In this document: positions 1-64,000 of the stretch, piece after piece
Layout of the letters: each line of letters opens with the position of its first letter
How positions within the stretch are numbered: the stretch's first letter is position 1
Assembly: GCA_017654735.1 (NCBI GenBank)
Contig: JADPYG010000088.1
Location: 3,844,001-3,908,000, forward strand
DNA: 64,000 bases
Source: Vishniacozyma victoriae
Lineage: Eukaryota > Basidiomycota > Tremellomycetes > Tremellales > Bulleribasidiaceae
Direction: 5' to 3'
Made by a program: the position numbers and the translations under genes
Notes under the pieces: model-generated
Seen by the model: the letters and a program-made list of their open reading frames with translations, nothing else
Databases searched by the model: none
Told to the model about the DNA's origin: nothing

Positions 1-1045
1 GAGACAAAGCACGGCAAGGCTGAAGCAGCGAAGCCATGCTATATGAAAGCGCATAAGCGGTCTAGGGAGTATAATGAGTGACTTTTAATAGGAGTTCGGC
101 GCCGGGGTGGAGGCTGGGGTCAGGCGCCTGTGTATCGGACAAGGATAGGCTCGGGAACAAAATGATCATTCTCGGGTGGGGGATACTCGGCCGAAAACAG
201 GTTCTGGGTCCAAGCACGCACGTTCCGGAATGCAATTAGTTTCCTTTGGAAGAGCGGCAAGGTACATGACACTAGCTAACCTGTTTTGTACAATGCTGAG
301 AGTGTGGAAAGGGCGATAGCCTTTGGAGCCGGGCATGATGAAATAATGCCGAGCGGCGCGTTAAGCGGGTCACACAACAATGGGGGGTCAGCAGAAACCG
401 GACAAGTACCGGGCAACCGGGCAGAAGATCCTTGCCGTTACCTGCCTTCGGATTATAGTTAGAATAAAGCCAAGACGAGGCGCCATCTAGTGAGGTACAA
501 TAAACAAGTTTATTCGGTACACGGCAGAGGGAGAGAGACTGCGGAAGAGCGAATTTGTGAGACGGAGTGGTTGAAAGGAGAGGGAATCAAGGGGGTAAAG
601 GGTTTATTGCACTCTGTCCACTCCTTTTACCCTTTCATAAGATGAATTATCGGCTGAAATGTAATTAACGTGTGGGGTCCGGTCCGTTCAGAGATCAACT
701 TCTAGTCGTATATCCTATATCCCAATCATATAAGATTGACCCCACCTTGTTCTATCTGTTTGTCGTTATCCACCAGATCCAGTTCAGCTATCTTACAATA
801 ATACATATTCTATAAATAGTGAGTATACACTACTACCACACTCCTTTCACCTCAAACGACGCGCTTTGACATTCACCAACGCGTGTGAGGTCAGAGCGCC
901 CTTCCTTTCAAACCCTGGTTCTCCTTCGTTCACGACAAAAACATCTTTAGGATTGTTTGTGTCTTCTACTTCTCGCCATTATTCTATTACCATCACTTTC
1001 ATTCCAGCGCATTCAACAATACCTCCAAGCTAACATCCATCAGAA
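1..1045. other. Intergenic region upstream of the first gene
   Basis: No convincing coding exon is seen on either strand. The last 250 bases are pyrimidine-rich and look like the promoter and 5' leader of the gene starting at 1046. Nothing recognisable is seen in bases 1-600. Confidence 0.5.
811..818 (+). promoter_or_regulatory. Probable TATA box
   Basis: TATAAATA lies about 230 bases upstream of the ATG at 1046, followed by a CT-rich leader. It fits the core promoter of the GPI-type surface protein gene. This is sequence match only. Confidence 0.45.
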
Positions 1046-1878
1046 ATGTACACTTCCGCACTATTCACCGCTATCCTAGCTGGTTCAGCTCGTAAGTCGC
1101 CATACACCAAAGTCCGTGCTCAGGCTGATGTACAGTCGCTCTCCACCCAGTTCAAGAACTCGTCAGGCGACAAACCTTGACCAACGACATTATCCCCGCT
1201 GCTTGCCAGGATACTTGTTCTTCCTCCCTCCCTATTTACAATGCTTGTCTTTCTGGAGATCAGACCACCTGCTTGACCGTCTGTGATGACGCCAAGTAAG
1301 TTACTCGATTAATTCGAGATCTTGGTCGAGCTGACAATCAGCTTCGACCCCTTCGTCGCTTGTTTCAACTGTATTATCCAGAACGTCCCAGGTGGTTCTT
1401 CTGGTCAATTCCAACAAGCCCAGCAACTCATTGGTGAACTCGAAGCCGCTTGTGGGCAAGATGGATCTTCCGTTAGCGGTTCCGCCCTTTCTACCGCCTC
1501 GTAAGCTCCGTCAATCCCCCTTGGACGGGATATCATAGCTGACGACTCAGCGGTGCCAGCGGTGCGGCTTCCGGTGCTGCTGCTTCCTTCACCTCTGCCT
1601 CCTCTGGTATCACCATCGGCGGTGGTTCCTCCACCGGTGGTCTCGCATCCATCACTTCCAGTGTCGCCGCCGGTGCATCCAGCGCTTCCCAGGCCGTTGC
1701 CGGATCTTCCACTCCTTCTGTAAGCTACCTTGCGCCCACACTTTTGAGCTTGACTGATGATTAGGCCTCCCAATCCGGAGCTAGCGCCGCTTCTTCCTCG
1801 CCCAACGCCGGTGTCATCACTGCTCCTACTGGTATCATTGCCGTTATCCTCGGTGCTATCGGTGCCCTCGCCCTTTAA
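1046..1878 (+). CDS. Secreted Ser/Ala-rich GPI-anchored-type surface protein
   Basis: Five exons (1046-1091, 1136-1295, 1342-1500, 1551-1719, 1765-1878) join in frame to 215 residues. The N-terminus (MYTSALFTAILAGSALA) is a signal peptide and is followed by a KEX-like LVRR site. The mature N-terminal half has about eight cysteines in pairs and resembles the small Cys-rich domains of fungal wall proteins. The second half is a Ser/Ala/Gly-rich stalk ending in a hydrophobic tail (about TGIIAVILGAIGALAL), typical of a GPI attachment signal. This predicts an extracellular, wall- or membrane-anchored protein. The number and spacing of cysteines do not let me assign CFEM with certainty, and function is unknown. 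Confidence 0.85.
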
Positions 1879-2252
1879 GCTGTTGCAGGGCTTTGAGGAT
1901 TTGAGATTTTGAACATTGAAAGGGGATGAAGTGATTTTTTTGGACGTGGCATATATTTGCGTATAACTATTCGATGCACGTTGTTGCACACTTCACCTTT
2001 CCCAATTCTGGATTGCTGCAGTTGCATTGTATAAATGTGAGAAATGGTGTCTGTGTCGGTCGGAACATGCGAAGTGGAGGTCGTGAATTTCGGACGACTC
2101 GACTTTGTTGACGAGTGAACTACTTTCGTTCATTCTACTCATACCTGCGATCAACTTGAATCCCCCTATCAGTCCTAGATCTGCCGGTAGAACTACATAG
2201 ACCGACATAACAGACCTTCAAACCCCCAAAACTAAGAAGAGTCGCTGTAAAG

Positions 2253-3971
2253 ATGGCTACTACAGTCACCCAGTCGACCGGTTCTGGCAGCCAGCCGGTT
2301 ATTGGTATCATCGGAATGGGAGATGTAAGTATGCCTGTCGTCCAGATTCAAGCCAGCACAAAGGCTTTGAAACATTCCTGGAACGTTCGAAAAGACAGAC
2401 TGGACCTGACTGACATCCTAGATGGGCAAAATGTATGCTCGTCGCCTGAGTGAAGGTGGTATCAAGACGTATGTCCGACTTGTAGTCCTCGCTGATGATC
2501 AGGATATACGTCTGTGATAAGCCAGATGCGTATGAGAAGCTTCAAGAAGAATACAAAGGTCAGCTCTCGCCTGCTTTTTTTCCTCCAGACCCCCAGTAGA
2601 AAGCGGACTGACAGAACAGACAGCCCAATTACCCCGTTAATAGATGGACACGCTGTATCCCGAATATCAGACTTTATCATCTACTCTGTCGAATCGTCAT
2701 CAATCATCCCCATCGTTCGTGAATATGGCCCATCTACGAAAATGGGCGCTACGGTAGCGGGTCAAACTAGTGTCAAAGCACCTGAGAAAGAGGCTTTCGA
2801 AAAGTATTTACCAGAGGATGTGGATATCGTCAGTGTACACAGTTTACATGGGCCTACAGTGACCACTGAAGGTCAACCTCTTGTAAGTCCACCCAAGTGT
2901 CCAAATGCTGATAGGAGATCATCATTCATCATCGTGGACCTGAGGAAAAGGTTCGAATGGTTGAAGATGTATTTAGGAGCTTTAAATCTCGATACGTCTA
3001 CCTGAGCTACGAAGAACATGATCTGGTGACTGCCAATACCCAAGCTGTCACTCATGCTGCTTTCTTGTCGTATGTCCTCTTTTCATCTTGGTAAGGGAGA
3101 TAGCTGATAGTAGGATGGGTATGGCTTGGTATAAATCTGCCGCTTACCCCTGGGAAACAGCCCGTTACGTCTCCGGTATCGAGGTCATCAAAGTAAACAT
3201 CACCCTCCGAATCTATTCCGCGAAATGGCACGTCTATGCCGGTCTGGCTTTGTTGAACCCATCAGCCCAAATTCAGATTCAGCAATATGCAACTTCTACC
3301 ACCGAATTATTTAAATTAATGGTAGAAGGTAAAGAATCCGAGTTATCAACTCGAATCTGGGATGCAAGGAAGAAAGTATTCGGATTGGACAAAGAGGAAA
3401 CGGGAGAGAGGGCTCCTATTTTACTGAGCGAAGATGTACTTGATCAATTCTCTCTAGGTGGGGCTAGGAATGGAACGGGCGGAAAAGGGGAGATGGCACC
3501 TAATAGTCATTTGAGTTTATTGGCCATGGTGGACTGTTGGGCGAAATTGGGTATTAGACCATTTGAACATTTAGATGTGGCTGGTACACCAGTATTCATG
3601 CTCTGGATCGGTACGTCCTCTCATTTGCCTCATTTCAGACGATTGGGGAGCGAGACTGATGCGCAGGTGTGGCTGAATACTTGTTCCGGTCACCCACATT
3701 GGTCCAATCATCAATAACAGCATCTCTAAATGACAAAATCCACCGTCCGGACGACATCGAATTCGTAGTAGCAGCAAGAGGATGGGCCGAATGCGTGACA
3801 TTTGGTAATTTTGAACTATACCATAAACGGTTCCAGGAGACTGCTGGTATGTCTACCAGTTCACCGGGAGTCATGAGCTGATGAGTAGATTTCTTTGCAC
3901 CCCGGTTCGAGGAGGCAACAAAGGTTGGAAGTCGGATGATTAAAGCTATACAGGATGCTAGGTCTTCTTGA
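2253..3971 (+). CDS. TYR1: Prephenate dehydrogenase (NADP+), tyrosine biosynthesis
   Basis: Eight exons (2253-2324, 2422-2468, 2503-2558, 2620-2882, 2915-3069, 3114-3610, 3667-3846, 3889-3971) give about 450 residues, the usual size of fungal Tyr1. Near the N-terminus is the Rossmann nucleotide-binding loop (IGIIGMGDMGKMYARRL). Later come the conserved VSVHSLHGP segment and a helical C-terminal dimerisation half ending KAIQDARSS. The enzyme oxidatively decarboxylates prephenate to 4-hydroxyphenylpyruvate in the cytosol. The intron at 2883-2914 is only 32 nt. The neighbouring transaldolase gene is convergent, with 176 bases between stops. Identification rests on family recognition of these motifs and on length. 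Confidence 0.9.
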
Positions 3972-4147
3972 TGCATTGATCTTCATGATGCATTGATTGA
4001 CTGCAAGTACCTTTCAGTTTCAAAAGTGTCGGCCAAATTGTCAGTGGTCTCTGGACAACAACGCTTCCTACGCAGAACAGGCATACGTGCATGCGAAATC
4101 AATCACTCTACGACAGTATATCCACTCATTCCTTCTTCTCGAGCTGA

Positions 4148-5524
4148 TTAGAACTTGCCCTTGATCATGTCCTTGAGGGACTGACCTGTTATACATTAGC
4201 AAGCGTACTGACAGAAAGCGGGGAGACGCACCATCCTTGGCGAAACCTCGGATACCCTCGTGAAGCTTGTCGAAAGCCATGTTGTCCTCGAACATGGCCC
4301 ATCGGAACTTGGCCTCGTCATCGAGGTAAGAGACCTTCTCCATCTTCTCGCCGTCAACCTTGGAGGCATCGAGCTTCTTGGGGACGGGCTCGGAAGAGTT
4401 CTTGAGCTCTTCGAGGAGCTTGGGGGCGATGGTGAGGTAATCACATCCGGCCAACTCGGTGATCTCACCAACGTTTCGGAAAGAGGCTCCCATGACGATG
4501 GTCTTGTATCCGTGCTGCTTGTAGTAGCTGCCCGTCAGCTCTGGATCCAGTGGGTGGTGGTGGAGAGCTTACTTGAAGATCTTCTTGACAGACTGGACTC
4601 CAGGGTCGGTCTGGGCAGTGTACTCCTCTCCAGTAGACTTCTTGTACCAGTCGAGGATCTGATATTAGTACAGGCCTTGGCAGGGCGTCTTTAGGACTCA
4701 CTCGACCAACGAAGGGGGAGATGAGGGTGACACCGGCCTCGGCACAGGCGACAGCCTGACCGAAACCGAATAGAAGGGTCAAGTTACAGCTGGAGGATTA
4801 GCGCCAGACTACGATTGGTTTAATATACTTACTGGATGCCCTCCTTCTCGAGGTCCTTGGCGGCCTGGATACCTTCGTAGGTGGAAGCAATCTAGATGTC
4901 AGCTCGGGCATTCGGCCGTGTCCAGAAACTTGCCTTGATCAAGACTCGCTCCTTGTCGACACCAAGCGACTTGTAAAGGTCAATGAGCTGGTGGGCCTTG
5001 GCAATTGTTCCCTCTGCCTTGTCAGCGTGAAACACCTTTGAGAGCTTTCACTTACCCTTGTCAAAGGAGAACTTGGCGTCAACCTCGGTGGAAACTCGAC
5101 CGGGGATGATGTTGAGGAGTTCCTGGCCGAAACCGACGAGGAGTCGGTCCATGGCGTTCTCGGCCTGCTGCTCCTCGTTACTACTTATCAGCTGTGTCGC
5201 GGACAAGTGGCAAGCGGTAAAAGGGGATATGGAAGGACTTACCCTCCCTTGTCCTTACCGAACTTGACGGCCTCGGTGATGAGGTGCTCGTAGTTGGGGA
5301 GCTTGGCAGCGGCGAGGCTAGATATCAGTACATGGTCATGCTGAGTGGTGTGCAACATACATGAGGGAAGGGTTGGTAGTGGCGTCCTGGGGCTTGTAAG
5401 CACCAACAGACTCGAAATCTCCGGAGTCGGAAACGACAACGGTACCGGCGCTGGATATCAGTCATGTCTCCTTGTCAGATAATGTAGGGGCATACGCTTT
5501 CAAGGCATCAAGAGAAGTAGACAT
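4148..5524 (-). CDS. TAL1: Transaldolase
   Basis: The spliced minus-strand product starts [20 protein letters not shown] and ends [11 protein letters not shown]. Typical class I transaldolase blocks are intact: [12 protein letters not shown] near the start, [12 protein letters not shown] (Schiff-base lysine region), [26 protein letters not shown] and [14 protein letters not shown]. It transfers dihydroxyacetone units in the non-oxidative pentose phosphate pathway in the cytosol. There are about nine exons with short introns, each with a CTGAT/CTGAC branch site. The start at 5524 is the only ATG that fits the family N-terminus. The pathway supplies erythrose-4-phosphate to the shikimate route used by the convergent TYR1 neighbour; that link may be coincidental. 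Confidence 0.93.
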
Positions 5525-7064
5525 TATGATATGTGTTTTGTTTGTAATGTAATTGATAAGAAAGTAAAAGTTAGAGGTCGGTAGAATATGACGGAAGTCG
5601 TCACTCCCATGACTGTGAAACGGAAGCGAAAGCTAAGGGGCGGAACACACGAATGTGGCACTTAACCGGAGGTTCGGCCCGTACCCAGTAATCATATATC
5701 CGCTCTTACCCATCACTCCGCTCCAAGCTGACTCCGCTCCCACAGCCGGCTGTTGCTCGACGGCTTTATGGGGAGATCCAAGTAGGTTTAGAAGATCAGC
5801 AAAGTCAGCGACCGGGGGATTGGCCCAGGCCGGGCTAACATGGTCGGGGTCGCACATTGCAGCGGGATGTACCATGTAGTTGAACACCTGTTTACTACCC
5901 AAATGGAGTCTGCATGCTTCCGTGCCGGTCCAGTAGTGCACTTCAATCTGCCAAAGAGCCAAGTCACCAATACAGATGGGGCTGATAACGATAAACGTTG
6001 CTCTTTTGTTCGTTAGCCACCCCAAATCTTCAAGCCCTAACCCCAGTTTCAAGATCCACATTCCCAGGCACCAACCCGTCCTTTGGTCGTGAAAACAAAC
6101 AGCTTCCAACTCGATTAAGTAGCACGAGCCACGCATCGCACCATGCTGCTACCAGTCATCGGATGCAGTTGCATGTGGTAAAGCAAGGATCTTGTGGCTT
6201 TTTCGGTGAAAGCGGTGTGATTCAAATAGCGGTATGCATGACGTTTACAAAATCCCAACAGTTGATACATATCAATCAACAAAAGGAAAGGTACGATGTG
6301 TATCGGAAGTGGCGGAATGGGGTAAAAAGAGAGGAATTAAACAAAAGGGATGACCCTGAATATACCGAGAGGCAGAGTAGAGTAAACAAGAAACAACACT
6401 GGAATAGTAGTGCAAAGAGTGAAGAGATAGGACAAGGTGGCTACAAGTTTTAGAGTCTACCATCAACCGTATTGTACTGCTACCAAACTAGTCAGCAACT
6501 TAACATTCACTCTTTTACAAACGACAACTTCGACCTATCGACGACTCAACACACCGAGACCGAGCTCAACAAACACTACGCTTGGACCACTTTCCCTTCC
6601 TTGACGACCCCTTGAATCAGCATAGCTTGATTCATACTTTACACATCACATCTCTTCATACGTCGATCCCCATCACCCCGTCATCCCTTCGACCATCCTC
6701 TAACGCGTCTGGAACCGTCCATTCATACGATCTACAGACACTCCTTTCAATTCGAATTCATCGGCACGGATTGAGCTCATCGTTACTCAACTCTCACTTC
6801 ACGCCATCATCATCCTATCAATACAAAGATAAAAGGATACTTTCACACTGCTAGCGTCTGGACAATAGCACATTTACTTTCAAACATCGTAGGTTTCATT
6901 CGGATCTAGAATCAACCCATTGTGAGTCTTGACACCATGTCTTGTTTCACATCTGGGTATCACGCCCCACACTTTCACTCCTACATGACACTACTACCTA
7001 TATTCCCCTATCGCCTGCTATCTAGACTACTTTGTCCGTTCACTGATTGCCAGACCTCAACACA
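5525..7064. other. Long intergenic region between TAL1 and the membrane-protein gene
   Basis: About 1.5 kb with only chance-like ORFs on both strands. The right half (6480-7060) is rich in CTTCA/CATC pyrimidine tracts, as in long tremellomycete 5' leaders. I see no RNA gene or repeat. Confidence 0.5.
6922..7053 (+). other. Probable intron in the 5' untranslated region
   Basis: GTGAGT at 6922 and CACTGATTGCCAG ending at 7053 match the donor and branch/acceptor style of the coding introns. The ATG of the next gene follows 12 bases later. RNA reads across the junction would settle it. Confidence 0.45.
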
Positions 7065-8970
7065 ATGTCCTCCCCCTTTGGCCGAATCGGTCTCCTCGGA
7101 GCACCCCACGTCAAGCGTCAATCCAGTATGTCCTTCACTACCAGCCATAAGCACTGCCTAACATCCAGCCTGCAACCTAGCAGCTGGTGACCTCTACACT
7201 GCCCCCGCTCTCGGCGCCACGATCGACGCAACCAAACCCATCAAGTTCACATGGAACACCGCATGTGCCATCACCACTCCCCAGGTTGATCTTTACTTGA
7301 ACGAACCCAACTCGGGTCTCATCCAGGCATGGCAGAATGTCGACTTCAAATCCGGTCAATTTGAAGTTCAGCTCCGACCTAAATGGTGGAACTCTACCGA
7401 GACTGCTCATCTCCAACTCAGTATTCTCGGTGCCGGCTCTCCATCATGGGATACTCAGTCTCCCCCTGGACCTGTCTTTACCGTCAACTATCCCGCTTCC
7501 GCCATGTTCACCACTGTCACCGATGGAGGCGCAGTCAAGACCAACACTGCTGCCGCTGCCGCAACCCAATCTGCCGACGGTATTTTCAACGACGTCGCTT
7601 CCACCAAGTCTGGTGGTATTTCCAAAGGAGGTATCGCTGCTGCCGTCATTGTCCCTATCCTCGCAGTCATTCTCGCTGTAGGTGTCGCTATTCGATTCTG
7701 GCGACAGCGAGAAACCGAAAAGCGAAAGAGGTGGTCTCAGGCCTTGTCTACCCATTCGGCCGGTCTCGAATGGGAAAAGGGAGCTCATCCCGGAGAAAAG
7801 CCTCCTTCAGTCTTTGGCGGTATGCCCCGACCATCTACTTCATCTCAACGAACTCGACCCATGTCTTATGCCACCTCGTCCATCTATGCTGTTGAAAACA
7901 ACATGGCCGGTACCGGTGCCGCATTCGCCCGACCTACCTACAACACTCGAAGTTCCTCCAACGACAACGTCAGTCGATCATCCGTCGTCCTACCCGATGG
8001 AAACGTTCGACAGTCACGTATCTCGTTTGCCGAAAACGCACGACCTGATCGACGATCTCGTCTTTCGCTTGGTGGTGATATCCGCCCAAACGTTACTGGA
8101 TCTCCTCAAGCTGTATTTGTAAATCACAACGCTTCCAAGTCTACTACCGCTCTTGAACTCGCTACTCCTTCCAAGAAGGCCTCTTACGCTACTGGATCTG
8201 CCTTGGCAGATGACGAGGATGTCAACATTTCCCCATCTCAATTGACTGGACCTGGTCACTTTGGAGATAACGATATGCGAAAAGCTAGTGGATCCCGACG
8301 TAACGGTCGACGATCCATCATGTCGCTTGGTGGAAGTGATAAACGACGAGAGTCTACTGCGAGTGCCCTATCTGCCGACGATTTCAAGACTGCCGCTTCT
8401 GCTCGAGGATCCGTTGACGAACTCCGAGATATCGAGGGTATGATCATGAACCGACGATCCATGATGTCGACCCACTCTTCTGCCAGGTCGCCCGCTATCG
8501 CTCACGACGACCGTATGGAAGCATTGGACACGGACGCAGCCTACGACGCAGCATACGACATGCCTGCTCAGCCTTCCCCCATTGCTGGAGCCCAGACTGT
8601 CGCCTACGGTCCCGATCAGATGCTCGCCGTTTACGCTGCCCGTGGCAAAGTCAACTCGCCCGCCATGGTCTCTTCCTCATCCACTGCTTCCGGCCCCATC
8701 CCTGCTCCTCGACCTACCGCCAAGCGATTACTCTCAAACCTAACAAAGAGGAACGACGACAGCACCGTCCCTGCCCCTCAATCTGGTGAGATGCGATCAT
8801 TCGTTCATCTCCACAACGGTACCGCTTCCTCTGCCGCTGTTGAAGCCCTTCCCGCTCCTGGACCTAGTAATGCCCTCAAGCCCCCCATGGGCCGAGCACG
8901 TTCCAACACCGTCATGAGGCAGAGCAATGGATCCGCCTACTCGGAAGATCATGTTGGTGGTGCTCAGTAA
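7065..8970 (+). CDS. Single-pass membrane protein with extracellular Kre9/Knh1-like domain and Ser-rich tail
   Basis: Two exons (7065-7125, 7169-8970) give 620 residues. Residues about 20-135 (CNLAAGDLYTAPALGATIDA, then PIKFTWNT and later VFTVNYP) resemble the N-terminal beta-sandwich of the fungal Kre9/Knh1 type. A Thr/Ala linker follows, then one strong transmembrane segment at about 174-195 (GGIAAAVIVPILAVILAVGV) with a positively charged stop (FWRQRETEKRKR). The remaining 420 residues are a disordered Ser/Arg/Ala-rich tail with many RRS-type basophilic phosphorylation-like sites. No classical signal peptide precedes the domain; the N-terminus reads MSSPFGRIGLLGAPHVKRQS. It is probably a surface sensor or scaffold; function is unknown. 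Confidence 0.75.
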
Positions 8971-9224
8971 GAGTTGGGTGTGTAATGGACAATGTTTCGG
9001 TTTCTATATTACTTCTGTTTCTATATCCCCTTTTTGAGCCTCGGTCAATCTGGCTGTTAGGTCTCTCGTACACTCGTTAGGGTTTGTTTATCAGTTTTCG
9101 AGCGATTTCTAATAGTATGACTGCTGGTGGTCTACTGGATATGTATTTGATATCCTGCCTTTCTGCATGTGGTTTTACTTGTACTCTTGATCTACTGATT
9201 TTTGGTCTACACTGATCATACCAT

Positions 9225-10681
9225 TCATAGCTCGTCCCGGTGGACCTCCTCTGCCTTTGCATGGCCATCAACGCCCATGGTCAATAACGCTAGGTAATCG
9301 TATACGACATCGGCAGCAGCAATAGCAGAAATCTCGGCTACCAGTCAGCTCAATGGACTACAAGAGTCGTGAGGAAAAGTGGACGTACCGTTGGTATCGT
9401 AAGCAGGAGCCAGCTCGACAATGTCGAATCCAACGATATTGAGGCCCTTGAGACCGTATAGCACTCTTCTGACTTCTCTGGTAGTCCATCCGCCAGCTTC
9501 GGGTGTACCAGCTATTGGTCAGCTATTTCAAACTCTAGAAAACTTCTATCTAGGCAGGGTGACACGGAAAGACATACTGGCAGGAACCATACTTGGGTCC
9601 ATCACATCCACATCCAGTGAAATCACCACAGGTCCAGTGCCCACTCTCTGCTTGATCTTTCTAGTGATCCAATCTACTCCGTGCTCATCTAGATCCCAGG
9701 TCGAGATGAGGTCAAAGCCGGCAGTGACATCATCTTCGAGGTCCGTTGGGCCCTGATTGTCAGCTCACCACTGATCAAAGAGGACCAGAAAGAGCGAGAC
9801 ATACAGAGAACTTTGTCCTGATCCCAGCGTGGATCGAGGAGTTTGTTTTTATATATCCAGCTTCGTAGGCGTGCCAGAAGAATGTCCCGTGGTTCACACC
9901 TGCTTGAAGGGAGACTGAACCGTAGTACCTATCTGGGTTCCATGTATCGATATGGGCATCCAGGTGAATTACTGATACTGGGCCGTAGACTTCGCTCAAT
10001 GCGCCCAAGATTGGTAGGACCTATCTTATCAGCTTTCGAGTTGATCTGGAATGAGGATGGGACGTACGATAGTGTGATCACCACCTAGAGCAATTACTCG
10101 AGGGTGATACTCCCCATCTAATCCTTTTGCCATTCCTAATTCCTCCATCTTTCCGGGATTTGCTACTGGGTGATTCAGCATACTAGAGTAGGCAGCTTTG
10201 ATCTGCTTGATTGCGATTGCCGAGTCGAATGGGGATACTGGGACATCTCCACAATCGAGCTGAACGTCAACGTCTTCCTTCCTTGGGGTAGAAGAGGGGG
10301 AAGGGGACTGACTGTACCAAGTCCATTTGTATATGGATTCAATCCAAGTTGGAGTGAGTATCCCCGCTCAGGCCTCTGACGCCTCGAACCACTCCTTATC
10401 CCATACGGTCCAAACCTCGCACCTACTTATCAGCATTTACTCCATGTTCCAAGGGTATACTGACCAGGACGATAAGAAACGGCATTATCATAAGGCACAC
10501 CCAAGATAGCAACGTCCACTTTCCCTTCTATATTATCTAAACATCTTTCATGAGGGAGATGGGCGAATGTTGTGATTCCAGAGAAGGACAAGTCGGGAGT
10601 ACCGGCGTATTCATCCGCCCAGGGGTCTGAGCGGGCGGTGATAAGTGGTAGGATTGCCAGGAGGGAAGGTAGGTATCTCAT
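9225..10681 (-). CDS. Agmatinase-like ureohydrolase with N-terminal signal peptide
   Basis: A multi-exon minus-strand gene. The protein begins MRYLPSLLAILPLITARSDP, a convincing signal peptide. It then carries the ureohydrolase metal-binding blocks in order: VIALGGDHTI, VIHLDAHIDTWNP, ISLDVDVMDPSMVPA and GGWTTREVRRVL, ending in AKAEEVHRDEL. All Mn-binding His/Asp motifs are present. Family members hydrolyse agmatine (or other guanidino compounds) to putrescine and urea. The LDAH-D-W spacing and the DVDVMDP block favour agmatinase over arginase, but substrate cannot be fixed from sequence. Secretion or entry into the ER would be unusual for a polyamine enzyme. The stop is convergent with the upstream membrane-protein gene, with 254 bases between them. 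Confidence 0.85.
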
Positions 10682-11012
10682 GGTCGTCGTAGAATTGATC
10701 TATACACAGTGACACCGACAGCTAAGATAGAGCTGCCAATTTACCTTGACTGCAGACTCGGCCCGCTCGGATGATGGCTGGCGCTTGTAGTCACTGTACC
10801 GGGGCTGATTAGGAAGAGATGAGGCTCAATAGTTATTCCAAGCGAGGTATATTCAGGCACATCAGTCAAAGTCACGAGTCTTGGCGATTAAAGGTTAAGC
10901 GACCGGCGCTTGCGAAACGCTGGTACATGGTGTACATCAACTGCCAATCATCACATATACATCGTCCAGATAGTATCAAAGCCCTAAGATAGTCCTATGG
11001 AACCTAGATCAC

Positions 11013-13642
11013 CTACGCGTACGACTTGGGAGCATGGGGAGTGGCTTTGATAGTGTACATCCTATCCTGCCTAACGGTAGCCAACGACTTGGCATAATCC
11101 GCTCGGAAACAATTCCAAGGATGAGACTCGTAGAAATGAGTCATGATTTCCTCATCGCCCGACTTGATCAAACCAGCGAGATCTTTGGTAAATTTGTCCC
11201 ATCTACCGGTATTCTCCTCGGCCAACTTGGCTCGAATAAGAGGACCTTGAGCTCGCAAGAGTCGTCGAGCTTGGCCGAGGGTTGGGGTCTCGCCGTCATC
11301 GGGGATGGAGATGATATGGGCGAGGGTCTGGTTGTTGAGCAGAGATTCGATGAGCGGTTCATCGATCGCGCCGAGCGCTTGGAAGAGGGGTTCTCGAAGA
11401 TCTTCTTCTGCTTGGGTGATGGTTCCTTCATAGTACATTCGCTGAATATCAGTTATAACCCTCAAATGTCTAGAAGTAAACATGCATCAAGTCGGCACAG
11501 GAGATGTACACCTCGGCCTCGAATAGAATTGGCAGCTTCGTCTCGCTCTTTATCGATTCGATCAATGAATTCCTCGGTATCTGATATCAGTGACGACCTC
11601 TGACAACGATGAAGGTGACTTACAAGGACCTTGATGACCAGTAGAATGATCCATGTATCGCAAAATCTGAGCACCTCCAATTCCAATACCGTCGGTACCG
11701 GCAAAGACAGCTTGCGGGATATGACCACCAAACTTGAAGCCGGCAGACATGTAGGTGAGAAGACCAGCTTGATGAGCCAAATGGATCAATTCGAGGGCGT
11801 TCTCGAAGCACAACTGAAGGACCTGGACGTTAGCTGGTATCAAACAACAGGTAGAGGGGACTCACAATACATTCCGAAGGATAGGTATCGGCAGCACCAT
11901 CAAAAGTGACCTTGTCGAAACCACCAAGGGCAGCGAGCTCGATACCCCTTCGACCAATCTCGATATTATCGGTAATAACAGGATAGTTGCCCTCGGCATC
12001 GGCTTCAGCAAGATCATCGACCAAAGGAGTATTCAAGTTGAAAGCAGCCGAGAGGATCTGCTTGTGGTTCCTGAGCACATGACCGGATAGGGCTCGCATA
12101 TAAGCGATAGCCTCGGAAGCGGTTAGAGTATCCATAGCGACTTTGGTCTCGGCGGCACCGAGTTGGAAAGCGGCTGAACAAGCTGCAGAGGTGAGATTGA
12201 CAATCTTGATGAAATCGAGATCGAATCGACCACTGGTGGAATCTTTGACTCGTCGACCTACAAAGTACTGCATATCAGCTACATTCTAATCAGATGGTGA
12301 GGGACTTGCGGTATTAGGCGCGGAACTACCGGTATGGAGTCTGACTCGGGCGAACTCGAAGATGGATGGAATTCGATATGACTCGACTTCTTCTCGAGCT
12401 AGATTACCAGGTCGTTCAAGGTGTTCGACGTGAACGATTGCGCCTCGCATCCATCGTTCCTTTCGGGTAGTACCAGTGACATGACCATCTCCTGGGTCAG
12501 TCAAGGAGACGTACTACTGATCAGTCATGATCACAACAACTCAAGCGGAACTTACAGTCTGGGTATCTCGCCTAAATCCAGAAGTACCCAACCACCTGGC
12601 ATCCTTCTGGTCGACATTCGCACCTGATCGAAGAAGCTCGTACCCAACGTGGAACACCAAGTAATCGACAAAGTTGGGATCGGTCTCGTTATCCCTCAAC
12701 TTCTGGGCTGCATTTTGAATAGCAGTCAAAAGGGTTCCACCAAGCGACTGGGGCCATTCAATAACGAGTCGATCGGGATTATGTTTGGTAGTCAAGGTGA
12801 AAGCTGATGGGGCATCACCATCGGTATTGAAGGAGGTATAGTTGGATCCTCCGAATCGAGCGATGGACTTGCCGAACAACTCGAAAGCTTTACCGAGGGC
12901 ACCGACTACTTCCTGTAGAGGGGTTGCTGGAGTAATGATGATCGCAGCGAGTTCGGATGCTCGGATGGCTTCCTTGGATCGTACACCGTCTTTGGAGGGC
13001 CAGATATCGTCAATGAGCTTGTTGAAAGTCTCTGTGACCATCTTCTCGTCGAATCGACCAACTGACTGTAAGCCACGATTAGGATATGAAGAGGAAGGAC
13101 TTACAATAAGGCAACTGCTCCTGTCGCTCGAAAGGGAGACCATCATGATAGGCGACTTTCCACTTGGCGATTCGCATGAGGAACAACAAATCTTCGAAAG
13201 CGGAAACAGCGACAGGTCGAACTTGACCCTCAAACATGACTTGACTTTGATTGACATCAATCCCAACACTCATCATCTGCTGCATGGAAGGCAGAGCGAT
13301 AGGGTGTCGTACCAATGGAGAAGACGGAGCTCCAGCGACAGGTTGATGATCTTTCGCAATCTTTCCAGCCGACATGAGGAGGGTGGAAGCGATGACGGGA
13401 GAAGAGAGGAAAGGGGAGTGGAGTTGAGCAGTTGCTGGACCTTGTCGATCAATCATGGATAGATTGTTCATGGTGACGTCGAGGCCTAGGGATTTCTTGG
13501 GTTTGGACGGTTTGGAAGGGGGAGGTACGGTCGAAGTGTGACCGGTAACGACTGAAGTACCTGTATTGATGGCTTGTTTGACTTGGTCGGCGATACTAGT
13601 GTTGGTCAACTTATCGGTGATTGGGTGAATAGCGGAGAACAT
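11013..13642 (-). CDS. Large conserved-looking protein of unknown function, possible TIM-barrel C-terminal half
   Basis: A minus-strand gene with several short introns, product about 750 residues. The chosen start is the ATG at 13642 (MFSAIHPITDKLTNTSI); an in-frame extension to about 13708 exists but begins in leader-like sequence. The N-terminal 130 residues are Pro/Ser-rich. The middle is an alpha/beta domain (LIDDIWPSKDGVRSKEAIRA and ELLRSGANVDQKDARWLGTS). The C-terminal half has barrel-like alternation of strands and glycines: GRRGIELAALGGFDKVTFDG, LAHQAGLLTYMSAGFKFGGH and VFAGTDGIGIGGAQILRYMD. The last blocks distantly recall the MfnB/UPF0264 barrel, but this is a weak resemblance. I do not recognise the full protein. 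It shows no signal peptide or membrane segment. Confidence 0.7.
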
Positions 13643-14134
13643 GTTGATGGTAAGTGAAAGAGTTGGTGAGAAGTGGGAAGCTGAGAGCAAGGTATATATA
13701 CCATTCACCTAAGCGGTAGGGCGATGCACACACGCCTTGAGCACGGTCTCGGAAGCATGAATGCTGTCCAGAACACTACCTTCTAGGTGCATAGCTCCTC
13801 CGCTCGGCCACGACATGAACAAGATTGGAATGTGTGTGTGTTCAAGGCACTAGATTTGATAAATCTTCGGTTCCCCGGATGCCCGATGATTATGGGGAAC
13901 AGCGCAATTTAGACCCTTGTCGAGAAGGCGTGTTTAACACACAGGACAGGAATAGCTTATAGAAGCTTGACCCGGGAAGCGAGGAAGAAGCGGCCGAAAT
14001 GTGCACTGACTCGTGTGTGCGACGAGGACAGCAGGCGGTGACGAGGCGATGCCCAGTGATGGAGGGTTGTCAGTGAGAATACATGATAATATTGTCGACT
14101 TCAACAGCTTCAACACTTGACAACATCTATCATC
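13643..14134. promoter_or_regulatory. Divergent promoter region
   Basis: About 490 bases between two divergent starts (minus-strand gene at 13642, MFS transporter at 14135). No repeated box or RNA gene is visible. Confidence 0.4.
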
Positions 14135-16495
14135 ATGTCCAAGCCATATCGAAATTCTGAAAGACGACAGTCAAGTGATTCATCAAGGTATGTCCCACCC
14201 TGCAATCAGAGCTGATCCCAGACACTTGATCCAACAACCCACCCCCGGTGCATCCACCTCATCCAATTCATCAACCCCGAAGAAGGTGAAGATGGTGACT
14301 ATCCAACATCGAGATGGAATTGCTATACCAGGCGTATCGAGTACTCCACCTTTGAACGACCACAAGAAGTTTCTGATTGACGAATACGCAACTCCCCCTA
14401 CCATCTACGAACCGCCTATTAGCTACAGCACCGCCTCTACCAGCCACGCGGGCTACGGTAACCCTCCTACAAGCTATGACAATCCTTTCGGAGATCCCTC
14501 TCCTATCATCACACCTCCAACTGTCAACATGCCTACCGCTCGACCTCACATGCCGCCCTCCTCCTTCTCCCAATCGCTCATTCCTGGATATACCAGTGGC
14601 GGTGGACTAGTCAGGAAAGTTAGTACGAGGATCCAACAAGCTATCGAAGCTGCCAAAGTACCTTATCAACCCGTCTATCCCGCAGCTCAAGATGAAGAAG
14701 TGGATTTAGGTGGATATCAATACGGACGATCAGTGGATCTTCATGGGGAATTGAGGGACGAGTGGGAAGCACCCCTTTCGGCGGAACGAATCCCCCTCAA
14801 ATACTCGAAAGTGGATATCAATGATCGATATACCCGTATCCCTAACGATGGTGATGTCGAGAACAAGGACGAACCGAAAGTCGAGCAAAGTGAAGATGAA
14901 AAGTACCTCGTCAGCTACGCTCTTGACGATATGCGACATCCCTACAATTGGCCAAAATCAAAGAAATATACTATCCTACTCGTGCTCTGCCTCGCTGCTG
15001 TTTGCGTTACCGCCACTAGTAGTATTCAAGCAAGTACCTACGCCTCCATCGAGCGGGAGTTCAACTTCTCAAGGCCCGAAGCGGTCTTAGGGGTCAGTCT
15101 ATACGTACTAGGTCTAGGACTTGGATCAAGTGAGTTGTCGCGTGGGGCTAAGCTAATGATAGTGTTCCTCGGCCCGATGAGCGAGTTCTTTGGAAGATGT
15201 TATATCTACCTAGTCTCCTTTTTCCTCTTTACGATCTGCAATATCCCTATCGCCACTGCCCAGAATGGCGGAGTCTTCCTATTCTTCCGCCTCTTAACCG
15301 GTCTCTGCGGCTCAGGATTCCTCAGTATTGCCGGAGGAAGGTAAGTTGTTGACTTGATTTTGAATATGGGCTGACAAGAAGTGTGGCCGACATGTTCAAA
15401 CCTGGTACGGTCGACATACCCATGGCGCTCTACACCCTAGCTCCCCTGGTTGGACCATGTCTAGGTCCCCTCCTCGGTGGATTCATCAATCAAAACACGA
15501 CTTTCCGAGTAACATTCTATACCGTCATCGCTTGGTCAGGAGCCACCTTGATCTCTCTATACTTTTTCGTCCCCGAAACTTTCCTACCCAAGATCCTCCA
15601 ACGAGCTGCGGTCAAGAAGAGGTTAGAGACTGGAGATGGGAAATGGTATTGCCCCCTCGATCGAAATGCTAGGACGATCGGAGAGGTTATTCCTAGTGCC
15701 ATGTGGCAGCCTATTCAAATGATGATTAAAGAACCAATGGCTCTCATCTTGAATTGCTGGACAGCTTTGGTATTGGGGGTAATCTACCTTTTCTTCAATG
15801 CTATCCCATTTACATTTAGGACAGTCTACGGCTTGTAAGTATTCCTTCACTTCGTCCATGTTGAGCTGATGGTAGTGATCTCCAAACATGCGGATTATGT
15901 TTCATACCAATGGCAATTGGAATGACGATCGGCACAGCTTGCCAATGGTTCTTTATCCGGGCTGTACGAGATAAAGCGATTCGAGCAGGAGGCAAAGCCC
16001 CACCCGAGGCCCGATTACCAGTCGGAATGGCAGGTGCCCTCGTCTGTCCAATCGGGTTGTTATGGTTCGCATTGAGCAGTTATTCCGAAATGACTTTCTT
16101 CATGCCACTCATCGGGATCATGATCTTTGGCGTCGGAGTGAGTCAACCCCTCATGATCCGGGTCAAACTGATGATCAGTCGGTATTTGTCTTCACATGCG
16201 TATGGGGATTCTTGGTGGCTAGTTTCACAAGATACGCAGCTTCTGCCATGGCGGGCAACACCCTCGTCAGGTGTCTTTGGGCAGCTGGGTTCCCACTCTT
16301 TGCCGATCCTGTACGTCGACCTCTTCTCTCTCGATTGCATTCCTATCATTCGCTGATCGTAGATGTACCGAGGACTAGGAGCAGTCAAAGCGACAAGTAT
16401 ACTAGCTGGAGCAGCAGCTGCAATGGCACCAATCCCATTCGTCCTCTATTTCTACGGATCAAGGTGGAGGAGTCAATCGATGTTTTCAAAGTAAG
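14135..16495 (+). CDS. MFS drug:H+ antiporter (DHA1 type) transporter
   Basis: The first exon (14135-14187) is followed by a 34-nt intron, then exons continue to TAA at 16493-16495. The N-terminal 230 residues are cytosolic and disordered. A DMRHPYNWPKSKKY entry motif precedes the first membrane helix. The signature GLGLGSMFLGPMSEFFGR spans a spliced junction. Motif C (LVGPCLGPLLGGFI) marks antiporters of the DHA1 class, and about twelve membrane segments can be traced to VLYFYGSRWRSQSMFSK. These proteins export drugs or polyamines across the plasma membrane in exchange for protons. Substrate is unknown. The convergent dioxygenase gene stops only 34 bases away. Confidence 0.88.
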
Positions 16496-16529
16496 GACAA
16501 TAGATAGGATAAAAGAAAGAATATGCATC

Positions 16530-17721
16530 CTAAGCAGTGATACCAACTAATCTCAATACTTCCGGAGTCTCCTCTGGTTCATTTAATGGTCGTGTCCTGT
16601 TGTGTGGATCTAGTTCCCCATTGGGTCTTCGAGGTAGGGCATTGTGATATCCAGGTCGCTCGGCTGGTACTAGGTTCCTATTCTATCATATCAGCCATTG
16701 TTATGAGGCGATTGAGATAACATACCGGCCAATGGGTAGTCCCCTTTCGACCATCGAATACTGCCTTCTTCCCTTCCAAAACTTCTTGCGAAGCCATCGA
16801 TTTAGGGCAATAACACACATAAGTCACGAATCTAGTCTGTTCCCCGACCGGTGAAGCATTCCAATGAACAGTCCTCGAGTCCCATACTATCAATCAGCTC
16901 CTTCATATAATTAAAGAAAGCACACATGACTCACGAATCAAATCACCCTTGCCAGCACAAATCTTGACAGCCTCACATCCATGTTGTTTATACCACTCAT
17001 CATCCCCCTCTCCTAATGTATATCCATTCTCCTTTTCTCCAGCATCTCCACTCTCCCTGAATCCTCTGATAGCATCGAAATGAGCTTGATGCATTAGATG
17101 AGATCCCCTCAAGACGCATAGACCACCATCGTCAGGACCGTTCGGAGCGAGATTTGCGATTCCCTGATATAATTCGAATCGGTCTATTCGACGGGGGTTT
17201 TGGTCGATATCTACCATCAGTCATTGAATAAGAACCAAAGAGAGACGTACGAGGCCAGGCTTTTGTGATTTTCAGATCTGTCCTACCTGTCTTCTCGTTT
17301 ATGGGTAGGGAAGCGTTCATTCCGTCGAAAGAAGCTATCAGGTCCTCGGTACCCCATAGCTCTTGGAAAATCTTGATAATTCCAGGTTGACTTCCATCAT
17401 CAGCAAACACCCTCGAGAGTGCTGAGCTACTCACCTTCTGATCTTCCATACAAAGTCCTCGTGATTGACAGCATATCGATTATACAGCCCTCCTCTATCC
17501 ATCAGCTACGCCATGGTAGGATTTTACACGTACGTGACGCTATAAGGCAGCTTATCAGCCACCCACGTACTTCTATCATTCCGCTTAAATCCCCAGGGGA
17601 AACTCTCTAGCCATTTCAAAGCTGATTCTTGGAAATCATCACAATGTCCTTCCGGTACCACACCGGGTATGACGACGTATCCGTCCTTCTCTAATTGTGA
17701 TTTCCAGAGTGGTTTTGTCAT
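16530..17721 (-). CDS. Phytanoyl-CoA dioxygenase (PhyH)-like Fe(II)/2-oxoglutarate oxygenase
   Basis: A minus-strand, multi-exon gene of about 330 residues, starting MTKPLWKSQLEKDGYVVIPG, the usual PhyH opening. The iron ligands are visible as HIDQNP (His-x-Asp) and the distal His in WDSRTVHWNASP; the following TRFVTYVCYCP supplies the oxoglutarate-binding arginine region. A GGLCVLRGSHLMHQ strand is typical of the double-stranded beta-helix. The family hydroxylates small molecules or lipid-CoA esters; substrate is unknown. It is flanked by the convergent MFS transporter and followed upstream by a FAD oxidoreductase on the same strand. Confidence 0.85.
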
Positions 17722-17972
17722 CTCTCTGTGATTTCGAGGTGTCTGAATTGAAAAGAAGAGGAAAGTATATTAGTAGGTGAAGTGGATAAGCTGCAGACTA
17801 CCCCACCTTGGTTGCGATAGTGCTCGGCGCCGGAGTGTACTCGAATGGGTAATTTCCCCAAGGTAAGTGGGGAGGTGGGGGAATCAATATTACCGCCAAG
17901 TCCCGTTACCGTCCATCATTCGGACATTAATCGTTCATGACAACAAAACACATACTTAATACAGCTATACGT

Positions 17973-19541
17973 CTACTCCGCCCCACTCGGATTCCATTTC
18001 AGATCACACCCCAAAGTCTTTGCGTCCACCTATCTCATCAGCTCAGAATCGGGCAATGACGTACCTTATCTTTCCCCTTGAACCTAGCCCAAAAGAACTC
18101 TGGTACAGTCAATTTCTCCGATTTCATCTTTTTCAAACTACAAACAGGGAGCATTACATCTCCTACTTTGGGGATTGTAGCGTATCGTGCTATCTTGTGG
18201 GGTCCAAGTGGGACAAACTGCAGTCAGTTTCGGCTGTAGAGGGAGCATACCATTCCGTGGGCTTCTGTGCGTTTGTATGGTTTGAGAGTTGAGCCCTTGA
18301 TATCGCAAATGATACTGCTGTCAACTATGGAAGAAGTGAGGTGCTTACTTAGTAGCGCATTGGGCTGCATCATGTTGAGCACCTTGTATCGTCTTCCACC
18401 CTGGCGTGGAACAGCAATCTCCAATAGCGTAATAATTCTGGGCCAACCGAGAAAGTGGATTCGAGGATCGTACCTATGTCGGTCAGCTATGACTCGAGAA
18501 GACCGCTCAACGTACCCTCAAATAGTCATCTACCCATATCTGCCCATCGGCCAGGGCAGCATCATCTGCCTGCTCTACCAATTCCACATTACTCCTATTC
18601 CCAATTCCAATAAACACGAAATCCGCTCTAATCTCCCTCCCACTACCCAATTTGATAATCTTCATCCCCTTTTGTAATCCAAGACTTCCATCCCACTCAT
18701 CTGGCCCTAGTCTTTCATGCTCAGATGGTACTAATGCTTTATCATTCGGCACCAGATCAATCAAACAATCCGAAATCAACTTCTCCAAAGCGGTAGATAG
18801 TTTCGGGCTACAAGCGGGGGCGTATCAAGCGTGGGGATTTCCAGAAGTGTTGAAATGTGAAGCTTTCGAAAATGGGTTCATGACTCTCGGGAGGTTATGA
18901 ACGATGGTAATAGCTGGTTTCTCGTACCTAGCTCGGATTTCCTGAAATCAGCCTGGAAATCATTGGGGACGTACTCCAGCGACTTCAATACCGACGGGTC
19001 CAGCTCCTATGACCAGTACCGAGCGAGCTTTTGCAATCTCTTCTTGGAGTCCAATCAAGGTGGCCCTGGCATATTCAATATCAGCCCCTGGGACAGGTCG
19101 CATAGGTGCAGGCTGGCTTGATCCAGTCGCAATTACGCATTTCTACAGTCAGCTCTTTCACTTCCTTTACTACTCACAAAGAAGAAGACCTCCCTAGACC
19201 CCTCAAATTCCTTTTCCAGCACAACACTATCCCTCCTCAGCTCCACCACTCGGTTCGGAACGATCAATCGATGATGAACACCCCCTGGAAAGACATTATC
19301 CTGCGTAAGGGGAACTATCATCCTCTTTTCCCATCCTGGGACTACTGCTGCTCTTAGGGCGGCGTTGGGGAAGTATGAGTAATCGCGTTCATCAATTAAA
19401 AGGATCCTGTGCGTTTTGAGTAAGATGGGAATGAGGGCGTTGGCGCATGAATGGCCTGCTGCCGAAGCTACCGAGTTAGCCCCAGCTTTACAACGGTAGT
19501 GAAGACTGACCTCCTATGATAACGATATTCTGATGCTTCAT
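17973..19541 (-). CDS. AIF/FSP1-like FAD-dependent NAD(P)H oxidoreductase
   Basis: A minus-strand, multi-exon gene. The first exon MKHQNIVIIGG joins ASAAGHSCANALIPIL after an intron, giving a FAD-binding dinucleotide motif (GGASAAG). A second Rossmann motif, SVLVIGAGPVGIEVAGEI, binds NAD(P)H. Later blocks FVFIGIGNRSN and IWVDDYLRV match the pyridine nucleotide-disulphide oxidoreductase fold in its apoptosis-inducing-factor-2/FSP1 branch. There is no clear mitochondrial presequence. Such enzymes reduce quinones or similar acceptors, and the exact role here is open. The start at 19541 is the only ATG directly before the first glycine motif. Confidence 0.82.
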
Positions 19542-19715
19542 GATGAGCCACCGTGTGTAGATGCAGTGATGAATCAGTGAGAATTTGGTGCATTATGGAC
19601 GAGAAGGAGGCGAAGTACCAGGCGAAGGCGATGTCTCGCGTTGATCAATATACACATACGCGTCCGCATTTATTGTATGCTGTACATGCATATCCCTGCT
19701 ATAGACTAGACTAGA

Positions 19716-22658
19716 CTAGTATGGTAGACCACCATCGCCAGCACCTCCAGGCTGATCTAGATCCTGATAGCTCACTCTACCCCTCTTTGCCCTAGGATCC
19801 TCTCCGCCAGCAGGCGCAGCAGGAAGTGGTCCTAGATTGGCATCTCGACTAGCATATCCCCCTACTCTCTGTAAGAGATCCTGTCCTCCTTGGCCCATGC
19901 CCGCACCCTCCGTTCCCACGGCCTGCTGGCCCATCTGCTGTTGTGGGAACTGCATCTGACCCATCATCATGGCTTGTTGCATTTGTAGCATCATCATCAT
20001 TTGCTGTTGCATCATGACATTACCACCAGACATGTCGGCATTGGCCATGGCGGGATTGAGGTGAACAGTACTCGCTGGGTCGAGCATGGAAATGGGTAGG
20101 GTATCATTGATAGCCGCAGGTGTAGAGGCGGTGGGTTGAATGTGCTGAGGATCAAGGACAAAGTTGTTGAGGGTAGCGATCTTGTTGTCAGCTCTTTAGA
20201 ACGCATTTTCGAGCTGATCAACGTACCTCATCTAGCTTATCGCCAATCAACTCCGGGTGCTTGACAATAACATGCTTGACGACGAATTCAGGCGCCTTGA
20301 AAAGCTTGTTGCACTCTTTACATCGGTACTTGGTTGCTTCCTCTTGACGGATATGCGGTGCCGCGACCTTTTTGCTCTCCCTGCTCATCAGTATTGCTCA
20401 TGAGCCCATAGTGATGACTCACTCTTGAAGATCACGACCGCCATACTCGACAACATCGACCGGTCCAAGTAATGGTTCCAACTTGTGATCCAAGCTCAGC
20501 TCCCATCTCTCATCACCAGTCTTCTGTGGAAAGGCCGTCTTTGATTTCCCTTGACCTTGGTTGACCTGAACGTCACGGTCTCCACCTTCGTATCGGTTGT
20601 CTGCATCCTCATCAAGCCCCTCGGGTTTCTGATCCTGTTGTTCGCTAGCGATTTCGTCCGAGCTGCCCGGTGTGTATTGAGGCCTCAAGTGAAGGATACA
20701 TTTTCGCTGTAGTTCCTCGGGGAACGCGGAAGGGGCGACGCAGTAATAGCATGTCGACAGACCATTGCGTAGGTACGACAGCCATTGATCGAGAACAAGC
20801 TTTGCCTGAAACGTCAGCTGGAGACCCGTTCGACACTAGCCAACTTACCTTGACATTTGCCTGCTCGTCACTCAATGTCTCAGCAGTCAAGTCGTGCTTC
20901 TCCAGTAAACGCGATATCGTCTCCTCGACAACAACACTCCCGCGCTCCGATAGCGCTTTGACGGGCTTGTCCAAGGACGTCTCCGGCTTCGTCTCTTCGC
21001 TAGTCTCCGACTCTGGTTCCACCAGATCGTCCTCTAGCTCTAAAGCAAGAGCTTTTGCTTTCTCGATATCCTTCAGCACTCGTTCGGTAGCACTGGCGTA
21101 AGGTACAGTCATCCGTATACGGCCAATGACCGGTGTCGTGTTGATTCCGAGGTGAAAGGTGAATGTATCAATCTGCAAATGAGCACGAGTCGCAGATGGT
21201 TGGGGCTCAGAGACGCACCTTGGTATTGTTGAGCCTCCTCAGTACCTCCTCCAAATCCGTATCCTCAGTGAACTGAGCCCAAGCAACCCGGTAGAATTGC
21301 TTTTTGAGCGAAGGTTCCGTTATGGCCAAGTGCAAGAATCCCTTGATCTGGGAGAACATCTACCATTGTCAGCTCGGACATAGATTCCAGAAATTGGACC
21401 TACCTCTTCCAGATCGGCACGCTTTGTCGAGGGAGGAACAGTCTTGACGAAGATCTGCCCTCGCTGAGCTGGGGCTTCGGCTCGGTTGGCATTGTCCTGT
21501 GCTGGAAAGTCCCCGAGCGCACGATCAAGACCCTCGGATTGCGAGTCTTCGAGGCGACGGATTGATGGACCAGCTTTCGTAGTATCCTCTGCAAATCATC
21601 AGTATCGCCTCAAAGTTTACCTATGGCAGCTCACCAGTCATGTCGTATCCCACATTATCCCATTTACCCTCCCGAACTTCGGCAATATACGTTTCGACAG
21701 TAGGCACTTGACCTTGACGACAAAGACGCTTTCGCATGGCGATATATTGAGGTTCATGAGAATATCGCTCCTGGAACCAAGCGGTCTGACCATGTGCGAG
21801 GAACAGCCCATACAGCTACCTCATCAGCTCAGAATCACGAGAGAGATTAACATGACTGACCTGACGAGAGGTGTACTCCTTTCTATATCGATCATAACGC
21901 TTTGCCATCCCAACTTTCTCCTTTCCAGTATCGCCTCCTGCACCGCTCTCCAACTCCGACCTAACTCTACGAGTCTCTTCATCATCGGTCTTTGCAGTCT
22001 GAGGATGTGATGTGCGGAACCATTCCGAGAATTGACGAAAGCTGAGAACGTAATCGACCTCTGCTGGATCGGGGAGACCGGAAGGTAGAGCGGTAGGGTA
22101 TCTGGGGGGTGTTGGAGATCGGAAACGAGTTCTGGCGGCTTGGTCGTATGGTGACGGTGAACGACGACGTTTTGGTCGGTCTGCCTGTCAGCTGTATGTG
22201 CAATGCGAGGGCGGAATTGGCTTACCATAATCATCATCCCACTGAGGAGGAGGGGGACCTCCTCGACCACTCCTATCATAGTACGTGTTCCAACTTCTTC
22301 CATCCCTCTCTGGCTCTGGATCTAAATCTCGCCTTGGAAACTCCCTATCTCTTCCCTCCTGACGCCTTGGAGGATCCCTCTCTCGATCAAACTCCCGATC
22401 GTACACTCTTGGAGGGGGAGGTGGGGAACGATGCCTCTCAGGCTCACTAGATGCGGCCGGCGCATCCGCATGACGATGTGGAATGGGCGCGAATCCACCT
22501 CGAGTGAATCCTCTTGGGAACTCTTCTCGTGGATCTCCCGCTCTTTCATTTCCGGGCGGATCCATCTGACGAGCAGGAGAGCGTCGGTCTGCTGTATCTC
22601 CAATGGTGGGATTGGGCGGTAAAGGATGATGGGTCGGATTTGGCGGTAGGTCTCCCAT
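19716..22658 (-). CDS. ARS2: ARS2/Serrate (Pir2) nuclear RNA-processing factor
   Basis: A minus-strand gene of about 800 residues. Its start MGDLPPNPTHHPL leads into a charged, proline- and arginine-rich region (RS/RD-like). A helical domain follows (DYVLSFRQFSEWFRT), matching the conserved N-terminal SERRATE/Ars2 block. A middle RRM-like domain holds GQIFVKTVPPSTKRADLEEI. Near the C-terminus is a single C2H2 zinc finger (YRCKECNKLF then FVVKHVIVKHPE; C-x2-C-x12-H-x4-H). The tail is Met/Gln-rich. ARS2 joins the cap-binding complex to RNA decay, processing and silencing machinery in the nucleus. Assignment rests on domain order and the zinc finger. Confidence 0.85.
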
Positions 22659-23170
22659 TGTCGCTTTTGCTCCTATCTTCCTCAGCTACTGGGTCCAGTC
22701 AAATTCCGAAAGCTTACCTGTCTTGATATGCTATACTTCTCTTGAAGATGTACCCGAGTGGGTAGACTCTGTTATCTGTCAAGAGAAAGTGAAATTGAAA
22801 GATGGTTGTACGCGTTTGTTGTCGCGTTTGATCGGGTATGAGCGAGACATGAGGGTGTATATGGTTGAATAGAAGATACTGATAAGCGATGTTCACACTA
22901 ACGGTAGATGGGTATGTATGTACCTTTATGAGTTAAGCTATAAGCTATACTTATACAGCTATTTGATTATAGCTATACTATCTAATCTCACTGTCACTCA
23001 GTGACTGACTATGAGCCAGCTGAGTTGCGGCGTTAATCCTCGGTTGATGAGTGTGGCACTCGGTCTATCCGGCACTATCCGGCTAAAGCCCCGGTGGGGG
23101 ATCGTCAACTAGACTACAGCCAGGCCTGGTCCGTCTGTGCACCATCACTCCTAGTAACCACAGAGATACA
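22659..23170. promoter_or_regulatory. Divergent promoter between ARS2 and the NIPSNAP gene
   Basis: About 510 bases separate the two starts. Bases 22930-22990 contain several copies of AGCTATA/CTATACT in alternating orientation, AT-rich and possibly TATA-like for both sides. No other element is recognised. Confidence 0.4.
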
Positions 23171-24357
23171 ATGGTTACAATCAACACTAAATTCGCGTTC
23201 AGCTCTGCCTCTAAGCTTCTGACTCGGCCAACTCCTGCGACTAGCTTCGCTTCAGTTCGACAGCTACATGCCTCCGCCCCCGCATTCAAGAGTCCCCCAC
23301 TCAAGGGTCCAGTCCCAACTGAACAGACCGAAAAGGTCAAGGAGGGTGGAGATGGCTTCTTAGGGGTAAGTCACATTTCTACCATCAGTCTAGCCCCTTT
23401 CCTGAATATGAGATCAAGCTGACGGGCAGTCACTATTGTACGGTTCCAAAGCCGCCAAGGAGGAGGGACTAGTCTCCAAGAACGATTCACACTCCAAGCT
23501 AGTTGGAAGGGGGAAATACGTCCACGAAAAGGTCACCCATAGTGTGATCCCGTCAAAGAGAGAAGAGTACCTCGAGTCAGCGGAGAAATATTACAAGAAA
23601 TTGATGGAGCGGGGTATTGATGAACTTGGAGGAGTCAAGTTGACGGCGAGTTGGGAGACGGTAGTAGGGTCAGTCGGAGAGTTTACGCATGTACTGGAAT
23701 ACGAGGGATTCAAGGGATTCGACGAGACTTCAAGAGCTCTCAGGAAGGACAAAGTGAGTACCCTATCAGTCTGCATCCACGGTGAGGGGCTGAACGGCAG
23801 GAAATGTCGAAGCTCAATTCTGCCATTCTTCCCAACATCACCTCTCGACAACATCAAATCATCTCCGAATTCTCATTCTGGCCCTCATCTCCTCCCCGAG
23901 ACTCTGGGTACCCGGATGGAGGAGTATTTGAGATGAGGACATACCAGCTACAACCTGGAACGCTACTACAGTGGGAACATGCTTGGCGCCGAGGTTTGGA
24001 AGCTAGGAGGAAGTTCGTGGTGAGTTGCTCTCCTGTATTTTACGTCATAGCCATTCACTGAATTTTCAGCAACCTGTTGGAGCTTTCTTCTCTCAAGTAG
24101 GACAGCTTCACGAGGTCCACCATATCTGGCAGTACCCGTAAGTCACCCTAGCTGCGTTGTTGCTGAAGCTGATCATGCAGTGATATGGAGACAAGAAAGA
24201 GGACAAGGGACCAAGCATGGGGAGTCGGAACATGGAGCGACACAGTCTCAGAGGTATGTATAGGAAGTGGAATGAGCTAATGAAGTAGACCGTCAAGTTG
24301 GCCCAAACAATGAAGTCGGCAATCCTCATCCCATGCCCTTGGAGTCCTCTTCGATAA
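23171..24357 (+). CDS. NIPSNAP-family mitochondrial protein
   Basis: A multi-exon gene (first exon 23171-23365, second from 23430) of about 310 residues. The N-terminus is an Arg/Ser/Ala-rich presequence with a cleavage-like RQLHAS motif, predicting mitochondrial import. Two ferredoxin-like NIPSNAP repeats follow: HSVIPSKREEYLESAEKYYK with TASWETVVGSVGEFTHVLEY, and GVFEMRTYQLQPGTLLQWEH with HEVHHIWQYPDMETRK. The protein ends SAILIPCPWSPLR, as in the family. NIPSNAPs are mitochondrial matrix or membrane proteins linked to vesicle and mitophagy signalling in animals; a biochemical activity is not established in fungi. Confidence 0.88.
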
Positions 24358-24899
24358 GGATACGAAGAAATGTGTTTGCTGGAAAGTTGTATAAAGACAA
24401 GCTATGCATGATGACCAGAAGCTACCTTACTTACTGTAACGATACTGAGCTCTTTCTCATTCTAGTACGGAAGAATGGGAAAGGTGACGTGTACACGACG
24501 CACGGACCTCTTTCAAATACCCATATCATCTCTTCCTTCTATCTAACTTCTCTCCTTTATCTTTCCTATTCTTCTACCCATCGGATAGTATACTACTGTA
24601 TATCAATTACCGGTATACTTCTCGTATCTCCTCCAGTGCATAAGCCAAGGTAAGTGACAAATATCGTCGGAGAGGTACTCGTTAGATTGTCGGGGACGAA
24701 GGGAAGGGAAATGAAAATCATCTTCCCTTCCTCCTACCTTCCTCATGTGCTACTCGGCTCCTCTCTGCTTTCCATTTCTCTACCTTACCCCTCTTCCCCT
24801 CTCCTTCTCACAGATTCCAATTTCATTCTTTTCCCCACCTTCTCTTCCTCTCATTTCGAATCCGATCACCTCGAGAATACTAGCTGACTCGCAGCAAAT
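24358..24899. other. Intergenic region with probable 5' UTR intron
   Basis: No coding exon is recognised. A GTAAGTGAC donor at 24650 and AGCTGACTCGCAG acceptor ending at 24894 suggest a 245-nt 5' UTR intron for the gene starting at 24900. The region is strongly pyrimidine-rich from 24720 to 24860. Confidence 0.4.
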
Positions 24900-27800
24900 A
24901 TGGCTCTATTCCCCGCCACCCAAGGTCCACTCTCCAAGACCTCCAGGTCAAGGAAAGAACCAGAGACAATGTCAGGCTACCCAGCCTCCGAGAGTATTAG
25001 GGCAAAAGAACCCAGAGCTCCAGTCAATTACCCTCCGGTCCCCCCACCTAGGCCGGTAAGGAAACCCCAAGCTCCTCCTTCTACTTCCAAAGATAAAGCT
25101 CCTCCTCCACCTACTCGACAAGGGGTTCCTATCGAAGATGATTCTGAAGTGGAGATCAATGATCCTACTCAATTCCGATATGCTCCTGCTCCTGCTTTTC
25201 GAGGAAGGGAAGATAGTAGGGATCAACCTCCGATCCGAAGGAGGGCTGGTAGTAGAGCTCCAGTTGATATGGCTGGTGGAGAAGGCCAGGAAGGGAGGGA
25301 AGATCAGATTGGTCAGGATAGTAATAGCGAGCAGGCTAGGCAGCCGCATCAGAAGTAAGTTTAGCTTGATAAAGGGAATTCATGCTAATTATCAGGGCTT
25401 TCGAATTACATCAATCTGGACGAGAGGAGTCTCACTCCGGCGTGGATCGAGGGTAAGCTGATCTCCATCAGAGGAATAAGCTGATGGTTAGACGACACGT
25501 CGAGAGGAAACGAGGTGTCTCTGTCCACCGACGACAACCTCCTCCAGGCGATGATCCTTTTGCAGAGGATCAAGAAATGGTAGAACCTCAACAAACCAGT
25601 AATGCTCACCAACAACCCACCCGAGGCCGAGCAGCTACTCTCCGAGGTGAGGTAGGATCAAGTAAATCTACTCGAGTCAACCACCCCGAAGACACTCAAG
25701 ATCACGAGATGAGGGATGTACCTCAACAACCCACCCGAAGTCGATTAACCCATTTCTCAAGTCGAAGTGGAGCAGAATTTGGTAATGCCTCTCGAACCAA
25801 TCCCAATACCAACTCTAATCAAGGTCAATCAGCACCTCAGCGAGGCCCAGCTCCTCGACAAGAAGATCATCGACAAACTCACTCTGTCCCTTCCAATAGG
25901 CGAAATCCTGGGGACGTGTATGAAGAGACTGATCGAGATGAAGTTGAAGTACCTGAACCCCGACCGAGGGGTCGATCTCGAGCACCTTCCCTACATCCTG
26001 ATGTTTTCCAATCGGGCAATCCTGCTGCTCAGCAATTGGGTCGAGGACGACCTACCGGACCGATCAGGAATCAGGTATATAGCCAAGTACCTCACCAAGA
26101 TGACCGAGAATTAAATCGACCTCCTACGCAGGATGATCGAGTACCGACCCAACGATATCGAGAAGATCGAAGGTCTACTCATCAAGAGAGTGACTCTCGA
26201 ATCCAAGCTCAAGCTCCAATCAGCTATCGAGGATCAGTCGCTCCGCAACATGTTCGAGATGATCACAAGATCACTAGATCCAGATCTGTGGAACCTCCCA
26301 AGGGCCTTCATGAAGTTCTAGTCAATCAGATGGTCTCTGCCATCAATGAGGAAAATTGTATTCTTGTGAGTCCACTCCTACCCCTTCTCAACCTTTGTAT
26401 GAAGCTTATAACGTCCCAGAAAGAACGATTGGCAAGTTACAAGGAGAAATGCGATCAGGTTGTGAAGCTTGAAGCGTCGGTCAAATCGTGTCAAAGTGGT
26501 GAGTTACATCCGTCTGCACATAGTCATTCCTTGCTAACGATGTAGAGCTCCGAGAGTCTGAGAAAAGATCTTTGGAGCTCGAGAGGCAAAACGTCGACGA
26601 AGTTGCCGAACACAAGAAGAAGCTCTCAATGTGTGTGATCAAGTAAGTTTCCTCTATTCCGAGACTTGACAAAAAGCTGATATCCAGGATGAACGCTGTA
26701 TCAAATGCCAGTGAACTAGCCATGGGACTTACCGAATCACGAATGGAGAATGTCCGAAAGGTCAATGCAGGGTATGAAGATCAAGTCATCGCTCTAAATT
26801 CAGAGATCAAGGGACTGAAGAATCGTAAGTCTATTTGATGATGACATGAATGATGCTGACAACCAGTGGTTTCTCTTCAGAAGGATCAACATAAACAATG
26901 GCAAGAGGCTATTGAAACCGCTAGGAATTATACCAAGCTATACACCGCATTAGATCAGGAATTGATGGAAGGTACGTCTGCCTCCGTGACGGTACTGACG
27001 ATATAGCCAAATCACAAGTTGAGAAGTATCAAGCTGAAGCCGTGGAAGTTATAGAGGAGAAGGATAAGGCGATTGCTGAAAAGTACGTCATGGTAAAGAT
27101 ATCTACTGATATCAGAAAAGAGGTAGTGGATGCTGCTACCAAGGACACTGAAGCCTGCTGGTCGGCGCTAGCCGGAAAGTTGTCTGCCGAAAAGTAAGCT
27201 AGTTAGTCCTTGGTTGGACATAGAGCTTATAAGCTAGAGTCGATAGCTTGAAGCTCAACAAGGCCTCTCCTCTCGCAGAGGTTTCCAACCTTCTCGATAC
27301 TGTCCACGCTAAGCAGGCCGAGGATGCTACTACGTAAGTCTCACCTACCATTGAAGCTGAAGATAGTCTCGCTACAACTCAAGCTACTCTCGTCGCAACC
27401 CAGGCAGACCTGGCTACTGCCCAAACCGACTTTAAAGCCCAGAGAGCAGCCTATAAGGCCGGAGGTGATGCTGTCATCTCACTCTGTAAAGTACTAGGTA
27501 TCGAACCGCCCCCCAGATCAACATCGAGTTTCGTCGAAGTAGCCCTCACTGCCGCTCGACCAATCTTATTCGATAAACTCAAGAATCTCGCCGAATTGAT
27601 CAACAGGCTCGACAAGCTTGTCCCAGAGAAGATGGAGTAAGCTTATTGGCCCCCGCTGGACACTGTAGCTGATGATCAGACTCACGAAGCAATTGGCAGA
27701 GGTCAAACAATCCCTCACTCTCGCTGAAGCTCAACGAGACGATTTGAAGCAGAAATGTGGATCTACAGAGGAAGAATTGAAAGCTTCAGCGGATAGGGCT

Positions 27801-29564
27801 AGGGGTATGACTGCTCTTCAGAAGGAGTTGTCAGAGTATCAAGAGAGGGAAAAGGCTTTGAAAAAGATTTTAACTCAAAGTAAAGAGGCTGAACAGGTAA
27901 GCTGGCCCGTTCATTACAATGAACCCAGGCTAATGACAGTCCTTGAGAACTCAGCTCATGACTGCTAAAGGTCAAGCTGAATCGGAAGAGAAGACCAAAC
28001 AGGTGAGTCCCGATGAATGTTCTGACTGACGTTCCAGGCCGCTTTGGAAGCTGTTGTACATCAACTCAACCACTCGTCTACACAATCTACACAAGCTGAC
28101 CCACAGGGGAAAGCTCACGCTGAGCAACTGCAACAAGAAGCCCAGAAGACCCAGAACCTCCTGGACGAGATTACCAAAATCAAGGAGATAGCTAAAGAAA
28201 AGGTAAGCTAGCACGCCCAATTGAGCTGACAATAGGCAAAGATTAACGGTGTGGGAGTTAGTAATGCAGCTGCAACTGCCGACGAACTTGCGAGGACTAA
28301 ACGAGAGTTGGAAGCTGAGAGAGCCAAACACGACCAGGAGAAAGTATTGGAGCGATGGGCAGCTGAGAAATGTGTATGTTCTCCTTCACCACTTGATTGT
28401 AGCTGACAATCAGACACCTGCAGAGAAAGGTATGATGACCCTTCCCGCATTTAGAGATACTGATTGTAGCTCTTATTGAACAGTTCAAGACTTCGGAACC
28501 TTATCTGGCCGAAGTGGAGAAACGTGCCTCAGGTAAGCCCTTTCTTTCTCGTTGGTTGGTCTCAGCTGAGATCTAGCCCAATGGTCCGACAGGAGCGCCA
28601 AGGCCGAGAATGAGGCTGGGAAAGTATGTCTCCGCCCCTCCACAGATTAATCGTAGCTGACAAGCAGTATAAGAAATTATTCAAGAAATTGGAAGAGAAA
28701 TACAAGGCCCTCGAAGCTAAAATGGACCAACAAGAGATCAAGAGTCAAGGATCTAAAGGGAGGAGTGGTCATGTATGTCCTCAGTCATCTCAGCTTTTGT
28801 CCTGCTTATGCTAGATATCACGATCTTCGACGATGGCTCCTGCTACTATCGCAAAGCAGGTAGGTTCTCACTTGACACTAGAATTCAAGCTAACGATTAG
28901 CCCGAATCAGTCGCCTTGACTCCGGAAGACCTAGCCGCCGCTGCTACGATGCCATCTTACTTCGACGCCGGATCCGACGAGGAAGAAGTTCAAGTCCCAG
29001 TCCCAGTACCTTCAAAGAAGCCGACTGGAACCACCTCGAAATCATCCAAGAAGAAACCCGATCAACAACAAGAGAAGGTCGAGACTGAATACAAGAAAGC
29101 TTCAGATCATCCTGATGTTGCCAATAAGGTGGAGAAGTCTAGGAAACGAGGGACTACCGAGGGGCCTGATGAGAGTGTGACATCTCCCAAAAAGGTAAAT
29201 TCTTCCTGCGTTCGATCGTTTGGAACTAAGCTGATGGTAATAGGCCAGATTCGCAGATCTCCCTTCTAGCGAAGCTGCGAACCACGATGATCTATCTGGC
29301 GATCTCAGTCCCCTCCCAGCCGACTACGATGATGTCGAGAATCAAGCCCAACCCAAACACTCGACTTTGTCGAGCCAGAGACGAAGTAAATCAAAACAAC
29401 TCGAAGTGCAAGATATGGATGAGGAGATGGATGAAACCTTCGTCGATCCACCTGCTACTCAGGCTCAATCTAGGAAACCGACTGCATCGCATTCGCAAGT
29501 ACCAGCTAAGAAGGGGTCGGGAATGAAGCGAAGTGATGGAAATCAGAGTAGGAAGAAGAATTAG
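24900..29564 (+). CDS. Long coiled-coil protein with disordered basic N-terminus, function unknown
   Basis: About twenty short exons can be traced from ATG 24900 to TAG 29562-29564. The first 450 residues are disordered and rich in Pro, Gln, Arg and Asp, with repeated QQPTR motifs (PQQPTRSRL, HQQPTRGRA). From about 26380 to 28780 most exons encode heptad-rich helices (YKEKCDQVVKLEASVKS, LELERQNVDEVAEHKKKL, QDHKQWQEAIETARNYTK-like), suggesting a long coiled-coil rod. The C-terminus is acidic then basic (SDEEEVQVPVPVP, KKGSGMKRSDGNQSRKKN), with nuclear-type basic clusters. I do not recognise a family. Candidates are a spindle-pole, kinetochore or cytoskeletal scaffold. It could be two genes, but the reading continues across all introns I examined. 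Confidence 0.6.
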
Positions 29565-29930
29565 AGATAATTCGACTGGAGTGGAGTAGGACAAGGGGAA
29601 GAAGATGTTGTTTATAAATGATAAGTGAATAATGGAGTAATGGGAATCATGCATAAAAGTACATGCACGAACCCCTTACCACCCTTTCATACCTACCTCC
29701 TATTTCATACCCTGTGACACCCACACCACCTCTTCAGCCGAAGAATCCTTTGATAAACTCTAACACACTATCCTTTCATTACAGGTCCATTTGCCAAGTC
29801 AATAAGCATATAAGTCGTCATTGTCCCTCGGTCTTGGTTCTTTACTTATACCCTCTCGCTTCTCATTGACTCTTACTTACTACCACTTCGGCTTACTGAC
29901 ACCTACTTTACCTATACCCATCACAACATA
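29565..29930. other. Short intergenic spacer
   Basis: A pyrimidine-rich leader for the gene at 29931 (TTACTTACTACCACTTC). No other element is seen. Confidence 0.4.
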
Positions 29931-30579
29931 ATGCCATTCATCTACCCATCTTATCGATACAGATCATACCTCCATCCCATGGTCTACAACAATCCAATGA
30001 TCTACGGCGGAATGGGAATGGGAATGAGTATGCCCATCAACCTCGGCGTAGGCATGGGCATGGGCATGGGAATGGGGATGCCATATCCCGTCCCTACTGC
30101 CGTTCCTGTCCCCATCGCAAATCCCGTCCCAGTCCCTATTCCGGCCAGCGCCCCTGTCTATGGCGGCCATGGACAGGGTGGGTATGGAATGACTGCTCCT
30201 CCACTTCAATATCAAGTATGTCCCCCTTAAATCATGTATATGAGCTGATAAGTAGGCTTCATCATCTCACCACTCTCATTCTCACTTATCCCCACCCGCA
30301 CCCCAATCTATCACAAACAATACCCATCATCACCACCATCACCCAACCAACAACAATCAATTGCAACGCAACACTTCCAGATCATCCCAACATTCCCATC
30401 ACTCGGCTCACTTACATCCTCAAGTACCTAATTCTCCATCAGGTTCTGATCCGAGGAGGGTGAGTATCAAGATCCGACCTAGGCCTTTGAGTATGAGTGA
30501 TTCTGCTGGCAACAATGGGAGAATGGTTGTTCCTGTTTACGAGAGAGTCGCGCCTGCTCCCAACCATAACTGCCGATGA
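29931..30579 (+). CDS. Small Met/Gly-repeat and His-rich protein
   Basis: Two exons (29931-30215, 30256-30579) give 202 residues. Exon 1 encodes a tyrosine-rich start, then GM repeats (GVGMGMGMGMGMPYPVP) and PVP repeats. Exon 2 encodes histidine clusters (SSSHHSHSHL-like and NTHHHHHHP) and ends in a basic segment RVSIKIRPRPLSMSD. The whole is low-complexity without signal peptide or membrane segment. Methionine- and histidine-rich tracts could bind copper, nickel or zinc; this is inference only. The clean 40-nt intron joining two in-frame biased exons argues that it is a real gene. Confidence 0.65.
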
Positions 30580-30814
30580 GCATTATGAGCGATTGAGACC
30601 TGTCCTTCCTTGTACAGGAGTTGGTGGATCATGTTGTAACGAGTGCTACTCTAGATGACCATGTATCTTTTGAATGTGAGACGTTTCAGACGTCAGCCTC
30701 CAGTCATCAATAACATTCCGATGTTCTCCCGCCGCAGTCGTATAGATGCATAGCAGAACAAATCGTATCGTGGTGGAAGATAATCGAGAACGAGCAAAAT
30801 CTTTACTCTTAAGC

Positions 30815-32452
30815 TCATCGCTGCTCGTAGGAAGAGAGGTAGTCGGAAAGCTACACATCAGTTCTAACTCCTTGGCGTACATTTCAACTGACCTTGAGAG
30901 CACCTTGCCGAATTTGATCCGTCAAATTCTGAACATCGGGATTAGCCATCAATCTTCCGGCAGCATCCCTGACGCCCCTCTCGAGTCCAGCAAGGGTATC
31001 ATTCAAATCATCACCACCCTGACCACCTGATGGACCTCCTTCTTCCTCATCTTCCTCTTCTCGACCAAAGTAGGCATTTGAGGAAATCGCAGTGGCGCCA
31101 GAGAAATCTTTGAGACGGCTTTGAGCTTCTGATGAGGCTGCTGGGTCGTAGGTTCCTCGGCCAAAGTACATGTCGGAAGAGATTGCTGCGGGTTAGCTTA
31201 GTCTAGGCAAAAGGTGGGAAGCTTACCCTTTTGAGTACCAAACTTGTCTCGGGCGACTTGATAGTTGTCTTCCTGGACTGCACGACTACTTGTCAGCCTA
31301 TGGTCTAAGGAGAGACTATCAGCTTACGCCTTGGGCTGAGCAACGACGGCTGCACCAGCAGTCTGTCCGAAACCAAGACGTGCAGGGGCGACTTTCTCCT
31401 CCTTCTTCGAACTAGATCCATTGACAGGTGTACTTGTCCTGCTGACCCGCTCGCCAGCCGCAGCAGCCTTTCTCTTCTCCTCGGCTTCCCTCTCTTTAAT
31501 CTTCCTGGCCTCTTCCTCTTCTTTGATCTTGTCATATCCTAATCGCTTGACCCTCTCTTCCTCCTCGATGGCTTTACGCTGAGCTTCCTCAAAGTTGATT
31601 CCTCCGACTGCTTTCTTTGCGCCTAGCTTGGATGACTTGGGGGCGGCACCGGCGGTAGTGGAGGTAGATAGTCGAGATGAGACGGCTGGTCGGGCCGAGC
31701 CAGGGGTAGCGCCAGCTCGAAGGGAGGATGAAGTGACTGTACGCGATGCTGGCTTGGCACCGATGGATGGAGGGGGAGTAGCTGATTTAGGTGCAGTGGG
31801 AGCAGCAGCTGCCTTTGGCTTCTCCTTGTCCCAAGTTGAAAAGAAGTCCTCTGCGGGTTCGGGGTTGGGTGTAGCTGTTCCAAGGGGAGTGAGTTCTAGT
31901 CCATCAATGTGGATACCCTGTGGGTTTCTATCATCAGCTGGATCTTCTTTCACGCGAACGAGACAGCTCACTTTCGAGCGTCCTCGGCGATACGCCTTTG
32001 AATCTCCTCCCTGTACAACTGAGCCTGTCTAGACGAGTATCGTCCCCTGGCATCCGAGTTCTGGGGCGGTAGAAGCGATGAACCTCCGTGTTTACTAAAA
32101 AACTCGGTCAAAGACGCGTTTCCTCCCGACTTGATGGTTCGTAGTTGAACAAGCGACCAGGTATCGAGGTTGGTAGATCTATCCGTCAGCGTATGTTACC
32201 GGAGTGGGGAGGGTTTTGCGTACCTAACGAAGGAGATGTGTACACCGAGATTACGGTGTACAGAGGAACAGTCTAGACATAGGTAGATTGCGAAAGTTAC
32301 ACTGGTCCAGGTTGGATTCTTGGCTCCACAGTCGAAGCATGCCTGGTGGTCAGGTTGTGCCAATGAGCAGGGTTTAGACTACCTACCTTGTTTGCTTTCT
32401 GTGCTTTTAGGTGGGCAAACACAGCCTGAGTCTGTGCTTTTGTTGGATCCAT
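30815..32452 (-). CDS. GLO3: ArfGAP of the Glo3/ArfGAP2-3 type
   Basis: A minus-strand gene beginning [18 protein letters not shown]. The zinc finger reads [15 protein letters not shown] followed by [19 protein letters not shown] (CX2CX16CX2C) and the catalytic arginine in VHRNLG. The middle is disordered and Ala/Lys-rich with a long charged helix ([20 protein letters not shown]). Near the C-terminus two Glo3 motifs are present ([11 protein letters not shown] and [11 protein letters not shown]), which separate Glo3 from Gcs1-type ArfGAPs. It ends [14 protein letters not shown]. The protein activates GTP hydrolysis by Arf1 and joins COPI coat on Golgi membranes. The C-terminal exon after 30889 is small but its splice restores the amphipathic end. 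Confidence 0.9.
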
Positions 32453-33145
32453 GATGAGTAGGTGTATAGATGTATAGGATGAATATACTATAGATATACG
32501 TGTACTCTACGCCGTGGGCAATGAGACAAGTGAGACAGGTGGTGATAGTGGCATATCTCAACGTGATTTTATACAATTTATCCCACTATTAGAGATGGCT
32601 AGTATCAACATATCTATGCATGCATATCATTGTGGGGCTATCTACAAGTACTACCAAGGATAAATACAGTATTCTATAAAAGTCAGCTACGCAGCAACAA
32701 TTTCAAAACAACCAATAACCCTCAGTCTCGCCTTATACTCCCCAAAAACACCCACAGCTCTTCCCTTACCCAAAGGCAGTTCCAAGCTTCACTGTGGCAG
32801 CAGGGGTGTTTGCGGATTACCAGATACGTGTTATACATCATGGGGGAGGGGGGGTTAGGGGGATGGAGTTGACTTACTGCTTGTACGCTATATGTATGGT
32901 CACTATATGGTGAATTACACCAGAATACTATCGCATACCTATTCAAACTCTGGTACACGTGCAGCACGCCTAATTTCCGATCGCCGTACCTCTGAAAAGG
33001 TGGCTGATGACGTCGAATACATTAGAGATGACCAGAACCGGCAGTTATACAGTGAACAGGTCAAGAGACGGGATCCTATACTACTGCATATAGATACATA
33101 TACTCTGGCCCACATCTCACTCTTGCACTCTTAATACTATCCACA
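32453..33145. promoter_or_regulatory. Divergent promoter between the GLO3-like gene and the PB1/retropepsin-like gene
   Basis: About 690 bases with AT-rich TATA-like stretches near 32470-32510 (ATAGATATACGTGTAC) and 33090-33110. No coding sequence or RNA gene is recognised. Confidence 0.4.
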
Positions 33146-34721
33146 ATGCTCATTTATAACGTACACACACTTTTGAAAACGTTCGCTATAACTTACAAAG
33201 GTGTGTCCCCCATGTTTCCCCCCACCCGCAGTACTCGAATAGGCTAACTCTGGCAGAGAGTGAATCATTCGACTCTCTATTAGACCGAATCACTCGGAAA
33301 TCAGGCCTCAAGTCTTCGAGTGTTCAAGCTATCAAATCTGGCCAAGATGGAGGGCTAGTTTACGAGTACAAAGGGGAAAAGTACGCATTGGAGGATGGTG
33401 TGTCTTATCGTCAGTGACATGATACCGAGACTGATCATTAGATGACGATCTCGCAATCTTGATCGAGAGATTCCCTGCAGCATCTACCCCCGCTGTCACT
33501 CTCCACCTGACAGCCGAGGTCGATGGCCCACAATCTAAATCAACCAACCAGGGTCAAAACCACGCTCATTTCGCTCCCTCGCCTCCCTCGTACAACTCCG
33601 CTGCGAGTAACGTCAAGTCAAAGGCCCAGAAATCTTCTGCACAGAAGGATAATCAGCCTCCGTCGGCACTCAAGAACTCCAAGTCCAAGTCTGGCGAGAC
33701 GAACGGTTCGAGCCCCAAAGACGAGACCAAGACCATTGGCAACAAGCAGAGTAACGGCAACAAGGGAAGTTCCGGAAATGTCAAGCTGGCTCCACCTCTA
33801 CCTCCGCTCGACAACGTCTCGAAGAAGATTGAGGACAAGAAGGTGCCTGACGACCACGAGTCAGACAAGAAGACAACCAACAACAAGTTGGACCGAAAGA
33901 CTTCCGATAGCCACAGGCAGACGGGCGAGAAGACCAATGGCCACAAACACTCGGAGCAGAAGTCCCAGAACGGAGGTCATGAATCCAGGAACGGCGGACA
34001 GAGTGAGGAGAAGCCTAAAACCGGCTGGAGGGCTCAGGCTCCGTCGATCATGAGCACTCGAAGCAAAAAGAGCAGGTACGGAGGAGATGAAGATGCCGAG
34101 CCAATGCATGTTGTGCACGCGCGGAAGTGGGAGGAAGTAAGTGCAAGATCTTCTGGGTGGATTCGTGCTGATAGCAGTTCCATGCCAACAGGGGCGTAAG
34201 GACTATCGTTGGTGAGGTCGGAGGTGTACCCAATGGTGAGCTCGCGGTCATCCAAGATGGAATAATAGCTGATAGGCAGTCCGGATGCTTTTGGAAAAGG
34301 GTCACAAGAATGTCTACGTTTCAAGGCAATTCGCCATAAAAAACGGCATGGTCGACTCAAATGTGAGCACTTCTATCTCGTGACTCGATGAAGGGCTGAT
34401 AAATAGTACACTATGGGGCGCAAGGGATACACTGGCCTCAAGATCCTAGGCAACATCTCTATCACTGTCGGATCAAAGACTGGAACTCACTTAGCCATGA
34501 TCAGTGAGGAAGAGCACTTTGATGTCGTGCTCGGTCGGGTATGGCTAGAAAAGAGCGGTATCAAGTAAGTCCAACAGCATATTCACGGTGAGTAGAGGCT
34601 GACGGACAGGATTGACTCGATTGATCAGACTCTATTGACATACATGGAGAATGGGGAGGTTATCCCTTGTGATATTGTCGTATTGAAGGATGACGAGGGA
34701 AACAAGATTCTCATCACCTAG
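33146..34721 (+). CDS. PB1-like N-terminus fused to retropepsin-like domain lacking the catalytic Asp motif
   Basis: Several exons from ATG 33146 (MLIYNVHTLLKTFAITYKES) to TAG 34719-34721. Residues 1-95 form a PB1-like beta-grasp unit (LEDDDDLAILIERFP near its end). A Lys/Ser/Asn-rich disordered linker of about 190 residues follows. The C-terminal 140 residues resemble a retroviral-type aspartic protease fold of Ty3/gypsy type: KNVYVSRQFAIKNGM, then HFDVVLGRVWLEKSGIKIDS, which mirrors the flap-to-C-terminal 'DVILG..WL' block of retrotransposon proteases. The usual Asp-Ser/Thr-Gly triad is replaced by LEKGHKN. The domain is therefore predicted to be non-catalytic, perhaps domesticated from a retrotransposon. 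No reverse transcriptase, integrase or LTR flanks it. Confidence 0.65.
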
Positions 34722-35335
34722 TCTCTCTCGACTAGTGAAAGTGTCTATGCTTGTCTCATCTGCTTAGTCTAATCTGTCGGTTGTAGGCCGTGAATAATAT
34801 AGAAGTTAATACACCATGTGCCGAAATGAATTCTGAATAGGCATGCCAAGAAGATTCCATCCCATATACCCGAGACACGATTGTCTCGGTTCTACTTTAC
34901 TTTAGTCAACACCCTCTCAACTCATGTCGCTAGCAACAAAATGTGTACACATTCTCGCCTAGTCAACAGACATGACGAATCGTTTCACCATCAGATAGGA
35001 CTACTGCGAGTGATACATCGTTCCAGCACTCGGGTGTCAAATCAACCGACACATGTCCCAGTCAGGTGGTAAACAACGGTCCGACCACCTTGGACATGAC
35101 TACATACACTGACCATAATTGACATCTACCTTTCCATTCTCATCCGCTCTCTCCACTCTAGTTGTATTCAAAACCTATCACAATCACTTTATAGTATCAT
35201 ACCCAAAAGCACTGGTTGTCAACGTTATCTAAATCACAGAGTGATCGATACGTCTATATATCCCCCTATCCCAAATCATCAACAAAACTACATCGATTTA
35301 CATCGATCAATCACACTCTTTAAATCGACGAAAAC
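34722..35335. promoter_or_regulatory. Intergenic region and promoter of the repeat protein gene
   Basis: About 610 bases. A TATA-like TCTATATATCC lies near 35253-35262, some 80 bases before the ATG at 35336. Otherwise no feature is recognised. Confidence 0.4.
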
Positions 35336-37521
35336 ATGTCACGAACAATCATCGCCGGTCTTATACTCCTTCCCTTACTCGCCACCTCCGCCCCTTTGCC
35401 CGAGGCATTATTAAATGGTCTACTTGGCCATGGACATCGACCTACCTCTTCCGGTGCTGGATTAGGTATTGATGCTAGTGTCCACGAATACAAGGGGACA
35501 GGTATGGGTCGACCGTCAGGCTATGGAGGTATCTTCAAACGAAATCTCCTAGGTGGACTAGGTGATCTAGGGGACGCAGGTCTCTTGGGCGGTGCCACTC
35601 CTCTAGGTGGCGCTGGTGCTGGTATTCTAGGTGGAGTCGATCCCCTTGATGGTGCCGGCGCTGGTATCTTAGGTGGTTCCGATCCATTGGGTGCAGGAAT
35701 CCTAGGTGGTTCCGACCCCTTGGGTGCAGGTATCTTAGGCGGTACCGCTCCTCTAGGAGGTGCAGGAATCCTAGGTGATTCCCTCGACCCAATCACCACC
35801 ATCCTCGAACCCGTCACTGGCCCCTTATCCCCAGCTCTCAAACCACTAGCTATCCTCGGTGTCGATATCGACCTCCTCACTCCTACCGATCTCTTATGTG
35901 CTAAAGTCGAGGGCGAATTCATCAACAAGGCATACGCTCTGGGATGTGTTTGTCTAGGTCAAGATGGATTATTGTTAACTGCCGAAGCTGGAGTTACGGT
36001 TGTTGATGGTCTCGTCGACTGGATTACTGCTCAGGTACGTCTACCCCTCCGTCCCATTGGTTTGAGACTGACAGATAGGTGACCATTGGCGGGTTCCACT
36101 CGATGTACCCCGAATACGGTATTCCCACATGTGACAAGAACCAAGACGATGGAGGAGAATTCAGGTGCCCATTAGGTAAAGAGCGTAAAGCCAACGGTGT
36201 AAGTGCCATCCCACCTCTCATGATCATGTGCTAAACATGATAGAAATGCGCTCCTATCCTCCTCTCCTCCCCTCCCGTTCGACCTTCCGCAGCCGAAGCA
36301 ACCCCCTCCCCAAGCCCAGCTATTACTCCCGCCAACGCTGATCCTAACCCCGCCCCAAGCTCCAGCCCTTCTGCTGTAGTCGCCTCCGAACCTTCCTCTG
36401 CACCAGCGGCTCCTTCATCTGCAACTACCCCCGCTCCAAACCCAGCTGGTGGAAACAACGGTAACGGCAACGGCAACGGCGATGGAAACAACAACGGAAA
36501 TAATGGCAATGGAGATGGAACTGGAAACGGAAACGGAAACACTGGCGATGCCAATGCCAACTCTACCCCAGTAGACAATGATAACGGAGATGGTGAGGAT
36601 GATCTCCCTTATTGCGATGAAATCGAGGGATATTCAGCTACCGATGCTGATGATTCAGGTGAGGGTGATGGTGATGGTGAATGGGTGATGGTCACTAGTA
36701 TGACATCTACGGAAACGGTAACTATCCCAGCTACTGCCTATGTGAGTCATCCCACACCCCTCCATGAAGCTATGACTGATGGTGATAGGTCCAAATGCAA
36801 ACTAAGACCGTCACTGTGACTTCCACCGTCACATCCACATCCACTTCTACTACTACCGAGACAAGGACGGAAACCACCAACAACTGTCAACAGACATTCG
36901 CAGCTGCTTCTGTCCCCCAAAATGCTGCCTCCAACAACGGCAACAACAACGGTGGTGATAACAATACCCCTGCCCCTGCCCTAGCTCCTGCTTCTGCCCC
37001 CGCCCCTTCATCAGACCCATCCCCAATCGACGCCGCTACCGCCCCATCCCCTACTCCTTCCACTCCCACTCCTACCCCGACCGAGGGCGATGATACTTTC
37101 CGACCTACCGGTGCTCGATTAAACAGTCGACCTCGACCTACACCCGCCTGCCCACCTGGACAAGTGATGGGAGCTACGATGTGCTGTCGAGCCGATCAGA
37201 TCGAGCGAAACGGTGAATGCGCTTGCAAGGATGGGTACGCTTCTCCTCACTAGTATTGAGCATGTCTGATGGGGTAGTTTCGAAAATCTAATTGATCTAT
37301 GTGTCGAAATCTGCCTTCCTCCCCTTACGCTGGTAGGCGGTAAATGCCTCAAGCTCGACCTAGGAGTCGCTTCAGATCTAACAAAAGATCTAGGTCTAGG
37401 ATCAACATCCGATATCCTAGGTGGTGTCCTGGGAAACAACGGTGATTCTCTAGGTGGAATTCTAGGTGGAGGTGAACTAGTCGGAGGTGGATCCCCATTA
37501 GGTGGTCTAGGTCTCTTGTAA
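35336..37521 (+). CDS. Large secreted protein with LGG/GILGG repeats and Ser/Thr/Asn-rich stalk
   Basis: Five exons or so from ATG 35336 to TAA 37519-37521. The signal peptide (MSRTIIAGLILLPLLATSAP) is clear. A dibasic KR site precedes an array of Gly/Leu repeats (GAGILGGSDPL units). A Cys-containing domain follows (LLCAKVEGEF, GCVCLGQDGL, PEYGIPTCDK, GEFRCPLGKERKANG). Next come long Ala/Pro/Ser and Asn/Gly tracts, a Thr-rich TVTVTSTVTSTSTSTTTE segment and a second Cys-rich module (ACPPGQVMGATMCCRADQ, NGECACKDGY). The C-terminus repeats LGG motifs (GDSLGGILGGGELVGGG). It is probably an O-glycosylated wall or capsule-associated protein. No family name is assigned, and it has no GPI-type hydrophobic end. 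Confidence 0.75.
35550..35785 (+). repeat. In-frame tandem repeat encoding GILGG units
   Basis: About six imperfect units of 30-40 bases encode G-A-G-I-L-G-G-x-D/A-P-L. The units near 35665-35760 are nearly identical over 36 bases, so unit number may vary between strains. Confidence 0.7.
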
Positions 37522-37916
37522 GAGATCAGAATGAAAGCACGACAAGAAAATAAATAAACAAATCACTTGAAAAACCTTGTCGTGCTGGTCATTAATGAGT
37601 GAAAAAAAAAAGAGTTATTATTTCGTTTGTATTCTAGTGTGTTTTTATTTTGTCTCTTCAAGAGATGTCACAATCTCCTCTATACAGAGTCGAGTGGACT
37701 TTGTAACAAATGTTGTATTTACTTTATGCAACTTTGTATTGTACTCTGCCCAGTTCTCGTTGTTGGCCGGGCCTGGATTACTCCTCGATTGATCAGGGAT
37801 GGATGTACATGATATGAGATATATCCAATAACTGAGAGTCACTGAGGTACCTTGTCTTCAAAAAGAGCGTCTCGGTGCGAGGTCTGCGAGAACCCCTTCT
37901 CCCTCCTTGCGATTAT
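37522..37916. terminator. Convergent 3' intergenic region
   Basis: About 395 bases between the stops of two convergent genes, AT-rich with an A-run at 37603-37611. Both 3' ends and poly(A) sites must fall here. No gene is seen. Confidence 0.4.
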
Positions 37917-39934
37917 CTATTTGAGGGTTATTGGACGCCGGATATGTGGGCCTCGAAGCCTCATACCCTCACAAAGGTGCATACGCTCAAAATGGTGAAC
38001 TACTGCGAACCAGCCTCTATCATTTCCTCCCAGCCGAGTTTCCTCCAGCCGAGTGGAAGGAGCCCATACCACCGGCGGGATAGGAAGATGGACCAGCTCC
38101 CACTCGACCATCCCGAGATCCATATTTCGGCCCAGGTCCACTGCCTGTCTCATCCCTCGCCCGCGCGGGACCGAAGGCCGAGGAGTATGCCTCGACCATG
38201 AGCCCCGTGGCTCACGATCCACCCAGTCTGCAACCCTTCGCAAATCCGATACCCACGTACCACCACCCGACCTCTCTTGCCATTCGTCAACCAGCTCTCC
38301 CTCTTCCAACTCCACTTCCTGATCTTTCTCCACCACACCACTCTGCCTCATCTCTTCCATCTCCTTAGCCTGACGCTCGGCGGCGTTCTGTCCACTAGGT
38401 CTCCTCCTCTCCCTACTTTGATGACCGATGGCACTTGGAGCCCTGGCGACTCGATCTGTTCCAGTCGGGGAGACGAGACAACTTGAGGATACCATCGCAA
38501 GACAGGTGTACTGGGTCGGCTTCATAGGCGTTGGACTTTCATGCGATCGCAGAAGAGTGGGTCCGACGCTGGCGCTGGATCTCGCATCGTCAAGATCACG
38601 TCTCGGTGTTGGTGTGGTAGGCTCATCACCTTTTCCGTCCCCCTCCATCGAAACTCCTCTTCTTACCAATCCTGTTTGCCGTTCCTTTCTCTTCGATCCG
38701 ACTACCTTCGCGTCCGCCTTTTCTTTCTTTCCCATCTGTGGCTGAAATGGAGTAACGACTATCTTGTCCTTCAGTCGTGCGTTCTGATTCTCCAGTCCTC
38801 GTATGTTATTTTTCTGAGCGGCGATCTTCCGTTTTTGTTCTTTAATGGTCTCGTTCGAGGTGATAACGATTTTGTCTCGCTCGGCCTTGGCCATGAATAA
38901 GGCAGTAGTCTTGGCTAGTAATCGCGTCGATACAGTTTTCGTTTCCAGTTTAGATTTGGCAAGTAACGTTGAGAGGTTTCTATTCCCTTCGATCAATTTG
39001 GCGAGTTGAATCGATTTCATCTTGATGTCATCTGTTGATCTGGCAGATTCCAACTCTTGATCTCTGATTCGTTTCTCCAAGTTCCGAAGTTTGACTTGTG
39101 TTTCGGCCAATTGCCTTCGGACAGCGACTCGTGAAGGGTCGATCATTCGACTGGTTTCAGTACCATCTCTCGGACCAGTGGGTGTCCCGGCTACAGGTCA
39201 GCATCGATCCCGGGAGGTGATAAAAATAACATACGAGGAGGTCTGGAGCTCCTAGAACGGGTTTTCTGCGGTACTATGTCAAGGTTGACCAAGGTCTTGT
39301 TCCTTGCACTCTCCTTCCATATTTCCATGTGTGGAGCAGATTCAATTTCCAAACATGTCCGAATAGTACCTACAGCCACCATAAGTTGTTTCTCCCTATC
39401 AATTGCGTCCTTCTTCACTAGCGCCCTGAGCATGTCGGATGAAGCTTGTTGTAAAGTCTTGATCGCTTCGAGAGGGATTCCAGGTACAGATAAATCGGGC
39501 TGGACAATGGTGACCCTCTCGAGAGAGCTCTGAACAGGAGCGGTGCTGGTGTGGACCACGGCACTGGTAGAGTTCCCGTTCATGTAGTCGCTAGCAGTCC
39601 GAGATGTTGGTCCCGGAGAGGCAGAACTGATAGAGGAGTTGTCGACTAGATCTGCAATCGTAGTAGTGGTGTGGTTGGAGCTGGGTGAATCATGGAAAGC
39701 TTTGATCCTTTTATCGACTCGATCCCTCAGATCTTCGAATGCGCTTCGCTTCGTGATTGATCCAGAATCGGTGGTGAGGCTTGTGCTCAACTTGAACTGG
39801 GCAGAAGAAAGAGGTATCGTTGAGCTGAGGTTGGGGCGGTCAGGATGTGGAGAGAGGGTGGTAGCGGCGGGAAAGGCGAAAGCCGGGACTAGGGGAGTAG
39901 AGGGAACAGGCACTCCTGGTCTGATTTGGTTCAT
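37917..39934 (-). CDS. Array member A: NLS/coiled-coil family protein, function unknown
   Basis: Two exons: from ATG 39934 to an intron at about 39192-39236, then to the stop at 37917; about 655 residues. Residues 62-78 carry the basic pair (TKRSAFEDLRDRVDKRIKAF). The core reads LQQASSDMLRALVKKDAIDR then KQLMVAVGTIRTCLEIESAP. The intron is followed by GTPTGPRD, as in B and C. Exon 2 starts with a helix (RRQLAETQVKLRNLEKRIRD) and one coiled-coil module (IKEQKRKIAAQKNNIRGLEN). The 260-residue tail is disordered and ends RLRGPHIRRPITLK, without the HAQS-type ending of B and C. No known domain is recognised. Confidence 0.75.
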
Positions 39935-40040
39935 TTAGACAAGCTGGTACATAGTAGCTGTAGTTGGATATGATTAATAATAAGAAAGAGTAAGCTTGGG
40001 ATGAGTTAGCATCGAGGGCGTGTTTAGGGGCTACCAGGGG

Positions 40041-40068
40041 CCAGGTACGATCAATTTCACGCAGGTCA
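40041..40068 (-). promoter_or_regulatory. Shared upstream box of array gene A
   Basis: The plus strand reads GGTACGATCAATTTCACGC, about 110 bases before the start of A. It matches the box before H and I at nearly every base. Confidence 0.45.
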
Positions 40069-40396
40069 ATGCTCACTTTTGCCTTCGCTTGATTTAGCCT
40101 CTGAATACTCAGACACAGTTTTACCTACAGCGAGGCTGTTTCGATGGCTGCCTCGTCATTTGCCCCTTCCTGCCCTCATGCAATTAATTGTAGCTGCTCA
40201 TTATTGACAAGTGTAGTACCAAGACCTCTTTCGATGATTGCGTCACGAACAACATCGATTGCTGAACCGTGGGAAAGCGGATCACAACGATGGCAATGCA
40301 CAGCATGTAAGGGTGACGGACGACACAATTGGATATGCATACAGACAATATGAGGTATGGACTAGTGTACTCTTGATCGAAGACAAACACCGTCGC

Positions 40397-42441
40397 CTAG
40401 GTCTGCCAAGAGGAAGTTATAGATCCCGGCTCGAATTGAGCCGACTGGGCATGATAATGATCCCAATGTTCCCCTCGATCCTCGTGACCCCACTGGTCAG
40501 AACTAGGTTGACTATGATCCCAATAGTCTTCCCCAGGAATCGCATTCACGTATATACCCTCGCCATTATCCACTTGCCCTGCTCCCTCATGACCGACATC
40601 GGGATATCCCCATTGATCCTCGCCAGAATTGTCGGGAACCCATCCGTCGTCCGGCTCCAGGCTCTCGTCATGTGCTCCCCCGGAGGACGAAGAACGATCC
40701 TCCGTGGTCCTATGATCCCAGACTCCTCCTCGATTCATGCCCTGTCCCTCCGTCGAACCCCGTTCTCGACCAACTTCCTGCCCATCCTCCGATCGCTGAC
40801 GACACATTCTATCCAATAGACTTCGGGCGCCAGTTCGGGATTCGGAGGCGATCTTGCCATTGCGACCGGAGTTGGAACCGGTACTGAGTCCAGCGGCACG
40901 GTCGTCCTTTTTACCAGCACCGCCATACAAGCTGGGAATGTCTTCCCACCGTATAACATTTGATTTGACGTTGGGATCCGGAATCTCCCTAGCGCGATCG
41001 TTCCCTGTACCTCTCATATGAGGAGGAAGTTGTCGTTGGATCTGTCCTTCGTTCTTCCCAATTCTTGCTCTCGATGCCCCTTCAGATCGTCCTCGACCTG
41101 CCTCCTCTCTCGCCCTTCTGGCCTGTCCTTGCCCGGCTCCTACTTGTCCCGGTTTGCTGACGTTTTGTTGAGATCGCTTGTCCATCGCATCTTTCTTAAG
41201 TTTGGTGTTCTGCTTCTCCAGGCTCAATAATTGTACCTTCTGCCTATTGATGCGACCTCCTTGTTCTTGAATGGTTGTTTTCAGGGCGGCCACTTGGGGA
41301 TCCACCTGGGGTACGATAGGAGTAGGCGGAGGCGTGATGATCGATTCTCGAACCAATTGGGCGTTTCGGCTCTCCAGCTCTTGCATTTGCTTCTTCTGCC
41401 TTTCGATCTCTCCTTGTTTCTCGATGATCGTCTTATTCAAGGCGGTGATGGTGTCTTCCAAGTCGGGTTTGGGAGGAAGGGTAGCTTTCGTCAAGGCTAC
41501 AATTTGGATTTTGGCTTTGGCAAGCTGAACGCCAAGTCGTTTGTTCTCTTCGTCTGATCTTGCGAGTCGGACATGTGTTTCGGCGATGGTGGCTTCGTGT
41601 CGCTGGACGGTAGCTTGAGCTTCCACCAGCTCATCCCGGAGAGTGTCGCGTGATGGGCCGGATAAGTTGTTCCCATTGGTTCCTCTTGAACCGGTAGGTG
41701 TTCCAGCTGATGATCAGCAGGCGCCCCCTTGAGTATAGGACCAAACTTACATGATGGGCCGGAGGTCGTGGAGCCCGCGTATGACCGATCATTTTGGAGC
41801 ACCGATGCCCTCAGATCCTCCCTCCATAACTCCATATGTGGTGCAAACTGAATTTCAAGACATGTCCTCATTGTCCCTACAGCCACCATAAGTTGCTGCT
41901 CCCTGTCCGCAGCATCCCTCCTCACTAGTGCCTGGATCATGTCCGATGAAGCTTGCTGGAGTGTTTCGATCCTCTCAATTGGAATGAGGGGAACAGCAGG
42001 ACGAGCGAGCGGGACGGAAGAGGTATTAGCGTTACCCATAGGGCTCTGGGTTATGGCGTTGTGAGCGGCGGGACGAGATGATGTGAAAGAAGGTGTCTCA
42101 AGATGAGGATGATATGTATGTTGAGAGGTACGAGCCGACGTCGAATCAGGAATGGGTGGGGTACGCGACGCTCTGACCCGTTTACTGACTTCATCCTCCG
42201 GATCGATCAAAGCACTGCGTTTGGTCGACGAGGCTGAGGACAGACGTTTAGCATCTTGTTCGAGCCGAAGGCGATCTGCCAGACATAATTCAGGTTTGAC
42301 ATCCAGGTCCATCGAGCGGGAGGGGTGCCAGAAAGAATGTTGGGAGGCGGGCGGGTTTCGGAGGCCAAAACCTGGGATTCTCGAGTCGTTGGTTTTGGAG
42401 ATCCCGGATTCGCGTCCGTTTGGATTGGATGGCTTGTTCAT
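40397..42441 (-). CDS. Array member B: NLS/coiled-coil family protein, function unknown
   Basis: Two exons split at about 41710-41751, about 665 residues. The N-terminus has SRIPGFGLRNP, shared in weaker form with H and I. The basic motif (TKRSALIDPEDEVSKRVRAS) is at residues 73-92. The core is LQQASSDMIQALVRRDAADR plus QQLMVAVGTMRTCLEIQFAP. Exon 2 opens GTPTGSRG and then SRDTLRDELVEAQATVQRHE. The coiled-coil module occurs twice (IIEKQGEIERQKKQMQELES and IQEQGGRINRQKVQLLSLEK), an internal duplication also present in C. The acidic tail ends EHWDHYHAQSAQFEPGS, matching the end of C. The protein is probably nuclear. Confidence 0.78.
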
Positions 42442-42520
42442 GACCTGAGCTGATATGTTGATAGTTGGTAGTAGGTACTGATAGCGTAGATGAGAAATAG
42501 ATGAATAGGGAGTGAAGTGG

Positions 42521-42536
42521 TTGTGTGTGTGTGTTT
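42521..42536. repeat. GT microsatellite upstream of member B
   Basis: A GT run about 80 bases before the B start; on the coding strand it reads CA. Similar runs precede C, D and G. Confidence 0.7.
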
Positions 42537-43053
42537 CCAGCTACTACGTTTCACATTGGTGACTACGCAACCTCTTCGCATATCCGACCCATGCCATTTT
42601 CATTGCTACCTTCGGATGCGTCTTGCCCGCTTCGCGAACAGCAGGCAAACTGGTCTTGTGTTGATCATCTCCTCATTGTTTTGCCGACGACAAAGCCCCG
42701 CCCACGAAGTTGATCTGCTCGTGCTTCTCTACGTCACCGTGGGAAACTTGAGGACCTCGCTGAATGAGATGTCAGTCGTCGTGGTCATCTGCGACCGCTG
42801 GACAACTATACCAATTCATATGTCACCTAGTAATTGCCTTTCGCTACAAGCACATCGCTCATTCTTACAAAGGTAAGGTGTTCGACAAGGACTCCAACTT
42901 CACCCATTGAGTTCTGATATGTTTTCAGATGATATATTGTGTGATTTAGCAACTGCTAAGACGAGGCTAGACTAGTCTATATAACTCCTTACTCCTATAC
43001 AACTTTCCAAACCAGGTGTACGCGCATCGAAGACGTACACCTCTCCCACGAAT

Positions 43054-45108
43054 CTACCATTCGGTAGATGCTGGCCCCATCTCCGCCCGGACCGATTGGG
43101 CGTGATAAGGATCCCAAGGCTCCCCACCAGCTTTGCCCCACTGGTCATCCTTATCTTCATCCCCGTTACCACCGTCTTCCCCTGGAACGACATGGACATA
43201 TCCTTCGTCCTCAGGTACAGCAAGACCTTCTCCGCCCTCGACAGGAGTTGGAAACCCCCAGCCGCCCTCCACAGGATGAATTGGACCCCATCTGTCATCG
43301 GTCTGGATAGGATCCTCCTCAGGCTCGCCAGAGAAAGCCGAGATCTCACCCTCTTCTCGCCCTCCCTCCTGCTTGATCTCTTTTGTTTCCTGCCCTGGCT
43401 CCTGCTCCACCTGATCTCGCTGACCGCCTATCCTATCCCACAGACTTCGACCGTTAACAGCGATTCGATTGGAGCCGGTCCGAGATCTGGGTGGGATATC
43501 GATATCGACGCCACCCGTGGCAGCTTCACGGGATTCGGCGGAATGCTCGTCCCTCCTACTGGCATTGGACATCGATGCGATCAGACTTTCCACGGATTTA
43601 AGGAAACTCGGATCGACTTCGTTGCTTGCGATGGATCCAGCTTCGTCCCATCTACCATCCAAATGAGGAAGGATTTGTCGTTGGGGTTGTTGTCCTCCGA
43701 TATCACCTATCCTATTCCCCAGCGTTAATTTTACGTCCCTCTGCCCACCTCCCTGCACATTCGCCCTGTTCTCCCTCTGACCCACGGCATTCTGGTCCTT
43801 CTTCCTTGATCTCCCTTGACTTGGCTGGACATTCGCCTGTTTCTTCAACATGGCATTCTGTCTCTCGAGGTTCGACAGCTGTCCTTTCTGCCTATCGATC
43901 CTTCCCGCCTGTTCCTTGATGGTCTTTTTCAAGGCGGCTACTCGAGAATCGACTTTATCGACGACCGGCTTGGGTGGGGACTGCACAACCGTCTTTTGTA
44001 GTTTCGCATTTCTACCCTCCAATTCTGCTATGTACTTTCTCTGCCTATCGATCTTGCCGTTTTGCTCATCGATGACTTTATTCAAAGCAGTGACGGCGTT
44101 ACTCAAGTTGGGTTGGGGAGGAGGTACCGGTTTGGTTGATTTGATCGGGATCGACGCTTGAACTCTGGCCTTGGCGACATGAGTTGTGAGTCGATTACTC
44201 TCTTCTTTCGATCTTGCAAGTTGGTTGTCCTTGTCTTTTATGGTTTGCTCTTGTCGCTGAACGGTCGCTCGAGCTATTGCCAGATGATTCTGCAGGGTAT
44301 CCCGTACCGAATCGGGCGCGGCCTCAAGATCCCTCGGACCAGTAGGTGTGCCAGCTGATGTTCAGCAAACGCCCCTGTATTGAAGTCACCAATACTTACG
44401 CGTGGGGCCAGACGTGATGATGGATGATTGCTTGCCCTTCCCCTTGAACGATAACACCTGCGAGCCCTTCTGGTCGCCATTCGCTTCATCCCTCCAAACT
44501 TCCAAATACGGGATAAAATGGATATCGAGACAAGTCCTCATAGTCCCAACAGCTACCATGAGATGCTTCTCCCGATCCACCGCATCTTTTCTCACTAATG
44601 CATGTAGCATATCAGCAGAAGCTTGTTGTAATGTTCCAATCGCCTCGACTGGGATAGGAGGGGTCGCTCGAGGACCAAGTTGATACGGGGTGGTGATGAA
44701 GTCGTCCATCGGGCTATTGGTCGGCCAATCACCGCTCATCAAGCGAGGAGTCTGAGCTATGGGTGTATCAAGAATACAAGGGCGTAAGAGATGGGCAGGG
44801 GGGATCGTGATTGGCGTGGGGATAGAGGGATCATGTGACGCTTTGACCCGTTTACTGAACTCGTTTTCGTGATCGTCGTCAGCGCTTCGCTTGGTCGAGG
44901 CCCCAACAATATTGAGTTCAAGACTGGCATTGACGGGAGCAGGCAGCCCTAGTGCCGATGCTGCAGTCGTATCAGTCAAGCTTGAGGAGGGCTTGGAGTC
45001 TCGAGTAGGTTCGATAAGGGTAGAAAGATTCAGGTCTGAATCCTCGAAGTTGGTGAGTTGGGCGACATCCTGGTCGTCGGTGTTGTCTAGCTTTGTGGTT
45101 TGAGTCAT
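43054..45108 (-). CDS. Array member C: NLS/coiled-coil family protein, function unknown
   Basis: Two exons split at about 44356-44399, about 670 residues. The basic motif (TKRSADDDHENEFSKRVKAS) is at residues 72-91. The core is LQQASADMLHALVRKDAVDR plus KHLMVAVGTMRTCLDIHFIP. Exon 2 opens GTPTGPRD. Two coiled-coil modules (IDEQNGKIDRQRKYIAELEG and IKEQAGRIDRQKGQLSNLER) mirror those of B. The tail ends EPWDPYHAQSVRAEMGPAS. C and B are the closest pair in this group and probably the product of the most recent duplication seen here. Function is unknown. Confidence 0.78.
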
Positions 45109-45207
45109 TGTGTACTATGACATACCCAAGAGAGTAGTTATATAGTATTGGTTGATGTTGAGGTGAAGAAGCAATAGAAGAGGAAAGTGTGGAGCATGGC
45201 CGTTAAG

Positions 45208-45221
45208 GGTGTGTGTGTGTT
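45208..45221. repeat. GT microsatellite upstream of member C
   Basis: A GT run about 100 bases before the C start, at nearly the same distance as in B. Confidence 0.7.
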
Positions 45222-45652
45222 CCGAGGTATTGGGTTTCACTCAACACGACCCCACCTTCTAATTTCTCACGGCGGTTCCTCCTCACTCTCTGATAACTCA
45301 CACCTACCGCCTGAGAGTCAGCTCAGCATTGCTTGTGCTCGTCATCTAGCTGGCAAAAGAGCAAAAACATGCCTGTTCGGTATCTTGACACTGCTCGAGC
45401 TAACGATGAGAAAGTAGGTGACTTCACCGTATTGCGTGGTGTGGCCAATCGTCGAGGTCGACTGCGACCACTTGTAGAACTACAGGTATGCATACGACAT
45501 CCAACGCGTTCCATCACTCCAAGCTCATCTTCCATCCAGAACTTGTCCGATACGGAATCACAATGATCACCCATACGACCGACCCACGGCTCACAACTCG
45601 TGTCATTAGACCGTGGCTATCTTCCCGGTCTGCCTCAATGCGCTCCCTAAAC

Positions 45653-47521
45653 TCATCCTTCTGCCTCAATCTTCTTGGTTCCTGCCTGTGCAGAGTTGAG
45701 ACACGCATCCCAAGCATCCATACGCAATCTTGACGACTTATCGTCACTCCTTATGCCTTGTACTTGCCCTCGACCGCGCACCGCCATACCGCAATCATTC
45801 GGCATGACCCCCTCCACAGTCTTTGGGCCGGTAGGAGCTCGATTCAAGCGAGATGATTCGGAGGTTTGAGCGCATGTCGTCAATTCCATCTTGCTATTTC
45901 CGCTAGCGACAATATTGGGATTCTCGATGTTTGGCCAGCGCAAGATGAGTCGAACAGTGAGAGTGGTAAGATTGGTGTTGGTACCTTTTCCGGGTTTGGT
46001 AGTGATAGTGGTTTGCTTCTGACTGATCGAGACTCGTGATGATCCTGGGCTCGATCTACGAGGTCCATCGACGATCACAGGGCCCGGCGCATGTTGGCAT
46101 ATCGTGTCGCTCGGCCTTTCGAGACCCGCTGGGATTGCCTCTACCATCTTGGGGGGGAGTGCCGCCAATTTCGCGAACCTCTCGGCTGCCCTCGCCTTCC
46201 TCTGGGCTTTCTTGCCCGTCCCTGGCGGAGGTGATAGAACCGCACTCTTCGTATCGGATTTTGGGTCTTGCGGTTTAGGAGTATTGATCATCGGCATTGG
46301 GTCCGTTTGAGGAGTGACCGTGGATTTGACCGATTCGAGAATCGGCTGTGTGGAAGTAGAGTCGGCCGATTGCGATATAGAAGGCTGTTTCAAGGTCTGC
46401 TCGTACTTTCCGGCGTTGATCCCTTCGTCTTTTCTGCCAGCAGCTGCTCTAAAGTCGGAGCACTTCTCCGGTAACCCCTTGATGTGATTCGCTTGGTTGG
46501 CAATCTTGGTCCTTAGCGTTTCGATCGTTGACATCAAAGCAGCCATTTTGGGATCAGGAGTGGGTTTCGAACTGACTTGGATGGATCTGTTTTCGAGTTT
46601 CGCTTTGTAGAGTTCCCCCTCGAGACGGTGGACTTGATCATTCAATCCTGCATTCTCCGCTCGGATCGCCTCAATCTCTAGATCCTTCTGCTCCAGTACT
46701 GATTCTTGCTTTTGACGAAGTAGAACTAGGTCTCGTAAAGGACCGATACGCGATGACGAGATCAGACTGGACATGCTTGGACCATCGGGATTTTCAGCTA
46801 GGTATCAGTATGGTGATGTATGATGATAGGAGGACTTACTGGAGAGTCCTATCCCTCGAACATCATCTATCATAGATACTGGGCTATATGACTCCGGTGT
46901 GACCTCTCCGCTCTCCAGTGCAGACGGCCGCTCCACACCAGATCCAAAACATCCGAAATGACATAATCTCAGCGTTTCCATCGCGGCTGGTAAATGCCCC
47001 TCCACACTAGCTCGTTCCCCGATACTCAGAGCTCTCCCCATGGCTGTTAAAGCCTTTCGGGCTTCGACGATAGTACTAGAGATTGGAGCGATATCGATAT
47101 CCGAGTGAGTGGTTGACAGATTGACGAGCTGAGCGTCGATAGTGGAGGGAACATGTATGCTGAGGCGGAGACTTGAACGATTGTCGTTTGTATCCTCTAT
47201 CTGGCCATATACGAGCTGGGTTGATTGAGGCGTGACGTTGTTGGGAGGAGACGAAGTCGGAGTCGACGCGGGAGTAGACGCATCGTATGCTATCTTCACT
47301 CGTTTGGGGCCGTCTCGATAGGATTCGGACGAAGCGGCTCGCTTGTTAATATCATGTGAATTGAACCCGATTCCAGATCTATCGGGATTGATCTCGAGAG
47401 CCTTGGATTGAGGGGAGAAGTTGGTGGATCTGTAATATTGTTGATGGTGAAGTGGAACAGAGCAGGTGAGGGAAGTACAAGAGACACTCTCCCCTTCTGT
47501 AAATTGAGGGGAATGAAGCAT
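45653..47521 (-). CDS. Array member D: NLS/coiled-coil family protein, function unknown
   Basis: I chose ATG 47521 (MLHSPQFTEGESVSCTSLTC) because F starts in the same way (MLNSPRSMEDEGVSCTPSTS); an upstream in-frame extension to 47626 reads through a CA microsatellite and looks like leader. The basic motif is NKRAASSESYRDGPKRVK. The core is diverged (ALTAMGRALSIGERASVEGH, LPAAMETLRLCHFG). The intron lies at about 46799-46840, and exon 2 starts DGPSMSSLISSSRIGPLRDL, again as in F. The coiled coil covers about 120 residues. The C-terminus RLRMDAWDACLNSAQAGTKK aligns with F. D and F form a subfamily separate from A/B/C. Confidence 0.72.
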
Positions 47522-47601
47522 CTCGAGCAAGATGAAGAACGATGAGTACAAGTGAAGGGAATCAAGTACTCGGAGAAAAGGAGGGTTGAACCTAACTGGG
47601 C

Positions 47602-47619
47602 AGTGTGTGTGTGTGTGTG
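47602..47619. repeat. GT microsatellite upstream of member D
   Basis: A GT run about 80 bases before the chosen D start at 47521. On the coding strand it would encode an unlikely HTHTH stretch if the longer start were used. Confidence 0.7.
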
Positions 47620-47993
47620 GGAACACCGGTTCCTCGGTCCGGCCTCTGCAGCGTTTCTCGGAAGTTCCAAGTGGTTCATCAGACCATACATCCAGTTCCA
47701 GTGATGATACATGTAGCAGTATCCGTGGAAGATGACCAATAGATTGGCATTTCTCGATGTCTCTCCGGAACTTGATTCCTTCGTGCCTGCATCAACAACC
47801 CCATGTTATTGTCCAAAAGCCTGCTCTTCATGAGATAGATTGCTTCACGTCGAATGTCCCCGATGTGAGACTAAACATCAATACGGTCAAATGATGTTGA
47901 TTGATACAGAATTGTGACTGACCAAAAAGGTCTTTCGTTTGTGAGTGTGGGAAGCAAGAGGTGAAATGGCGCTAGAGTCGAAAGCAAGATGAT

Positions 47994-49254
47994 CTAGCCA
48001 ATGATGCCTCGTCGAGCGAAAGATCGTACTCCTGGAAGAGGCATCTGCGAAGTGATCGATTGCGCCGTGCAGTTCCGGATGTCTACCTTATTGAGCAATG
48101 ACGCCAATTTCTGGCGATTGCCCAAAGGATAGTCCTCCGTCCAGGGCCATGCGTTTGCAAGCTGCTGATCCCGATCGTGAATGGTATGACCGATGTGCAA
48201 AATCATCTGCTCGGGCGATTTGAGCTCAAAGCTCCATTCGTCCACTACTGTATACCTGTCAGTGCCCGCGTTATTCCAGGAAGGAAGCCCACTATCCCAC
48301 TTACTGACGGTTTGATTGAGAAACGTATGATCGCGCGGAGGTCCCCCTGTACACCACGTATCAGCAATCACAACTACAGAGACGCCGGGCTTTGCAAGAA
48401 ACTTACCTTGATCATCTCCTGGACTCCCACGAACCAGGCGACGCAGCGTGCTTTGATCATACAACTGAAACAGGGTATTGGCCCAATCCTCGTTCCACCA
48501 CTCGAGAACAAAGTCTTCGACATTGTAGATAAGGCCTCGTATGGGTCGATACATGAACCAATATCCCGAACAAATACTGTCATCCCATGGCTGATTCGTC
48601 AATACACCAAATGGACGATTTTTCGATAGCATATCAAGATGTCGATCAACATGTATTTTGGGACTGCGAAACATGGCATCAGAATCTACAGCGATCAGCC
48701 TTGTCCGATCTCATCCCGAATCTCAAATACAATTGATTCTCACGTACCGATATATACGAACCGCTCGACGTCGCGATTGGTGCGCAAAAACCACCAAACA
48801 AATGGCATCTTGCAAAAATGTGAAGTCCGCCAGCCGTATTCCCGATGCTCACAGTAGCCGTCCAGTTCAGGCTTGTACCTGACTGGCGGACGCCCATCTT
48901 CCCCCTCCTGACTTTCAGCGCACTGTCACCCCCTGGTCCGTCCGACTCACTGGTGCTTCGATCTTGAAATAAACATACTGGGCGCCTTTCGAGACGGCAT
49001 ACAAGTAGTTGCTCCTCGCGTTCAGTCATCGTTTGACGTACAGAGCTGTCGACTTACAGAGTAGTCAAAGTCCAGGACGATAGCAACACCGAGGGATCAA
49101 GGTCGACATAAGGATGCCGTGTGTCGGTAGTCAATATTGCGATTTTGCGAGGCCTTAATGAGGCGTACAGATATCTCTGAAGCCCGTATGAGCCTAGGAC
49201 TAGCAAGAGGATCACAGACAACGTGAGCCTCCATCGCCGCGATCGAACACGCAT
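47994..49254 (-). CDS. Type II membrane glycosyltransferase-like protein
   Basis: At least four exons on the minus strand. The start MRVRSRRWRLTLSVILLLVL (ATG 49254) gives a short basic cytosolic end and one signal-anchor helix, the Golgi type II layout. The luminal part begins KIAILTTDTRHPYVDL and reaches the DXD motif in FVYIDSDAMFRSP, whose codons are split by an intron. Later blocks WDDSICSGYWFMYRP and HTFLNQTVSKWDSGLPSWNN fit nucleotide-sugar transferases with a GT-A fold, perhaps near GT34, but I do not fix the family. It is unrelated to the coiled-coil array in which it sits between members D and F. It probably acts in glycan or capsule synthesis. Confidence 0.68.
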
Positions 49255-50260
49255 AACAATGTACAAAGGACGAAAAACGCCATGAGGGTTGACTTTATGT
49301 TGGACATTTACATAATGGAGCTGGTTCGTGATCCTCGGCAACTGCGTGTTCTCGGCATAATATTCTGATCGTGTGCTTCCTGGATCTGGAGAAGCGTCGG
49401 TGTTTGGCGTTGGGTATCATCTTCACGCAAGAGATATGTAGACGAGGCTTTACCATGACGTAAGCTCCAGGCGCCCTAGAGGATTACATCACCTTCAAGG
49501 GCGCTACTTTTTCCGATGGAGGGAATCGCGTGCACCACCACACTCCACGCATTGCCTTCACCTCTATTGCGTTAACTCCAGGAGTGCTACATCTTGCAAA
49601 CTTCGGTCAGGGGTAAAATGGAAGGCCTGCTGACACACCAGAATTCCCACTGGAATCACGAATCTCAGGGCCCCGAAAATCGGTTTTGCATCCGTCGGGA
49701 TCCGGGCGATTCCCTGCGGGAGATCTCGTCTGATTGACCCACTCGTCCAACTTCATGTACCGGTAACCGATCGAATGTCCCTGAGGAACAGATGGCTTCG
49801 CCAGCCTACTACCTGCCAAGACGAACGAGGGCACGTAATGGTTCCCCTAGAAGCTGTTCGAAGTACTGCTTATTCACGATATCGGGATCAATATGATTGG
49901 AAAAGGGGCACGAGAGATGGAGAGGGACGTAGGGCGTGGATATTGGGTAGTACACTTTTGGAGTTTGGAGTCGAGAATATGCAGCTGGTCGATGGGCGGA
50001 ACCCCGTTTCTGGAAGGAGACATTGCAGGTTGTTATCAGGTGCTGAGCTCCGACAATCGGTAGTGCGACCTGACACGTCAATATACGAAGTCGCAAAGGT
50101 GCTATTTATGCATATGACGTTGAGCAAGAGTGCTACAGATGTTCCGCCGTCCTACCAAAATACTCGACGACATCCCTTTGACAAATGTACCACCCTTTAT
50201 CTCTCCGTGGTATGGGCAGAACTAAGACAGCACACAAGAACGCCAGCCGCAACAAACATC
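49255..50260. other. Intergenic gap in the array with possible gene remnant
   Basis: About 1 kb between the glycosyltransferase start and the stop of member F. Both strands have medium ORFs in several frames (plus strand 49775-50329; minus strand 49607-49834 and 49809-50096), none with clear splice signals or a recognised family. The minus-strand fragments HIDPDIVNKQYFEQLLGEPL and GHSIGYRYMKLDEWVNQTRS look protein-like but need frameshifts to join. It may be a decayed gene. Confidence 0.3.
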
Positions 50261-51904
50261 CTATTTCTCCCTCGACTTCTCAATGACTTTCCCTCCTGTG
50301 GATTTGGCGGCGAAAGGAGCGTTCCATAAATCCATACGCCAATGCGAAGGCGCATCGAGATCGTCCATCACAGGGCCTTGCCCTTGCCCTCGGTCATGGA
50401 TACCGCCATAGGTACCTGACTCGTCGTCATCCTTTTTCCAGTCGAGCGGGCTCCTCAGTCCGTTTGCAATACGTCCCGAGTTACCTGAAGCGGGGACACC
50501 GACGTGAGTAGCGACATCGTTCTCATTATTGTGATCTGCATCGTAAGGTGATTCGTGTTGAGAGCGCAAGATTGGTCGGACAGTAGGATGGGTACTAAAG
50601 CTCGCTTTGTTTCTTGGTCCGGTCGAGATGTGCCTGTAACTGGTCGAGCCTCGAGTCTTCTCCCAAATGGAGCTGGATTGAATTGCGTCGTCGCCCGATA
50701 CTTCCCGCAATTCCAGATCCGCCGCCGTAGCCTCTTGGATCCTCCCTGAGATCCTGGTCGCCAATGCATCCCCTTCCCACTTTCCGTCCGGTATCGTTCG
50801 ACTCGCGTAAGTCTCCTTGCTGATACGGGATGATAATGGCGGATTCGTACTCCTCGAGGCGACTGACGGTCCACCGAGCTTGACTATGACAGGGCTAGAT
50901 TGGCTTGACGAAGGCCCGGCGGGCGGGATCGACGGCAAGTGTGCCTCGATCTCTTCCTCCTTCCTCCTTCTCCACTTTCGCAGGAGGTTTCCGGAGTCGG
51001 CCTTCAACGTGTCACGTTCCTCCGTCAATTTCGCAATCTCGGAAGCTTGAGTCTCTATCTTCCGTCTCAAGTCTTCGTTCGATTGTCGCAATGCTGCCAG
51101 CTCGGAGATCGGTCTGGGCTGAGCGTGATTGTCGAGACTTGCATTCCTCAGCTCCAGATCCACGAGAATGATTCGTTTGTTGAGTTCTTCTTTCATCGCC
51201 CGCAGAGTCTTGATTTCTTTGTCTTCGATCTTGATCGCTCTATCTTGTTCCTGGCGCAAATTGACCAACTCCCGCAAGGGCACGATATTGGACAGATTGA
51301 TCAAGTTGGTCATGCCGGGACCGTCAAGACTCTTATCTAGGACATCAGCACTTGGTTCCACATGTGTCTGGGTGTACTTACCGAAAGGTGACATCCTTCT
51401 GACCTCTTCGATCAAAGATGCTGTGGTTCCCAATCCTTGGCTGCTCTCCCCACTCTGCTGAGCATTCACAATCGCTTTGGACATCGAAAGGGCTATTTCG
51501 GAGCCGGGCTGAGCAATGGACGACTCCGTAGGAGTGGTTGTAGCCGTGGTGGGAGTTGGGAGCATGAGATGAAACTCGGTAGGTATGTGTTCGTGCCTCC
51601 GACCTAGGTCGCTTTCCGATGGGTTTGTCTGGGCGGACGTTGATTGTGGGTCATCTGGCTCGAGATTTGAATCCGGGGAGCACGAGCCCAGTGTCATTCT
51701 GACCCGCTTATGATCTTCTTCTGACTCGCTGGAATCTCTTCGCCTGCTAGTCGAGGCGTCATTGGAGCTATCGCGAGTGGTGCTGAGCGGGGTGAAGACC
51801 GGTTGTGTGAAGCTGGAATCGCAGGTTTGGGGAGATCGGAACAAGGACGTTGATGGGGTGCAAGAAACGCCTTCATCTTCCATGGATCGAGGAGAGTTGA
51901 GCAT
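50261..51904 (-). CDS. Array member F: NLS/coiled-coil family protein, function unknown
   Basis: Start ATG 51904 (MLNSPRSMEDEGVSCTPSTS). The basic motif is SRRRDSSESEEDHKRVRM. The helical core is the most eroded of the family (IALSMSKAIVNAQQSGESS). A 45-nt intron at 51337-51381 has the family donor, a GCTGAT branch site and the same phase-1 position; it is a multiple of three without a stop, so its retention would simply add 15 residues. Exon 2 continues DGPGMTNLINLSNIVPLREL and a coiled coil (LRRKIETQASEIAKLTEERD). The C-terminus HWRMDLWNAPFAAKSTGGKV aligns with D. Spliced length is about 532 residues. Confidence 0.75.
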   Translation of the reverse strand: MLNSPRSMEDEGVSCTPSTSLFRSPQTCDSSFTQPVFTPLSTTRDSSNDASTSRRRDSSESEEDHKRVRMTLGSCSPDSNLEPDDPQSTSAQTNPSESDLGRRHEHIPTEFHLMLPTPTTATTTPTESSIAQPGSEIALSMSKAIVNAQQSGESSQGLGTTASLIEEVRRMSPFGKYTQTHVEPSADVLDKSLDGPGMTNLINLSNIVPLRELVNLRQEQDRAIKIEDKEIKTLRAMKEELNKRIILVDLELRNASLDNHAQPRPISELAALRQSNEDLRRKIETQASEIAKLTEERDTLKADSGNLLRKWRRRKEEEIEAHLPSIPPAGPSSSQSSPVIVKLGGPSVASRSTNPPLSSRISKETYASRTIPDGKWEGDALATRISGRIQEATAADLELREVSGDDAIQSSSIWEKTRGSTSYRHISTGPRNKASFSTHPTVRPILRSQHESPYDADHNNENDVATHVGVPASGNSGRIANGLRSPLDWKKDDDESGTYGGIHDRGQGQGPVMDDLDAPSHWRMDLWNAPFAAKSTGGKVIEKSREK

Positions 51905-52377
51905 TGTATTCTATATGATACGATGTATATGATGCGATAGATATGACACGATGTAAAGGTCAATGCATGGTGAGTGGAATGGGGACGAGATGAAGATTGT
52001 ATAGAGTTGGGCCGTCCAGGACATCGTAGTTGAATCAACCACGTCCTCTCAATTACCCATGGTCGTTTCCAAATAATGGTGATATGATCGGCCACCACTT
52101 GACTGTCATCTTTCTGCTTGGACTGTTGGTCTGATGAAAGGTATATAATGTGATCATTGTTGTGTTGTAATCCCTCAGCGCTGCGGTACAAAGTGTCAAG
52201 GTAGTGGAAGTGGACAAGACCGTGGGAGAGTGAGATCGCCTGGTCTATACTTGTGAAACCCTACTCTATGCATGTGACAGGGCTATGGAGGTTCCGGGTA
52301 TTCACTAGCACTGCTTTATCCAAACCAATACGACCCTTTCTGATATCCCGACCCTCACGTTTTCGTCCCCGCTGCCC
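51905..52377. promoter_or_regulatory. Spacer between array members F and G
   Basis: About 470 bases holding the F promoter and the 3' end of G. It has repeats of ATATGATACGATGTA-type sequence at 51910-51955. There is no GT run and no shared box. Confidence 0.35.
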
Positions 52378-54996
52378 TTACTTCCCTCTCGATTTGTTGG
52401 GGGAGTAGATCCCGCTCCAAGCTCGCATACGACCTTCCTTGGACTGCTCAATCTCCCCATGCTCCAGCTCGGCATCCTTTTTCCTTCTGGGAGTCGTATC
52501 GTTCTTCTCCCCGGAATTCACCGCACCTGTCCTTTTGCTTTCCATCCTTACAGCAGCCTCGGTGGTGTGTGGCAATGTCTGTCTTCCAAATGCCATCCTA
52601 GCGTCGTCCCACTTCCGATTGTCCTCTCTCATCCCAAGCGCCGCTCCCTTTCCCTTCTTCCCAGCCGATGCGTTTTGCGGAGCTGTGTTCCTTGCGATCG
52701 AAGCACTTGGGTGAACATCCATCGACTGGCCGGACGCCTTGACTCCTTCCGATTGGGAGGTGCATCGCGTTCCAGTCCGTCCTTGAGACTCCAGACGCGC
52801 GATGGCTGTCGTGATCGATGTTATCGTACGAAGATCTTTGGCAGGATTTGAATTCGTGATGCAATGCTTGATTTGTCTTATCAAACAATCTTTAGCAGAA
52901 TTTGCCTGCGTCAGGTCGATTATGGCCGGAGCGAGGTCGGCTACACACTGAACGTAGAGATCTTCCATCGTCCCTTCCCGAAGCTCCTTATCAGGGATAG
53001 CGAGACTCTCTTTCGTTTTGATATGCAACGCTCCCAGACGGGATCCCTGGGCGTCAATTTGTTTTCTCTGTTTCGATATGATTGAATTAAGAGCGATAAT
53101 TTCAGGATTCGACTTCGAATCTTCGACAGAGATCGGAACCTTTGTTTCTAGGGCTTCTCCCGCTCCTTCCTGTGCGCTTCGGAGTACTTGGTCGATCAAT
53201 GCTCGGTGTCCTTCTCGCAATGCGTGAGCCGCAGACCTGGATTTATACGTCGTCTTGATTTGCAGTTTGAGGTTCCCGATTTCCTTTATTGCTTGCTCCT
53301 GTACCTTCCGCATCATCTCCCTCTTACTAGCACAGGCAATCCTGGCACACTCGTCTGAGTCCTTCAATTGTTTCTTCAGATTCTCGACATCTCCGATATA
53401 TTGTGTTTCCTGCTTTCGCAAAGTGTCGATCTCGGAAACATGGAGGGACCTGACGGTCTGTATCTCATAGTCCTTCATCCGAACTTGAAGCTTAAGCTGC
53501 TCGATGGCGTCGGCCAACCTATCCTCTTCTTTCAGGGAGTCGGCGATTTCTCGTTCACGGGTCAACTTGGCGTTTTCGGTCATCTTATCGACCACTCGAA
53601 GCTTTCGTTTTAGGTCGGTGATTTCCCCGATTGCCTCGGCCTTCTCTTTTCGCAGTTGGTCGAGCTCGGCACTTGTGAGAGAGGCAGTTGGTTTAATCAA
53701 TCGAGAGTGGATTATGAAATTGTTGTTTCAGGCGGACAGCTGCTTCTGCAGATTTGTCCTTCTCGATTCGCATCGCATCGGTCGCAAGTCTGGAGGCGGG
53801 ACTGGCGGCCTCGGCTGATAAGACCGCGTCCTCTTTGTCTTTCAGGAGATCTTTGAGCTGTAAGACTTTTTCTTCCAATAGCCTCTTCTCTTCTCGTAGA
53901 ACGCCGTTTGAATCGTATTTGTTCTCAGCTTCCAGCTCTAGAGAGGCGACTTTGCCGAACCACTCCTTGTTCTGCTTTCGGCTTTCGCTGAGTTCGGTGC
54001 GCACTTTCCCGAGGTTGTCTTGCAGTACTTTGATTTGTTGTTCCTGTTCTTTGATAATGCTGTCTTGACGCTGTAGCGGTGCTGTGGTCGGATTTGGCTT
54101 GGGTGAAGTAATCGACTCGGCATTCTTTGGACTGGAAAGAGACCCAGCTATGGTGTCAGCTAACCCCTCTGTCAGGAAGCGGTTCAGGTCGTACCAGGCT
54201 TCGCCATTTTGTCTACCGGTAATAATCCCTCAATCCCTTCTGCCCCAGGCACAGATGTGCGCAACGCTTCCTTCCTTGACAATTGTCCGTCCTTCTCAAC
54301 CACCGCCAAGTGGATCTCCGGCACATCCTCAGTTGTCTCTGTCTCCCTCCCTAAATCCTCAGTCTCATTGGGGGCGAAGTGAGTGTCATAAAGTGACCAC
54401 AACGTCTCCATGGCCAGCAGAAGATGTCGCTCAACAGATTCCTCCCCTATCCTCCCGATCGCACTCTTCATATTTGTCAAAGCGCTCCTTGTCGAGGATA
54501 TCGCATCTTCCAGAGTGATGGCGACCTGTACTTCTTGTTGGGCGATTTTTGTAATCAAGGGTTTAGGTGTCGACAAGGAGAGTTGGGGCGAGTTGAAGGC
54601 TTTATTTAAGCCCATGAGCTTCGCTGTTCGTGTCCTTATAGATGCAGCATCCTGAGGAGCTTCTCCAGTCGCAAGTGATTGGGCAGGCCGACTTGGAACA
54701 CCACCGCTACTCTTAGTCTTGGCGCGTTTGCCGGTGGGGATATGAGAGGTCTTGGAGGCGCTTCGCTTTAGCGGTGGTAGGGGGACGATGATCTCAAGCA
54801 GATTGCTATCATCTCCGGGATCCGACTCTTCATCTCTGAGTGGAGTTGGTGATGGTGTCGGAAGCGTTCGGAGGGATTTCTCGTCGATTCTACCGCTAGT
54901 GCTTCGAGGTATTGCAGCTGGGACCGGCGTGTGGTGATGGGTCGGGTCTTCTTGGTAGATGTGGTACCCTAGGTTGGACTTGGGACCTCTACCCAT
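52378..54996 (-). pseudogene. Array member G: family member with a frameshift, possible pseudogene
   Basis: The ATG at 54996 (MGRGPKSNLGYHIYQEDP) is the first. The basic motif is LKRSASKTSHIPTGKRAK. The core reads ALTNMKSAIGRIGEESVERH plus LLLAMETLWSLYDTHFAPNE. The intron lies at about 54147-54193. Exon 2 then runs as coiled coil until a stop at 53693-53695. The coiled coil resumes in the +1 frame for 440 residues down to 52378. The switch must occur between 53695 and 53730, where I see no canonical donor/acceptor pair. The downstream frame is otherwise intact (ERIADSLKEED-like heptads, ending RAWSGIYSPNKSRGK). It is a recent frameshift, a sequencing error or, least likely, programmed shifting. 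As read, the gene is broken. Confidence 0.6.
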
Positions 54997-55092
54997 GTCT
55001 AAGATAGGCAATCAACGATGAAATGGAAGATATGTCAAGTTGAGTGAGATGTGAAGTTCAGCGGAAAGGAGGGTCGGTTAATTCGGGGGGAG

Positions 55093-55118
55093 AGTGTGTA
55101 TGTGTGTATGTGTGTATA
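55093..55118. repeat. GT/GTAT microsatellite upstream of member G
   Basis: A TGTGTATG-type run about 100 bases before the G start at 54996. Confidence 0.65.
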
Positions 55119-55454
55119 AGCATACTCTTACCACTAATGAGCTCGGCCGAAGCTTTAAGCTCTCCATATCTACTTCCCGCTGCATCTGCTACGATGGTCC
55201 CTCGCAAAGACGGTCCGACCTGATGAGTAGTGGTCGCGAGGTTTTGGAACAGAGCTGACAGTAAGCGTCAAGTTGATCCTATTGTGTTATAGCAATCTAC
55301 CGTGGGAAAGTGACAGCGGCAAAGTACGCTGTTAGGAGGAGCGGTTGTAGCTCCTCGACCCAATCCATGGCCATATGTATATCTCATGCCCAGTATTACT
55401 CCTACATATCCTCCTCCATGAAAGTAGGAATAGTGTACCAGCCTCGCCATCGCT

Positions 55455-56995
55455 CTACTCCAAATCCAACCTATCCGCCTGCATCCCCCCAAAACCATCT
55501 TTCGAATAATAATCCCCCCACCCATTGGTACTTGTGTACTGATGATCAATGTGAGGCCTCGACATGTACGTGGATTGAAGCCTCACCTGCGGGGCTCGCG
55601 GACCAGTTGGAACATATGGAGCCTCCTTCGGAGTAGATTGTGTTGATCTCTCCCAGTGGCTTCGGGAGTCATACGTATTCGAATTCCGCTTGCCGTAGCC
55701 TGCAAAGCTGCTGTAGTCGCCTTTTCGCTCACTAGTGTCACTTGCAGCTCGATAATCATGTTCGATCGCCGGCGTAGTCAGGGTACTGCTTGCACCGCCA
55801 TGACGCTTGTTCGGTTCCAGTCGAGGACTTTGCTTTTCCCACGATTCTTTCCGAGTCGGTTCGTATCTTTCCCCATGACCACGACCGCCGGCATCCCTGC
55901 TATGATCCTCGAGCCGATCTCCGTTGTTTTCTCCAGCCGAGATACCGGCAGACTTGAGCTTCTCCTTCAATGAAGCGTTTTGCGCTAGCAAGCTGTTGAT
56001 CTCGAACTTCTGATTATTCAACTTCTCGATATGATCTTTGTTGATTCGTTGTAGAGCCATCATCTCGGAAGTCGTAGATGATTTGGTAATGATGGCGGGT
56101 CTGACCGCCTCGGGTTGAGCTGAGATTTGAGTGAGTCGAGCGGTGAGTCGTTGATTCTCTTCATTCAATCGGGCGATTTCGTCGTCCTTGGTCTTGAGAT
56201 CTTGGGCCTGTTTCTCTATGGTGGATCGAGCAGCCGAAAGCTGTCTTCGTAATGCCTCTCGCGATGGTGGGACGCCGAAAGCCACGGATGTGGCAGACTC
56301 GGATTCCTTTGGGCTACTAGCGGTTGGTACTGCCGCGTTAGCTAACTGAACATTGTATAATAAGGAGACGTACCTTGTGCTTTCGGAACGGAGACGGAGA
56401 GCTGAGGCTTCAAAGAGGCTAGCACGGCAGATAATGGAGTCGTCTGTTGGTACTTTCTCGCTTCTGCGACCGCTTTCCAAGCGTCCATGTGTGGGATAAA
56501 GTCCACGTCCAAACAAGTCCTCAACGTCCCCACGGCAATCTGAAGCTGTCTCTCCCTATCATCTGCCCCTTTCCTGACTAGTGCCAACAACAAGTCTGCC
56601 GAGACTTGTGTAAGGGTCTCGATCGCTTCAAGGGGCCAAGGTGGACCTGTTGACGGTGTGGATCGAGATGGTACGGTCTCAGCAGGAGTTGAGGGCAGTC
56701 TGTTGGTTACGCATTCAGCCATAAAGTCACCAGCGGTAGCTTGGGTGAATGTTGGAGGAGATGCCGAGACTGGAGTAGGAGGTGGAGCAGTGATGGTGAC
56801 TGGTGACTCGAGTATGAAGGGTTTATGATCTGATTTAACGCGTTTGCCGAGATCGTCTTGCGGTTCATCTGACGCATAGCGTTTGGCGTTAGCGGTGATA
56901 GAGAAGTTATTTCGGTTGAAGTCGCTGGAAACCTGATCAGGTGGGGTAGTACGGGTAGAGTGATCTTGAAGAGGTTTGGGAGTGACGCGAGTCAA
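55455..56995 (-). CDS. Array member H: NLS/coiled-coil family protein, start uncertain
   Basis: Exon 1 is open from about 57034 but contains no ATG before the conserved basic motif (AKRYASDEPQDDLGKRVKSD); the in-frame segment upstream (PRIPGLTRVTPK) matches the N-termini of B and I. The coordinate given here is a TTG codon. The first in-frame ATG, at 56722, would remove the basic motif. An unseen upstream exon or a non-AUG start may apply. The core is LTQVSADLLLALVRKGADDR plus RQLQIAVGTLRTCLDVDFIP. The intron is 32 nt (56342-56373). Exon 2 has FGVPPSREALRRQLSAARST and one coiled-coil module (NKDHIEKLNNQKFEINSLLA). It ends NGWGDYYSKDGFGGMQADRL. Confidence 0.62.
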
Positions 56996-57200
56996 GCCGG
57001 GGATCCGAGGATCAACGGCGATGGGTATACCTTTTTAATCGTATAGAGTAGCTTGAGGTGGTATTGGCATTCTCGAGGTAGGCGTGATATGCGTTTATAC
57101 GTGAGGGAAAGTGAGTAATATAGATGAATGAGAAAAGAGTTGAAGATGAATGAGGGGCGGCATGTTGGTTGATTCTTTCCAGGATAGGTTGGAAAGGTAA

Positions 57201-57220
57201 GGTACCATCAATTTCACACA
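57201..57220 (-). promoter_or_regulatory. Shared upstream box of array gene H
   Basis: The plus strand reads GGTACCATCAATTTCACACA, about 200 bases before the presumed H coding start. It is the best match to the consensus seen at A and I. Confidence 0.5.
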
Positions 57221-57648
57221 ACGCTCCACTCATACATTTTAACTCACATACCGCGGCGGTAGCTTCGAACGCTGTATATGACTCTGTTCATAAGCAGCAT
57301 CTCCTCGCCGTTCAGTCAGCTATCTTGATGCTTGATCAGCGTCAATGTCATGTTTGAGTCAACTGTTTTGTTCAGGATGAATCGCGTCACTCAACTTAGA
57401 TTGTTGACCGTGAGAAAGTCCGACACCGTCTGTGGCCTGCACACCGAGATATCTATCGTTGGCATAGTATTCTCGCATGAACAATAAGAGTAAAACTATA
57501 GGCAGAGTCCACCACATCAATGGTTCATATAACGTCCAACTCCCCCACCGGCCCTTCACCAAACACCCGCGGGTAACAAAATGCATCCCCTGAGCTCCAA
57601 CACCTCAACCCATCCTGTTGTACCGATTCAGCATTATTTCCCAAGTAT

Positions 57649-60298
57649 TTACTTCGAATAGTATGCCCCCTTTCCTCCCTCATTCCTCCTACTTGCATCC
57701 AATGGGAGGCGCGGATCGATAGGTGGCGGGATTGGGCCGATTGGGGGGGTTCGAGGTCGATCACTTCGAGGTCCGGTAGGTATGCTCTTCTTGACCTCGG
57801 CTCGAGATCTCTCCCACGGACTTCGAGAGTCTTTACCCAAGTCGGAAGCGCGGACAGCTCTCGAGCCACCTTGAACTACGATGGTTGTACTTCTACGTCG
57901 CGTGCGGACTTCCTTGGGGTCGATTGGACTGCTAACTCGAAAATCGCTTGGGTTTGGATTACTCGAACCGAGAGGCAGTCTCTGTGGACACGATGGATCC
58001 GGGGTGGTCCGAGGTTCATTTGAAATTGATCTGGTAGAGCTGAGTCGCCTACTCGCCTTCTCGGCAACGAGCTCCGTGAAGTCGGCCATGAGATTGGCCA
58101 TTTTATCAAGTCCACCGCTTGTCCTCCTTGTATTGCTCAAAGGCGCCTGCGGAGACTGAGCATGACCTCTGATGCTGAAAATTTTGGTAGGAGTCGTGGG
58201 GCGTCTGACAGGAGTCGTTCGACCGTCTTCCTCTCGATCCCTATCTCCATAATAATCGATCTCGGCTCCTGCTCCGTCTCGAAAGCCTCCCTCCTCAGAA
58301 TCTGTGACCGGGGCTCTCCCGTAGTCAATTTCCACACCATTGTCATTATTTGATCTCCTCCCATCTTCCATTCCTCGTACCTCTTCATGTGTGTCGTCTT
58401 CCAAGCCGGATAATATCCCATTTGATTGGAGGAGATCCCTCAATCGGATATTACGGGCGTGTTTGAGTTCAAGCTGCCTCTGCAGATACTCGATTTCCTT
58501 CTTGTGAACCTCAATACCCTTTGACATATTACTGATAGACGGATGTCGGACGGGTGTTCCGACAGGTTGAGCCTTCAACGCTAGCGCCAACGTACAACTC
58601 TCCCCCTCCAAGTCCTTGAGCCTCGCTTGCAATCGAGTAATGACATTATCCTTGCGTTTAAGTTCCTCCGCTTGCGCCCTCAATTTTTTCGCCTGATTGT
58701 TGATGGTAACCTTGGCGGAGGAAAGGTGCTTTTGGACATTGATTTGTTTCTCGACAACATTACGCCCAGGCGGTACACCAAGGGGGTATTCGGGTATATC
58801 GGGCTTTTCAAGAATAGGGACAATCGCTAGAGTCATCAGTCGGCTCGAGCTGAATAGAGTGGAGAGACTTACTTTGAGGCTGAGGTATCGAGAATGAAAT
58901 ACGTTGAGCTTTGGGGGCCTCCAGCTCAATCGGCGTGATTGTTTGTATCGCCTTGGTTGCCATATCATTCCCCTTGGGCGCCATCACCATCGCCGCTTCG
59001 CGCCTCCTCGCATCCGCCCTCCATAAATCCATATAAGGGACAAAGTGAGCTTGAAGACAAGCGCTCATCCTTCCAGCAGCAGCAAATAATTGATTCTCAT
59101 TGCTCGAAATCACTCCCTTCCCTAGCACCATAAACAGATCTGCCGAAACGCTCAGAAGGGTACCAATGGCGTCGAGAGGTATCGGAGGGACAGTGGGTTC
59201 AGATGCAGGGGACGATTGGTCGGCGACAGCTCCGAGCTCCATGCTTGGCGTTACTGAACTTGTGCTGTTGGCCAAGGCGGTGACAGGAGCAGTGGCGGGG
59301 GTGAGAGGCGGAGTTTGGTTCTCGGTTTCAAAGCGATACGAAGCTGATGACTGGAGAGGTTGAGGCGCTGGGACTCGATCCGACGAATGTGTCACTTGGT
59401 TCCAGGAGGTTTTAATGACGGTATTGATTGGAGGGTCTGGGATCGTAGCCGAGGACGAGTTCGTATCGGCAGTGACTGGAGTCTGCGGCGGAGTCGGATT
59501 CGCTTGACGGCGGAAAGGCGGCGAAGGTACGACAGGAAGTGATGGTGGGACATTGGAGGAGGGGGTTTGAGTTGGCATTGATTGTAGTTTGTAATTTTTC
59601 TGCGGAGTATTGATTCCTTGTTCAGATGCTTTGGCAGTGGTTTTCGAAAGGGCGGGACGGGGACTAGCGACTGCGGAAGTCAAAGGTCTCTTCCTACCGA
59701 AGATCGCCAAGAGAGCAGCTTCGGCTGGGTTGTCGGGTCTTGGGGCGTTGAGAATTTGAGGTGGTTCTCCTTGTTCGACTGGGTGATTCGCGACTGTAGC
59801 GGAGAGCGGGACAGTGATCGCAGCTGCTGGAATCGGAGCATAATTCGAACTTGATCCTATTGAGAGGATTGACGAACAGGGAATCTGGACTGGAGTCTGA
59901 GACCTGGAACCGGTTGGAGTATGAGTATTTGATCGGTTGTTGATATCGTTGAGAGGGCTGTTGGTAGAAGGCGGGACGAATCTCGGATCAACAGCTTTCG
60001 GTGTAGGAAGTCGAGGAGTGCTGTGCACAGAGGGAGCAGGCGATTGAGAGCCACGGGTCGATACGTCGCGCGAGGAAGTTGGTAGATGGTTCGATTTTGG
60101 CCGTTTAACATCATCGACGGGAGTGGTATCCACCTTTCGTTTCGAGCTAGCGCTAGATATACGGGGTTGATGCTTGATTGATCTCGGTGCGAAAGCGGGA
60201 TCGGTGAACCTACTATATGTGCCGAGTGTCAAGCCTGGGATCGAAATTTCGGCGGGGGTAGCGCTTTGACCATTTCGATTCGGTTGGACGGGGGCCAT
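57649..60298 (-). CDS. Array member I: NLS/coiled-coil family protein with long Pro/Ser/Thr insert
   Basis: ATG 60298 (MAPVQPNRNGQSATPAEISI) leads to the family IPGL block, then the basic motif SKRKVDTTPVDDVKRPKS at residues 52-69. About 290 residues of Pro/Ser/Thr-rich disorder follow, longer than in any other member. The core is diverged (LLSVSADLFMVLGKGVISSN, LFAAAGRMSACLQAHFVPYM). The intron lies at about 58827-58871. Exon 2 has LGVPPGRNVVEKQINVQKHL as in H, a coiled coil (IEYLQRQLELKHARNIRLRD) and an Arg/Pro-rich tail ending GGKGAYYSK. Total length is about 850 residues. H and I form a pair. It is the outermost member, next to the coronin gene promoter. Confidence 0.74.
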
Positions 60299-60869
60299 CC
60301 TTTCCACTTGGCACTTATGGGAGTACGCGAGGACAGGGCGTGACGAAGAGTGTATAGTACTGTATGGTAGCTTTGCTTTTTAAGTGAGTTAGAGAATGAG
60401 AAAAGAAGTAAAGGGAGCCAACAGCCAGGGTAGTTATTTCCTCTGGCAAAGTAGGGCGAGGTACCATCAATACCACACACTACCCTGCTTCAGTGCACTC
60501 AGCTTGAAAGAGCCAACTCTCATTTCGAGATTTGTCCAGCACTATCGCATCTCGTATGCATGTACATTCGAGACTCATTGCTTCAACATCCTGTCGCCTT
60601 TCTTCCGGTGTGTAGAGTAGTGCGAGTGTGTATGGTTGGTAGTATCGGACCTCAAGGATGAAGATGGTCCGAGCATACTTTGAATATATACCGTGAGAAA
60701 TCTACATGATCCCCGCGTGTGGACTCTGTTCCTGATTCCTGAATGGAAATGGGATGAGCACAATCATTCTATCGACATACGAGTACCTACAGATACCGTA
60801 CACAGTCAAAGCATTTCCTATCATTCATCCAGTTTCATTACATCAGGCAAGCTATAAGATACGGCAGCC
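60299..60869. promoter_or_regulatory. Divergent promoter between array member I and the coronin fusion gene
   Basis: About 570 bases. It holds the shared box at 60460-60480 on the I side. No other gene is recognised. Confidence 0.4.
60460..60480 (-). promoter_or_regulatory. Shared upstream box of array gene I
   Basis: The plus strand reads GGTACCATCAATACCACACA, about 160 bases before ATG 60298. It differs from the H box by two bases. Confidence 0.5.
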
Positions 60870-63515
60870 ATGTCCCGTTTTGTCAGACCGGTATGTCCTA
60901 CTCCCATCCGTCCATTCTTATCTAAATCACATCCTTCCCCACTCCACCTTGGCGCCCGAGCTGATATCCCAGTCTAAATACCGTCACGTATACGGTGAAA
61001 AAGCAAAGACCCACTATGAGAATGTCAAAATCAGTGGAAGTGCTTGGGATACCGATGTCGTTTCCGCAGGTGGGAAATACGTTTCCGTAAACTGGCAAGC
61101 GTCAGGAGGTGGTGTAAGTACCAGTCTATTTACCCTTGATGCTGGGGCCTGCTGATGAATAGGCATTCTGTATCTTACCTGCGTTCTCGGCTTATACTGC
61201 TCCTTCCCCTGCTGGATTCCCTACCAAGTTGCCGGATATACTTCCTTTGGCTAGAGGTCATACTGGGCCGGTATTGGACACTGCCTGGTCGCCTTTTGAT
61301 GATAACCTCGTAGTCTCCGGCAGTGAGGATGGCAAGAGTAAGCTAGATCTTCCTCTAAGGCCTGGGTCAAGCTGATGAAGTAGTCTGTATCTGGAAGATC
61401 CAAGATTCCCTATTCGAAGGATGGGGAGAGGATGGATGGGTCGCCGAGGATCTCAGTCCCGATGGAAAGTTGAACGCAGGAGGAAGGTAAGCTACACTCG
61501 ACTCTGCTAGGTCATAAGCTGACCTGAGTAGGAAAGTAGGACAGGTCATCTTTCACCCAACCGCCCAAAACGTCCTCACCTCCGCATCCGGTGATCACCT
61601 CGTCAAAATCTGGGATATCGATCAAGGAGATTCTCCCAAGATCACCTTGAAGGGTCATAACGATACCATCCAAAGCTTGGCATGGAACACTGTTGGTACT
61701 ACCCTCGCTACAGTAAGCTGGCTTGCTTGTGATGCTTGGTTCGAGCTGATGATAGGTATGCCGAGACAAGAAGCTACGATTGTTTGATCCTCGATCCGGA
61801 TCTGACCCAGTGAGGGTCACTGATGGTCATGCTGGAGTTAAAGGATCCAGGGTAGTCTGGCTGGGTGATCGAGACAGGATCGTTACTACCGGTGTAAGTT
61901 AATTCCCTCTCTTGGCCCGTGTCAGCTGATAAGTCAGTTCAGCAGGATGTCGGACCGTCAAATTGGTCTGTGGGATACTTCCAGTCTAACCAACTTGAAC
62001 ATGGAGTCTGTCGATACTAGCTCGTAAGCTTACAGAAGCTTTATTGAGTCACAAGCTGATGAGACAGGGGTATGCTCATGCCATTCTTTGCGGAGGGTAA
62101 CGATGTTCTCTTTGTCGCTGGAAAGGGGTAAGTGCCTCGTTGCATGTCTTAGTGGGGACTGATGTGTAGTGATGGTAACATCCGATACTACGAGTACGAG
62201 AATGATTCGCTCCATTTCTTGACCGAGTACAAGTCCGCCGATCCTCGTAAGGCAATGCGTCGATCGCTGAGTTACATAAATTGACGGGCAGAACGAGGAA
62301 TGACTTTCCTCCCTCGACGAGCTCTCGATGTTGAACAGAACGAGATCGCCAGGGCATACAAGCTATACGGCTCTTCAGTCGAGCCCGTTAGCTTTATCGT
62401 ACCCCGAAAAGCAGAGAGCTTCCAGTCAGAGTAAGCTACTTCTTCCGCCTCATTTCGCAAGCTGACAGGTAGTATCTTCCCACCCGCCTACTCTTCTGAG
62501 CCCGCCTTATCCGCATCCGATTTCTTCTCTGGTAAATCCGCTCAACCTAAATTGATCGATCTCGAGACCAAAGCCATCTCAACCTCTTCAGCCCCTATCG
62601 CCTCTGCACCAGCTGCTAAATCGTCCCCTGTTGAAGCTCCAAGTAAATCCCAATCAGCTCCTGCAAACTACCATACCCCCACCGCCACTGCCACCGCTAC
62701 TAGGAAAGCAGAACCCGTTTCGGCATTCAAGGAGGAATTCTCACCTGAATCTTCGCCTGAGACTAAACCTGCTGCTAAGGCTGAAGAACCCGAGGCGAAG
62801 AGTTTGGAGATTGAACAGCCAGAGAGTGAGGATGAAGAGCCCACTCCTGCTCCTGCTGTTGCTGCTGCTGCTGCTCCTGCTGCGAAGGAGGAACCTAAAG
62901 TCAAGGAGATCCCTGCCCCAGCCAAGACCGAAGTTACTGCTGTAAGCTTCCTCCTGCCATGCCCCCTGGTCCAAGCTGACGTTGAAGCCCCAGAATCAGC
63001 TCTTGGTGAAGAAGCTGTCTGATAAAGCTACAACCCCCACACGCGGATCAGCTCTCGCAGCTGGCTATGACCTCTACGCAGCTGAGGATAAGGTGGTCCC
63101 TGCCAACGGCAAGGTTCTTGTAGATCTGCAATTGAGTATAGCAGTTCCAGAAGGAACTTATGGTCGAGTCGCTCCTCGAAGTGGTCTAGGTATGTTCTTT
63201 CTACGCAGGTGGTAGTGGTGCTGATTGAAAGCTGTCAAACACTCGATACATACCGGTGCTGGAGTCATTGACGCAGATTACAGAGGACCAGTAATGGTTC
63301 TTCTCTTCAACCTCGGCACGGAAGATTTCAAGGGTACGTCAATTCAACTTGTGGTGCGGAGTGGGAGCTGACGGGTAGTGGCTAAAGGAGACCGTATTGC
63401 TCAATTGGTTCTTGAAAAGATCTGTTTGGCGGATATTATCGAGACTGATGATCTTGATGCTACCGCTCGGGGATCTGCTGGATTTGGGTCCACTGGAGGA
63501 TTTGGGAAAGCTTAA
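60870..63515 (+). CDS. Coronin-dUTPase fusion protein
   Basis: About a dozen exons starting with a 21-nt exon (MSRFVRP) joined at 60973 to [20 protein letters not shown], the coronin N-terminal signature. WD40 repeats follow ([40 protein letters not shown]), then the coronin C-terminal extension ([20 protein letters not shown]). An Ala/Pro/Glu-rich linker replaces the usual coiled coil. After the intron at 62942-62993 comes a complete trimeric dUTPase with all five motifs: [41 protein letters not shown] and [11 protein letters not shown]. No in-frame Met precedes the dUTPase, so it seems to be made only as part of the fusion. Coronin bundles actin with Arp2/3; dUTPase removes dUTP. Unspliced, the reading ends at 63022. 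Confidence 0.82.
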
Positions 63516-63813
63516 GTAAAAGAGGTAGAGAGAATATGTCTTGTAGAATCGGGAAATGCATATCCAAAAGTCGCGAATATATCCTGGGCGTCTTTCCGAG
63601 TTTTCACTTGGCATCCTCTGAGGTACTCTTCCCCCCTGGAACTCGACTTGCGGCTTTCGGAATGGCACGATATTCATGCATGCTACAACGTTTGGCTTCA
63701 TTTGATATCTGAGATACTACTACAACGCACTCGGACACTGCACTTTACAACCCCCTCTCTCCAACAACACCAACAATGACAGTTATATCTATCCCATCAG
63801 TTCATCTCCCACC

Positions 63814-64000
63814 CTAAAGAAAAGAAAGGGGCATACCATCTTTTTTCCCACCTACAAAATCTATCCCCTCCTCAATAGCCCTCTCCATAAATGGACTAAC
63901 GGCTCCAGTCTGTTCACTAATCTGTCTAGCTTTCGCACATAAAGCTTCCGAAACGGATTGTGGGTCGAACGTAGGGAGAGGTGAGGGTCGTGCTGGTGTG
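63814..64000 (-). CDS. C-terminal end of an unidentified protein (partial)
   Basis: A minus-strand open frame enters from the right edge and ends at a TAG on 63814-63816. The visible 61 residues (DPQSVSEALCAKARQISEQT, FMERAIEEGIDFVGGKKDG) look like a helical C-terminus. They are too short to name. It is convergent with the coronin fusion gene, about 300 bases between stops. Confidence 0.5.
   Translation of the reverse strand, partial: TPARPSPLPTFDPQSVSEALCAKARQISEQTGAVSPFMERAIEEGIDFVGGKKDGMPLSFL

What the first reader, a model, noticed from the sequence alone, without database searches (positions are those of the whole stretch)
37917..60298. Eight-member tandem array of an unrecognised nuclear coiled-coil gene family
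Seen: eight same-strand genes with a common plan (basic bipartite motif, helical core, phase-1 intron, coiled coil, disordered tail) but strong divergence outside these parts. Known: tandem arrays that diverge this quickly are typical of genes under birth-and-death evolution or genetic conflict. Inferred: a lineage-specific nuclear family, perhaps regulatory, chromatin-bound or involved in selfish or mating processes. I cannot place it in any known family.
Basis: partly seen in the sequence, partly recalled or inferred. Interest (0 to 1): 0.9.

Follow-up and report, generated by a model that had tools for sequence, protein, structure and literature searches.

The report
Tandem nuclear coiled-coil genes, CSL-site promoters
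A yeast, apparently of the Cryptococcus group, carries eight neighbouring related genes for unknown, probably nuclear proteins that look like rod-shaped scaffolds, and seven of the eight have upstream the DNA site recognised by CSL factors, gene regulators best known from animal Notch signalling.

Summary
The array is real. Eight minus-strand genes (37917-60298) each have a basic bipartite motif and one 42-47 nt phase-1 intron. Seven of eight keep a helical-hairpin core; G5 has lost it. An unrelated gene interrupts the array between G4 and G5. G6 has a frame break; G7 has an in-frame stop just after its likely start. Pfam and PDB sequence searches gave no family beyond coil-type matches. Nine searches of the held genome found whole copies only here. 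The 72 relatives found (sources ena, jgi, lgn) give G1, G2, G3, G5 and G6 each their own orthologue-like group; the core is 86-90% identical within the G1-G3 groups. This looks like an old lineage-specific family rather than a fast-turnover conflict family.

New: 7 of 8 promoters (450 bp) carry a strict CSL-factor consensus, YGTGRGAA, against 4.7% of other 450-bp windows here. All six CCGTGRGAAA of the 64-kb window lie in these promoters. TTTCCCACGGT occurs 39 times in the held genome against 3 for its reversed control; 14 of the 36 other sites have an MBF core within 120 bp, but the array's own promoters are not enriched for it.

Best reading: co-regulated nuclear dimeric scaffolds, perhaps tied to growth or division. 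Protein function is inferred.

The parts
37917..39934 (-). G1: exon 1 39934-39235 (bipartite motif, core), 44-nt phase-1 intron, exon 2 39190-37917 (coil, tail), 657 aa
40267..40276 (+). G1 promoter CSL-type site CCGTGGGAAA
40397..42441 (-). G2: exon 1 42441-41751, 44-nt phase-1 intron, exon 2 41706-40397, 666 aa
42737..42746 (+). G2 promoter CSL-type site CCGTGGGAAA
43054..45108 (-). G3: exon 1 45108-44400, 45-nt phase-1 intron, exon 2 44354-43054, 669 aa; core hairpin residues 154-214
45263..45272 (-). G3 promoter CSL-type site in the other orientation (TTTCTCACGG on +)
45653..47521 (-). G4: exon 1 47521-46840, 42-nt phase-1 intron, exon 2 46797-45653, 608 aa; degenerate core
47616..47623 (+). 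G4 promoter CSL-type site TGTGGGAA (a second at 47946-47953)
50261..51904 (-). G5: exon 1 51904-51382, 45-nt phase-1 intron without stop, exon 2 51336-50261, 532 aa; core lost
52219..52230 (-). G5 promoter: CTCTCCCACGGT, one mismatch to the shared element; no strict CSL site
52378..54996 (-). G6: exon 1 54996-54195, 47-nt phase-1 intron, exon 2 from 54147; frame ends at 53693, coil continues in another frame 53727-52378
55300..55309 (+). G6 promoter CSL-type site CCGTGGGAAA
55455..57070 (-). G7: likely start 57070 with in-frame TAA at 57037-57035; exon 1 to 56374, 44-nt phase-1 intron, exon 2 56329-55455
57408..57417 (+). G7 promoter CSL-type site CCGTGAGAAA, with GACGCG close by
57649..60298 (-). 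G8: exon 1 60298-58873 (long N-terminus), 46-nt phase-1 intron, exon 2 58826-57649, 867 aa
60691..60700 (+). G8 promoter CSL-type site CCGTGAGAAA
47994..49416 (-). unrelated gene that interrupts the array (extent by eye)

Best explanation
The array encodes one family of nuclear scaffold proteins in a tremellomycete-type yeast. Each protein enters the nucleus by its bipartite signal, pairs through the exon-2 coiled coils, and uses the helical hairpin (about 60 residues) to hold a conserved partner, while the disordered N-terminus and tail vary between paralogues and set specificity. The genes arose by tandem duplication before the sampled lineages split and have since specialised: G1-G3, G7 and G8 keep the core, G4 and G6 keep a divergent one, G5 has lost it. 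They are switched together through CSL-type sites (GTGRGAA) in their promoters, so they are probably made with a growth or cell-division programme. Shown: gene plan, relatedness, orthologue-like groups, core conservation, confident hairpin model, promoter sites. Inferred: nuclear location, pairing, partner binding, that a CSL factor is the regulator, the cell-division link.
For: Gene plan and introns; bipartite motif in 8 of 8; leave-one-out profiles against shuffles and control ORFs; hhalign. Clades (bootstrap/SH-aLRT): G1 100/100, G2 99/100, G3 100/100, G6 98/99, G7+G8+P0026+P0027 99/99. Core 86-90% identical within the G1-G3 groups against 60-62% for their N-termini. AlphaFold of G3 exon 1: the six 10-residue blocks of the core have pLDDT 87-97, two helices; the other blocks are at 61 or less. 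Model of P0036: hairpin plus helices 274-320, 337-376 and 391-429. Promoters: the best shared 12-mer of the 8 upstreams is CTTTCCCACGGT, in 5; 100 shuffled sets reach at most 3. Strict YGTGRGAA in 7 of 8 upstream 450-bp stretches against 4.7% of other windows, binomial p 4e-9; all 6 CCGTGRGAAA of the window lie in array promoters. TTTCCCACGGT 39 times in the held genome against 3 for the reversed control. CSL consensus GTG(G/A)GAA and two CSL genes in C. neoformans (passages of PMC1973085). The fission-yeast CSL probe contains CCGTGGGAAA (passage of PMC3598750).
Against: The PF09271 search of the held genome found no CSL factor; the family rang in none of the 14 control genomes, so this is inconclusive. 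G5 lacks a strict site. MBF cores are not enriched in the array's own promoters (ACGCG in 4 of 8 within 700 bp at a background of 0.86 per kb). Of 60 reading frames scanned beside the other sites, 20 had a Pfam match, and these are mixed, many metabolic or membrane proteins. Promoters of paralogues are not independent, and the 4.7% background includes coding DNA, so the p-value is too small. No expression, localisation or binding data. The two-helix hairpin has no specific structural match.
Confidence: 0.45

Rival explanations
1. A selfish or conflict family (meiotic driver, mating or incompatibility genes) kept by birth-and-death evolution.
For: Tandem array with strong paralogue divergence (17-31% identity to G1 over the whole alignment); a hybrid relative P0047 with a G3-like front and a G2-like rear (3 contigs, sources jgi and lgn); loss of the core in G5; broken frames in G6 and G7; relatives that look frame-shifted, such as P0038 (by eye).
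Against: Separate well-supported clades for G1, G2, G3 and G6 with relatives; core 86-90% identical within three groups; several subfamilies apparently on one contig in a relative; promoter site in 7 of 8.
Confidence: 0.12
2. Transcription or chromatin regulators: the proteins bind DNA or a DNA-bound factor directly and act as paralogous regulators.
For: Basic motifs in all eight and long helices after the core.
Against: The basic motif lies in the other exon, before the core and far from the coil, so the layout is not that of a bZIP; no DNA-binding domain with a convincing score among the families shown (25 of 29).
Confidence: 0.2
3. Structural proteins of chromosomes or of the division machinery (kinetochore, spindle pole, SMC partner), made in S phase under a CSL plus MBF programme.
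For: At the 36 other sites of the 11-mer GACGCG occurs 20 times within 100 bp against 2 times at 100-200 bp. MBF-paired sites include those beside condensin subunit Cnd2 (L054) and between Nse4 and a phosphoesterase that reads like Mre11 (L058). The ACGCGT box marks periodic replication genes in C. neoformans (passages of PMC5137879).
Against: MBF cores are not enriched in the array's own promoters; 22 of the 36 other sites have no MBF core within 120 bp, and the neighbours are mixed. In fission yeast none of the motifs proposed for periodic transcription is related to the CSL element (passage of PMC4569565).
Confidence: 0.2
4. A decaying array: most members are pseudogenes and the promoter sites are relics of duplication.
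For: G6 frame break, G7 stop, G5 core loss.
Against: Six of eight (G1-G5, G8) are open over 532-867 aa with GT-AG introns; groups of relatives keep the core; upstream regions show no blastn similarity at E 1e-4, yet the site is kept.
Confidence: 0.08

Closest known systems
Fungal CSL (Cbf11/Cbf12-type) target genes
   Same: Promoters carry GTGRGAA sites, in six of eight genes as CCGTGRGAAA; CCGTGGGAAA is in the probe used for fission-yeast CSL proteins.
   Different: The genes here are a lineage-specific coiled-coil family; fission-yeast Cbf11 is described as an activator of lipid-metabolism genes and a cell-cycle regulator (abstract starts and passages). Binding is not shown here.
G1/S (MBF, ACGCGT) gene sets of Cryptococcus neoformans
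   Same: Elsewhere in this genome the exact 11-mer clusters with GACGCG/ACGCGT.
   Different: The array's own promoters are not enriched for the MBF core.
wtf-type tandem killer gene families (recalled)
   Same: Clustered paralogues of unknown biochemical role, some broken.
   Different: Most members here have a stable group of relatives; the two-product killer design was not tested.
bZIP transcription factors (recalled)
   Same: Basic stretch and coil in one protein.
   Different: Basic motif and coil lie in separate exons with the hairpin core between them.

Membership tests
One homologous family (G1-G8) | exon 1 related to that of the other seven | tested here: met
   7 of 8 in leave-one-out; G5 fails (E 28) but joins through G4 (hhalign E 5e-10)
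One homologous family (G1-G8) | exon 2 related to that of the other seven | tested here: met
   7 of 8 in leave-one-out; G6 fails (E 0.92), tested only up to its frame break
One homologous family (G1-G8) | same phase-1 intron | tested here: met
   8 of 8
One homologous family (G1-G8) | bipartite basic motif in exon 1 | tested here: met
   8 of 8
One homologous family (G1-G8) | helical-hairpin core in every member | tested here: not met
   7 of 8, weak in G4; not found in G5
Known Pfam family | match to a curated non-coil domain in all members | tested here: not met
   8 members scanned, 25 of 29 families shown; none in more than 3 members; best SlyX 2e-7 in 3, which I take for a coil match
CSL target genes | GTGRGAA element in promoter | tested here: met
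   7 of 8 within 450 bp; G5 has only a one-mismatch form of the shared element
CSL target genes | organism encodes a CSL factor | tested here: inconclusive
   no hit with PF09271 in the held assembly; family rang in no control genome
CSL target genes | CSL protein binds and regulates the genes | not testable with these tools
   needs ChIP or a deletion strain
G1/S MBF regulon | ACGCG cores enriched in the promoters | tested here: not met
   ACGCG core in 4 of 8 within 700 bp (G3 a full ACGCGT), about what 0.86 per kb predicts
bZIP factor | basic region directly before the zipper | tested here: not met
   basic motif in exon 1 before the core, long helices in exon 2
Selfish killer family | biased transmission | not testable with these tools
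   needs crosses

The most novel reading that the evidence does not exclude
In this basidiomycete lineage a Notch-independent CSL factor, partly together with MBF, runs a chromosome or division programme whose lineage-specific output is this tandem family of nuclear coiled-coil proteins; the hairpin-plus-coil proteins would be new structural parts of the dividing nucleus.
Probability: 0.22. Interest if true: 0.78.

Novelty: new variant of a known kind. Interest (0 to 1): 0.52.

Why it matters
Lineage-specific tandem families are common, but their function is usually opaque. Here old, diverged paralogues keep the same regulator site while the rest of their promoters shows no detectable similarity, which hands the experimenter a regulator to test. 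What CSL factors do in fungi is much less understood than in animals (passage of PMC4569565); this array would be a compact set of candidate targets in a basidiomycete, and the genome-wide association of the exact site with MBF boxes suggests a cell-cycle role that can be tested directly.
Full report
Organism. The window lies on a 5.39-Mb contig of an 11.58-Mb, 17-contig unnamed assembly. One exon of its acetyl-CoA synthetase matches PDB entry 5ifi best (87 bits against 60 for the next), which I recall as Cryptococcus neoformans. I treat it as a tremellomycete-type yeast; the species is not known and the assembly may be incomplete.

The observation. Splicing eight minus-strand genes with GT-AG introns gives G1 (39934-37917) to G8 (60298-57649). 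Each has one intron of 42-47 nt in phase 1 and a bipartite basic motif [K/R]R-x(10-11)-KR in exon 1. Leave-one-out profiles built from the other seven genes give exon-1 scores of 24.6 to 135 bits for seven genes, where the best of 1000 shuffles was at most 10.7 bits and the best of 213 control ORFs at most 10.9; G5 scores 0.7. Exon 2 gives 28.8 to 90 bits for seven genes (shuffles at most 11.4); G6 scores 4.9. G4 and G5 are sisters in exon 1 (hhalign E 5e-10). G8 and G6 match the profile of the core-bearing group (3e-17 and 5e-9), G4 weakly (3e-4), G5 not in the core. So the family is real, but the core is in seven of eight. The run is interrupted by an unrelated gene. G6 and G7 carry apparent breaks that could be real or assembly errors.

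Relatives. Three protein searches found 72 related proteins (P0001-P0072: 30, then 36 and 6 new), sources ena, jgi and lgn, none with a precomputed Pfam domain. They are single exons or fragments, as expected of fungal genes called on metagenome contigs. A tree of 58 rows (51 of 72 relatives and 7 window genes; G5 and 21 relatives that are exon-2, G5-type, short or front-less rows left out; G8 cut to its core half) places G1, G2, G3 and G6 each with its own relatives with strong support; 25 of 55 inner branches are starred. Long branches, G4 and G8 above all, are unsure. Exon-1 identity of window gene to relatives is 59-92% (G3, 12 relatives), 56-87% (G1, 8), 58-90% (G2, 7), 68-84% (G6, 8), 66-79% (G5, 8) and 49-52% (G7, 2). 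Mean identity inside groups is highest in the core for G1-G3 (86-90%; G1 basic motif 87%) but higher in the N-terminus and basic motif for G5 and G6 (81-93%) than in what follows, so the subfamilies are constrained in different parts. Equal longest-contig lengths (31,221) suggest that P0014, P0038, P0049 and P0059, of G1, G3, G6 and G5 type, lie on one contig; this is an inference from the tables. P0047 has a front like G3 and a rear like G2 (76% to G2 over residues 69-168), a likely product of unequal exchange, or an assembly hybrid.

In the held assembly whole copies were found only at this locus.

Structure. AlphaFold of G3 exon 1 with 32 sequences gives a confident helical hairpin (helices 154-172 and 176-214) in a chain of otherwise low confidence. 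A model of P0036, a relative whose intron reads through, adds three long helices after the hairpin. No specific fold match. I ran no coiled-coil predictor; the coil rests on these helices, the coil-type Pfam and weak PDB matches and the sequence. Tail motifs by script: RSxW(D/E)R in G3, G7 and G8, with RSLLDR in G2, RGSWSR in G1 and SIWEK in G5; a PTGPR-like motif in seven of eight, at the start of exon 2 in G1-G3 and in the tail in G4, G5, G7 and G8. Their meaning is unknown.

Promoters. Comparing 450 bp upstream of each start, the best shared 12-mer is CTTTCCCACGGT, in five of eight with one mismatch at most; 100 dinucleotide-shuffled sets reached at most three. Window-wide it has 5 matches at one mismatch, all upstream of array genes (G1, G2, G5, G6, G7) on the same strand, 0.30 expected. 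Its reverse complement holds CGTGGGAA, the CSL consensus GTG(G/A)GAA (PMC1973085, passages). A literal search of papers for the letters found 649 papers; of the ten listed, five, including the first three, are Notch/CSL papers. The gel-shift probe of the fission-yeast CSL paper contains CCGTGGGAAA (PMC3598750, passage). Testing this outside consensus, strict YGTGRGAA occurs within 450 bp upstream of 7 of 8 array genes and in 4.7% of other 450-bp windows (binomial p 4e-9; the promoters are not independent because the genes are paralogues, and the other windows include coding DNA). CCGTGRGAAA occurs six times in 64 kb, all upstream of array genes: G1, G2, G3, G6, G7 and G8. Upstream regions show no blastn similarity at E 1e-4, apart from CA repeats (masked) and a second short element.

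Genome-wide the exact TTTCCCACGGT occurs 39 times against 3 for the reversed pattern; three of the 39 are in the array. At the 36 other sites GACGCG occurs 20 times within 100 bp and twice at 100-200 bp (2.78 against 0.28 per kb); 14 of 36 sites have an ACGCG core within 120 bp against 15.7% of control positions (binomial p 7e-4). ACGCGT is the SBF/MBF motif of periodic replication genes in C. neoformans (PMC5137879, passages). Neighbours of MBF-paired sites include condensin subunit Cnd2 (L054) and Nse4 facing a phosphoesterase that reads like Mre11 (L058, the Mre11 name by eye). Of 60 reading frames scanned beside the sites (of 72 chosen), 20 had a Pfam match, and many of these are metabolic or membrane proteins. 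The array's own promoters are not enriched for MBF cores. So the CSL-type site is well supported; the division link is a lead. A CSL factor was not found in the held assembly, but that search was not informative.

Conclusion. An old lineage-specific family of probably nuclear coiled-coil proteins with common CSL-type promoter sites.

Noticed in passing
L038 4984-5148 (own genome, contig C12 near 526,683-526,847): A 168-bp stretch about 70% identical to G7 exon 2 lies inside what reads, by eye, like a Zn2Cys6 transcription-factor gene, out of its frame: a stray fragment of the array.
   Followed up: partly
own genome, 39 sites: TTTCCCACGGT is 13-fold commoner than its reversed control, and at 13 of the 36 other sites an ACGCG core lies within 50 bp: a possible composite CSL/MBF element.
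   Followed up: partly
L008 1501-1776 (own genome, contig C12): Weak match (E 0.05, 30% identity) to the N-terminal part of G3 in a 634-aa open frame.
   Followed up: no
window 40043-40054, 57200-57211, 60459-60470: TTGAT(G/C)GTACCT upstream of G1, G7 and G8: 3 matches against 0.39 expected, 1 of 100 shuffles reaches 3.
   Followed up: no
window, upstream of G2, G3, G4 and G6: CA repeats about 90-120 bp before the start.
   Followed up: no
G2 and G3 exon 2: The last coil module seems to be present twice in these two genes and once in most others (by eye).
   Followed up: no
P0010 and P0011: Two G3-type relatives share a seemingly identical rear half but differ in front: exchange between copies or assembly hybrid (by eye; 85% identity overall).
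   Followed up: no
P0022, P0024: Source names 'uncharacterized coiled-coil protein SlyX' and 'predicted component of type VI protein secretion system' look like misannotations of fungal exons called as bacterial genes.
   Followed up: no
window 60750-63215 (+): A coronin-like gene (WD40_4 match; rest by eye) and, by eye, a dUTPase-like reading frame flank the array.
   Followed up: no
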